Positions 1 through 45,242 of a stretch of DNA of 45,242 bases are shown piece by piece. The translations under genes and the position numbers were made by a program. The notes under the pieces were generated by a model. The model was not told where the DNA came from. It searched no databases and saw nothing but the letters and a program-made list of their open reading frames with translations. This stretch comes from an uncultured Bacteroidales bacterium (GTDB lineage: Bacteria > Bacteroidota > Bacteroidia > Bacteroidales > UBA932), in the NCBI GenBank assembly GCA_900318955.1, contig ONMJ01000015.1:1-45242 (forward strand). Direction: 5' to 3'. Each line of letters opens with the position of its first letter. Positions within the stretch are counted from its first letter, which is position 1.

Positions 1-71
1 CGACAGTCAACAACGTCACCTTCTGCCGGGTTGGAGAAACAGTTGATTATCAATATGAAGAGAACAATTAA
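1..71 (+). CDS. C-terminal tail of a lipoprotein similar to the next large gene (partial)
   Basis: The window opens inside a reading frame that ends at the TAA at 69-71. Only about 22 residues are visible. They end with CRVGETVDYQYEENN, which resembles the end of the complete Omp28-like lipoprotein downstream (NCRVATVGETAGLEFE). The likeliest reading is that a paralogous lipoprotein gene lies just upstream and that the two are a tandem duplication separated by a mini-gene. The fragment is too short for a family assignment by itself. Confidence 0.5.
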   Translation, partial: TVNNVTFCRVGETVDYQYEENN

Positions 72-77
72 CACGAT

Positions 78-203
78 ATGAAAAAACAGTACTTAATCCC
101 CATGACAAGAGAAGCGGAGCTTCTTTTTGACATCAATTTCCTTTTCAGCGGGCCGTTCGACGGCACCATTGAAGACACTTATGACGAACCCTTTGAAGGA
201 TAA
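78..203 (+). CDS. 41-residue mini-protein between two lipoprotein genes
   Basis: This frame starts at the ATG at 78, six bases after the preceding stop, and ends at the TAA at 201-203. It encodes 41 residues beginning MKKQYLIPMTREAELLFD and ending with the acidic DTYDEPFEG. It has no hydrophobic signal sequence and no cysteine. Short proteins starting MKK-x-Y-x-x-P are common beside surface lipoprotein genes in Bacteroidales, and their function is generally unknown. The position between two apparent paralogues and the tight spacing on both sides argue for a real translated gene in the same operon. A spurious frame cannot be excluded without homologues. Confidence 0.6.
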   Translation: MKKQYLIPMTREAELLFDINFLFSGPFDGTIEDTYDEPFEG

Positions 204-208
204 TGGCC

Positions 209-2074
209 ATGAAAAAGATTTATTTACTTGCTTTTGCGGCCATTTTCGCCGCTTCCTGCTCGATAGAAGTAGCAGATAATCCGGTAGAATCTACTGATTC
301 TCAGGTAGTAACCTCCCTTAACGCCACTGTCGAAGGCGGAATTCCTTCGCGGACAGTCCGTAATTCCGACGGCTCTGTAAGCTGGCTTCCGGGAGATGCT
401 CTTAGCGTATTTTCCGGCAACGGCACGGCCGGAGGGGCCAAATTCACTACAGATATTTCTGAGCCTCAGGCTTCCGCACAGTTTACTGGCAATCTCACCA
501 TTACCAATACAAGTGCCAATTATTGGGCTCTCTATCCTTATAATGAGGATGTATATTGCGACGGATCAAATATTTACGCGACACTTCCGAGCATCCAGAC
601 CGCTGCTCACGATAGCTTTGCCGATGATCTTTTCATCTCGGTATATAAAGGAAGATCAACAAACATGACCTTCAAGAATGTTACCGGAGGTATCAAGTTT
701 ACTGTAGAGAGTGAAGGAATCACCTCTGTTATTCTCCAAGCTCTTGATAATGAGGCTCTTACAGGAACCGCAGCTATCTCTATTCCAACGAGCGGAATCC
801 CTACCGTCAAGCGAGTGGAGTCCCCTTCTTCCAAGATTGTCCTCAACGCTCCCGAAGGAGAGACATTTATTCCGGGAAAGGCCTATCATTTTGTTACTCT
901 TCCCGTTGTGCTCTCAAAGGGTATTGCATTGACATTCGTCAAAGATGGCCAGAAAGCCATAAAGGTATTCAACACCCCGAGCGAGATAAAAAGAAGCGGA
1001 TTCCGTACGATTACCGCTGCTGACAAGGACGCAACATGGTTCAACGTATCCTCTAATACCTTCCGAGTAGCGCCTACCCAGTTCAATCTTACAGGAAATA
1101 GCCAGACAGTGATTGTCACTGCATATTCCACAAGTGATTATCATGTGGATGTTACGGCCGACTGGATTGCTTCTGACGGATCGCCTATCGGCTCACCGGA
1201 AGGCGGATACATCCATTTCATTAAAGTTAACGCCAATGTCTCCGGGGCAAAGAGAACGGGAGTAGCCTCGTTCTGCACGGAGATGACCTGCCACCCTGTA
1301 ATCATTACCCAGGATGTTCTCGATATTACGGCAGGAAATATTGTCCACCACTCTCTTGGGCAGAGGTTTACAGCTACTTGGTGCGGATACTGCCCCAATA
1401 TGTCAGAAATATTTAAACTTGCGAAGGAGCAGCTTGGGGATAAGCTCTATTATGTCAACCTCCATCCTTCCAGCAGCGCTCTGGCTTTCTCGGGCACTGC
1501 TGTTTGGGAGAATCTGTACGACGTCCAGGGTTATCCCTGCGCATATATAGACGGCCGACGCATTGTGCAGAATGACGCCACTGCCACCGCCGCCCGGAAG
1601 ATTGCTGAGTTTGTTTCCGAGACGGAATCCAATTATCCGGTCGCTACCGGAATCGGGATATCGTCTTCTCTGAGCGGCTCTTCTCTGAGCGTCCATGTAG
1701 ATGTGTATTCCAAACAGGCAGAGGACTATAAGATAACGGCGCTTGTTTTGGAGAGCGATATTGTCCATTCCCAGCAGAACAATTACATAAGTGCAGGTGT
1801 CGATCCCAACTATGTCCATGACAATATTGCCCGTATCGCTCTGACCAATTCCCTTGGCGATGCATTCTCGGCCGGAAAGGAAGACCTTCTCTCCTTCGAC
1901 TATACTGCGACAATTCCGTCTGCCTACAATAAAGACAACCTCTCTATTCTCGTTTGGGTAATGAGAAAATACGGTACTCAGACTATCCTTCGCGATGCTG
2001 ATTACGGCGAATACTACGTAGACAACTGCCGTGTAGCGACTGTTGGAGAAACGGCGGGGTTGGAATTTGAATAG
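209..2074 (+). CDS. Omp28-like lipoprotein with BACON and thioredoxin-fold regions
   Basis: A 621-residue predicted surface lipoprotein. The signal peptide ends at a lipobox with Cys17 (FAASC). Residues about 40-150 look like the start of a fimbrillin-type beta domain (SVSWLPGDALSVF). Residues about 280-370 fit a BACON domain, which is often involved in carbohydrate or mucin binding. From about residue 375 the sequence matches the Omp28-related thioredoxin fold, with the redox motif WCGYC at 391-395. An in-frame ATG also occurs at 203, overlapping the previous stop. I prefer 209 because GAAGGA at 195-200 is then 8 nt away, versus 2 nt for 203. A thiol-redox or adhesion role at the cell surface is inferred; the ligand is unknown. 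Confidence 0.8.
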   Translation: MKKIYLLAFAAIFAASCSIEVADNPVESTDSQVVTSLNATVEGGIPSRTVRNSDGSVSWLPGDALSVFSGNGTAGGAKFTTDISEPQASAQFTGNLTITNTSANYWALYPYNEDVYCDGSNIYATLPSIQTAAHDSFADDLFISVYKGRSTNMTFKNVTGGIKFTVESEGITSVILQALDNEALTGTAAISIPTSGIPTVKRVESPSSKIVLNAPEGETFIPGKAYHFVTLPVVLSKGIALTFVKDGQKAIKVFNTPSEIKRSGFRTITAADKDATWFNVSSNTFRVAPTQFNLTGNSQTVIVTAYSTSDYHVDVTADWIASDGSPIGSPEGGYIHFIKVNANVSGAKRTGVASFCTEMTCHPVIITQDVLDITAGNIVHHSLGQRFTATWCGYCPNMSEIFKLAKEQLGDKLYYVNLHPSSSALAFSGTAVWENLYDVQGYPCAYIDGRRIVQNDATATAARKIAEFVSETESNYPVATGIGISSSLSGSSLSVHVDVYSKQAEDYKITALVLESDIVHSQQNNYISAGVDPNYVHDNIARIALTNSLGDAFSAGKEDLLSFDYTATIPSAYNKDNLSILVWVMRKYGTQTILRDADYGEYYVDNCRVATVGETAGLEFE

Positions 2075-2099
2075 TGGTGGAGATTTTTACAATTATTGT

Positions 2100-2107
2100 T
2101 ATATTTG
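2100..2107 (+). promoter_or_regulatory. Possible Bacteroidota -7 box (TATATTTG)
   Basis: TATATTTG fits the TAnnTTTG consensus and lies 17 nt before the chosen start of the DUF3298 lipoprotein gene. No TTTG is found at the usual 19-21 nt upstream distance, so only half of the promoter is supported. Confidence 0.4.
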
Positions 2108-2123
2108 TGAAAAATCCGGCCGT

Positions 2124-2852
2124 ATGAAATTCTATTTGAAAATACTTGTTCTTTTCCTGGCTGCCGCTTCGCTCTTTACCGCGTGCGGACTTAGGACCGA
2201 TACGTTCAACGACGACACAAAAATTCCTCTAAGAGAGGGGGATACTCTTAGCGTCCAGATATCACTGGAGTACCCTTCAGGCAGCAAGGCCGCAGATTCT
2301 CTTATGAGGAAGAGCATCTTGACGGCAGCTTTCGACATGGAGGAAGACCCGACGACAGTGGAAGAGACGGCATCAAAGTATGAGAGCAATCTTGAGGATG
2401 CTTATTTTACTGAGGCACAAGATCTTCCGGTTGAGGGCCCCTTCTCTTGGGACGATTTTATCAACGGGTATTTTACGGACGGATACAAAAATCTCAGATC
2501 ATATATTATCGAATACTACAGTTACAGGGGCGGTGCTCATGGGGTGAATACCCTTACCGCCCTCGTATTCGATAAAAAGAGTGGAGAGCAGATTCAGGAA
2601 AAGGATATTTTCGTGGATAATTATTCCCTCAGCCTTTCCTCCCTTTTGCAAAAGCATCTTCCCGAAGCTTTTGACGGCAATGAAGAGGAATACGATTCGC
2701 TCTTTATTACCGACATTGTTTCTAACGGCAATTTCGAGCCCGGCAAGACAGGTATCACATGGTATTACCAGCCGTATGAAATAGGGCCTTATTCTCTCGG
2801 GGTGATTCCTGTAAGCGTTCCTTGGAACGAACTCAAACCCCTGCTGAGATAG
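2124..2852 (+). CDS. DUF3298 (RsiV-like) lipoprotein
   Basis: A 242-residue lipoprotein with Cys21 at the lipobox (LFTAC). The C-terminal half carries the features of the DUF3298/RsiV C-terminal fold: a YRGGAHG motif near the middle and WYYQPYEIGPYSLG close to the end. In Firmicutes this fold is the extracellular part of the anti-sigma factor RsiV, which binds lysozyme; in Bacteroidota it mostly occurs as a stand-alone lipoprotein of unknown role. The frame is open upstream to 2043, but 2124 is preferred because it begins a canonical signal peptide and follows a -7 box. It is closely followed by the Ogt-like gene. Confidence 0.8.
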   Translation: MKFYLKILVLFLAAASLFTACGLRTDTFNDDTKIPLREGDTLSVQISLEYPSGSKAADSLMRKSILTAAFDMEEDPTTVEETASKYESNLEDAYFTEAQDLPVEGPFSWDDFINGYFTDGYKNLRSYIIEYYSYRGGAHGVNTLTALVFDKKSGEQIQEKDIFVDNYSLSLSSLLQKHLPEAFDGNEEEYDSLFITDIVSNGNFEPGKTGITWYYQPYEIGPYSLGVIPVSVPWNELKPLLR

Positions 2853-2856
2853 TCCT

Positions 2857-3408
2857 ATGGGCACCGACATTGAGTGGATAATCACCGAGGTTGACGGAAA
2901 GATAGCTTCCGCCTCCCCGGATTATCGACTCTTCTCAAAGATAGCTTCGGCCATCGCCTCGATGAAACCGTCTTCCGTGGACTCGGTCCGGGCGCGGAAG
3001 ATAAGTACCGATGAGCTCGTTTTTCTTTCGAAGGAGCTCTGTTGGGACGATCTCAGGATATTCGGTACCTCTTTCCAAAAGAACGTTCTTGAGACGCTTT
3101 TTACTACCCAGAGGGAGCGTCCCCGTCTTATGAGTTACTCCGAGATTGCCTCTCTTTGCAACAATCCCGGGGGTGTCCGTCCCGTAGCCCATGCCCTTGC
3201 GGTCAATCCCCTTGCCTTCATTATCCCCTGCCATCTCGTGGTTCCCAAGGAATCGATGGATAAGATTGCATCCATCCGTTCGGTAGCGGAAGCCTCCACC
3301 CTTTTCAAGGGGAGCGATCTCTATCTTCTGGATTCAATCGATGTGGGAGAATACGCCTATGGGTCTGATTTGAAAAGAGAGTTCATAAAGATCAGTCTAG
3401 GAAAATAA
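2857..3408 (+). CDS. Ogt/MGMT-like DNA alkyltransferase homologue
   Basis: A 183-residue protein matching the C-terminal domain of O6-alkylguanine-DNA alkyltransferases. The FQKNVLETL helix starts near residue 73, the SYSEIA segment is near 93, a GGVRPVAHA helix with the arginine-finger position follows, and the active-site loop is IPCHLVVP with Cys125. Classical enzymes have PCHR at that site, so Leu127 replacing Arg is a departure, and the region after the loop lacks the usual GGY-x-x-G segment. The methyl-acceptor Cys is retained, so activity remains possible, but an altered specificity or a degenerate member is equally plausible. The gene begins 4 nt after the DUF3298 gene and is probably co-transcribed with it. 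Confidence 0.75.
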   Translation: MGTDIEWIITEVDGKIASASPDYRLFSKIASAIASMKPSSVDSVRARKISTDELVFLSKELCWDDLRIFGTSFQKNVLETLFTTQRERPRLMSYSEIASLCNNPGGVRPVAHALAVNPLAFIIPCHLVVPKESMDKIASIRSVAEASTLFKGSDLYLLDSIDVGEYAYGSDLKREFIKISLGK

Positions 3409-3415
3409 GAGTATA

Positions 3416-5032
3416 ATGAAAAAGATTATTGTTATTCTTGCAGCCGCGTTTCTGACCGTTTTTGCCTCAGAAGCGCGTACTATGAAAGTGTTCGGTACAG
3501 TTAGCGACATCTCTGGGAACCCGGTTCCGGGAGTGACCGTCAGCGATGGGTTTACGGCAGTTCAGACGGATACCGAGGGGCATTATTCCTTCGTCAGGAA
3601 CGAGGCCGCCTACTATGTCCATTATTCGGTCCCTTCGGATTATGAGATTCCCATCCGTTACGGGATTCCCTGCTTTTTCCGCAAACTGGACCGCGACTCG
3701 GTCTATAATTTCCACCTGATCCCGAAGGAGGGCCCTTCGCCGAAGACTCTCAATATCTTCTTTATGGCCGATCCTCAATGCCAGAACCCCCACCATGTCA
3801 GGCGTTTCCACAATGAAACTATTCCTGATATCAAGGAGCACGCAGCCGCTCTCTCTGGGGAGAAATATTGCATTACCCTCGGGGACATAGGCTATACCGA
3901 AGGCGAGTTCAACACGAATTATATCCTCCCGATGATGAAGGAGGAAATGGAGCTGGAGCACTTTGGAATGCCGGTTTTCCAGACCAACGGCAACCATGAC
4001 CAGATCTACGACGGCCTTGCCCTCAACGATCAGAATCCTCTTCCGATGCAGAGGTATCTCCGCATGTTCGAGGACATTTTCGGACCGACCGACTATAGCT
4101 GGAACAGGGGAAATGTCCACTTTGTCAGCATGAATAATGTGATGTACGACGAGCTCAATAGATCTGGCAAGTACCATGGGGCTCTGACTAAAGAGCAGCT
4201 CGAGTGGCTCCGGCAGGACCTGAGCTTCGTTCCGAAGGATAAGCTTGTCATTTTCTGCGTCCATATCCCGGTATGGAACATGAAGGAAAGGGATGAACTC
4301 CTAGAGATTCTCTCTCGGTTCCCCAATCGTTACATCTACAGCGGCCATATCCATGCCAACAGGCCCGATGTCCATAAATACGGAATCAAGGAATACAACC
4401 TCGCCGCGGCCAGCGGCTGCTGGTGGTGGAGCCGCCTCAATGCGGACGGTGTGCCCCACGGCTATCAGGTGGTCCAAATAGAGGGGAATAAAATCGTTAA
4501 TCAGTATTGGAAATCAACCCGTTATCCTGTAAGCTATCAGATGCGCCTCTATCGCGGAGACGGTGTCTTCGGCGGCTCTTACGAGAGATGCGAACTCCCC
4601 TTTGGGAAGAATGTCGTTCTCGCTAACGTATTCGGATGGACCCCGGACTGGAAGGTCGAGGTTTATGAAAACGGCAAGTTGATGGGAGAAATGGAGAGAA
4701 TCAATCCCGACGGAGGCAAGAGCCAGCATCCTTCGCTCACCTCCTGCCAGGACTGGTGGGCAATTGGATACCACTGCGGAGTTGTCGGCAGGGGAAATAT
4801 CAAGGGGAGCAATCGAAACAGCTATATTCCGGTCTGCACCCATATGTTCAAATATACCCGAAAGCACGCCCGCTCGAAGATAACCATCGTCGCAACCGAC
4901 CCTTACGGCAATGTCTACAAGGGTTCGGATGCCGATATGATAAAGGGCGACGTCTTTAAGGATCCGTCAATCTACGACACTGCGAGACCTCCCGTATATG
5001 ATCTCGATCCGGTCTGGGAATATTATCAGTAA
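3416..5032 (+). CDS. Secreted calcineurin-like metallophosphoesterase
   Basis: A 538-residue exported phosphoesterase. It has a signal peptide (1-20) and an N-terminal carboxypeptidase-regulatory-like beta domain (about 24-105, the MetallophosN type). The metallophosphoesterase core spans about 113-320, and a C-terminal beta domain follows (MetallophosC type). Metal-site motifs are visible: DPQ at 119-121, GD at 156-157, GNHD at 192-195, His283 and GHIH at 310-313. The first motif has Gln where many family members have His. The start is 7 nt after the Ogt-like gene and the next gene starts 13 nt downstream, so it sits inside an operon. The substrate cannot be read from sequence; phosphomonoesters or phosphodiesters are typical for the fold. 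Confidence 0.88.
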   Translation: MKKIIVILAAAFLTVFASEARTMKVFGTVSDISGNPVPGVTVSDGFTAVQTDTEGHYSFVRNEAAYYVHYSVPSDYEIPIRYGIPCFFRKLDRDSVYNFHLIPKEGPSPKTLNIFFMADPQCQNPHHVRRFHNETIPDIKEHAAALSGEKYCITLGDIGYTEGEFNTNYILPMMKEEMELEHFGMPVFQTNGNHDQIYDGLALNDQNPLPMQRYLRMFEDIFGPTDYSWNRGNVHFVSMNNVMYDELNRSGKYHGALTKEQLEWLRQDLSFVPKDKLVIFCVHIPVWNMKERDELLEILSRFPNRYIYSGHIHANRPDVHKYGIKEYNLAAASGCWWWSRLNADGVPHGYQVVQIEGNKIVNQYWKSTRYPVSYQMRLYRGDGVFGGSYERCELPFGKNVVLANVFGWTPDWKVEVYENGKLMGEMERINPDGGKSQHPSLTSCQDWWAIGYHCGVVGRGNIKGSNRNSYIPVCTHMFKYTRKHARSKITIVATDPYGNVYKGSDADMIKGDVFKDPSIYDTARPPVYDLDPVWEYYQ

Positions 5033-5045
5033 ACCACATAACACT

Positions 5046-6377
5046 ATGCAAAGAAGAGACTTTTTGAAGGCGTCCGCACTGGGCGTCGCCGGGACCATGG
5101 TCCCCGGAACAATCCTTTCCGCAGCTACTCCGAAGGCCGCAAAGAAGACCTCGGCCCTTGCTAAAGTGAACCTCGGATTCATAGGCCTCGGCCAGCAGGC
5201 GATGTATCTTCTCAATGGATTCATCTCTATGGATGATGTCCGTGTTGTTGCAGGATGCGACGTCTATGACATCAAGAGGGACCGCTTCGTAAGGAGAGTC
5301 ACCGATTACTACAAGGGGAAGGGAGAGAAGAAGGTCAAAGTCGATGTGTACGAGGATTACAACGATCTTCTGGCCCGCCCCGATATCGACGCTGTCGTAA
5401 TTGCAACTCCTGACCACCAGCATGCTGTAATTGCCATAGCTGCTTGCAAGGCCGGTAAGGATATCTACCTTGAAAAGCCGGTGACCCTTACTATCTACGA
5501 AGGGCAGCAGCTTGTCAAGGCCGTCCGTAAATACAACCGTATCCTCCAGGTAGGAAGCCAGCAGAGAAGTAGCGACGAGTTCATCCATGCGGCAACACTT
5601 GCTCGCGAGGGAGAGCTTGGAACCATCAGAAAGATAAAGGTTTATGTCGGCCGTAATGCCGTGAACCCGGATTCTCCAGCTCCAGCCCCCTGCAACCTTC
5701 CTAAAGAGGCTGTCCCCGCCGGACTCAACTGGGACAAATGGCTTGGACCACTTCCGGAAAGCGTCTATTATCACAATTCCTTCGACCCGATTATCACTCC
5801 CGAGGAGAATGAGAAACTCTGGGGCGCATGGCGCTGGTACAAGGTGACCGGCGGCGGACTCATGACCGACTGGGGTGCCCATATGTTCGACGTCGCCCAG
5901 TGGGCTATCGGAAAGGACGGCAGCGGCCCTGTCGAGGTTATTCCTCCTGGATACAGCTACTATGACCATCTTACCTACCGTTATGACAACGGCATAATCG
6001 TATCGGAAGAGCCCTTCGACGGAAAGAGACAGGGTGTCCAGATCTACGGAGACGACGGATGGATCAAGGTCAGCCGCGGCCGTTTCGCTGCATCCGACCC
6101 TAAGTTTGATATGAAGGTGGCTGATACTGATGTCCCCTTCGAGACCAAGGTCGGTCATCACCGTAAGTTCATCGACGCCGTCCTGTCGCGCAACGATCCT
6201 AATGTCCCGGTTGAGGTAGGACACAGTTCCTGCACTGTCTGCAATCTCGGAAATATCGCGATGGAGCTCGGCCGCCCGGTCGTATGGAACCCCATCGTGC
6301 AGAAATTCATGCACGACGAGGAGGCCACAAAACTGATGCATTACGAGTACAGGAAGGGATACTCCCTCGACGTATAG
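5046..6377 (+). CDS. Tat-exported Gfo/Idh/MocA family oxidoreductase
   Basis: A 443-residue NAD(P)-dependent oxidoreductase homologue. The N-terminus carries a twin-arginine signal (RRDFLK at 3-8 followed by a hydrophobic stretch), so the folded, cofactor-loaded protein is probably exported. The Rossmann fold starts at about 42 with GFIGLG. The conserved EKP lies near 142-144, and a C-terminal segment has TDWGAHMFD around 275-282. Exported members of this superfamily in Bacteroidota act on sugars, inositols or glycosides; GH109-type glycosidases belong to it, but membership cannot be decided here. The frame is open from 4998, yet 5046 is preferred because it starts the Tat signal and avoids overlap with the phosphoesterase gene. 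Confidence 0.88.
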   Translation: MQRRDFLKASALGVAGTMVPGTILSAATPKAAKKTSALAKVNLGFIGLGQQAMYLLNGFISMDDVRVVAGCDVYDIKRDRFVRRVTDYYKGKGEKKVKVDVYEDYNDLLARPDIDAVVIATPDHQHAVIAIAACKAGKDIYLEKPVTLTIYEGQQLVKAVRKYNRILQVGSQQRSSDEFIHAATLAREGELGTIRKIKVYVGRNAVNPDSPAPAPCNLPKEAVPAGLNWDKWLGPLPESVYYHNSFDPIITPEENEKLWGAWRWYKVTGGGLMTDWGAHMFDVAQWAIGKDGSGPVEVIPPGYSYYDHLTYRYDNGIIVSEEPFDGKRQGVQIYGDDGWIKVSRGRFAASDPKFDMKVADTDVPFETKVGHHRKFIDAVLSRNDPNVPVEVGHSSCTVCNLGNIAMELGRPVVWNPIVQKFMHDEEATKLMHYEYRKGYSLDV

Positions 6378-6387
6378 TCAAAGGGGC

Positions 6388-9018
6388 TTACTTCTCTGTT
6401 TTCACATGAATATCTCTTTGCGGGAACGGGATTTCGATTCCGTTCTCGCTTAATGTATTGTAGATAATCTCCTTTGCAGCTGCGATATAGGCATACTCTT
6501 CTTCGACGAGGACATACTGCTTTATCGCAAGGTCGACGCTGCTGTCTCCGAAGCCGTCGAGAACAACCGTAAGCTTCCTGTCAGGATCCATTACAAACCT
6601 TCCGAAACGGTCTTTCCTCTGGAGCTTCCCGAGAGCTTCTTCAAGAAGCCCTCTAACCTTCTCGACAGGAGTCCCGTAGCCCACTCCGACGCCGATCTTG
6701 ATGTACTCATAGGAGTTGTTTCGGGTAAGATTCTTGAAGTTCTTATTGAAGAGAGTGGTATTGGTAAAGGCCATTACAGCACCCTCCAAGGTCGTTATCT
6801 GGGTGCTCTGATAGGAGATACTCTCGACCTTTCCACGGACTCCGTCGCACTCGATGAAATCCCCGACCCTGAGTCGCCCGGACATAAGCTGGATGCCGTA
6901 GATGAAGTTGTTGAGAACGTCCTTGAGGGCGAGACCGATACCCGTAGCCAGACCGGCGGCGACAATGGAAAGGGCTCCCATCGGGATCTTCAGGAGGATG
7001 ATGGAAATAATTGCAAATGTGCCCCATACGAGTATGCTGATCACATTGTCGGCGAGGGTGAGGTTGAGCTGGTTGGTATGGACATAATCCTGCCCGCTCT
7101 CGGCCTTTATGCTGTCGAGTTTCTCAACCCTGTAGATAGAACGAATCAGATAAGCGGCATATCGGAAAACATAGAATAGCGAGGCGACGAGCACCAGCTT
7201 ATAGAGCGAAAGGTGCAGAATCGCGTTGCCGCTCTTGTCGGTGAGATTGAAGAACGGCTGGAAGAAAATGGTCTTGCAGATCTCTGTAATATCGAAAATG
7301 CCCGCAGCGAGATAGATGCAGAGGGGAATTGAAAGGATTGCCGCAACAGGGACGAAGACCATCTCAATGAGGTCGAAGAACCAAGTGACACGGATGTAGT
7401 TGCCCTTCCTCTTTGCGAAGGCTCCGGTAATATGGGAATTATCCTCCTGCTGCAACCTCTTCTCCAGATGTTTCTCGCGGTATTTGTCCAGAATGTCGAA
7501 CATTGCGATAATGGTCTCTATCGCGGCGAGCTGGAACAGCCACCATATGAAAATCTGGATGCCCATAAGGACATACCCGGCGAGAGAGATGATCGCTGTA
7601 GCGCCCATTACGGTCAGGGTAATCCATGAGAGGACCCTGTCGATTCTCTGAATATCATGCTTCACCTTCCGGCAGAAATGCAGCTGCCAGAAGAAGAAGA
7701 GCACCATGAGGGGAGGGAAGAAGAGATTGACCATCCTGTTGGGGATGAAGATGATCCTGAAGGAGATGACAAGAAGTCCGAGGAGAATCACTGGGATATA
7801 CATCTTTATAGTCGCCTTCAGCTCGGTCTTGTCGAGACGGATCAGAAGAGAAGCCAAAATCGCCGCCACAAGCCACGCAAAGGCGAGAATCAGACCCGAG
7901 GCCTCCTTGAAGAAGTTGTTGTTGACAAAGTTCGAGACTATCATCATTGTAATTGCGAAGATGACCACTCCGCAAAGGAGGGTTATCGCCGGGATTCGGA
8001 ACTTGAACTCCTTGTCGGAGAAAAGTTTGACCTTTTTCTTCAGGATTACAATGATAAGGACTGTCAGGAGAGAGGCAAGGATAATGAAAGAGAGGACGAA
8101 GAAAGAGAATCCGACGACAACAGGCCCCCTCCATTCGCTCTTTCTTAAAATCATATTGTCGTCGGGGCTGTCGGTCAGTCCATATTTAGCCTTTGCCTCG
8201 TAGAAAGCCATTTTTGAGTATGAAGGAAGATTCTTCAGAACGGTGAAATAGTTGTCCTGCCCTTTGACGAAAATGTTCTTCTGGATCAGTTTGTAGCGGT
8301 CCTGGGCATAAGTATATATCTCGTTCAGTTTAGCGCTTGCGTCTTCATAGTGATCACTGTCGATGACGACTCGGTTGCGCATCTGGGTGTACATGTCAAG
8401 AAGGGCTCTTGCATAAAACAGGCAGGAGTCCCTGTCCTCCATGCTCTTTTCGTCAATCACGAAAGGCCGCGCTCTTCTTAGAGAATCGAGCACAGTGCTG
8501 TCGCGACCGGGGCGATGGCCTTGGCGCGGTGTCATCTTGATTCCGAGACTGTCATAATGGGCCCACCGGGCACGGCGGATACTGTCTCGTCCCTCCGGGA
8601 GCGGGCCTCCCGAAGGTAGGTGCTCAAGGGATTTGACCAAGCGGTCATATCGGTCTACTTCAAGAGTGAGCCTTGCAAGCATGTCGTCGTAAGGCATCTT
8701 GTTTTTGCTGAAATCATCGTACTGCCGGGTGACTTCCTTGAGGGCGTATGTCACATCAAAAGTATAGTCCTGGTTCTGCGAGTAGAGGATGAGGCTCAGT
8801 TCGTTGCACTTTTTCATAAGTCCGACCATCTGGCCTCTGCGGGAGTCATTGCGACGGTGCATCCTCTCTTGGGCGCGGCTCATCTTGGTATAATCCTGGT
8901 GGAGCTCATATCGTAGGACGGAAAGAGTATGGGCAAGGTCTTTCTCGTTGAAAACGGCGAGAACCGGTATGCATAAAAGGGTCGCGAGAATCGCGAGGAT
9001 TATTCTTTTTCTTCTCAT
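6388..9018 (-). CDS. Large MscS-family mechanosensitive channel
   Basis: An 876-residue membrane protein of the extended MscS type, much longer than the roughly 290-residue core channel. Residues about 1-280 form an exported, charged N-terminal region after a signal-like helix. Several transmembrane helices follow. The conserved pore helix (AAGLATGIGLALKDVLNNF) and MscS beta domain (VGDFIEC) lie around 680-780, and a C-terminal domain ends the protein. Its likely role is osmotic pressure release. A TTG-initiated extension to 9033 is possible in frame, but it would overlap a minus-strand -7 box at 9023-9030, so the ATG at 9018 is preferred. It converges on the oxidoreductase gene with a 10-nt gap and no visible terminator. 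Confidence 0.9.
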   Translation of the reverse strand: MRRKRIILAILATLLCIPVLAVFNEKDLAHTLSVLRYELHQDYTKMSRAQERMHRRNDSRRGQMVGLMKKCNELSLILYSQNQDYTFDVTYALKEVTRQYDDFSKNKMPYDDMLARLTLEVDRYDRLVKSLEHLPSGGPLPEGRDSIRRARWAHYDSLGIKMTPRQGHRPGRDSTVLDSLRRARPFVIDEKSMEDRDSCLFYARALLDMYTQMRNRVVIDSDHYEDASAKLNEIYTYAQDRYKLIQKNIFVKGQDNYFTVLKNLPSYSKMAFYEAKAKYGLTDSPDDNMILRKSEWRGPVVVGFSFFVLSFIILASLLTVLIIVILKKKVKLFSDKEFKFRIPAITLLCGVVIFAITMMIVSNFVNNNFFKEASGLILAFAWLVAAILASLLIRLDKTELKATIKMYIPVILLGLLVISFRIIFIPNRMVNLFFPPLMVLFFFWQLHFCRKVKHDIQRIDRVLSWITLTVMGATAIISLAGYVLMGIQIFIWWLFQLAAIETIIAMFDILDKYREKHLEKRLQQEDNSHITGAFAKRKGNYIRVTWFFDLIEMVFVPVAAILSIPLCIYLAAGIFDITEICKTIFFQPFFNLTDKSGNAILHLSLYKLVLVASLFYVFRYAAYLIRSIYRVEKLDSIKAESGQDYVHTNQLNLTLADNVISILVWGTFAIISIILLKIPMGALSIVAAGLATGIGLALKDVLNNFIYGIQLMSGRLRVGDFIECDGVRGKVESISYQSTQITTLEGAVMAFTNTTLFNKNFKNLTRNNSYEYIKIGVGVGYGTPVEKVRGLLEEALGKLQRKDRFGRFVMDPDRKLTVVLDGFGDSSVDLAIKQYVLVEEEYAYIAAAKEIIYNTLSENGIEIPFPQRDIHVKTEK

Positions 9019-9022
9019 TCGA

Positions 9023-9030
9023 CAAAAATA
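9023..9030 (-). promoter_or_regulatory. -7 box (TATTTTTG) for the MscS-family gene
   Basis: Read on the minus strand this is TATTTTTG, an exact match to TAnnTTTG. It ends 5 nt before the ATG at 9018, so transcription would start at or within a few bases of the start codon. No -33 TTTG is visible at the normal distance. Confidence 0.4.
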
Positions 9031-9042
9031 CAATTATTTCCT

Positions 9043-9050
9043 TATTTTTG
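9043..9050 (+). promoter_or_regulatory. -7 box (TATTTTTG) for the acyltransferase gene
   Basis: TATTTTTG matches TAnnTTTG and lies 21 nt before the acyltransferase start, leaving a short leader that contains AGGA. It is 12 nt away from the divergent -7 box of the MscS-family gene. No good -33 element is seen. Confidence 0.45.
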
Positions 9051-9071
9051 TGATAGTTAAAAATAGGAAAA

Positions 9072-10250
9072 ATGGGAGCAATACAATCTGCCCGCGAAAG
9101 CGGAAGAGTCGTGTGGGTCGACTGGATGAGGGTGATAGCATGTTTTATGGTAATGGTCGTCCACAGTACAGAGCCGTTCTACCTTGGAGGCGAAGGATCC
9201 CTTATCCTTACCAGGGCCGACGCCTTCTGGTCTGCCTTTTTTGACTGCCTTGTAAGATGCTGCGTGCCGCTTTTCCTCGTGGCATCGAGTTTCCTTCAGT
9301 TCCCTCTCCATTATTCCACTGGCGAGTTTTTCCGCCGCCGTGCTGTAAGGATTCTCATTCCTTTTGCAATCTGGTCGGTATTCTACGCCCTTTACTGGGG
9401 TGAGCCTGTGTCCAATTTCAAGGACCTGATTTTTAATTTTAACTATGCCGCGGGTCACATGTGGTTCGTCTACATGATTGTAGGCATCTATCTTATCATG
9501 CCTCTTCTGTCCCCTTGGGCTGAGAAAGTTGGCAAAAAGGAGCTTCAGGTCTATCTCGGGATTTGGCTTTTTACGACCCTCATCCCCCTTATCCGGTCTT
9601 GGCTTGGCGGGATTCCTACCGTTGTTTACGGCCCGACAGGCATTCCTCGCCAGGCTCTCTATCCTCTTTGGGGAGAGGCCAGCTGGAACGGCTATGGGGC
9701 GTTCTACTATCTCAGCGGCATGATAGGCTATCTGCTTCTTGGCCTTTATTTCCGTAAATTTGTCGGGGATCTTTCATGGAAAAAGACCCTTATTGTTGCG
9801 ATTCCTCTGTTTGTCGGAGGCTTCGCTATTGCTTTCGGCGGCTTCATAAGGAGGGTCCTCTCCGCCGGGTCATTCCCTATAGAGGGACCGGTAGCCCTGG
9901 CTGTCAATTGGGAGACCACGTGGTGCAATGATACTTTAGGGGTGGCGATTATGACAATCGGCACAATTCTTCTTTTGAGAAAAATAACTTCAGCCGGGGG
10001 CTTCTACCGGAAGGTTCTTCTACCCGTATCACAGGCGAGCTATGGAATGTATCTTTCCCACATGGTTATCCTGGTGCTGTTCTCGGGACTTTTCCGCGGA
10101 TGGCTTGGAATCGGTGAGGCAGGAGTTCTCGGAGTGTGGACAACCCCTCTTCAGATTGTCCTCACGGCCCTCTGTACATTCATTACTGTCGCAGCTATGG
10201 CGGTTCTTATTCGCCGTATCCCGAAAGTCGGGAAAAGGGTAATGGGGTGA
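9072..10250 (+). CDS. Membrane acyltransferase family 3 (OafA-like)
   Basis: A 392-residue polytopic membrane protein of the acyltransferase-3 family, which O-acylates surface sugars. The family N-terminal pattern is present: a cytoplasmic start, then VDWMRVIACFMVMVVHS with the conserved catalytic His near residue 31, followed by about ten hydrophobic helices. Length is typical of the family. The start at 9072 is preceded by AGGAAAA at suitable spacing. It is transcribed divergently from the MscS-family gene and is followed at once by the promoter of the glycan-utilisation locus, so it is probably a single-gene unit. The acceptor glycan is unknown. Confidence 0.9.
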   Translation: MGAIQSARESGRVVWVDWMRVIACFMVMVVHSTEPFYLGGEGSLILTRADAFWSAFFDCLVRCCVPLFLVASSFLQFPLHYSTGEFFRRRAVRILIPFAIWSVFYALYWGEPVSNFKDLIFNFNYAAGHMWFVYMIVGIYLIMPLLSPWAEKVGKKELQVYLGIWLFTTLIPLIRSWLGGIPTVVYGPTGIPRQALYPLWGEASWNGYGAFYYLSGMIGYLLLGLYFRKFVGDLSWKKTLIVAIPLFVGGFAIAFGGFIRRVLSAGSFPIEGPVALAVNWETTWCNDTLGVAIMTIGTILLLRKITSAGGFYRKVLLPVSQASYGMYLSHMVILVLFSGLFRGWLGIGEAGVLGVWTTPLQIVLTALCTFITVAAMAVLIRRIPKVGKRVMG

Positions 10251-10253
10251 TAA

Positions 10254-10284
10254 TTTGATAGTTATTTTGGAATATTTATATTTG
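10254..10284 (+). promoter_or_regulatory. Consensus Bacteroidota promoter of the first SusCD unit
   Basis: TTTG at 10254-10257, a 19-nt spacer and TATATTTG at 10277-10284 match the primary sigma factor consensus exactly. It begins 4 nt after the acyltransferase stop and drives the phosphodiester glycosidase gene at 10328. No further promoter is visible before SusC, so the glycosidase, SusC, SusD and GLUG genes likely form one transcript. Confidence 0.8.
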
Positions 10285-10327
10285 CAAAAAACATTAAATA
10301 CTTAAAACAAAGTATAGGAGACAGCTT

Positions 10328-11335
10328 ATGAAAAAGCTAGCATTCGCTATTCTTCTCGTTTCATTTTTGTCATGCGGTGGGAATAACGAGTATTCAACAG
10401 AGTTACCCCCGCCTCCCGGAATGGAGCAGGAGGAGCAAAAGCCATCAGGCAATATTGACGACACCCCGACCGGGGAAATCCGAGCCAAGACCCCCGGAAG
10501 CGACTGGACTAAAACCGAGATATCGGAGGGCCTTGTCATGTGGAGCTTCAAGGGCAAGAGCCCTATTACCGCCACCAATCAGATTATTGATATAGTCGAA
10601 GTGGACATGAATCTCCCTCGTTACACCTTCCATGTGAAGTTCCATGATCCGGATTCTGTGTCCAACATTTTCAAGTCCACCGGAGCGGTAGTTGCAACAA
10701 ATGCCGGCTATGGCCCCGTCTCGGTATTCATCAAAGACCACGGAATTGTCAAGTCTTCGATAGACCTTACCATGGCGACTGACCGCAATGAGCCGGAATA
10801 TGCCTGGTGCAATGACGGCGGAGTATATGGGCGCGCAGACGGAAGAGCCACGATTGAGCATACCCGAAAGGGACTTACCCTTCAGGAGTTCAGCCAGTAC
10901 AATCTGAAAAGGACAGAGCCGAATATAGTGACGAGCGCACCGATGCTGATTGACAATTTCGATCCGGTCGGTTACAAGCTTGACCCGGATGCGTCGACCC
11001 TGCACAAAGATTATATCTCTCTCCAGAATAATGTCAACCCCAGAACAGCTGTAGCGGTGACAGACAATAACCATATGATTTTCGCAGTCGTGAACGGCCG
11101 ATACACCAATGCCGCGGGTATGACAATCGCTCAGCTTACAAAGCTTTTGGTAGAGGAATTCAATCCGCAGTATGCAATCAATATGGACGGAGGCGGCTCG
11201 TCCACCCTTTGCGTAAAGGGCCTCGGAGACCCCGTCAACAACGTGGTTAATTATCCCAACGACAACAAACGTTTCGACCATTATGGTCAAAGGAAACGCC
11301 GGACAACATTCTATATAATGGATTCCGGCAAATAA
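10328..11335 (+). CDS. Phosphodiester glycosidase (NAGPA-domain) lipoprotein
   Basis: A 335-residue lipoprotein (Cys16, SFLSC) with the phosphodiester glycosidase domain. This is the family of the mammalian 'uncovering enzyme', which removes GlcNAc from GlcNAc-phosphate-mannose. Visible family motifs are VVATNAGYG near 120, NPRTAVAVT near 238 and NMDGGGSST near 288. A Shine-Dalgarno-like AGGAGA lies at the expected distance. As the first gene after a consensus promoter and 47 nt ahead of SusC, it appears to be part of the glycan-utilisation operon. It would cleave a sugar-phosphodiester bond at the cell surface or in the periplasm. The exact substrate is not deducible. Confidence 0.88.
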   Translation: MKKLAFAILLVSFLSCGGNNEYSTELPPPPGMEQEEQKPSGNIDDTPTGEIRAKTPGSDWTKTEISEGLVMWSFKGKSPITATNQIIDIVEVDMNLPRYTFHVKFHDPDSVSNIFKSTGAVVATNAGYGPVSVFIKDHGIVKSSIDLTMATDRNEPEYAWCNDGGVYGRADGRATIEHTRKGLTLQEFSQYNLKRTEPNIVTSAPMLIDNFDPVGYKLDPDASTLHKDYISLQNNVNPRTAVAVTDNNHMIFAVVNGRYTNAAGMTIAQLTKLLVEEFNPQYAINMDGGGSSTLCVKGLGDPVNNVVNYPNDNKRFDHYGQRKRRTTFYIMDSGK

Positions 11336-11382
11336 TAAGTAATGTGATTAACTATACTAACCAAACAACAAAAATTACAAGT

Positions 11383-14300
11383 ATGAGGATTATTCAAAAG
11401 ATTGTCTTTTCACTGTTCGCGCTTGTGGCAGCCGTATCGGTTTCAGCCCAGACGAGGACACTGAATGGCAAGGTAGTCGACGCCGAAGGAGCAGGAGTTC
11501 CCGGTGTTGCCGTCGTACAAGCAGGGACGGCAAACGGCACTATGACAGCCTCTGACGGTACTTTCTCCTTAAGCGTTCCGCAAGGAGAGGTAACAGTTGA
11601 GATTTCGAGTATCGGCTATGTCTCCCAGACTATTGCAGTCGAGCCGAACCGGACCTCTCTTTCTGTCGTCCTTCATGAAGACAACGAACTTCTCGACGAG
11701 GTCGTTGTCGTCGGTTACGGTACGCAGAAAAAGGTCAACCTCACCGGAGCTATTTCAACAGTGGCCGCTTCTGATCTCCAGAATCGCTCTTCGCTGGATG
11801 TGAAACGCATGCTCCAGGGTTCGGTTCCAGGTCTCAACATTACCACATCATCCGGACGTCCCGGACAGGCCGCGGGCATCAACGTGCGTGGTCTTACCTC
11901 CATCAACGGCGGTTCTCCGCTCGTGCTGATCGACGGCGCTGAGGGTGATCTCGAAAGGATCAACCCTATGGACGTCGAGAGCATCTCTGTCATCAAGGAC
12001 GCTTCCTCCGCAGCTATCTACGGAGCGCGCGCAGCCTACGGAGTTATTCTCGTTACCACAAAGAGCGGAGGTGATACCTCCGACGGTTCGGCAACAGTTA
12101 CCTACAGCGGCCGTTTCGGCTGGACTTCGCCGACCACTTCGACCGATTTCGAGACTCGCGGATACTACTCCGTATACATCAACAACCTCTTCTACAGCTC
12201 TTATGCGGGAGTTCCCACTGCGATTTATTCAGACGAGCAGATGAAGGAACTCTGGATCCGTCGTAACGATGTAACCGAGAATCCCGCTCGTCCCTGGGTC
12301 GTTGTCGATCAGGAAGGCGGAAGGGATGTGTACAGCTATTATGCCAATACCGACTGGTGGCATTATTTCTTCAATGATAATAAGCCGACTTCGAGCCATA
12401 GCATAAGCATGAGAGGCGGCACAAAGAAGATGAAATATCTCCTTTCCGCGGGATACAACAACCAGGTAGGTATGCTGGCCATCAACCCTGACACATACAA
12501 TAAGTACAACATCAGGGCAAAGCTGGACTTCCAGGCCAACAAGTGGCTGAGGGTAAGCAACAACACCACCTATTTTACCAGCCGCTATGACTACCATGGC
12601 TACGCCAGCGTCAACAATGATTTCCTCCAGACAACCGTGGGTGATTTCGCATCTATCCCGACGCATAATCCGGACGGAACCCTCGTCGCCACGAACAGGC
12701 ACTATAATTCCCCTGTCGCCAACGCTATCATTGCAAACCCCGGGAATAAGCACTACAACCAAATTCAGGAGCTCTCCACTATTACGGAGGCTACAATCAC
12801 CCCGTTCAAGGATCTTGTAATAAAGGCGAACTACAACTATGTGTTCTACTTTAACCGCTATGTCCACCGTATCACTAATTCCCATTACTCTCAGTACCCG
12901 GGAATCATAGAGACCTATAGCACAGGAGCGCATGGCGCTGACCATCTCACAGAAGACCTTGACGACAACTACTATCAGCAGGCAAATATATATGCAACCT
13001 ATACCAAGTCTTTCGGCAATCACAACTTCAAACTTATGGGCGGAGCCAACTGGGAGACGAAGTATCTCAAGACCGTGACGGTGGATGGTTACTATCTGCT
13101 CTCTGAAGAACTCAACGACCTCAACCTCGTCGGCGCTGACCCTTCGAGCGAAGCAGGCGACAAGAGAATAGAGGCCACCGGCGGACAGAACAGATATACC
13201 CTGCTGGGTTATTTCGGCCGTTTCAATTACGACTATGCCGGCAAGTATCTCTTCGAGTTTAACGCCCGTTATGACGGTACTTCCCGTTTTGCTCAGGCCC
13301 ATCGCTGGGGTTTCTTCCCTTCCGCATCTGTCGGTTGGAGAATCTCCGAGGAGCCATTCTTCGAGCCGCTCAGGGCTACGGTCAATAATGCCAAGATCCG
13401 CTTCTCCTATGGACAGCTCGGCAACCAGAATGTCGGTTACTACGACTATATCCGCAAGATTTCCCTCGGTACGGGCAGTTATCTGTTCGAGGGCGGCAAG
13501 CCGCTTGTGTCTTCCATTGGCGCGCCGGTAGCTTCCGACCTCACCTGGGAGGTTGCTACTCATTACAATCTGGGTCTCGATATCGACATGTTCGCGAACA
13601 AGCTCAATTTCTCCGGCGAGGCATACATCCGTGACACCAAGGGAATGTTGGTTTCCGGCAATGACCTTCCTTCGACCTACGGAGCGAGCGCTCCCAAAAA
13701 GAATTCGGCTGACCTCAGGACCAAGGGATATGAGCTTTCACTCAGCTGGAGGGATTCGTTCCAGATGGCCGGCAGTCCGTTTAATTACGGCATAAAAGTC
13801 GTCTTCAGCGACTATATTTCGCATATTACCAAGTTCGATAACCCGACCAAGTCCCTTTCCAAGTCCTACTATGAGGGACAGACCTACGGAGAGATCTGGG
13901 GCTATAGGATCGGAGGGCTTTTTGCAACGGATGAAGAAGCTGCAAGTTATGAGGTTGATCAGACATCGGTCAATACGATTATCAATGCTTCTGCGGGAAG
14001 CGACAACGGTCTGAAGGCAGGAGACCTCAAATATCTCGACCTCGATCATAATAATAAGATCAGTCTCGGCGCCAATACTGTCGACGATCCGGGAGACCGC
14101 CGCATCATAGGAAACAGCCAGCCGCGCTACAACTATGGTGTCACGCTGAATGCCGCCTGGGCCGGATTTGACTTCTCAGTCTTCTTCCAGGGGATAGGCC
14201 GTCGCGATTGGTATCCTCCTCAGGATGCCCGTCTGTTCTGGTTCGTGTACATGAGGCCTTATGCTACCTACATCCCGAAAGACTTCCAGAATATGTATTG

Positions 14301-14643
14301 GACCGAAGAGAATCCCAACGCTTACTTCCCGAGGGCCCGCGGCTATGTCGCGCTGGGTACCGGGCAGGACCGTGAGCTTTCGGCATACAACGACAGGTAC
14401 CTCCAGAATATCGGCTACTGCCGTCTGAAGAACCTCACAGTCGGATACACCCTTCCCAAGAAGCTGACAAATCTGATCTCAATGGATAATGTCCGCTTCT
14501 ACTTCACGGGAGAGAACCTCCAGTACTGGTCTCCATTAAAGAAATATGGCAAATACATGGATCCTGAAATGGCCGCGGTGAATAATTCTTCCGTGTATCC
14601 ATGGCAGAAGACATTCATGTTCGGCATAGATGTCACATTCTAA
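11383..14643 (+). CDS. SusC-like TonB-dependent outer-membrane transporter (copy 1)
   Basis: A 1086-residue SusC/RagA-type transporter that imports oligosaccharides with its SusD lid. It has a signal peptide ending near SVSAQ, a carboxypeptidase-like beta domain (about 25-100), the plug with VVVGYGTQKK and SVIKDASSAAIYGARA, and a 22-strand barrel ending in aromatic FMFGIDVTF. There is no STN domain, so it is not coupled to a FecR anti-sigma factor. The start is set at 11383 (ATGAGGATT), which begins the signal peptide; an upstream GTG at 11344 would add an unlikely polar extension. The plug is very similar to copy 2, which indicates duplication of the pair. Confidence 0.96.
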   Translation: MRIIQKIVFSLFALVAAVSVSAQTRTLNGKVVDAEGAGVPGVAVVQAGTANGTMTASDGTFSLSVPQGEVTVEISSIGYVSQTIAVEPNRTSLSVVLHEDNELLDEVVVVGYGTQKKVNLTGAISTVAASDLQNRSSLDVKRMLQGSVPGLNITTSSGRPGQAAGINVRGLTSINGGSPLVLIDGAEGDLERINPMDVESISVIKDASSAAIYGARAAYGVILVTTKSGGDTSDGSATVTYSGRFGWTSPTTSTDFETRGYYSVYINNLFYSSYAGVPTAIYSDEQMKELWIRRNDVTENPARPWVVVDQEGGRDVYSYYANTDWWHYFFNDNKPTSSHSISMRGGTKKMKYLLSAGYNNQVGMLAINPDTYNKYNIRAKLDFQANKWLRVSNNTTYFTSRYDYHGYASVNNDFLQTTVGDFASIPTHNPDGTLVATNRHYNSPVANAIIANPGNKHYNQIQELSTITEATITPFKDLVIKANYNYVFYFNRYVHRITNSHYSQYPGIIETYSTGAHGADHLTEDLDDNYYQQANIYATYTKSFGNHNFKLMGGANWETKYLKTVTVDGYYLLSEELNDLNLVGADPSSEAGDKRIEATGGQNRYTLLGYFGRFNYDYAGKYLFEFNARYDGTSRFAQAHRWGFFPSASVGWRISEEPFFEPLRATVNNAKIRFSYGQLGNQNVGYYDYIRKISLGTGSYLFEGGKPLVSSIGAPVASDLTWEVATHYNLGLDIDMFANKLNFSGEAYIRDTKGMLVSGNDLPSTYGASAPKKNSADLRTKGYELSLSWRDSFQMAGSPFNYGIKVVFSDYISHITKFDNPTKSLSKSYYEGQTYGEIWGYRIGGLFATDEEAASYEVDQTSVNTIINASAGSDNGLKAGDLKYLDLDHNNKISLGANTVDDPGDRRIIGNSQPRYNYGVTLNAAWAGFDFSVFFQGIGRRDWYPPQDARLFWFVYMRPYATYIPKDFQNMYWTEENPNAYFPRARGYVALGTGQDRELSAYNDRYLQNIGYCRLKNLTVGYTLPKKLTNLISMDNVRFYFTGENLQYWSPLKKYGKYMDPEMAAVNNSSVYPWQKTFMFGIDVTF

Positions 14644-14661
14644 TCAGAGGAGGAAAGAACA

Positions 14662-16446
14662 ATGAAAAATATATTCAGAACAATCACCCTCTTTGTCGCG
14701 GCTGCTTCTTTCTGCGCCTGCGCCGACATCCTTAACGAATACCCCCTCGATGATCTGAGTCCGGATTCCTTCTTCTCTTCGGATGAGGAACTGATGAGCT
14801 TCAGCAACAACTTCTATAGCATGATTTCGGCTCCCTTTGCCGAAGAGGCCGACCTCTATGTTCCCGCATCTCTTTCCGAGGAAGTGCGTGGCGCCCGTCA
14901 GGTCCCCAACTCGGGCGGAGGCTGGACATGGACGACCCTTCGCAATGTCAATACGATGCTTGGTAATCTGGATCATTGCAAGGACGAGGCGGTCAGGACC
15001 AAATATGAAGCCCTCGGACGTTTCTTCCGCGCTTATTTCTATTTCGACAAGGTGAAACGCTTCGGCGACGTCCCCTGGTACGACAAAGAGCTCGGGTCTG
15101 CCGATGAGGATCTGTACAAGCCTCAGGATTCCCGCGAGCTTGTGATGCAAAATGTCATTGCGGACCTTGATTTCGCAGTCGCCAACCTCACTTCGACAAA
15201 GTCCACGGTACGTGTCACCAAGTGGACGGCGCTTGCCCTTAAGAGCCGCGCCTGCCTGTATGAAGGCACTTTCCGCAAGTACCACGCAGGCGATCCGTTT
15301 ACAGCAACCCTCCCTGCTGATGCCAAGCCCTATAGCTGGTATCTCGAGCAGGCTGCCGAAGCGGCGTCAGAGTTTATCGCTTCAAGCGGTTACATCATCT
15401 ACAATAAGGGGACATTCAATACGAATTACCGCTATCTCTTCTCAACGAACAACGCTACCGACGAGGAAGTAATTCTGGTGCGCCATTATGACGCTGCATA
15501 CGGAGCTACTCATACCGCCGGAGCCAATTACACCACTCCGACCCTCGGAAGGCAGGGAATGAGCTTTAAGTATTTTGCCAGCTACCTCATGAAGGACGGC
15601 ACCCGTTTCACCGACAAGGCCGGATGGGAAAGCATGCTGTTCGTGGATGCGGCAAAGAACCGCGACCCTCGTCTTGCCCAGTCTATCCGTACTCCTGGAT
15701 TCAAGGTTGACGGAGAAGAGACCTTCACCGCTCCCGAAATCAAGAATTCCGGCACCGGTTTCCAGCCGACAAAGTATGTGACCACAAGGGAGCAGATGAA
15801 ATATAATCTTACCGATATAGACCTCATCTCCTTCCGTGCCGCAGAGGTGTATCTCAACTATGCTGAGGCCAAGGCTGAACTCGGGACCCTTACGCAGGGA
15901 GACCTTGATCTTTCTCTCAACAAGCTTCGCGACAGAGTCGGTATGCCTCACCTGAACATGGCTGACGCCAATGCCAATCCTGATCCGTTCCTTACCAATA
16001 CGGAATGGGGAGGCTTCAGGAATGTCAGCGGCGCCAACAAGGGAGTGATTCTTGAAATACGCCGCGAGAGGGCTGTGGAGCTCGGTCAGGAAGGCTTCCG
16101 CTATGATGATATCATGCGCTGGAAGGAAGGAAAAACCTTCGAGGCTCAGTTCTATGGAATGTACTTCCCGGGGGCAGGAAACTATGATCTTGACGGAGAC
16201 GGTACTGTAGATGCATGCCTGTATTCGGGCGATAAACCTTCTGTTAATGCCAAAGATTACTTCGAGATCGGTAAGGATGTGACCCTCAGCGGAACATCCA
16301 GCGGGTATCTGAATCCCCACAAGAGCATCAAGTGTACCTGGAATGAGGATAAGGATTATCTCTATCCTGTTCCGATTTATGACCGCCAGCTTACAGATGG
16401 CGCCCTCAAGCAGAATCCGGGCTGGAACGACAATTTAACTTTTTAG
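14662..16446 (+). CDS. SusD-like glycan-binding lipoprotein (copy 1)
   Basis: A 594-residue SusD/RagB-family surface lipoprotein and partner of the upstream SusC. It has a signal peptide with Cys18 or Cys20 and NEYPLDDLSPDSFF at the N-terminus. The helical TPR-like core includes RFFRAYFYFDKVKRFGDVPWYD, and a C-terminal EIRRERAVELGQEGFRYDDIMRWK segment is characteristic of the family. AGAGGAGG lies 7-14 nt before the ATG, and the gap after SusC is 18 nt. It is strongly similar to SusD copy 2 (for example GARxVPxSGGGW in both). Confidence 0.96.
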   Translation: MKNIFRTITLFVAAASFCACADILNEYPLDDLSPDSFFSSDEELMSFSNNFYSMISAPFAEEADLYVPASLSEEVRGARQVPNSGGGWTWTTLRNVNTMLGNLDHCKDEAVRTKYEALGRFFRAYFYFDKVKRFGDVPWYDKELGSADEDLYKPQDSRELVMQNVIADLDFAVANLTSTKSTVRVTKWTALALKSRACLYEGTFRKYHAGDPFTATLPADAKPYSWYLEQAAEAASEFIASSGYIIYNKGTFNTNYRYLFSTNNATDEEVILVRHYDAAYGATHTAGANYTTPTLGRQGMSFKYFASYLMKDGTRFTDKAGWESMLFVDAAKNRDPRLAQSIRTPGFKVDGEETFTAPEIKNSGTGFQPTKYVTTREQMKYNLTDIDLISFRAAEVYLNYAEAKAELGTLTQGDLDLSLNKLRDRVGMPHLNMADANANPDPFLTNTEWGGFRNVSGANKGVILEIRRERAVELGQEGFRYDDIMRWKEGKTFEAQFYGMYFPGAGNYDLDGDGTVDACLYSGDKPSVNAKDYFEIGKDVTLSGTSSGYLNPHKSIKCTWNEDKDYLYPVPIYDRQLTDGALKQNPGWNDNLTF

Positions 16447-16458
16447 CGACTAGAAACC

Positions 16459-18135
16459 ATGAAAAAGATATTTTTGATTCTTGCCGCATTTGCGACGCTG
16501 CTCGTCCCGTCCTGTATCAATAAGAATGAGGTCGACGAGGTCCCCTTCATGAAGGGAACCTTCTATCCGGTTGCTTTCTCCGATGTGGACATAGTGGTCA
16601 CGATGCCCAAGGTCACCAAGGTGATTGACCTTAGAGCTTATGCCGACACCCTCAACGGGTCCGTTGCGAGCGACAACGCTACGATTACTTTCGGAGTCAA
16701 TCCTGATCTGGTGGATGTATACAACTCCGCCCATGGCACCAATTACAAGATGGCGCCGAACGACGCGTATGAATTCACGACAGGAGACGTGACCCTTTAC
16801 AAGTATAACGTAAGATCCACCACGGGAGCAATCAAGGTGGGGGCTACCCAGAATATGGATATGACCAGTGTCTATCTTATTCCGGTAGTCATTTCTGCTG
16901 TTTCCGGCCCGAAAGAGTATGAGATTCCTTCAGATAAGGCGGCTTATATTCTACTGAGCAGGGCTTTCAGCCCGTTCAACAACGGTTCCGGCTCAGTCGA
17001 CGATCCTTATGTCATCATGACGGCGGAGGAGATGTTGAAGATTGAGGAGACGCTCATTGAAGGCTCGACGATTTATTATAAACTCGGAGCAGATATCGAC
17101 ATGTCCTCCATCGGGGATTGGAATCCTATCAACAATGTGAGCCCTTATCAGAAGAAGATTGATTTCGATGGAGACGGCCACACCCTTTCCAATTTGACCT
17201 GCCGTGCTGATGCTGAGCATGCGGGAAATGCCGGATTGTTCGGAGTTCTCTGGGGCGAGGTGCGTAATCTCAATATTACAAATGCCGCCCTTGGAAACAC
17301 CGCCAATAAGTATTCTTCAGGTATAATCGCTGCATATGGAGGATATCTTAATAACGATGTCGTCATGCATGCCAGTGCCATCAACTGCCATGTTCAGGGT
17401 ACTATCAGGTCCAGCCAGTATGGTAATGCCGGAATCTTCGGAAGAGGATACGGAGTTACTGTCGAGAGATGCTCTGCGGATGTGGACATAGTCTGTTCTA
17501 CCCATCACAATGCTGGTATCCTGGGATATGTCGAGAAGACCGGAGGCAACACAATCAAGAACTGTTACTCAACGGGAACTATCACCGGAACCCGCTTCTC
17601 TGCCGGTATAGCCGCATATATAGCTGATGGCGGTGGTAACTTGATATCAAACTGCTACTCAACTGTTTCCGCTACTTCTACCAACCACGGAGGAGGAGGA
17701 ATCGTCGGGCGAATCGACAATAAGACCACTGATCCGGATGCCGTCATTAACTGCATCAGCTGGAATGAAAAGATAGAGCTGACGGTAGCTAGGACCGATG
17801 CCAATTATAGTGTTGGAGCCATTGTCGGAGACTGCTACGGAGATCTTAAAGAGAATGGCGCTCTTACTAATATAACGCTCAAGGGAGGTCTTCGTCGAGC
17901 GGATCTTAATTTCAAAGCCACGGCTCCTTCGAATGTCCTTGCAGATCAAGGCGATTTCGATGAGAACAACCCTTTGACCGGTCCCGGTACCACAAGCGGC
18001 GTTTCCGGCAGTCATATCTTCCCTTACCACGGAAAGGCTGTCGCAGCGGGAACAACCTGTTCCGAGGCAGCAAAGCAGCTCGGATGGGACGAATCCATCT
18101 GGAACCTGAGCAGAGAATTCCCGACTCTCAGATAG
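16459..18135 (+). CDS. DUF1735 plus GLUG-repeat lipoprotein in the surface-glycan-binding position (copy 1)
   Basis: A 558-residue lipoprotein (Cys19, VPSC). Residues about 30-160 fit DUF1735, the N-terminal module of many SusE/F-position surface glycan-binding proteins. Residues about 175-475 contain a GLUG-type repeat region with DPYVIMTAEEM, GADIDM and FDGDGHTLSNL, then several repeats of the GIFGRG or GILGYV kind. Such repeats probably form a beta-helix-like stalk. The C-terminus has PYHGKAVAAG and LGW, shared with its paralogue downstream. It closes the first transcription unit and is followed by a terminator. Binding or enzymatic activity is not established by sequence. Confidence 0.85.
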   Translation: MKKIFLILAAFATLLVPSCINKNEVDEVPFMKGTFYPVAFSDVDIVVTMPKVTKVIDLRAYADTLNGSVASDNATITFGVNPDLVDVYNSAHGTNYKMAPNDAYEFTTGDVTLYKYNVRSTTGAIKVGATQNMDMTSVYLIPVVISAVSGPKEYEIPSDKAAYILLSRAFSPFNNGSGSVDDPYVIMTAEEMLKIEETLIEGSTIYYKLGADIDMSSIGDWNPINNVSPYQKKIDFDGDGHTLSNLTCRADAEHAGNAGLFGVLWGEVRNLNITNAALGNTANKYSSGIIAAYGGYLNNDVVMHASAINCHVQGTIRSSQYGNAGIFGRGYGVTVERCSADVDIVCSTHHNAGILGYVEKTGGNTIKNCYSTGTITGTRFSAGIAAYIADGGGNLISNCYSTVSATSTNHGGGGIVGRIDNKTTDPDAVINCISWNEKIELTVARTDANYSVGAIVGDCYGDLKENGALTNITLKGGLRRADLNFKATAPSNVLADQGDFDENNPLTGPGTTSGVSGSHIFPYHGKAVAAGTTCSEAAKQLGWDESIWNLSREFPTLR

Positions 18136-18157
18136 TAATCCGGAAATACTCGATAAC

Positions 18158-18190
18158 GGAGGTCGGCCCTGTGGTCGACCTCCATTTTTT
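18158..18190 (+). terminator. Rho-independent terminator of the first SusCD unit
   Basis: The arms GGAGGTCG (18158-18165) and CGACCTCC (18176-18183) pair over 8 bp around a 10-nt loop, followed by A and a run of T to 18190. It lies 22 nt after the GLUG gene stop. Confidence 0.85.
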
Positions 18191-18224
18191 GTACTCCGAC
18201 CAAATATTTATAAAAAATATTTAC

Positions 18225-18232
18225 TATATTTG
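18225..18232 (+). promoter_or_regulatory. -7 box (TATATTTG) for the second SusCD unit
   Basis: TATATTTG matches TAnnTTTG, 92 nt before the second SusC start, in an A/T-rich gap of 189 nt. No TTTG lies at the usual upstream distance, so the -33 region is weak or activator-dependent. The leader to the start codon would be roughly 85 nt. Confidence 0.5.
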
Positions 18233-18324
18233 TTCCAGATACTAAAAATTAACTAAAACCAAGACATAAATAAACGCAGACAAGTACACCTAAATAACAC
18301 ACTAAATATTTAACCACCATTCTT

Positions 18325-21300
18325 ATGCGTTTCAATTGTTTGATTATGACATTGTTCTTGTCATTGGCAGGAACAGTGGGCGCGTTTGCGCAGCAGAGGA
18401 CGGTAACGGGAACGGTGCGCGACACAAAGCAAGAGCCTGTTGTCGGCGCCGGTGTTCTCATTGAGGGTACTACCCGGGGAACGGTTACGGGTGTCGACGG
18501 ATCTTTCTCCCTCGCAGTACCCGCAGGAACCGTTATCCTTGACGTATCTTCGCTGGGATATTCTCCTCAAAAAGTTACAGTCAGTCCGGGCCAGGCCGTC
18601 GTTTCCGTTATCCTCGAAGAGGATGCGATGAATCTTGAAGGAACGGTTGTCGTCGGTTATGGCGTCCAGAAAAAGATCAACCTTACCGGCGCTATCTCGT
18701 CAGTTACTTCGGAGACACTCGAAAACCGCGTAGCTCCGACCCTTACCCACATGCTTCAGGGTTCTGTCCCCGGTCTCAACGTCACTACAAGTTCAGGCCG
18801 CCCGGGTAACACCGCTTCTATCAATATCCGAGGTATCAACTCAATCAACGGCGGTTCTCCGCTTGTCCTCGTCGATGGCGTAGAAGGAGATCTTTCCCGT
18901 GTCAATCCTGCTGACGTCGAGTCAATATCAGTCATTAAGGATGCGTCAGCAGCAGCAATCTACGGAGCCCGTGCTTCTTTCGGTGTTGTCCTTGTTACAA
19001 CCAAGACCGGAGCCTCCAAGGACGGTTATGCCCGAGTTCAGGTCTCCAGCCGCATGGGTTGGCAGGAGCCGACAACGTCGACTGACTTTGAGACCCGCGG
19101 TTACTATTCCGTCTATCTCAATGACCTTTTCTTCCGTGCATACAACGGTAAGAACTATACCACCTATACTGAAGAAGATATGGCTCAGCTCTGGGCTCGT
19201 GTCAATGATACTGTCGAAAATCCCGAGCGCCCCTGGGTCATGATTGACCAGAGAGCAGGCCGCGACACCTATGTGTACTATGCCAACACGGACTGGTGGC
19301 ATGAGCTCTTCCAGGATCGCCGCCCGAATATGCAGCACAGTGTCTCCCTGAGCGGCGGCACAGAGCATGTCAAGTACTTCCTCTCCGGGGCCTACAACTA
19401 TGAAGAGGGTCTTTTCAGAAGGAATACCGATAAGCTCAACAAGTACAACTTCCGCTCTAAACTCGTATTTGATATCAACAAGTGGATGAGTGTTTCCAAC
19501 AACACCTCTTTCTACAAATATCAATACACCTACCCCGGAGCCAGCGGCGTCAATACTGTCTTCTCCCTGATGACAGTCCATGCTCTCGCTTCCTATCCGG
19601 ATCACAACCCTGACGGATCTTCAATCGGTTTCACCTCTTTCGCCGACAATAACTTCGTAATGGACGGCTTCCTTACCGTTCTCGACGAGCCCAACTATGG
19701 CAACAAGGATGAAAAAACCGACTTCAGGACAACCACAGAGCTTGTCCTAAAGCCCTTCAGGTCCCTTGAGGTCCGTGCTAACTTTACATATGCTCTTGAC
19801 CAGAACAGATATTCCAGCAGGGCACTGGTTACCAGCTATTCCCAGTATCCTGGTGAAATGCTTCTTGTCAACAACAGCCGTTCAATCGACCGTCTGACAG
19901 AGACATATGAGACCCACAACTACTATTCGACCAATGTCTACGCGACCTGGACGGAGACATTCGCCCAGAATCACCACGTCAAGCTGATGGGCGGATTCAA
20001 CTGGGAGACAAAGCATCTTAAGGACAACAAGGCGATAGGTTATTATCTTATGAGCCAGACGCTCTCGGACCTTGACCTTGTCGGTGCCGATGCAGACGGA
20101 AATAAGAGAATGGAAGTGTCCGGAGGCCAGAACGAATATGCTATCGAGGGTTTCTTCGGCCGTCTCAACTATGACTACAAGGAAAAATATCTCTTCGAGG
20201 TCAGCGGACGCTATGACGGATCTTCCCGTTTTGCCGCCGATCACCGCTGGGGCTTCTTCCCATCCGCTTCTGCGGGATGGAGAATCTCCGAGGAAGAGTT
20301 CTTTGCTCCTCTAAAGACAACTGTCAACAATTTCAAGATCCGTTATTCCTACGGAGCCCTTGGTAACCAGCAGGTAGGGTATTACGATTATATCCGTAAG
20401 GTTTCGATTGATACCGGCAGCTATCTTTTCGGTACCGGCGCCAATCCTACTATTGCTACAATCGGCGCACCGGTCGCTTCGAACCTTACATGGGAGAGAA
20501 CTCTCCAGCATGACCTTGGTCTCGACCTTGCCTTCCTCGGCAACCGCCTGACCTTCACCGCAGATGGTTATATCCGCGACACGAAGGACATGCTTACGGC
20601 AGGAAAGACCCTTCCGGCTGTCTATGGCGCTTCTTCTCCTAAGATGAACGCAGCAGACCTCCGCACCAAGGGATACGAGCTCCAGCTCGTCTGGAGGGAC
20701 GGATTCAGCCTTGCAGGCAAGCCGTTCAACTATAGCGTTACGGCTTCCTTCAGCGACTACCTTACAAAGATTACCAAGTTCGACAACCCGAATAAGTCTC
20801 TTGCCCAGAGTTACTACGAAGGTATGACATGGGGAGAGATTTGGGGCTACTACACTGATGGCCTTTTCAAGGACGATGCAGAAGCAGCGGCTTATCCTAT
20901 TGACCAAAAGTATGTCAACAATGCCATCAACGGTTCCGCGGGAAGTGAAAGAGGAATCCGCGGAGGAGACCTTAAGTTCCGCGATCTCGACGGAGATAAC
21001 AAGATTGGCATCGGAGAGAATACTGTAGATAAACCCGGAGACCGCCGTATCATCGGTAACAGTCAGCCTCGTTACAACTACGGTCTCAACCTTGCCTTCC
21101 AGTGGATGGGCTTCGACTTCTCAATCTTCTTCCAGGGTATTGGCAAGCTCGACTGGGCTCCTGCAACCAATAACGTCCTCTTCTGGGGACCTTACGCCCG
21201 TCCGTATGCTACCTTGATCCCGAAGGATTTCCACAAGATGATCTGGAGCGAAGACAACCCGGATGCCTACTATCCGCGTCCGAGAGGTTATGTCGCCCTC

Positions 21301-21579
21301 GGTTCCAACCGTGAGTTGACTGTCCCTACAGACAGATATCTCCAGAATATCGCCTACTGCCGTCTTAAGAATCTCAATGTCGGATACACCATCCCGAAGA
21401 ATCTGACCAGCAAGGTAGGCATCGAGAATATCCGCTTCTACTTCTCCGGCGAAAACCTCGCCACGTGGTCCGGTATCCACTCCGACTATATCGATCCTGA
21501 AATGGCCAAACTGAATGAGACCAACCGTATCTATCCATGGCAGAAGTCTTATATGTTCGGCATCGATCTTACATTCTAA
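18325..21579 (+). CDS. SusC-like TonB-dependent outer-membrane transporter (copy 2)
   Basis: A 1084-residue SusC/RagA-type transporter. It has a signal peptide ending GAFAQ, a carboxypeptidase-like domain (about 25-100), a plug with VVVGYGVQKK and SVIKDASAAAIYGARA, and a barrel ending MFGIDLTF. It lacks an STN domain. Long segments match copy 1 closely in the plug and parts of the barrel, while extracellular-loop segments differ, as expected of paralogues handling related but not identical ligands. It starts a new transcription unit after the terminator at 18158-18190. Confidence 0.96.
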   Translation: MRFNCLIMTLFLSLAGTVGAFAQQRTVTGTVRDTKQEPVVGAGVLIEGTTRGTVTGVDGSFSLAVPAGTVILDVSSLGYSPQKVTVSPGQAVVSVILEEDAMNLEGTVVVGYGVQKKINLTGAISSVTSETLENRVAPTLTHMLQGSVPGLNVTTSSGRPGNTASINIRGINSINGGSPLVLVDGVEGDLSRVNPADVESISVIKDASAAAIYGARASFGVVLVTTKTGASKDGYARVQVSSRMGWQEPTTSTDFETRGYYSVYLNDLFFRAYNGKNYTTYTEEDMAQLWARVNDTVENPERPWVMIDQRAGRDTYVYYANTDWWHELFQDRRPNMQHSVSLSGGTEHVKYFLSGAYNYEEGLFRRNTDKLNKYNFRSKLVFDINKWMSVSNNTSFYKYQYTYPGASGVNTVFSLMTVHALASYPDHNPDGSSIGFTSFADNNFVMDGFLTVLDEPNYGNKDEKTDFRTTTELVLKPFRSLEVRANFTYALDQNRYSSRALVTSYSQYPGEMLLVNNSRSIDRLTETYETHNYYSTNVYATWTETFAQNHHVKLMGGFNWETKHLKDNKAIGYYLMSQTLSDLDLVGADADGNKRMEVSGGQNEYAIEGFFGRLNYDYKEKYLFEVSGRYDGSSRFAADHRWGFFPSASAGWRISEEEFFAPLKTTVNNFKIRYSYGALGNQQVGYYDYIRKVSIDTGSYLFGTGANPTIATIGAPVASNLTWERTLQHDLGLDLAFLGNRLTFTADGYIRDTKDMLTAGKTLPAVYGASSPKMNAADLRTKGYELQLVWRDGFSLAGKPFNYSVTASFSDYLTKITKFDNPNKSLAQSYYEGMTWGEIWGYYTDGLFKDDAEAAAYPIDQKYVNNAINGSAGSERGIRGGDLKFRDLDGDNKIGIGENTVDKPGDRRIIGNSQPRYNYGLNLAFQWMGFDFSIFFQGIGKLDWAPATNNVLFWGPYARPYATLIPKDFHKMIWSEDNPDAYYPRPRGYVALGSNRELTVPTDRYLQNIAYCRLKNLNVGYTIPKNLTSKVGIENIRFYFSGENLATWSGIHSDYIDPEMAKLNETNRIYPWQKSYMFGIDLTF

Positions 21580-21597
21580 ATCATGGAGGAACACGAT

Positions 21598-23334
21598 ATG
21601 AAAAAGAATATAATACTGATTATAGCAACCGCCCTTGCCGTCGCAGCCTGCGACCTTGACAAGTTCCCTCTTGCTTCGCTTTCGCCGGACAGCTATTTCT
21701 CTACGGCAAGCGAAATGGATGCGTTTGCCAATAATTTCTATCCCGATCTTCCCGGAACCTCCGTATACGAGGAAGAGTCCGACATGGTCATCAAGATGGG
21801 TCTTACCAACGAGATGAGAGGAGCCCGTACCGTTCCCGGATCCGGAGGCGGCTGGAGCTGGACCGCTCTTCGTAAATATAACACCTTGATTGATTTTTCG
21901 GGGAACTGCGAAGACATCAACGTCCGCAACGAATATGTTGCCGTCGCGCGTTTCTTCCGCGCATACTTCTATTTTGAGAAAGTAAAGAGATTCGGAGACG
22001 TTCCATGGTATGATACCCAGCTCGGCTCTGCTGACGAGGCTCTATATAAACCGCGCGACAGCCGCGAACTGGTGATGTCCAACGTTGTGGCAGACCTTGA
22101 TTTTGCAATCGAGCATCTTCCTTCCCAGCACTCCCTCTACAAGGTGACAAAGTGGACTGCAATGGCTCTTAAGACCCGTGCATGCCTCTTCGAGGGAACC
22201 TTCCGTAAATACCACAACATCTCTCTGGAAGGCCATACCTGGCAGTGGTATCTCGAGCAGGCCGCTGCAGCAGGAGAGGAATTCATTGCAACCAGCGGCT
22301 ATTCCATCTATACCGGGAGCCCTCAGCCCTACCGTGATCTCTTCGCTGCGACAGATGCCATCGGCACAGAAATCATCCTCGCCCGCGACTATGATCTGGC
22401 CCTGAACGTCAAGCACAATGGTACATATTATACCCTCGGTAACTATGGCAACCCGGGTATGACCCGCAAGATGTTCTGCACCTATCTGATGGCCGACGGT
22501 ACCCGTTTCACTGACAAAGAAGGCTGGCAGACAATGAGCTTTGTCGATGAGACAAAGAACAGAGATCCTCGTCTCGGCCAGTCCATCAGGATTCCGGGCT
22601 ACAAGAGAATCGGCTCAGATAAGACAGAAGCTCCCAGCCTTGCTGACTCAGAGACCGGTTATCAGCCTACCAAGTACATGCAGGGTGTTGACCTTGGCGT
22701 AGACCTCTATGGAGCTTCCTACAATGACCTTCCGCTCTTCCGCGCAGCCGAGGTATACCTCAACTTCGCTGAGGCAAAGGCAGAACTCGGGACAATCACC
22801 CAGGCCGACCTCGATAAGTCTATCCGTCTTCTTCGCGCCCGTGTCGGCATGCCGAACATCAATCTTGAGCAGGCTAATGCCAATCCAGATCCTTATCTTC
22901 TCGCCGAGGAGACAGGCTATCCGAACGTGACCGGGCCCAATGCCGGAATTATCCTTGAGGTCCGCCGCGAGCGCACCGTAGAGCTCTTCGATGAGAACTT
23001 CCGCTACTATGATCTCATGCGCTGGAAAAACGGGCAGGCCTTCAAGCATCAGAATCTCGGACTCTATTTCCCGGGTCCCGGCAACTATGATCTCGATGGT
23101 GACGGCGTTATTGACCATGCTCTCTACGAGGGTTCAGCTCCTACCGGACTCCCGGCGACGACAATCCTTCGTAAGATTGGAACGGATATCTTCCTGACCG
23201 AAGGCAATAAGGGATATGTACTGACCAATCCGACCGATCCGGGCTCATGGGACGAGGACCGCGACTACTACTATCCGATACCGACTGATGAGCTCAGTCT
23301 GAATACCAATCTTGAACAGAACCCCAACTGGTAA
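21598..23334 (+). CDS. SusD-like glycan-binding lipoprotein (copy 2)
   Basis: A 578-residue SusD/RagB-family lipoprotein with Cys18 (VAAC). Family segments include FFRAYFYFEKVKRFGDVPWYD and EVRRERTVELFDENFRYYDLMRWK. The start at 21598 is chosen over an in-frame ATG at 21583 because GAGGA just upstream then acts as a ribosome-binding site and the signal peptide starts cleanly with MKKN. The stop overlaps the next start (TAATG at 23332-23336), which suggests translational coupling to the EEP lipoprotein. Confidence 0.96.
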   Translation: MKKNIILIIATALAVAACDLDKFPLASLSPDSYFSTASEMDAFANNFYPDLPGTSVYEEESDMVIKMGLTNEMRGARTVPGSGGGWSWTALRKYNTLIDFSGNCEDINVRNEYVAVARFFRAYFYFEKVKRFGDVPWYDTQLGSADEALYKPRDSRELVMSNVVADLDFAIEHLPSQHSLYKVTKWTAMALKTRACLFEGTFRKYHNISLEGHTWQWYLEQAAAAGEEFIATSGYSIYTGSPQPYRDLFAATDAIGTEIILARDYDLALNVKHNGTYYTLGNYGNPGMTRKMFCTYLMADGTRFTDKEGWQTMSFVDETKNRDPRLGQSIRIPGYKRIGSDKTEAPSLADSETGYQPTKYMQGVDLGVDLYGASYNDLPLFRAAEVYLNFAEAKAELGTITQADLDKSIRLLRARVGMPNINLEQANANPDPYLLAEETGYPNVTGPNAGIILEVRRERTVELFDENFRYYDLMRWKNGQAFKHQNLGLYFPGPGNYDLDGDGVIDHALYEGSAPTGLPATTILRKIGTDIFLTEGNKGYVLTNPTDPGSWDEDRDYYYPIPTDELSLNTNLEQNPNW

Positions 23335-24251
23335 TGAAAAAATTGATATCATATTTCGCAATCCTCGCCGCCGCAGCGACACTGTTTGCCTGCGGCGGGC
23401 AGGGAGTTGCTCCTGTAGACACTTCGAAGGATCCCGACATCTGGAAACCAGTCGGTCCCGGCGAAGAAGAGAAGCCGGTTGAGCCGGTTAAACCTGGAGA
23501 AACCTATTACCCGAAAGCCTCCGGATCATTCCGAATTGTCTCCTATAATGTCGGTGCTTTCAATAAGTACATGAGCACAAAAGAGAGCACTGAGATGATT
23601 GCGAAGATGCTTCTCGAAGTCAAGGCCGACGCCGTCGGACTCAACGAGTGCGACTCTGTCAACACCCGCCATCCCGGAGAGAATCAGGTACTCAATCTCG
23701 CCAAGCAGCTAGGAGACTGGCAGTGGTGGTTTGGCCGTGCAATGGCTTATCGCGGAGGTGCTTACGGTAACGGTGTCGTTGTCCCGAAGGATGTCAAGGT
23801 CCTCGGCAAGTATACGATTACCCTTGCCAAGGGAGCGGGAGCAGAGCAGCGCAGTGTCGCTGTTGTCGAGACGGACAAATACGTTTTCGGTGCCGCTCAT
23901 CTTGACCATACCTCCGCAGCGGCAAGACTCGCTCAGGTCGAGATTGTCAATGCCTGGGTTGAATCCAGGTATCGCGATTCTAAAAAGCCGGTATTCTTCC
24001 TCGGAGACATGAATGATTATCCCGACTCCGAGACTATTGCCGGTATTAAAATGAATTGGGACCTTCTCTCAGTTACGAGTGAGAATTCCTTCCCTTCCAG
24101 AGGTGCGAAAAATTGTATCGATTTTATCTTCCACTACAAAAATTCCGCTCCTGTGAAGGTTGTCGGCTCCCATGTCATGACCGAGTTCTACAACGGTGAT
24201 GTCACAATGGCTTCCGACCACCTTCCCATCTATGTGGATCTCCAGTTTTAA
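23334..24251 (+). CDS. EEP-fold phosphoesterase lipoprotein (copy 1)
   Basis: A 305-residue lipoprotein (Cys20, LFAC) with an endonuclease/exonuclease/phosphatase domain from about residue 65. Catalytic and metal-binding positions are intact: Asn72 in SYNVG, Glu105 in GLNECD, His189, Asp225 and Asn227 in GDMND, and Asp295-His296 in SDHLP. A Pro/Glu-rich linker (about 38-60) separates the lipid anchor from the domain. The fold serves nucleases, inositol-phosphate phosphatases and sphingomyelinases. Embedding between SusD and the GLUG lipoprotein with a start overlapping the SusD stop points to glycan phosphate removal rather than DNA cleavage. That functional reading is inference. Confidence 0.88.
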   Translation: MKKLISYFAILAAAATLFACGGQGVAPVDTSKDPDIWKPVGPGEEEKPVEPVKPGETYYPKASGSFRIVSYNVGAFNKYMSTKESTEMIAKMLLEVKADAVGLNECDSVNTRHPGENQVLNLAKQLGDWQWWFGRAMAYRGGAYGNGVVVPKDVKVLGKYTITLAKGAGAEQRSVAVVETDKYVFGAAHLDHTSAAARLAQVEIVNAWVESRYRDSKKPVFFLGDMNDYPDSETIAGIKMNWDLLSVTSENSFPSRGAKNCIDFIFHYKNSAPVKVVGSHVMTEFYNGDVTMASDHLPIYVDLQF

Positions 24252-24265
24252 TATTTAGCAGAATC

Positions 24266-26290
24266 ATGAAAACACACAGAATATTAGCGATTATCGGATT
24301 GTCCGCCCTTCTTGCTGCCGCCTGTACTCAGGAGTACGACTATCAGAAGAAGCAAAAGATCAGTACGCCCGCCAATTTCACCATCACCATTGATTCGATG
24401 GAAGATACGGTAGTGCTGATGTCCCCGCGGACCAAGTCCTACACAGTCAAGGTCACCGCGAACTCTGTTGCCGATGATATCCTGACGCTTACAATAGGCT
24501 CAGACCCTACAAAGATCGCAGCTTATAACCGTGCCCATGGGACATCTTTCGACGCGATTCCGGGCGACGCTTTCTCTCTTACGAAGGACCAGCTGATCCT
24601 TCCCCGTTACAACAAAGTCTCCTCGACGACAGTGCTGACCCTCAACAGTGCAGCAATGCCGGATGACAATACGGCCCACCTGCTGCCCCTCACGATTACA
24701 AAGATCGAGGGTACCAGCCCGACTTCACTGAGCCAGACCGACAGTACGTTCTTTATCCTTTTCCGCCGCAGGGCTCTGCCTGCCTCCGGTTTCGAGCTTG
24801 GTACAGGTACCGAAGCCGATCCTTACATCATCCGCAACCAGACCGAACTTACTTGCGTCCCAAGGGCGCTTAAGAGCGGCCAGACGACCTTCTTCAAGAT
24901 GGAGGCTGACGTGGATCTGAATAGCTATGAAGATTGGGTTCCTGCAAACTCTGCAAGCCCTTATGACATGGCTATCGACTTTGACGGTGGCGGCCATAAG
25001 ATCAGTAACTTCTTCAGCAACTCCGAGTCTATGCCGAGCTTTGTCGGTGTTCTTGTCGGAAGCATCCACGATGTTACATTCGAGAATCCGGTGCTTGATG
25101 TCAACGCTTCCCGTGCCGGTCTTCTCGGAGCCCAGGCCGGAACTGCTGACGGAGCAAAGGCGGATATTAAGAATGTCAATGTCACCGGCATGAAGATTAA
25201 TGTCGTCGGTACGACAGAAGGCGTCGGAGGTCTTGTCGGACAGGCCTACAACACAACCTTCAGCAAGGTGAAAGTAGGAGCAAACATTATCGATGCTGAC
25301 GACGACCACAAGGTTCCGAGCTCAATCGGCGGTCTTGTCGGTGTTGTATGGAGCGGATGCCTCTTCTCCGAGTGCGAGACAAGCGGAGCGCTTCATGCCA
25401 ACCAGCGAGGCGGAGGCCTTATCGGTTATATCCGCGATACTGCAGAGGACATTAAGGTCGAGAAGTGCTCATCTTCAGTGGAAATTGTCAACGAGAGCCA
25501 GAATGCAGGAGGTCTTATCGGACTTGCCTACGCTCCGAAGCTTACTGTCACAGACAGCCACGCTACAGGAGACGTTACTACTCTTGCAAGCCACTATGCT
25601 GGCGGTCTTATCGGATCGATGAACGGAACATCCACAATCCAGCGCTGCTACGCAACCGGTAACATCCTTTGTAACGGTGGTAACCATAACGGCGGTCTTA
25701 TCGGAAATGCAGCCCGTACAACGGGAGACTCCCTGATTGAGGACTGCTATGCGACAGGAAATGTGACCTTGAAGGCTTCCAATGGACGTATGGCCGGCGG
25801 TCTTGTCGGAGTTATCGAGAATAAGACCGGCATCACCATCCGTCGCTGCTACGCTTCCGGAGACATTAAGAGCGAGTACTCGGTAGTCGGTGGTCTTGTC
25901 GCATTTGCAAAGTCGGGTACTTTGACCGACAACATCAATTTCACTCTCGAGAACTCAATTGCTTGGAACAAGGTCATCTCTTGTCCTACCGCCGCTCCTA
26001 CGACATGGAGTTCGGGAGCAGTCATCGCTGTTTCCAACGTTTACAACACGTTGACAAACAACTATCGCCGTCCGGATATGACCTTCTCTGACGGATCAGA
26101 TTTCGGTCTCTTTGACAGTCCGAATGTATCTGCTTCCGCTCCGCTCAAGGATGCAGAAAAGGTAACTTATTACTATCCATATCACGGCATCGCCGCTCCT
26201 GCGGGATCCACAATCTCTTCCGTCGCCAAGACTCTTGGGTGGCCGACTGATATCTGGGATCTCTCCGGAGATGCTCCGAAGCTTAAATAA
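24266..26290 (+). CDS. DUF1735 plus GLUG-repeat lipoprotein (copy 2)
   Basis: A 674-residue lipoprotein (Cys20, LAAAC). A DUF1735 module occupies about 35-160 and a GLUG domain starts near 175 (DPYIIRNQTELT, EADVDL, FDGGGHKISNF). At least eight repeats carrying GGLVG, GGLIG or close variants follow, spaced roughly 30-50 residues apart, with CYATGN or CYASGD motifs between them. The C-terminal PYHGIAAPAG and LGW are shared with copy 1. It has more repeats than copy 1, so the array has probably expanded or contracted since duplication. It occupies the usual position of a SusE/F-like surface protein and ends the second unit before a strong terminator. Confidence 0.86.
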   Translation: MKTHRILAIIGLSALLAAACTQEYDYQKKQKISTPANFTITIDSMEDTVVLMSPRTKSYTVKVTANSVADDILTLTIGSDPTKIAAYNRAHGTSFDAIPGDAFSLTKDQLILPRYNKVSSTTVLTLNSAAMPDDNTAHLLPLTITKIEGTSPTSLSQTDSTFFILFRRRALPASGFELGTGTEADPYIIRNQTELTCVPRALKSGQTTFFKMEADVDLNSYEDWVPANSASPYDMAIDFDGGGHKISNFFSNSESMPSFVGVLVGSIHDVTFENPVLDVNASRAGLLGAQAGTADGAKADIKNVNVTGMKINVVGTTEGVGGLVGQAYNTTFSKVKVGANIIDADDDHKVPSSIGGLVGVVWSGCLFSECETSGALHANQRGGGLIGYIRDTAEDIKVEKCSSSVEIVNESQNAGGLIGLAYAPKLTVTDSHATGDVTTLASHYAGGLIGSMNGTSTIQRCYATGNILCNGGNHNGGLIGNAARTTGDSLIEDCYATGNVTLKASNGRMAGGLVGVIENKTGITIRRCYASGDIKSEYSVVGGLVAFAKSGTLTDNINFTLENSIAWNKVISCPTAAPTTWSSGAVIAVSNVYNTLTNNYRRPDMTFSDGSDFGLFDSPNVSASAPLKDAEKVTYYYPYHGIAAPAGSTISSVAKTLGWPTDIWDLSGDAPKLK

Positions 26291-26300
26291 ACACAGAACG

Positions 26301-26346
26301 AGGAGGCCGGATTAAAGGTTTTCCGGCCTCCTTTTATTTTTTTTTG
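26301..26346 (+). terminator. Strong Rho-independent terminator just upstream of the second EEP gene
   Basis: The arms AGGAGGCCGGA (26301-26311) and TCCGGCCTCCT (26322-26332) pair over 11 bp around a 10-nt loop, followed by a T-rich tract up to 26345. The next gene starts at 26352, so the poly-T tail almost touches the start codon. Read-through or an unseen promoter must supply the downstream pair. Confidence 0.88.
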
Positions 26347-26351
26347 TCCTT

Positions 26352-27251
26352 ATGAAAATAGCTTATCCGATTATTCTTATTGCAGCAGGATGCATGATCA
26401 CTCTGGCTTGTGCCTGCGGATCAGAAACAAAGAAAGAGAATATTGAAGACGGCCCGTACAAATGGGATAAGGAAACAGAAGTAAAGCCTGTAGAGATTGA
26501 TACAGACAAGACATACTTCCCTAAGGCAGACGGGGCCTTCCGTATCATGTCCTACAATGTGGGCGCCCTTCATAAATACATCAGCGTCTTGACAGACAAT
26601 GTCAATATGATCGCGGCTATGATCAACGAGGCCCAGGCCGACGTAGTCGGTCTCAATGAGCTGGACAGCTGCAACGCCCGGTGCAACCAGTACCAGCTCA
26701 AACTGCTTGCTCAGGCTTCCGGAAAGTGGGATTATTATTATGGAAAGACTCTGGATTACAGGGGAGGGGCATATGGCAACGGGGTCATGACTCCGGCAGG
26801 CACCAAGGTCCATAATGTCTATCGCCTTCATTTCCAGAATACGACAAATTATGAGAATCGCGGAATGATTATTATCGAGACCGACAAATACGTCCTTGGT
26901 GTGACCCATCTGGACCATTCGTCTGAGGATTATATCCAGTCCCAGATCTCCGAGATCAACTCTTGGTTCCAGGCAAAGTATCGTAATGCCGATATTCCTG
27001 TTTTCTTCTGCGGAGACATGAATGCCAAACCGGGCTCAGAGGCGATTCAGGCCATTGAATCCAGTTGGGATATCATTTCCAACACCAAAGAGCTGACGAC
27101 GGCAAACAACACCATAGACTACGTCTTCCATTACAAGAAATCCGCTCCCGTCGAGGTCCTTGGGGCCCATACTTTGAACCGTTTCTACAACGGCGACGCC
27201 AAGACGGCCTCCGACCATCTTCCGATCTACGTAGATGTAAAACTTAAGTAG
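26352..27251 (+). CDS. EEP-fold phosphoesterase lipoprotein (copy 2)
   Basis: A 299-residue exported EEP-domain protein, probably a lipoprotein (Cys20 or Cys22 in LACAC), clearly paralogous to copy 1. Motifs in order are SYNVGALHKY, GLNELDS, RGGAYGNGV, THLDHSS, CGDMNAKPGS, IDYVFHYKKSAP and SDHLPIYVD, so the catalytic set is complete. The start lies about 6 nt after the T tract of a terminator and lacks a Shine-Dalgarno sequence, which is unusual. It is followed after 16 nt by the GH92 gene and probably acts with it. Substrate specificity is not readable from sequence. Confidence 0.86.
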   Translation: MKIAYPIILIAAGCMITLACACGSETKKENIEDGPYKWDKETEVKPVEIDTDKTYFPKADGAFRIMSYNVGALHKYISVLTDNVNMIAAMINEAQADVVGLNELDSCNARCNQYQLKLLAQASGKWDYYYGKTLDYRGGAYGNGVMTPAGTKVHNVYRLHFQNTTNYENRGMIIIETDKYVLGVTHLDHSSEDYIQSQISEINSWFQAKYRNADIPVFFCGDMNAKPGSEAIQAIESSWDIISNTKELTTANNTIDYVFHYKKSAPVEVLGAHTLNRFYNGDAKTASDHLPIYVDVKLK

Positions 27252-27267
27252 ATACAGCTAGCAGTAA

Positions 27268-29274
27268 ATGAAAAAGAATTGCCTCGCGGCAGCGATAATC
27301 TTATTGATCTCCGCATGTAACAGTACCCATGAAGTCAATCTCTTCATGGGTACTTCAGGAGATCACGGACAGGTTTCTCCGGGGGCTCAGGTCCCCTTCG
27401 GGATGATTTCGGTGTGCCCGGACAGCGACCCTCCACAGCATTGCGGCTATGATTGGGCCGTACCTGAGATATCAGGGGTGTCGATCACAAGGGTTTCCGG
27501 GGTCGGCTGCAGCGGAGGTGGGGGAGATGTTCGCATCCGTCCATGCCCCGAGAGCGAGCCCGTTTCAATAGTCAAGGGAACAGAAAAAGCCGTTCCGGGC
27601 TATTACGAGACCCTGTTTTCGAACGGGACCAGGGGATCATTTACTGCAACGGTGAATACAGCTTTGGAGAGGTACGATTTCCATCCCACCTCTTCGAAGG
27701 TATTTCATATCGACTTTTCGTCCTCTGTAATAAAGCGCTTGTCCGGAATCAAGCCTAGCGGGTATACGATAAAGGACGACAGGACGATCGAAGGCTGGAC
27801 GGTTTCTCCTACTGTCTGTGCAAGAGGTAGTTACAAACTCTATTTCACCCTCGTTTCAGATACTCCCTTTAAAGTAGTCGGAACCGAGGAGAAAGCCGTT
27901 GATATCGAGTTCCCTGAGAAGACCCGCTCCGTTGAGATCCGAATAGGGACTTCGACGGTGGACGAAAAGAGCGCAAGAGACGCTTACGGACAGTGGAAGA
28001 ATTTGAGTTTTAATAAGATACGCCGAATGGCGGCGAAGTCCTGGGAGGAAAAACTCTCGAAGATAGAGGTAGAGGGCGGCACAGAGGAAGACCGCATAAT
28101 TTTCTACACTTCGCTTTATCGTCTCTATCTAAGCCCCATGGTCGCCCAGTCCCCTGACGGAAGACATATAGGGACCGATGGAAACATCTATGACAACGAA
28201 GGTTACACCTTCTACGGAAGCTGGAGCATGTGGGATACCTTCAGGACAAAATTCCCTCTTCTGGTGCTCTTGGAGGGGGAGGCCTCGTCTGACATCTGCA
28301 ACTCTCTTATTGACCTTTTCAAGACCGGAAAGAACCAGTGGACAACCCCTTACGAGGCGGCGCCATCTGTCCGTACAGAACATTCAGTAATTACTATTCT
28401 CGATGCCGTAGCCAAAGGCGTCCAAGGAATTAATCTCGAAAAAGGCTACGAAGGGATGGTGAAAGAGGCCGAGAATGACCTTCCCATGACTAAGCCGGAC
28501 CAGAGGCTTGAAAGTTCTTACGACCTTTGGGCCCTAGGGAAGATTGCAGAGATTCTAGGCAGGACGGAGGATGCCAAGAAATACTCGGAAAGAGCTGATT
28601 CTCTTTTTCTTGCAACATGGGTCCCGATTTTTATGGAGATTACTCCGGAGTTTACTCTCATGAAAGAAAACGGCCTCTATCAAGGCTCCAAATGGCAGCA
28701 TCGCTGGAACGCTCCCCATTTCATCGACAAGATGATAGACCTTGTCGGAAGGGACAGTCTTGAGAGCCAGCTCGAGGAGTTTTTCGAGAAGCGACTATAC
28801 AATCAAGGGAACGAGCCCGATATCCATACTCCGTTCATTTTCAATCGTTTCGGCCGGCCGGATATGACTGCAGCAGTGGTGAATTCTTATCTTACGGACG
28901 ATAAGATGGTCCATATCTACGGGGGTAACGCTGAGTATCCTGAGCCATTTGTCGGAAGGGCTTTCAGGAATGCACCGGACGGATACGCCCCGGAAATGGA
29001 TGAGGATGACGGAGCCATGAGTTCATGGTATATTTTCGCCTCTTCCGGTCTCTATCCCCTTCTTGTCGGCTCTGACGAATACGAGGTCTTTTCTCCTCAT
29101 TTTGATAAAATCGTTATCCGCTCCGGGAAGGCTCCCTTTACTATCCTGACGAGGAATCGTAAACATCTTACCGATAAAGCAAAAGCGGTCACTCTGAACG
29201 GAAAACCCCTCGAAGGGACGGCAATCAAGCACTCTGACATAGCGAGTGGAGGAGAATTACTTTTTTCGTTCTGA
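27268..29274 (+). CDS. GH92 family alpha-mannosidase lipoprotein
   Basis: A 668-residue predicted lipoprotein (Cys17, LISAC) of glycoside hydrolase family 92, calcium-dependent exo-alpha-mannosidases. Visible features are the N-terminal VNLFMGTSGDHGQVSPGAQ, PFGMISVCPDS, the SGVGCSGGGGD segment, GNEPDIHTPF near 513 and DEDDGAMSSWYIF near 577-590. The last differs from the common GNDDxGQMSAWY version, having DEDDGAMSSW. Length is somewhat below the usual 700-770 residues. The family includes members acting on mannose linked through phosphodiesters, which fits the phosphoesterases next door. It is followed immediately by a promoter for the next gene. Confidence 0.92.
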   Translation: MKKNCLAAAIILLISACNSTHEVNLFMGTSGDHGQVSPGAQVPFGMISVCPDSDPPQHCGYDWAVPEISGVSITRVSGVGCSGGGGDVRIRPCPESEPVSIVKGTEKAVPGYYETLFSNGTRGSFTATVNTALERYDFHPTSSKVFHIDFSSSVIKRLSGIKPSGYTIKDDRTIEGWTVSPTVCARGSYKLYFTLVSDTPFKVVGTEEKAVDIEFPEKTRSVEIRIGTSTVDEKSARDAYGQWKNLSFNKIRRMAAKSWEEKLSKIEVEGGTEEDRIIFYTSLYRLYLSPMVAQSPDGRHIGTDGNIYDNEGYTFYGSWSMWDTFRTKFPLLVLLEGEASSDICNSLIDLFKTGKNQWTTPYEAAPSVRTEHSVITILDAVAKGVQGINLEKGYEGMVKEAENDLPMTKPDQRLESSYDLWALGKIAEILGRTEDAKKYSERADSLFLATWVPIFMEITPEFTLMKENGLYQGSKWQHRWNAPHFIDKMIDLVGRDSLESQLEEFFEKRLYNQGNEPDIHTPFIFNRFGRPDMTAAVVNSYLTDDKMVHIYGGNAEYPEPFVGRAFRNAPDGYAPEMDEDDGAMSSWYIFASSGLYPLLVGSDEYEVFSPHFDKIVIRSGKAPFTILTRNRKHLTDKAKAVTLNGKPLEGTAIKHSDIASGGELLFSF

Positions 29275-29275
29275 C

Positions 29276-29306
29276 TTTGCAAAAAAATGCAAAAAAGCTA
29301 TATTTG
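29276..29306 (+). promoter_or_regulatory. Consensus Bacteroidota promoter
   Basis: TTTG at 29276-29279, a 19-nt spacer and TATATTTG at 29299-29306 match the consensus exactly. It starts 2 nt after the GH92 stop and leads to the gene at 29330. Confidence 0.8.
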
Positions 29307-29329
29307 TGACCAAAAATACAGTTTAACTT

Positions 29330-29917
29330 ATGAAACGTTTTATCCTTATTGTGACTTTGGCGCTTTCAGTAACCGCTCTTTTCGGACAGACGGTGCGCCC
29401 CGGTATGACCTACAAAGAACTTAAGCAGGTCTACAACACCAAGAGCTATCAGAAGACCTTGACTGATCCTTTCTCTCCTTTCTGGCTGGGACTTACCTCT
29501 TTCGCTGAGCCAGGTGTCGGTCAGCTTATCGCCCATGAGCCGGGACGCGGCTGGGCATTCATCGGCGGCGATTTTCTCATCGGCTTGGTTGGTAGTTATG
29601 GAATCAGAACTGTCTATAATTCAATAGAGAAAGATGCTGATGGCAATATCATCAAGGAAGACAATAAAATCGTATTTCTTGACGAGAAAGTGGCAAAGAA
29701 GGGAGCATATATTTTTGCAGGAGCGGCATTGGCCAACCTTGTGCTTAGGATCTGGTCCTGCTCAGATGCTGTCAAGATTGCCAAAGTGAAGAATATGTAC
29801 AATCAGGATCTCATGGGAAGGTATGCAACCGCTACCATGTATCCTTCAGTAGACTTCGTCCAGACCGGCTCCGGTTATAAGCCGACCGCCGGAATGACTT
29901 TCGCCGTAAGGTTCTAG
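29330..29917 (+). CDS. Conserved exported or membrane protein of unknown function
   Basis: A 195-residue protein with a signal peptide (ALFGQ cleavage near 20) and two later hydrophobic stretches rich in Gly and Ala, around 83-95 and 130-145. The middle segment FWLGLTSFAEPGVGQLIAHEPGRGWAF recalls small Bacteroidota membrane proteins with a Pro-Gly-hinged hairpin, but I do not recognise a named family with confidence. It has its own consensus promoter and is transcribed alone. Its TAG stop overlaps the stop of the convergent glutamine synthetase gene. Confidence 0.7.
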   Translation: MKRFILIVTLALSVTALFGQTVRPGMTYKELKQVYNTKSYQKTLTDPFSPFWLGLTSFAEPGVGQLIAHEPGRGWAFIGGDFLIGLVGSYGIRTVYNSIEKDADGNIIKEDNKIVFLDEKVAKKGAYIFAGAALANLVLRIWSCSDAVKIAKVKNMYNQDLMGRYATATMYPSVDFVQTGSGYKPTAGMTFAVRF

Positions 29918-32094
29918 CTGATAAAAAGCAGCTCTCTGTACTTCGGAAGAGGCCAGAGACGATTGTCTACAAGTTCCTCCAGCCTGTCAAGGGGTTTTCT
30001 AAGCTCATCGCAAGCTTTAGCAACCTTTTGATAGGCTGATGCTTTTTCATATTCGTCGGCGAGGGCCTCTGCTTCATTTGCCTTTCCCTTGAGCCTGTCT
30101 GACTGGGCTTTTATATCCTCGATGAGGGCGGAGATTTCTCTGGTCAGGTCTACTTCCGTCTTGCAGGAGTCAAGAGAGCCGAACACTTCTTTTGTCTTTG
30201 AGACAGTCTCCAGAAGGCTGTTTTTATACTCTATTGCGGCTGGGAGTATATGGTTTATGGCCATTCGGACATATACACTCGCTTCAATCTGGATCTTCTT
30301 CGAGTAGGTCTCCCATTTCACTGCGTTACGGGCCTCAAGTTCCTTCAGGGAATAAACTCCCGTTTTTGTGAACATCTCGACGGAGCCTTCTGAGGTGAAT
30401 GTCCGGAACATCTCCGGCACGCTGTCCTCAACATCGAGTCCACGCCTTTCGGCCTCCTTTTTCCACTCCTCCGTGTATCCGTTCCCGTCGAAGCAAATCA
30501 CATCTATTACCCTTGCAATAATAGGCTTCAAGGTGTCCATTACTGCGACTTGGAGAGTCTTCCCTTTCGCGAGTTCCTTGTCGAGATCCGCCTTGAAAAG
30601 GAGAAGCTGCTCCGCTACGGCTGCATTGAGTGTGGTCATTGCGGTGGCGCAGTTTGCCGGGGCGCCGACAGCCCTGAACTCGAACCGGTTTCCTATGAAG
30701 GCAAAAGGAGAGGTTCGGTTCCTGTCGGTATTGTCTATGAAGATTTCAGGGATTTCCACAAGGCCGATTTTCCTTCCTTCCTTGCCTGCTATCTCTATAG
30801 GTGTGTCGGAGGGTACTTCCAGCAGTTTATGGAGCACGCTTGTCATCGTATTTCCGAGGAAGGCGGAAATAATCGCCGGAGGAGCTTCATGGGCGCCGAG
30901 TCGGTGGGCATTGGTGGCACTGGCTATGGATGCTTTCAGGAGGCCGTTGTGCCTCTGGACAGCGGCGAGTACGTTGACAAAGAAGGTGATGAATTGGAGA
31001 TTACCCATCGGGTCTTTTCCCGGGGCGAGAAGCATTGTGCCGGTATCAGTGCCGAGGGACCAGTTGTTGTGCTTTCCCGAGCCGTTCACCCCTGCGAAGG
31101 GCTTCTCATGGAATAGAACTACGAACCCGTGCTTTCTGGCAAGCTTATTCATCAGATTCATTACAATCTGGTTCTGGTCGTTGGCCAGGTTGGTGTCTCC
31201 AAATATAGGAGCGAGCTCGAACTGGTTCGGGGCCGCTTCGTTGTGGCGGGTTTTCAAGGGGATTCCGAGCTTGTGCCCCGCTATTTCGAGGTCTCGCATA
31301 AAGGCGGCGACTCTCGGCGGGATGGCTCCGAAATAATGGTCTCCGAGCTGCTGATTCTTGGAGGAATTATGGCCCATGAGGGTCCTTCCCGTAATCATCA
31401 GATCGGTCCTGGCCGCATAGAGGCTCTCGTCGACAAGGAAGTATTCCTGCTCCCAGCCGAGGTATGAAATGACCTTTGAGACCTTGGGGTCGAATAGGCG
31501 ACAGATGGGGAGAGCAGCGTCAGAAACAGCCTTCAGGGCCTTTTTAAGAGGGGTTTTGCAATCGAGGGCCTCACCTGTATAGGAGATGAAAACAGTCGGA
31601 ATGCAGAGGGTGTCCTCTTCAATAAAGACAGGGGAAGTCGGGTCCCAAGCCGTGTAGCCGCGGGCTTCGAAGGTGGCCCTGATACCTCCGCTCGGGAAAG
31701 AGGAGGCGTCCGGTTCCTGCTGGGCGAGAGCCCTCCCGTCGAAGGCCTCTATAACTCCTCCCTTACCATCGTAATCGATGAGGCAGTCGTGCTTTTCGGC
31801 GGTCACTTCGCTGAGCGGCTGGAACCAGTGGGTAACATGGGTGACCCCATGCTGCATTGCCCATTCTTTCATTCCTGCGGCGACTCCGTCGGCCGTTTTC
31901 ATGTCCAGGGCGACGCCCTTGTCAACGCACTCAAGGAAGGATTTGAATATCTCAGGGTCGAGATATTCTTTCATTTTCCTCCTGTCAAAAATGAGATCTC
32001 CGTAGTAATCGGAAATTTTCTTGCAGGGATCGTCCACGCTTATCGGTCTCTTGACAAATGACTCTTTGGCCAAACGGGTTCTGTCGTTGCTCAT
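29914..32094 (-). CDS. glnN: Glutamine synthetase type III
   Basis: A 726-residue ATP-dependent glutamate-ammonia ligase of the GSIII class, the long dodecameric form typical of Bacteroidota (about 730 residues, versus 450-470 for GSI). Visible features are the N-terminal RPISVDDPCKKISDYYGDLIF, the glutamate/ammonia-binding region TRHNEAAPNQFELAPIF, and SGKHNNWSLGTD, which is characteristic of GSIII. It is cytoplasmic and assimilates ammonium. The gene begins 27 nt downstream of asnA on the same strand, so both ammonia-consuming enzymes are probably co-transcribed. No obvious Shine-Dalgarno precedes the ATG. Confidence 0.95.
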   Translation of the reverse strand: MSNDRTRLAKESFVKRPISVDDPCKKISDYYGDLIFDRRKMKEYLDPEIFKSFLECVDKGVALDMKTADGVAAGMKEWAMQHGVTHVTHWFQPLSEVTAEKHDCLIDYDGKGGVIEAFDGRALAQQEPDASSFPSGGIRATFEARGYTAWDPTSPVFIEEDTLCIPTVFISYTGEALDCKTPLKKALKAVSDAALPICRLFDPKVSKVISYLGWEQEYFLVDESLYAARTDLMITGRTLMGHNSSKNQQLGDHYFGAIPPRVAAFMRDLEIAGHKLGIPLKTRHNEAAPNQFELAPIFGDTNLANDQNQIVMNLMNKLARKHGFVVLFHEKPFAGVNGSGKHNNWSLGTDTGTMLLAPGKDPMGNLQFITFFVNVLAAVQRHNGLLKASIASATNAHRLGAHEAPPAIISAFLGNTMTSVLHKLLEVPSDTPIEIAGKEGRKIGLVEIPEIFIDNTDRNRTSPFAFIGNRFEFRAVGAPANCATAMTTLNAAVAEQLLLFKADLDKELAKGKTLQVAVMDTLKPIIARVIDVICFDGNGYTEEWKKEAERRGLDVEDSVPEMFRTFTSEGSVEMFTKTGVYSLKELEARNAVKWETYSKKIQIEASVYVRMAINHILPAAIEYKNSLLETVSKTKEVFGSLDSCKTEVDLTREISALIEDIKAQSDRLKGKANEAEALADEYEKASAYQKVAKACDELRKPLDRLEELVDNRLWPLPKYRELLFIS

Positions 32095-32121
32095 TTTATA
32101 TGTCAGAATTTGATTTCAAGG

Positions 32122-33159
32122 TTATACCAGGTCGATTCCGGCTGCGCGGCAAGCGGTGACCATTTCTTCCGGCCAAAGGCCGCTCTGGATTTCTCCGATA
32201 TGGGCTTTTCGAAGGAGGAACATGCAGAGACGGGACTGCCCAATACCTCCTCCGATTGTCTGTGGAAGCTCTCCGGAGAGGAGTTTTTTATGGAAATAAA
32301 GGCCGGCGCGGTCTTCATCGCCTCGGATAGCGAGCTGGCGACGGAGGCTCTCCGGGTCGACTCGGATACCCATGCTCGAAACTTCGAACGAGCTCTCAAG
32401 GACATTATTCCAAAGGAGAATGTCTCCGTTGAGACCCTTGTATCCGTCGGAATTCGGGGTACTCCAGTCATCATAGTCGGAGGCCCTGCCGTCATGGACG
32501 GAGCCGTCCGAGAGTTCTCCTCCGATGCCTATAAGGAAAACGGCCTTGTGCTCCTTTGTAATGGCGTTTTCCCTCTCTTTAGGGGTCATCGAGGGGTACA
32601 TCCTCAGGAGCTCTTCGCTATGGATGAAGAATATTTCGTCAGGGAGGGACGGCACAATCTCCGGGAACTCCACATAGAGCCGGTTTTCGGTAACTTTTAT
32701 GGCCTCGTAAATGCGCCGAACCGTCCTTTTAAGGAAATCGAGGTTCCTCTCCGAAGGGCAGATGACCTTTTCCCAGTCCCACTGGTCGACATAGATCGAG
32801 TGGATATTGTCAAGGGTTTCATCCGGCCGGAGGGCGTTCATATCGGTGTAGATTCCTCTTCCGGGAGGAGTCTTGAGTTCGGCGAGTTTAAGCCTTTTCC
32901 ATTTTGCAAGCGAGTGAACCACCTCTGCCTTTCGGTCGTTCATCTCTTTTATCGGGAATCTTACCGGTCTCTCTACTCCGTTGAGGTCATCGTTGATACC
33001 TGTTCCGCTGAGAACAACCATTGGGGCGGTGACACGAAGGAGGGTCAGCTGGGCCGCAAGATTGCTCTGGAACATATCCTTGACGGCTTTGATAGCTTTT
33101 TCGGTGTTTTCCACGGAGCCGAGAAGGTTCCTGTAATTCTTGGGGATATATAGTGACAT
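32122..33159 (-). CDS. asnA: Aspartate-ammonia ligase (asparagine synthetase A)
   Basis: A 345-residue AsnA-type synthetase that forms asparagine from aspartate, ammonia and ATP with a class II aminoacyl-tRNA-synthetase-like fold. Recognisable segments are VLSGTGINDDLNGVERPV, HSIYVDQWDWEK, and the C-terminal TIGGGIGQSRLCMF, which matches the class II motif 3 region. The frame extends to 33183 through a TTG, but that codon overlaps a minus-strand -7 box (33181-33188), so the ATG at 33159 (MSLYIPKNYR) is preferred. It is the first gene of an asnA-glnN unit. Confidence 0.95.
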   Translation of the reverse strand: MSLYIPKNYRNLLGSVENTEKAIKAVKDMFQSNLAAQLTLLRVTAPMVVLSGTGINDDLNGVERPVRFPIKEMNDRKAEVVHSLAKWKRLKLAELKTPPGRGIYTDMNALRPDETLDNIHSIYVDQWDWEKVICPSERNLDFLKRTVRRIYEAIKVTENRLYVEFPEIVPSLPDEIFFIHSEELLRMYPSMTPKERENAITKEHKAVFLIGIGGELSDGSVHDGRASDYDDWSTPNSDGYKGLNGDILLWNNVLESSFEVSSMGIRVDPESLRRQLAIRGDEDRAGLYFHKKLLSGELPQTIGGGIGQSRLCMFLLRKAHIGEIQSGLWPEEMVTACRAAGIDLV

Positions 33160-33180
33160 ATCAAGGTAACTATCAAAATA

Positions 33181-33188
33181 CAAAATTA
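33181..33188 (-). promoter_or_regulatory. -7 box (TAATTTTG) of the asnA-glnN unit
   Basis: Read on the minus strand, TAATTTTG matches TAnnTTTG. It lies 21 nt before the asnA ATG, giving a leader of about 15-18 nt. No -33 TTTG is seen. Confidence 0.5.
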
Positions 33189-33251
33189 GAAAAAATATGC
33201 AGTTATGTTCCGGAGAAATGTTATATTTACCGCAGAACGGTAACTAAAAAT

Positions 33252-34544
33252 ATGAACAAAGCCATATTCAAATACTTTTGCCTTGCCGCCCTTTTGGTTG
33301 TTGCCTGCTCTCATAATGAAGAGACTAAGCCGAAGGATAATCCAAAGCCGCAAGAGCCTGAGGATAAACCAGAGACTCAGACCGGTGAGATAATGCCCGC
33401 TTGGAGCGAAGGTAATCTGGACATCCATTTTATCAATTCCGGACGCGGAGAATGTACTTTCTATATCCTTCCGGACGGGACGACTATGGTTGTCGATGCG
33501 GGGGAGTTTTTCCCTACCGATCCTACAGCGCAGCCGCAGCGCCCGAACGCTTCGACCCCCGCATATAAGACTTTCGGTACCTATATCAAGCATTTCCTCC
33601 CGGCCTCTTCCGGAGGAAAGATTGATTATATGATGCTCACCCATTTCCATATCGACCATATGGGCGAGATGAGCTCTTCTAATGCCATCCATCCCGAGGG
33701 CGGCTATCAAATCGTCGGCGTCAGCGGTCTTTTCGAGGAAGTGCCGTTCAGAAATCTCATAGACCGAGGCTACCCCACTTATGAGGAAGACTCTTATACT
33801 TTCCCTACATCGGAATCCGAATCCACCCAGAATTACATCAAGTTTGCTAAGTATGTCACCTCGAAAAAAGGGGTGACGGGGGAGCGTTTCCAAGTCGGTT
33901 CGGAAACCCAGTTTAAGCTTCTCGGAGCCACAAAGGACACTTATGAGGGAAAGTTCAGGTTATTCAACCATGTAGGGAACGGAGACGGCTATTACAAGGG
34001 GTCCAACGGCGAAGGATTCGTGGACAGGAGGAAGCCTTCTACGGAAAACGGAGCCTCTTGCGGCTTCCATCTCCAGTACGGGAAGTTTGATTTCATAGCA
34101 GCTGGAGACCTTGTATCAGTAGCCCAGAATTTTCAGGCATATTATTATCGGGATTATGTCTCTTATCTGGAGGGATTCAAAAGTAATCACCACCTGAGTG
34201 CCAACTCATGGGGCGGCCAGATGCAGAAATACGCCTTCTCGCCGAGGGTTATAGTTGTCCAGAGTTTTTATGAAAAGCAGCCTGATGTAGACCTTCTCAC
34301 CTCTATTTTCTCCGGTCAATTCTCTAGCTACAACTATACTTGGGAGAAGGATGTCTATCTGACAAAGAGCTGGGATGCCAAGATGGAGGCGAACAAGGAC
34401 CTTTTCTCAAAGGTGAAGGCTTACGGAGGCCATGTTGTCATAAGGGTGGCCCCCGGAGGAGGCAGTTTCCGCGTCTATATGTTGAAAGACACGGATTTCT
34501 CTTATGAGATAAAGTCTGTCTCTGATGAATATATTTGCCAATGA
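33252..34544 (+). CDS. Metallo-beta-lactamase-fold lipoprotein (ComEC/Rec2 C-terminal type)
   Basis: A 430-residue lipoprotein (Cys19, VVAC) with a Lys/Pro/Glu-rich linker (about 25-45) and an MBL-fold hydrolase domain. The metal-binding signature HFHIDH is at 131-136, preceded by GRGECTFYILPDG and VDAGEF, the pattern of ComEC/Rec2-like hydrolases. GFHLQYGKFDFIAAGDL follows near 275-290. The frame is open from 33153, but 33252 begins the signal peptide and has an A-rich upstream region. Its stop overlaps the next ATG (ATGA at 34541-34544), so it is probably translated together with the heparinase-like gene. The substrate is unknown: nucleotide, phosphodiester or lactone are all possible. Confidence 0.82.
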   Translation: MNKAIFKYFCLAALLVVACSHNEETKPKDNPKPQEPEDKPETQTGEIMPAWSEGNLDIHFINSGRGECTFYILPDGTTMVVDAGEFFPTDPTAQPQRPNASTPAYKTFGTYIKHFLPASSGGKIDYMMLTHFHIDHMGEMSSSNAIHPEGGYQIVGVSGLFEEVPFRNLIDRGYPTYEEDSYTFPTSESESTQNYIKFAKYVTSKKGVTGERFQVGSETQFKLLGATKDTYEGKFRLFNHVGNGDGYYKGSNGEGFVDRRKPSTENGASCGFHLQYGKFDFIAAGDLVSVAQNFQAYYYRDYVSYLEGFKSNHHLSANSWGGQMQKYAFSPRVIVVQSFYEKQPDVDLLTSIFSGQFSSYNYTWEKDVYLTKSWDAKMEANKDLFSKVKAYGGHVVIRVAPGGGSFRVYMLKDTDFSYEIKSVSDEYICQ

Positions 34545-36460
34545 AAAGATTGATTTATATAGGAGCACTGCTGTCGGCGGTGCTTTTTCCGCTTTTTGCG
34601 GCGGCCGCGGAGAGTGTCATTCCCTCTCCGGGAGATCATCCGAGGCTGATTCTCCTTTCCGGCGAGGAGCAGGCGGTAAGGGATAAGATTGCTGCCGACC
34701 CTGTAGTCAAAGGAGCTGACAGTACGATACTCTCTTTCTGTCAGAAGGCTCTGTCTCAACCCCCTGTCGAGCGGGTCAAGATAGGAAAAAGGCTTCTTCA
34801 TGTTTCCCGTGAAGCTCTAAAGCGCATATTCTATCTTTCTTATGCATGGAGGATTCATGGGAACGATATCTATGCCGACCGGGCCATAGAAGAGATGATG
34901 GCTGTCTGCCGCTTCTCGGACTGGAATCCCACCCACTTTCTGGATGTCGGAGAGATGACTATGGCGGTTGCCATAGGCTACGATTGGCTCTATCAGAGGA
35001 TGACTCAGCCTCAGAGGGACAGTGTAGTTGCGGCGGTGCGAAAGCTGGGCTTTGAGGCCTCCCGTAATGAAAAATGGGCGTGGTTCTACAATGCGGAGAA
35101 TAATTGGAATCAGGTCTGCAATGCCGGGATGGTCTACGGGGCCCTCGCCCTTTGGGAGGCATGCCCTGAGGAGGCCGGGGAAATCGTACGGAAATGCCTG
35201 GAAACCAATCCGAAAAGCCTTGCCTCTTATTCCCCTGAGGGAGGATATCCTGAGGGCTACAACTACTGGGGTTACGGGTCTTCATTCCAGATAATGCTAC
35301 TTGTCGCCCTTCAAAGCTGCTATGGCAGCGACCTTTCGCTTATGGAGCAAGAAGGCGCAGGCTTCTACCGCTCCGGCAGCTTCTTGCAGATGATGCGCAC
35401 CCCGACCGGAAAGTGCTACAGCTACTATGATTCTCCTCGCCATGCGGCGGCTCAGTACATGCAGGCCTATATGGCTCTCTGCTCGGGGGATTTTTCTCTC
35501 CTTCAGCCTGAGATAGAGGTCATGAAGGCGTATAATTATCGCCACCTTACCGAGGACAGGCTCTTCCCGATGTTTCCTCTTCTTGCCGCCCGCATCGCCG
35601 TTCCTCTTGGCTCCCTGCCGAAGCCGGTCGCGAGCCAGTACGTCTGCGGAGGCGTAACTCCCCTGTACCTTTATCGCAGCGGATGGCAGTCTCCCGAGGA
35701 TACATATCTTGCTGTCAAGGGCGGAATTTCCCTTTCCAGCCATGCTCATGCGGACCAGGGGTCCTTTTACTTCGAGGACGATGGAGTCGTATGGGCTACG
35801 GATCTCGGGTCGCAGAATTACGAGAGCCTAGAGTCAAAGAAACTCGGTATATGGAAAATGACCCAGAACTCGGACCGCTGGAATGTCTTCCGAATCGGCC
35901 CCTTCTGTCATAATATTCTGACGGTCAACTCTCATAAGCCGAAAGTGAATCACGAAGCCGTCCTGACTGCGACCGGAACTCCAGAAAGACCGGGAGCAGA
36001 GGTAGGCCTTAGCGCTATCTATAGCGAGGATCTCGACAGTTGCTATAGGAAGGTGTATCTTGAAGGGCGGGACCTTGTGGTCGAGGATTGGATAGAGGCT
36101 CGGGATACGGCCTGCCGCGTCCGCTGGGCTCTTTGCTCCGAGACGGAGGCTTCAATAGAGGGCAATGCGGTTTGCCTTTCCGCAAACGGGAAGACTCGTT
36201 ATCTTCGCGCTACTGTCATCCGGTCTTCATGGCTTCACCGCCGTCAAAAGCTCTCTCCTTGCATCTGGGAGACATCCTATCCCAAAGACCGGAAGGCCCC
36301 CGATGTGCCCGCCCCCGAGGAGGAACCTCTTTGGAACTGGCCGGATTCGCCGATTCACAGCTGGGACGCGCCAAATCCGGGTACATCCCTTTCGGGCTTC
36401 CTTTTGGATCTCAAACCAAAGGAAAAAGTGCTTTTGAGAGTCGTCCTTTCCCCGAAATAG
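34541..36460 (+). CDS. Heparinase II/III-family polysaccharide lyase-like protein
   Basis: A 639-residue exported protein with a signal peptide (LFAAAAE). An N-terminal alpha/alpha-toroid domain (about 20-370) contains NNWNQVCNAGM and EGGYPEGYNYWGYG, and a C-terminal heparinase II/III beta-sandwich contains SSHAHADQGSFYFEDDG near 400. These are the hallmarks of lyases that cleave uronic-acid polysaccharides such as heparin or alginate. The ATG at 34541 is embedded in the previous stop (ATGA), which points to coupling with the MBL lipoprotein. A TTG at 34535 is an unlikely alternative. The subfamily and glycan are not assignable here. Confidence 0.88.
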   Translation: MKRLIYIGALLSAVLFPLFAAAAESVIPSPGDHPRLILLSGEEQAVRDKIAADPVVKGADSTILSFCQKALSQPPVERVKIGKRLLHVSREALKRIFYLSYAWRIHGNDIYADRAIEEMMAVCRFSDWNPTHFLDVGEMTMAVAIGYDWLYQRMTQPQRDSVVAAVRKLGFEASRNEKWAWFYNAENNWNQVCNAGMVYGALALWEACPEEAGEIVRKCLETNPKSLASYSPEGGYPEGYNYWGYGSSFQIMLLVALQSCYGSDLSLMEQEGAGFYRSGSFLQMMRTPTGKCYSYYDSPRHAAAQYMQAYMALCSGDFSLLQPEIEVMKAYNYRHLTEDRLFPMFPLLAARIAVPLGSLPKPVASQYVCGGVTPLYLYRSGWQSPEDTYLAVKGGISLSSHAHADQGSFYFEDDGVVWATDLGSQNYESLESKKLGIWKMTQNSDRWNVFRIGPFCHNILTVNSHKPKVNHEAVLTATGTPERPGAEVGLSAIYSEDLDSCYRKVYLEGRDLVVEDWIEARDTACRVRWALCSETEASIEGNAVCLSANGKTRYLRATVIRSSWLHRRQKLSPCIWETSYPKDRKAPDVPAPEEEPLWNWPDSPIHSWDAPNPGTSLSGFLLDLKPKEKVLLRVVLSPK

Positions 36461-36464
36461 CTCC

Positions 36465-37355
36465 TTATTTGAAGGTCTCGTTGAGGACTTTTGCAAGTCT
36501 GTATCCGGCGTCGCGGAGCTGCTCGAGAAGGGTTGTTCTCATCTCGGTAGCATAAGTGGACGGAAGAGTATCTCCGTCATGCCATGTGTTGTTGAGAGGC
36601 CAGCATTTTTCAGCTGTCCTTCCCGCCCAATCGTAGACATCTCCTTCAGTGATTTCCTTTATTCCTTTCTTGTCAGCATTGTCTGCCAGATAGGCCAGAT
36701 CGCCGAAACTCTTCGGGAGGTTGGTCTCGAAAACGCTGTTGTCCCAGAATGAATGGAGGGAGATTTTCTTTCCCTTGTACAGAACGTCTATATGGCCTTT
36801 TACCGTATTTGCCGGCAGGTAGACAACGTGCATCGGACAGTGCATGTCCCCGAGGAAATGGACAATCAATGCGATAGCCTTATAGCGCTCGTACGGGTCC
36901 ATGGTCTCTGCCTCTTCGCGCAGCTTCTTCGACAGAAGGGTCACATAGTAGGCATCGTTATTGATATAGGCCCCGTCGAGATTATCGGTCGGGAAGCACT
37001 TGAAATTCTCGTCTACAGTAATGGAGTGGCTCCACGGAGAAATGTTAAGAGGAGTGGAGAAATCGAAGGTCTTGACAAAAGCGACCCTGGCGTCATCCGG
37101 ATTAGTAGGGATAAATCCAAGGTCCATGGTCCACATTCCCCTGAACACGTCGGCGTCCGAGGCGATGGCCGGAAGGGGGACTCCGATATATTTCTTTATC
37201 GCCTTGCGGGCCTTGGGCGAAAGATGGTCCTGGGCGATTTTGGCGACAGTTGCATGGCCTAGATTTCCCCAGCCTTGGGCTTCGGGGGAGAGAAGGCAAG
37301 AGAAAGTCAATAATGCAATCGCAGTCAGTGCTTTTTTCAGTGTATTCATAATCAT
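36465..37355 (-). CDS. Secreted S1/P1-type nuclease
   Basis: A 296-residue exported nuclease or phosphatase of the zinc-dependent S1/P1 family. After the signal peptide the mature protein would start WGNLGH at Trp29, reproducing the N-terminal Trp and the His five residues later that bind zinc in P1 nuclease. HFLGDMHCPMHVV near 168-180 supplies further ligands. The family degrades single-stranded nucleic acids and removes 3'-phosphates. Two ATGs (37355 and 37349) are both possible. It lies 6 nt after the porin gene on the same strand, probably co-transcribed, and converges on the heparinase-like gene with a 4-nt gap. Confidence 0.88.
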   Translation of the reverse strand: MIMNTLKKALTAIALLTFSCLLSPEAQGWGNLGHATVAKIAQDHLSPKARKAIKKYIGVPLPAIASDADVFRGMWTMDLGFIPTNPDDARVAFVKTFDFSTPLNISPWSHSITVDENFKCFPTDNLDGAYINNDAYYVTLLSKKLREEAETMDPYERYKAIALIVHFLGDMHCPMHVVYLPANTVKGHIDVLYKGKKISLHSFWDNSVFETNLPKSFGDLAYLADNADKKGIKEITEGDVYDWAGRTAEKCWPLNNTWHDGDTLPSTYATEMRTTLLEQLRDAGYRLAKVLNETFK

Positions 37356-37361
37356 GTGTGT

Positions 37362-38705
37362 TTATCTTTTGCTCTGGAGGAATTTTGGAGTTGCCCTGAA
37401 CATGAGCCAACACCAATGCAGTTCGCGCTTGTCGGAAGTTCGTTTAAGGATGACCATGGTCTCAGTACCCCTCATGAAGGAATAGCCTGTGCTTAGGCTC
37501 ATTCCGTGGCCAAGGTCGCAGCTGGCGGAGAATTCAACTTCGTGGCCGAGGGGCTGCTCTGCGTTGCGGAGTTTTGCGGCTGTGGCGAGGAAATGGTATG
37601 CCAGATCAAGGGATAGGGCTTTTGCGGGCTTCCAGGTGGCTCCTGCATAAGCGTTTTGAAGGCCCGGGGTGAATCCGCCGTAGTAGGCGCTCATATAGAA
37701 AAAGTCCATGGCCCCGTAGAACTTGTGGTGCGATCCATAGATGGAACTGAATCCTTTTACTACTTCGTGGCGCTGCATTCCAATCATTCCGCCGGGAGGA
37801 ACGGCAAAATCAGGGTCGCCGCTAAGATAGTCAAAGCCGGTGTTGAATGTCCATTTTTCCGAAGGAGAGAACTTAACTTTGCCGCTGGCCATCCATGCAT
37901 TTAGCGGAAGCCCCCCTTCTTCTTTTCCCATCTGCTTGTAATAACTGGCTTCAACGCCCCATTTTTCGGGATGGAAGTTGAAGTATGTACCAATCAGCTG
38001 CTGGTGGAACCGGTGATATTCCCACTGGTTAAGATTAACATCGACAACCTTAGGCTCGCCCTCCATCATTATATCTGATGCTGTCAGAGAGATGTCAAGC
38101 GGAATCTTTGGCAGGTCCCAATGATACCACAGTGCCGCCAAACCTTTATAAGGCTGGATGCCTCCGGTATAGTAGGTCCCTCCGGAGATATTGGCAAGGT
38201 TCTGGTTGAAGGCCCCGAAAAGGTGAACTTTGTGACCGTGACCTTCATAGGCGAGCTTAAGGCCGTCATGCGAGATGCCCGTCATCGACCAATCGTCAGA
38301 GCCGAAAATTCGCTGGTCGTCGTAGGAGAGGACCTGCCTGCCGAGTTTGGCGGAGAAGCCTTTTCCCCAATAGACCTTTGCCCATCCTTCGAATATGTTC
38401 AAGGCTGAGGATTCCGCTCCCCATGTCCCGCAGTACTGACCGGAAAAGCGGGTTTCCATTATCGGAGAGCCTTTCTCGTTCAACAGTTGATAGTCTGCCG
38501 TCAGTCTGACTCTGCCAAGAATAAAGGCGGCAAAATCTTCTTTGCCGTTGGAGGGGTCGGTGTCATTTCCGCCGATACGCAGCTCTCCTCGTTCCATAAA
38601 ATCGCCGTCCAGAGAAAACTGATGGGTCTGGGCCACGGAAACGGCTTGGCCGAAGCAAAGCGCCAAAAGCAGAGCCCGTATCTTGTTATTTATGATTGCA
38701 CGCAT
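37362..38705 (-). CDS. Alginate-export-type outer-membrane porin
   Basis: A 447-residue outer-membrane beta-barrel protein resembling the alginate_exp/AlgE-like porin family. It has a signal peptide (SVAQT), alternating amphipathic strands throughout, and family-like segments ALNIFEGWAKVYWGKGFSAKLGRQVLSYDDQRIFG and SHDGLKLAYEG. Such porins pass small anionic solutes. It is the first gene of a two-gene unit with the S1/P1 nuclease, so nucleotide or phosphate uptake is a possible role (inference). A minus-strand GATATTTG at 38710-38717, one mismatch from the -7 consensus, lies immediately upstream and would leave almost no leader. Confidence 0.83.
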   Translation of the reverse strand: MRAIINNKIRALLLALCFGQAVSVAQTHQFSLDGDFMERGELRIGGNDTDPSNGKEDFAAFILGRVRLTADYQLLNEKGSPIMETRFSGQYCGTWGAESSALNIFEGWAKVYWGKGFSAKLGRQVLSYDDQRIFGSDDWSMTGISHDGLKLAYEGHGHKVHLFGAFNQNLANISGGTYYTGGIQPYKGLAALWYHWDLPKIPLDISLTASDIMMEGEPKVVDVNLNQWEYHRFHQQLIGTYFNFHPEKWGVEASYYKQMGKEEGGLPLNAWMASGKVKFSPSEKWTFNTGFDYLSGDPDFAVPPGGMIGMQRHEVVKGFSSIYGSHHKFYGAMDFFYMSAYYGGFTPGLQNAYAGATWKPAKALSLDLAYHFLATAAKLRNAEQPLGHEVEFSASCDLGHGMSLSTGYSFMRGTETMVILKRTSDKRELHWCWLMFRATPKFLQSKR

Positions 38706-38780
38706 GCTACAAATATCGAAATAATTAGCTAAAATTGAGGATGATTATTGAATTAATTGACAACATCAGGAGAATTTAGT

Positions 38781-38788
38781 TACCTTTG
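38781..38788 (+). promoter_or_regulatory. -7 box (TACCTTTG) of the MFS-glycosidase unit
   Basis: TACCTTTG is an exact TAnnTTTG match in the 147-nt gap between divergent genes. The sequence ATTG at 38756-38759 sits 21 nt upstream and could be a weak -33 element. The leader to the MFS start would be about 60 nt. Confidence 0.55.
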
Positions 38789-38800
38789 TATATTGAAACT

Positions 38801-38817
38801 GTGGTATGCTGTGGTAT
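38801..38817 (+). repeat. Pair of GTGGTAT direct repeats at 10-nt spacing
   Basis: GTGGTAT occurs at 38801-38807 and 38811-38817, one DNA helical turn apart and just downstream of the predicted transcription start. This arrangement could be an operator for a repressor, but no regulator is nearby and the repeat is short. Confidence 0.35.
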
Positions 38818-38852
38818 AATTATTCTGCAGGATTCCTGAAACTAATCACATA

Positions 38853-40103
38853 ATGCAAAAGTTCTTCGAAAAGAAGTCTTACAAGTGGGAAGTCCTCCTT
38901 CTTTTATGGATGGCTTACCTGCTCAATCAAGGCGACCGCCAGGTCTTCAACACTGTCCTTCCTGCCATCCGGGAGGCACTCAACCTTACGGATACTTCGG
39001 TCGGTCTGATCGCCACTATTTTCAATCTCTTCTATGCCGCCATGGTGCCGGTAGGCGGCTGGGCAGGGGACCGTTTCTCCCGTAAGTGGGTGACCACAGT
39101 GAGCATCCTCTTCTGGAGCGTGGCTACGATGTTCACCGGCCTTGCCACCAGTTTTATGTGGCTGATTGTCCTTCGAAGCGTCGCTACAGGCGGCGGAGAG
39201 GCCTTTTTCGGCCCTGCGAATTATTCCCTATTGGGGCAGTACCACACCGATACGAGGGCGCGGGCCATGTCAATCCACCAGACGGCCTACTATATCGGAG
39301 TCATTCTGGCAGGATGGCTCGCAGGGCTCATCGCAGACAGGCTCGGATGGAAGTATTCGTTCATTATTTTCGGCGCTGCGGGCATCATCTGGGGTATCCT
39401 CATGGTGTTCCGTCTCCGAGATAAGGAGGAGGCTCCCGGGACAGCTCCTGTGGAAAAGGCGGACAAGCCCGGATTTTTCGAGGGATTCAAGACTGTCTTT
39501 ACGACTCCTACAGCCCTTATGCTGACAATAGGCTTCAGCGGCTTGATCTTCGTTATCACCGGTTACATGACGTGGGTCCCCGCCTACCTGCAGGAGGAAT
39601 TCGGGCAGAGCCAGGCATCCGCCGGCCTGAATTCCATGCTATGGACATATGTGGCCGCCTTCGTGGGCGTCCTCCTTGCCGGCTCCATCTCCGATTCGCT
39701 TGCAAAGAAGAACCATAAGATCCGTATGCTTCTTCAGGCAGCCGGCCTTCTCGGCGGCGCGCTGTTCCTCTATCTCATGGGCGGAAATCCCAGTCTGTGG
39801 CTGCTCTACCTGAGCTTTGCCGGATGGGGCTTCTTCCGTGCATTTTTCGATGCCAACACCTATGCTGTGCTGTATGACGTGACGCCGCCGAGGCTTCACG
39901 CCTCCTGCTCCAGCGCCATGATAATGACCGGTTTTGCTGTTGGAGCCCTTGCTCCTGTGATCCTCGGAGCCATGAAACAGAGCATGGGCAGCCTTGGGGC
40001 CACCTTCCCTATCCTAGCCGTCATTTGGGTTGTCTGCAGTGTCATGATGTTCATTGTCGCAGCGACCAATTATCAGAAAGATTACGAGAAAAATCATCAA
40101 TAG
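38853..40103 (+). CDS. MFS transporter, probable sugar or sugar-acid permease
   Basis: A 416-residue major facilitator with 12 predicted helices. The first cytoplasmic loop motif GGWAGDRFSRKWV (near 68-80) matches the family signature, and GLIADRLGWKYSFIIFG is in the second repeat position after helix 5. NQGDRQVFNTVLPAI early in the protein recalls the hexuronate/phthalate group (anion:cation symporters). It is followed after 2 nt by a glycosidase gene, so import of the released mono- or oligosaccharide, possibly an acidic sugar given the nearby lyase, is a reasonable inference. Confidence 0.9.
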   Translation: MQKFFEKKSYKWEVLLLLWMAYLLNQGDRQVFNTVLPAIREALNLTDTSVGLIATIFNLFYAAMVPVGGWAGDRFSRKWVTTVSILFWSVATMFTGLATSFMWLIVLRSVATGGGEAFFGPANYSLLGQYHTDTRARAMSIHQTAYYIGVILAGWLAGLIADRLGWKYSFIIFGAAGIIWGILMVFRLRDKEEAPGTAPVEKADKPGFFEGFKTVFTTPTALMLTIGFSGLIFVITGYMTWVPAYLQEEFGQSQASAGLNSMLWTYVAAFVGVLLAGSISDSLAKKNHKIRMLLQAAGLLGGALFLYLMGGNPSLWLLYLSFAGWGFFRAFFDANTYAVLYDVTPPRLHASCSSAMIMTGFAVGALAPVILGAMKQSMGSLGATFPILAVIWVVCSVMMFIVAATNYQKDYEKNHQ

Positions 40104-40105
40104 CC

Positions 40106-41533
40106 ATGAAAAAGATTGTCCTGACTCTCGCTGTGCTCGCCGCCCTCCCCGTCCTTTGCAGCGGCGCACTCAAGAAATCTGTCACATGGGAAAATATCAA
40201 GGCCCATCCGGCCCCGCTTCCCGTTCTTGGCGAGCTCGTTCCCGTTCCCTCGCAGCTGGATGCTCCCTCCTTCTGGTCGGTCGGCAGTGAAACCCTGGAC
40301 AGGGATTTCGCGGATTTCGAGCAGTATAAACAGTATATGGGTGAGACCGGAGTCGGCTATTCCCGCCTCCAGAGCGGCTGGGCCAAGACCGAGAAGAAGA
40401 AGGGGAAATACGATTTCGCCTGGTTGGACGCCCAGGTTGACGGGCTTCTCGCCGAGGGTATCCATCCCTGGATCTGCCTCTGCTATGGCAATCCCATTTA
40501 TTCGGATCATGGGATAGACCTTGGTGCAAAGCTCTTCCCGGAAGGCCCCGTGATGGATGCCTGGGTCAGGTATGTCAAGGCTTGCGTCAAACGCTATAAG
40601 GGAAAGGTCACCATGTGGGAAGTCTGGAACGAGCCGGACGGCAGCAAAAAGCTGGATTCATATCCGGAGTATGCCGAACTGTTCCTCAATACCGCAAAAG
40701 CCATTCGGGAGGTCGATCCGGATGCGAAGATAGCGGCCGTCGGCGCCTGTACTCCCGACCGGAAATATATCCGGCAGGTGATGGAGATTATCAGAGACGC
40801 AGGGAGGCTTGATCTTGTGGATTATGTCACCTACCATGCCTATTGGCCGACCCCGGAGAGGGTCGCTCCGGCCGTTGAGGAGCTTCGAAAGGATATGAAG
40901 GCCTTCAGTCCGCATATCGGAATCCTTCAGGGAGAGACCGGCTGCCCGGCGCAGCTCGAATATGGCCATGCCATGAATTCCATCGAATGGACAGAATACA
41001 GTCAGGCCAAATGGGACCTTCGCCAGAGCCTTACCCATTTCGGCCTCGGCGTGCCTTACTCGTTCTTCACAATGGTAGATCTCAATTACGGCTGGATGCT
41101 CCAGAGCTTCGGTCTCATCCGTATGAACGGAAGGAAGGAGCCAGTCTACAAGCGTCCCAAGTTCTACGCCGTCCAGCATGTGACTTCGCTCTTCACCCCT
41201 GAGCTAAAGAGCGCAGAAGTGCATGTGGAGTGCAATGTAGACAAGGAACTAAAGGTCGTAGGCATCGAGAAAGAGGGGAAGAAGATCGGATGCATCCTCT
41301 GGTTCTGCGGCGAGCGTCCCTGCAATTTCCTTGACCGCAAGCTGGTCGATATCAGGATCAAAGACCTGGACATCGAGGATCCCGTCTATGTGGATATGCT
41401 TACCGGCAATGTCCATGACCTCAGCGGCATCATCGTGAAAAACAAACGTGAGGCGGGCTCTCTTGGCTTCAACGGCCTCCCCCTCTGGGACTGCCCCGTC
41501 GTAGTAATCGACCGCTCCGCCGTCCAGTTTTAG
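40106..41533 (+). CDS. Clan GH-A glycoside hydrolase (GH39-like)
   Basis: A 475-residue exported glycosidase with a signal peptide (VLCSGA) and an (alpha/beta)8 barrel. The acid/base Glu176 is in WEVWNEPD and the likely nucleophile Glu277 in LQGETG, both at the strand 4 and strand 7 positions of clan GH-A. YSRLQSGWAKTEKKKGKYDFAWLD (early barrel) and the strand-4 motif resemble beta-xylosidases of GH39, but other families share them. A small C-terminal beta domain follows from about 375. The frame is open from 40025; 40106 is preferred because it begins the signal peptide and lies 2 nt after the MFS stop. Confidence 0.85.
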   Translation: MKKIVLTLAVLAALPVLCSGALKKSVTWENIKAHPAPLPVLGELVPVPSQLDAPSFWSVGSETLDRDFADFEQYKQYMGETGVGYSRLQSGWAKTEKKKGKYDFAWLDAQVDGLLAEGIHPWICLCYGNPIYSDHGIDLGAKLFPEGPVMDAWVRYVKACVKRYKGKVTMWEVWNEPDGSKKLDSYPEYAELFLNTAKAIREVDPDAKIAAVGACTPDRKYIRQVMEIIRDAGRLDLVDYVTYHAYWPTPERVAPAVEELRKDMKAFSPHIGILQGETGCPAQLEYGHAMNSIEWTEYSQAKWDLRQSLTHFGLGVPYSFFTMVDLNYGWMLQSFGLIRMNGRKEPVYKRPKFYAVQHVTSLFTPELKSAEVHVECNVDKELKVVGIEKEGKKIGCILWFCGERPCNFLDRKLVDIRIKDLDIEDPVYVDMLTGNVHDLSGIIVKNKREAGSLGFNGLPLWDCPVVVIDRSAVQF

Positions 41534-41543
41534 ATCACTGGAT

Positions 41544-41598
41544 GGCGCAGGTCCCAAGCATTTTTCTGCACCTGCGCCATGCCGTCCGCCCTCCCCCT
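41544..41598 (+). repeat. 55-nt palindromic repeat, copy A
   Basis: This copy begins 10 nt after the glycosidase stop and is identical over 55 nt to copy B at 43438-43492. Internally it forms a hairpin with arms GGCGCAGGT and ACCTGCGCC; in this copy the arms extend by two more base pairs (41542-41543 with the matching AT on the other side). No T tract follows, so it is not a canonical terminator. Together with copy B it brackets the ATPase gene. Confidence 0.85.
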
Positions 41599-41700
41599 AG
41601 TAGATCGGATGATTCGTTCCAAATCATTCATTCAGCCGCATAAGGCAGTCCCCTAGATTTTGCCATTCTGCCATTACATGGTGCTCTTCATAAGTCAACA

Positions 41701-41775
41701 TTTTGAGGATTTTGAGAAAAATGCCGTTTCAAATTTTGAGGAAATTGAGAAAAACCGCATAAAAGATTTTGAGGA
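41701..41775 (+). repeat. Three TTTTGAGGA copies at exact 33-nt spacing before the ATPase gene
   Basis: TTTTGAGGA begins at 41701, 41734 and 41767. Copies one and two agree at 19 of the first 21 positions, including TTGAGAAAAA. The last copy places GAGGAG 8 nt before the ATG at 41785, so it may double as the ribosome-binding site. A 13-codon frame (41721-41762, MPFQILRKLRKTA) lies inside the array. Confidence 0.75.
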
Positions 41776-41784
41776 GACCGGAAT

Positions 41785-43161
41785 ATGCGCTATATTCGCA
41801 ATGCTAGAATAAAAGATATGGAACCTGAAAGACTCTTCAAACGCAAGATTTATGACCGCCTTCTTCAATGGAAGGAAAGCAGTAAGGGGAAGAGCGCTCT
41901 TCTTATTGAGGGGGCTCGCCGGATCGGTAAATCTACCATTGTAAAAGCGTTCGCCCGAAACGAATACGAATCATTCATCTTTATCGACTTCACCAAGTGC
42001 TCCCAAGAGGTGAAGAACCTGTTTAACGATGTTTCAGATCTTAACTACATCTTTCTCCGGCTACAACTCGCTTATGGGGTACAACTCGTGGAACGCAAGT
42101 CCCTTATTGTATTCGACGAAGTGCAGTTCCAGCCCCTTGCCCGACAGGCAATCAAGTCGTTTGTAGAAGATCATAGATACGATTACATAGAAACTGGCTC
42201 GCTGATTTCCATCCGCAAGAACACGGATAAAATTCTCATCCCTAGTGAGGAGGAACGAATCAGCATGTATCCCATGGACTATGAAGAGTTTCGCTGGGCT
42301 TTGGGAGACACGGCCACGATCCCGCTGCTCCGCTCGGTTTGGGAGCATCCCCAACCGTTGAAGGAAGTGCATCGCAAACTTATGCGGGACTTCCGTCTCT
42401 ATATGCTTGTGGGAGGAATGCCCCAGGCTGTTGATGCCTATCTTGAGTCCAACAACTTCGAGGTCGTGGATCACGCAAAACGCCTGATTCTGGACCTGTA
42501 TGATGAAGATTTCGGCAAGATTGATCCTACAGGGAAAGCAGCCCGGATATTCGCTGCCATTCCGGCCCAGCTCAACAGCAATGCTTCTCGTTACCAGATA
42601 TCCAATGTCATTCCTGGAGCTCATGCGGAAGACTTCGTTGAACTCATTTCTGAAATGGAGAAATCCAGGACCGTCAATATCTCGCATCACAGCGATGATC
42701 CGAATGTGGGCCTCGGTAGTACCGAAGATCTGATGCAATACAAAATGTTTGTTGGTGACACCGGGCTCTTCGTAACACTTGCTTTCCGTGATAAGGCCTT
42801 CACAGAGAACATCATCTATGAGCGCCTGCTTAGCGACAAGTTGGCGACCAATCTAGGCTACCTCTACGAGAACATCGTTGCCCAGATGCTTACAGCTTCC
42901 GGCAATAAACTGTTCTATCATGTCTGGCCCACCGAGAGTGGCAAACACAATTACGAGGTTGACTTCCTACTGTCCCGTGGCACGAAGATTACGCCCATTG
43001 AGGTAAAATCTTCTTCCTACAAAACGCATGTGTCGCTAGATGCTTTCTGTAAGAAATACTCTTCTCGCATAACAAATGATCGATACCTGATTTATACAAA
43101 GGATTATGCACACGAAGAGTCGGTCAAGTATATACCAGCCTATTTGGCGTATTTCCTATAG
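41785..43161 (+). CDS. AAA-family ATPase with DUF4143 C-terminal domain
   Basis: A 458-residue ATP-binding protein of the AAA_14/DUF4143 group, which is present in many copies in Bacteroidales genomes and has no agreed function. The Walker A motif is GARRIGKST (about 43-51) and the Walker B segment is SLIVFDEVQ (about 106-114). The C-terminal domain includes EVDFLLSRGTKITPIEVKSS, resembling a PD-(D/E)xK nuclease core. ATG 41785 has a Shine-Dalgarno-like GAGGAG; an ATG at 41818 (MEPERLFKRK) is nearer the usual start of relatives, so the first 11 residues are uncertain. Perfect 55-nt repeats flank it, suggesting a cassette. Confidence 0.88.
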   Translation: MRYIRNARIKDMEPERLFKRKIYDRLLQWKESSKGKSALLIEGARRIGKSTIVKAFARNEYESFIFIDFTKCSQEVKNLFNDVSDLNYIFLRLQLAYGVQLVERKSLIVFDEVQFQPLARQAIKSFVEDHRYDYIETGSLISIRKNTDKILIPSEEERISMYPMDYEEFRWALGDTATIPLLRSVWEHPQPLKEVHRKLMRDFRLYMLVGGMPQAVDAYLESNNFEVVDHAKRLILDLYDEDFGKIDPTGKAARIFAAIPAQLNSNASRYQISNVIPGAHAEDFVELISEMEKSRTVNISHHSDDPNVGLGSTEDLMQYKMFVGDTGLFVTLAFRDKAFTENIIYERLLSDKLATNLGYLYENIVAQMLTASGNKLFYHVWPTESGKHNYEVDFLLSRGTKITPIEVKSSSYKTHVSLDAFCKKYSSRITNDRYLIYTKDYAHEESVKYIPAYLAYFL

Positions 43162-43305
43162 GAATAAGATTGTCCATTAACAAACATTAACCGAATACCC
43201 GATTCTCATGCCGGAGGCCGGAGAAGCAGCAGAAGAGGAAGATGTCGCGGATCCTGGTTTCCAGAGCCTTCTAGAGGGGACCGGACTAGATTTACGATTC
43301 TCGCT

Positions 43306-43340
43306 TTTTTCGCTGGGACAGGAGGATTTTTCGCTGGGAC
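43306..43340 (+). repeat. Direct repeat TTTTTCGCTGGGAC, two copies at 21-nt period
   Basis: The 14-nt unit is identical at 43306-43319 and 43327-43340, separated by AGGAGGA. It adjoins the third palindromic element and belongs to the same repeat-rich stretch. Confidence 0.7.
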
Positions 43341-43342
43341 TT

Positions 43343-43386
43343 GATCACTGGATGGCGCAGGTGCGAATTTTTCGCGGAGACGTGCG
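43343..43386 (+). repeat. Diverged palindromic element, copy C
   Basis: Positions 43343-43362 are identical over 20 nt to 41533-41552, the start of copy A and the bases just before it. The rest differs from A and B but can still fold (TGGCGCA with TGCGCCA, and inner GCGAA with TTCGC). It is a diverged relative of the 55-nt element. Confidence 0.65.
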
Positions 43387-43437
43387 CCACCCGAATATGA
43401 TAAATTCCTGATACTTAGGTGGTTAATTATTTACGGC

Positions 43438-43492
43438 GGCGCAGGTCCCAAGCATTTTTCTGCACCTGCGCCATGCCGTCCGCCCTCCCCCT
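43438..43492 (+). repeat. 55-nt palindromic repeat, copy B
   Basis: Identical to copy A over 55 nt, in the same orientation, 277 nt after the ATPase stop. The arms are GGCGCAGGT and ACCTGCGCC. The sequence running out of this copy (CCTCCCCCTCTGGGAC, 43484-43499) also occurs within the 3' end of the glycosidase gene at 41476-41491. Confidence 0.85.
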
Positions 43493-43630
43493 CTGGGACA
43501 AACGAATCACATTTTCGAGAAAAAGTCAATACTCTCTCTGTAGTCCGAGAACGATTATCACTTATGGAATCCACGATGCCGATGGAGGGCTTCATGGCTG
43601 AAATGGCTCTCTGATACCGTTATTGGCTAA

Positions 43631-44521
43631 CTAAATGCTGCTGAGGATGAAAAACTTTTCCAAAAACTCTTCCTGTTCCTTTATCGAGTGCTTCTTTCTC
43701 ATGGCTTCCAGAACGGCCTCATACTGCTTGTTTCTCTTCGTGAAGACCCGTCGTCTTTCCTGACCATCGATTGTTGCGTAAAGGTGGATGTTCCCCGAAT
43801 CGGTCATCTCGAAACGGATCAAATCCGAAGTGGCGCCAGTCGGAGCAAAGACATCCGGAGACAATTCGCGGAGCCGTGACTCTATTATGTCGATGAAGAG
43901 AGAGGAGACACCGTTCGCGGAAGCCAAGGACCGAAAGTCCTTGAGCGCATCCTTCACCCTGTCGATGTACTTCGCGGGATTCTTGATGTCGTTCTGGGCG
44001 GCAAAGGCCAGCAGGTCCGCGGTAGTTATATCCTCGAACTTGCCTCGCACAGAGAATTCGTGACGTTTCTCAGGAGTTGCGGCCGTTTTCAAGATGAAGC
44101 ATAGGTCATAAGCCGGAGAAAGATGCCAGGAACTGTCATTCTCCATGATGAAGGAGAAGTTCTTGGCGTGGTCGTCCGTGTTGTTGGATAGGATGTTGAA
44201 CACCATCCGTAGATAGAGTTCATTCAGTTCATCCTGGGGGATGGAGAGCTGCCTACAGGTGGAGAAGAGGTCCTCGTAGCAATATGCCTCCGGATTGACG
44301 GCGGCGAGCGTCTGGGTGAACACTTTCTCACCAGCGCGACGGTCGAAACGCTCCGTCAGGAAATGGCTGATGCCTTCCACCTCGATCAGGCGGGAGGGCA
44401 TCATCGTGATCCCGGCCCGGGTCGCCAGGTCATACCAACTCAGGGGTGTTGAACTTGAGGATATAATACTTCCTGTCGCCCCTTGCCGAGGTCTGGCCGG
44501 AGAAGATGTTCCCACCTTCAT
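43631..44521 (-). pseudogene. hipA: HipA-like kinase toxin, C-terminal part (frame broken)
   Basis: The open frame is 296 codons, but similarity to HipA begins only around 44437 (WYDLATRAGI). From there it contains HFLTERFDR, the kinase catalytic loop NNTDDHAKN and the metal-binding PAYDL, all expected in the C-terminal lobe of HipA serine/threonine kinases that inactivate glutamyl-tRNA synthetase. The N-terminal lobe lies upstream in another frame, so no single product carries both. The first 28 codons are an out-of-frame reading of the upstream half. Joining the halves needs a +1 shift near 44438, and compared with typical HipA proteins several residues seem to be missing there. Confidence 0.8.
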
Positions 44522-45086
44522 CCATCGCGATGATGGCCTTCTTAAAGCGTCCTCCGGCGGATGTTCCGACGGCCATCAAGGCCTTCTGCGTAAGTGTCTC
44601 TTCCGGGGAAATGATAGCGTGCTCGCGGTCCTGCTCGATCTTCTTCGCCAAGTCGTACAGTTTCGGAATCATCAGCTTTTCGCTCGGGCTGAATGCGTCT
44701 TCGCTACACGGGACGAATTCGAGCGCACCCATGGCGCGGCGACCGACAAAGGAGAGTTTCGCCAAAGGAGTCTTGTCCTTCTCGTGATAGTGATGTTCCG
44801 CGAACCATTGGTCAAAGAGGGTATTGCCCCAATCGTCCGGAAGTGAGTCTGCAATGAAAGGGGGAAGCTTCTGATATTTTGCGGAATCCGTGTTACCATA
44901 AATGGCGAAACGGGCCGCGGGACTCTTCGACGAAGCGGTCAGCGGCGCGATATCGAGCCCCGACGAAAGGTATTCGGGCGAAAAGAAGAAATAGGAATTC
45001 CCCTTCGCCGGGTTCCAGCAGAGCTGTCCGATTTCCCGGCCCCAGAGCATGACGCTCAAACGTCCGCTGTCTATATTCCTAGCCAT
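44430..45086 (-). pseudogene. hipA: HipA-like kinase toxin, N-terminal part (frame broken)
   Basis: A 218-codon frame that starts MARNIDSGRLSVMLWG and contains the HipA N-terminal domain, including PPFIADSLPDDWGN. It also has the ATP-binding loop VGTSAGGRFKKAIIA and KYYILKFNTPE, then stops two codons later (LV and stop). The kinase catalytic residues are absent and are found in the next frame downstream. Translation starts 8 nt inside the end of the upstream hipB-like gene, with AGGAGG just ahead of the ATG, as in typical hipBA operons. Inactivation would leave the antitoxin without its toxin, unless frameshifting occurs or the sequence has an error. Confidence 0.82.
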
Positions 45087-45242
45087 TGTTCTTCCTCCTT
45101 ACCCTTTGTTGCTGATGTTCGGGGGCCGTCAGATATGGATTTGCGGGCTGCTCCGGAATGAGGTCGTCGAACCGGTCCAGCAGGCCTACCGGCCGGAGCA
45201 GGGCCATCAGGTTGGTGACGTTCATATTCGTGATCGTACCCG
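45079..45242 (-). CDS. hipB: HipB-like antitoxin, C-terminal part (partial at window edge)
   Basis: The minus-strand frame runs in from the window end and stops at TAG 45079-45081. Visible residues include MNVTNLMALLRPVGLLDRFDDLIPE, which resembles the last helix and tail of HipB-type helix-turn-helix antitoxins (a leucine-rich LLxxLGLLDRLDxLIPE pattern). The stop overlaps the hipA start by 8 nt, the usual hipBA layout. The DNA-binding domain lies outside the window, so the assignment rests on the tail and gene order. Confidence 0.7.
   Translation of the reverse strand, partial: GTITNMNVTNLMALLRPVGLLDRFDDLIPEQPANPYLTAPEHQQQRVRRKNNG

What the first reader, a model, noticed from the sequence alone, without database searches (positions are those of the whole stretch)
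10254..29274. Glycan-utilisation locus enriched in phosphoester and phosphodiester enzymes
Two SusCD pairs share the locus with a phosphodiester glycosidase of the uncovering-enzyme family, two complete EEP-fold phosphoesterases and a GH92 alpha-mannosidase; a secreted metallophosphoesterase lies a few genes upstream. Seen: gene order, promoter-first position of the phosphodiester glycosidase, and coupled starts. Known: GH92 enzymes remove alpha-mannose, and the uncovering enzyme cleaves sugar-phosphate-mannose. Inferred: the substrate is a phosphorylated mannose glycan such as yeast phosphomannan or a GPI-type glycan, with phosphate trimming as a central step.
Basis: partly seen in the sequence, partly recalled or inferred. 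Interest (0 to 1): 0.7.

Follow-up and report, generated by a model that had tools for sequence, protein, structure and literature searches.

The report
Phosphoglycan utilisation locus with acid-less GH92
A Bacteroidales-type bacterium from an animal-gut lineage carries two neighbouring glycan-uptake gene sets whose enzymes all look built to cut sugar-phosphate bonds, including a mannosidase relative that lacks the acid residue used on ordinary sugar bonds, so it probably feeds on phosphate-decorated (mannose) glycans.

Summary
The gene inventory is right. The key new fact: the GH92 is not an ordinary alpha-mannosidase. Its catalytic-acid position is Gln472, not Glu. That Gln is shared by 79 of 80 named homologues and by CcMan5, the GH92 reported to act on Man-PO4-Man phosphodiesters; 22 of 22 other GH92s compared keep Glu. 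CcMan5 is also the best sequence and fold match and groups with this clade. No ordinary acid-competent glycosidase was found in the locus: one phosphodiester glycosidase (NAGPA), one acid-less GH92, two intact EEP phosphoesterases.

Against one fixed pathway: the region is two units split by the strongest terminator-like hairpin. Relatives carry unit A alone (one genome) or unit B alone (six), with the GH92 unlinked. The full set was seen only in the window. EEPs are not enriched around these GH92s, nor significantly around SusC in this genome, and sequence does not tell the EEP substrate. For a link: 3 of 6 unit-B genomes hold a Gln-GH92 elsewhere, against 22 of 397 family genomes, and one has NAGPA pieces beside unit B.

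Verdict: phosphorylated-glycan use is the best reading, mannosyl-phosphate plausible, substrate unproven. New variant of a known kind (PUL).

The parts
10254..10284 (+). Bacteroidota-type promoter (-33 TTTG, N19, -7 TAnnTTTG) before NAGPA; start of unit A
   Evidence: exact pattern match; the consensus itself is recalled
10328..11335 (+). NAGPA phosphodiester glycosidase, lipoprotein-like (Cys16)
   Evidence: PF09992 79.7 bits; NAGPA structure 6pki at 1.4e-10 in a profile search
11344..14643 (+). SusC1 (start may be the ATG at 11383)
   Evidence: TIGR04056 872.6 bits; sequence
14662..16446 (+). SusD1
   Evidence: PF07980
16459..18135 (+). DUF1735 (BT_3987-like_N) lipoprotein a, probable surface glycan-binding protein
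   Evidence: PF08522; role inferred
18158..18183 (+). intrinsic-terminator-like hairpin ending unit A
   Evidence: 11 pairs and T tail
18325..21579 (+). SusC2; start of unit B
   Evidence: TIGR04056 900.1 bits; Pfam
21583..23334 (+). SusD2
   Evidence: PF07980
23334..24251 (+). EEP1 phosphoesterase lipoprotein
   Evidence: PF03372; motif residues intact
24266..26290 (+). DUF1735 + GLUG lipoprotein b, probable surface glycan-binding protein
   Evidence: PF08522 and PF07581; role inferred
26352..27251 (+). EEP2 phosphoesterase lipoprotein
   Evidence: PF03372; motif residues intact
27268..29274 (+). GH92 of the acid-less (Gln472) CcMan5-like clade, lipoprotein-like; predicted mannosyl-1-phosphodiester hydrolase

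Best explanation
Two adjacent Sus-type uptake units take up a phosphodiester-bearing glycan, most likely with mannosyl-phosphate groups. Surface DUF1735/GLUG and SusD proteins bind it and SusC imports it (inferred from family). NAGPA cleaves sugar-1-phosphodiester caps. The acid-less GH92 cleaves mannose-alpha-1-phosphate caps: a phosphate is a good leaving group, so no general acid is needed, while the Asp-rich motif that carries the general base is kept. The exposed phosphate is then removed by the EEP lipoproteins, as the name of BT3783 (mannosyl-6-phosphatase) suggests for that EEP. Shown: gene content, the Gln at the acid site and its clade-wide conservation, the grouping with CcMan5, intact EEP motifs, a terminator-like site between two units. 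Inferred: every substrate, the order of steps, and that both units serve one substrate.
For: GH92: best solved relative CcMan5, 7.8e-61 single sequence, 6.2e-97 profile, top fold hit 2.1e-47, BT3130 close behind. CcMan5 targets Man-PO4-Man linkages (passages of PMC5930347). Gln at the acid column in 23 of 23 family homologues and 79 of 80 named ones, Glu in 22 of 22 other GH92s. Acid is Glu533 in BT3990; Gln variants of it substantially lower activity on mannobiose (passage of PMC10167667). Tree: CcMan5 plus the Gln clade, 100/99. Some homologues sit in mannan-like loci: Glu-, Gln-, Glu-GH92 with SusCD in a row, GH125, D-lyxose isomerase and PfkB kinase. Phocaeicola faecium has Gln-GH92, type I phosphodiesterase and a profile-labelled EEP in a row. 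L186, in the same subclade, has SusCD-EEP-...-DUF1735-Gln-GH92. Gln-GH92 in 3 of 6 unit-B genomes (G248, G581, G124) against 22 of 397 other family genomes, binomial p 0.003, relatedness not corrected. NAGPA-like pieces beside unit B in G581. No other glycosidase family in the locus at E 0.001.
Against: Units A and B occur apart in relatives and the Gln-GH92 lies elsewhere. Only 4 of 80 named GH92 homologue loci have an EEP in the held flanks and 0 a NAGPA: 5 EEPs in 1249 kb against 11.4 expected at the window genome's density. A profile of window-type EEPs alone hits BT3783 at 2e-4, behind 3l1w, a beta-hemolysin and 3teb and level with AP endonucleases; the 3.9e-11 needs L186 and L235 in the profile. 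Gln variants of BT3990 are not fully dead. CcMan5 has a long branch. The model is poorly resolved at 574-580, within the Asp motif. One clade member (L234) has Glu. No experiment.
Confidence: 0.5

Rival explanations
1. Chance neighbours: unit A (NAGPA) and unit B (EEP) are separate loci for different phosphorylated substrates that happen to be adjacent here, and the GH92 is a late addition to unit B. There is no shared pathway.
For: Terminator-like site between units. Unit A alone in G207, unit B without complete NAGPA or Gln-GH92 in G248, G124, G581, G431, G411, G625. In unit B of G248, G581, G431 and G411 further EEPs stand where the window has its GH92. Full set only in the window among 398 family genomes (only the top 3 to 5 candidates a genome were scored).
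Against: NAGPA and EEP abut in other cassettes of the genus (G309, G266, G319, G349). L186 pairs SusCD-EEP with the same GH92 subclade. NAGPA-like pieces, 59% identical to the window NAGPA over one stretch, lie next to unit B in G581. Gln-GH92 in 3 of 6 unit-B genomes.
Confidence: 0.3
2. The substrate is a phosphoinositol glycolipid or glycan (GPI, inositol phosphoceramide or similar): EEPs act as inositol-phosphate or phospholipase-C-like enzymes and mannose is one part of it.
For: EEP profile also matches sphingomyelinase-type entries. A related NAGPA cassette holds GDSL esterase and histidine phosphatase. Unit B of G248 is followed by Gfo/Idh dehydrogenases and a 3-keto-disaccharide hydrolase.
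Against: No lipase, deacetylase or inositol gene found in the window locus. The link rests on relatives, not on this locus.
Confidence: 0.12
3. Ordinary alpha-mannan or N-glycan locus in which the GH92 is a weak mannosidase or a dead paralogue, and the EEPs are nucleases.
For: GH92 family membership; Gln variants of BT3990 keep some activity; EEP profile also matches AP endonucleases.
Against: Gln conserved in 79 of 80 homologues, with the Asp motif and many other residues invariant in 23 of 23, which speaks for selection on an active acid-less enzyme. No endo-mannanase or GH125 family found in the locus.
Confidence: 0.08

Closest known systems
CcMan5 / CcGH92_5 of Cellulosimicrobium cellulans (PDB 2xsg, 4aq0)
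   Same: GH92 with Gln at the catalytic-acid column; best sequence and fold match; one clade in the tree
   Different: 24-25% identical over the fold alignment; here the gene is a lipoprotein in a Sus-type locus; phosphodiester activity not tested here
Bacteroides thetaiotaomicron mannan PULs with mannosyl-6-phosphatase BT3783 (PDB 4c1r)
   Same: Sus-type loci with GH92 and a phosphatase (BT3783 in MAN-PUL2 is recalled); EEP fold shared
   Different: Those PULs use GH76 and GH99 endo-enzymes (PMC7562712 passages); none found here; window EEPs are only remotely related to BT3783
Mannose-6-phosphate uncovering enzyme NAGPA (PDB 6pkg, 6pki) and DUF2233 protein 3ohg
   Same: PF09992 domain with the conserved DGGGS and Arg region
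   Different: Remote match; the sugar it removes is unknown

Membership tests
Polysaccharide utilisation locus (Sus-type) | adjacent SusC-like and SusD-like genes | tested here: met
   two pairs
Polysaccharide utilisation locus (Sus-type) | linked carbohydrate-active enzymes | tested here: met
   GH92 in unit B; unit A has only NAGPA, a phosphodiester glycosidase
Polysaccharide utilisation locus (Sus-type) | induction by a glycan | not testable with these tools
   no expression data
CcMan5-like mannosyl-phosphodiester GH92 | GH92 fold and both Pfam domains | tested here: met
CcMan5-like mannosyl-phosphodiester GH92 | Gln instead of Glu at the general-acid site, Asp-rich base motif kept | tested here: met
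   which Asp is the base was not assigned here
CcMan5-like mannosyl-phosphodiester GH92 | common clade with CcMan5 apart from Glu-type GH92s | tested here: met
   100/99 support, long-branch warning, 54 rows
CcMan5-like mannosyl-phosphodiester GH92 | hydrolysis of Man-PO4-Man diesters | not testable with these tools
   needs enzyme assay
BT3783-type mannosyl-6-phosphatase (EEP) | closer to 4c1r than to nucleases or sphingomyelinases | tested here: inconclusive
   3.9e-11 with L186/L235 in the profile, 2e-4 and not best without them; fold rank 16
NAGPA phosphodiester glycosidase | PF09992 over its cut-off with conserved DGGGS region | tested here: met
   79.7 bits against 25; invariant residues
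Yeast alpha-mannan PUL | endo-mannanase (GH76/GH99) in the locus | tested here: not met
   no such Pfam family in the ten locus ORFs at E 0.001

The most novel reading that the evidence does not exclude
The window is one instance of a broader class of Sus-type loci for phosphoglycans that contain no acid-competent glycosidase: bonds are broken only at phosphorus or at sugar-1-phosphate positions, by NAGPA, acid-less GH92 and EEP lipoproteins. A related cassette (SusCD-DUF1735-GLUG-NAGPA-GDSL-histidine phosphatase-NAGPA-EEP) occurs in the same genus.
Probability: 0.4. Interest if true: 0.72.

Novelty: new variant of a known kind. Interest (0 to 1): 0.52.

Why it matters
If right, gut and rumen Bacteroidales hold a widespread GH92 subgroup (80 homologue loci held here, best of 143 found) devoted to mannosyl-phosphate bonds, readable from one residue, and Sus-type loci devoted to phosphoglycans. 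It would give a testable rule for annotation (Gln versus Glu at the GH92 acid site), new candidates for the uncapping enzymes used to make mannose-6-phosphate on therapeutic enzymes (that use is recalled), and a lead to how charged fungal or other phosphoglycans are eaten in the gut.

Tried and rejected
Genome-wide count of EEP or NAGPA near SusC as proof of enrichment: not significant. EEP enrichment near Gln-GH92 loci: none, fewer than expected. EEP substrate from sequence or fold: undecided. Single-sequence PDB searches of the EEPs: EEP1 nothing at 0.001, EEP2 nothing useful even at 1. Metallophosphoesterase as part of the locus: rejected, by distance and an opposite-strand gene. Phage origin of three flanking ORFs: no PHROG match at 0.001. 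Literature: 10 searches of open-licence papers. In the listings seen (searches listed 30 of 60 and 25 of 249) no title was about phosphodiester-glycosidase PULs or a Gln-type GH92 clade. I read passages only, of PMC5930347, PMC7562712, PMC10167667 and PMC5215778. Tiels 2012, Cuskin 2015 and Zhu 2010 were seen only as citations; their contents beyond those passages are recalled. That Tiels discusses Gln536 is recalled; here Gln536 rests on the alignments.
Full report
What is there. The ten locus ORFs from 10328 to 29274 are on the + strand: NAGPA, SusC1, SusD1, DUF1735a, SusC2, SusD2, EEP1, DUF1735b with GLUG repeats, EEP2, GH92. NAGPA is preceded by an exact TTTG-N19-TAnnTTTG site at 10254-10284. 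Between DUF1735a and SusC2 lies a 189-base gap with the best-paired terminator-like hairpin of the region. The metallophosphoesterase (3416-5032) is apart. The window is contig C40 of a 2.40-Mb, 98.9% complete assembly.

The GH92 is the informative gene. Its best solved relative is CcMan5 (profile; fold, with BT3130 close behind), which PMC5930347 (passages) names as the GH92 with 'decapping' activity on Man-PO4-Man linkages. Gln472 of the window protein stands on Gln536 of CcMan5, where BT3130, BT3965 and 7zgm have Glu. PMC5930347 gives Glu533 of BT3990, Glu535 of BT3130 and Glu531 of BT3965 as the catalytic acid. PMC10167667 (passages) says that alanine and glutamine variants of Glu533 substantially lower efficiency on mannobiose without fully inactivating the enzyme; the PDB holds an E494Q mutant of an Enterococcus GH92 (7fe2, title only). 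The Asp-rich motif MDEDDG (577-582) is invariant in 23 of 23; which Asp is the base I did not assign, and the model is weak at 574-580.

How general is it? In 398 genomes of the window's family 23 (own included) have a match at 1e-100 (up to 3 candidates a genome scored), 23 of 23 with Gln. The scan of named genomes found 143 relatives and kept the best 80; its search patterns do not include the acid site. There, 79 of 80 clade members have Gln and one, L234, has Glu. The 18 other GH92s of more than 600 aa in those loci and the 4 paralogues in the window's genome all have Glu. A tree of 54 rows (28 of the 80 Gln rows including the window's, 23 Glu rows, 3 solved proteins) puts CcMan5 with the Gln clade at 100/99 and the window protein with L186 and L219 at 98/95; the program warns of CcMan5's long branch.

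Neighbourhoods speak both ways. In favour of mannose and phosphate: several relatives (family genus g15, for example G051, G124, G234; also G329 of the window's genus) have three GH92s, the middle one Gln-type, then SusC and SusD. Bacteroides bouchesdurhonensis has GH125, aldose epimerase, Gln-GH92 and a GH127-like gene. L219 has PfkB kinase, D-lyxose isomerase, Gln-GH92. Phocaeicola faecium has Gln-GH92, type I phosphodiesterase and an EEP by profile. L186 has SusC, SusD, EEP, PKD/PQQ protein, GDSL esterase, a DUF1735-profile protein, an unscanned 185-aa ORF, Gln-GH92. Against a fixed set: none of the 20 other family loci fetched around the GH92 (of 22 found) shows an EEP or NAGPA by profile (some contigs end early), and of 80 named loci 4 have an EEP and 0 a NAGPA in the held flanks, below the 11.4 EEPs expected at the window genome's density.

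Units A and B have separate histories. The only close NAGPA relative in 398 genomes is in G207 (73%; the next are 47% or less), as NAGPA-SusC-SusD-DUF1735 with no EEP or GH92 in it. EEP1 relatives at 1e-95 or better (57-83% identity) are in G248, G124, G581, G431, G411 and G625, in loci of SusC, SusD, a DUF1735-profile protein and two to four EEPs, none with a GH92 inside the unit. Three weaker relatives (G251, G171, G044, 56-57% over part of the protein) lie in other gene orders. G431 has a GH92-profile ORF on the other strand upstream, not typed. Unit B of G248 is followed by Gfo/Idh, 3-keto-disaccharide hydrolase and Gfo/Idh. The DUF1735 profile also catches GLUG-only proteins (L185:4823-6964 has only GLUG by Pfam).

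Two late checks favour a link. A Gln-type GH92 of 48-53% identity lies elsewhere in 3 of the 6 unit-B genomes, G248, G581 and G124, which are the three most complete; the other three and G207 have only matches of at most 38% identity, and the three whose acid site I could read (in G431, G411, G625) have Glu. In the family 22 of 397 other genomes have one; binomial p 0.003, not corrected for relatedness (G248 and G581 may be close). In G581, NAGPA-like pieces in two frames (59% identity to the window NAGPA over residues 238-324) lie next to unit B on the other strand. These support the joint reading but the odds given here were not changed.

NAGPA and EEP meet elsewhere too. Of 20 NAGPA regions fetched (18 by score rank, 2 because a neighbouring EEP had been seen), 9 have SusC and SusD, 15 a DUF1735-profile protein, and 4 an EEP (G319, G349 by rank; G266, G309 chosen for it), each next to a NAGPA. 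G309 reads SusC, SusD, DUF1735, GLUG, NAGPA, GDSL esterase, histidine phosphatase, NAGPA, EEP. At the window genome's EEP density about 3 of 18 regions of 20 kb would hold one by chance, so 2 of 18 is no enrichment; the evidence is the abutting co-directional order.

EEP function. Both window EEPs keep the EEP motif residues and a lipoprotein cysteine. A profile with L186 and L235 included finds mannosyl-6-phosphatase BT3783 (4c1r) at 3.9e-11, third best. A profile of 14 window-type EEPs finds it at 2e-4, behind 3l1w, a beta-hemolysin and 3teb and level with AP endonucleases. The fold search gives Bacteroides EEPs first, TDP2 third, BT3783 sixteenth. I call this undecided.

Conclusion. The most economical reading is that all hydrolases of this region act on phosphoesters, with mannosyl-phosphate one likely bond; that both units serve one substrate is about even odds. 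It is a Sus-type locus with known enzyme kinds in an unusual combination, hence a new variant of a known kind.

Noticed in passing
L185:80-12908 (G309:C6): Cassette SusC-SusD-DUF1735-GLUG-NAGPA-GDSL esterase-histidine phosphatase-NAGPA-EEP; no glycoside hydrolase among the labelled or scanned ORFs.
   Followed up: partly
L147:1439-7994 (G248:C3): A single ORF of 525 aa holds two EEP domains in tandem, followed by Gfo/Idh, 3-keto-disaccharide hydrolase, Gfo/Idh.
   Followed up: partly
G581:C7:55829-56661: NAGPA-like pieces in two frames next to a unit-B relative, on the other strand; one stretch is 59% identical to the window NAGPA.
   Followed up: no
L235:9989-13943: Phocaeicola faecium: Gln-type GH92, type I phosphodiesterase (PF01663) and an EEP by profile in a row, in a named strain.
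   Followed up: partly
L234:4357: The one clade member with Glu at the acid site (KGIYEGTRWQ), a natural contrast to the Gln rows.
   Followed up: no
L219:26-3775: PfkB kinase, D-lyxose isomerase and Gln-type GH92 side by side, a mannose-use hint.
   Followed up: no
window 29276-29306: Second exact TTTG-N19-TAnnTTTG site, before the 195-aa ORF at 29330-29917 that has no Pfam match.
   Followed up: no
window 33153-36460: Metallo-beta-lactamase-like and heparinase II/III-like ORFs next to each other.
   Followed up: no
whole assembly G000: 22 EEP, 8 NAGPA and 26 SusC matches over cut-off in 2.4 Mb.
   Followed up: partly
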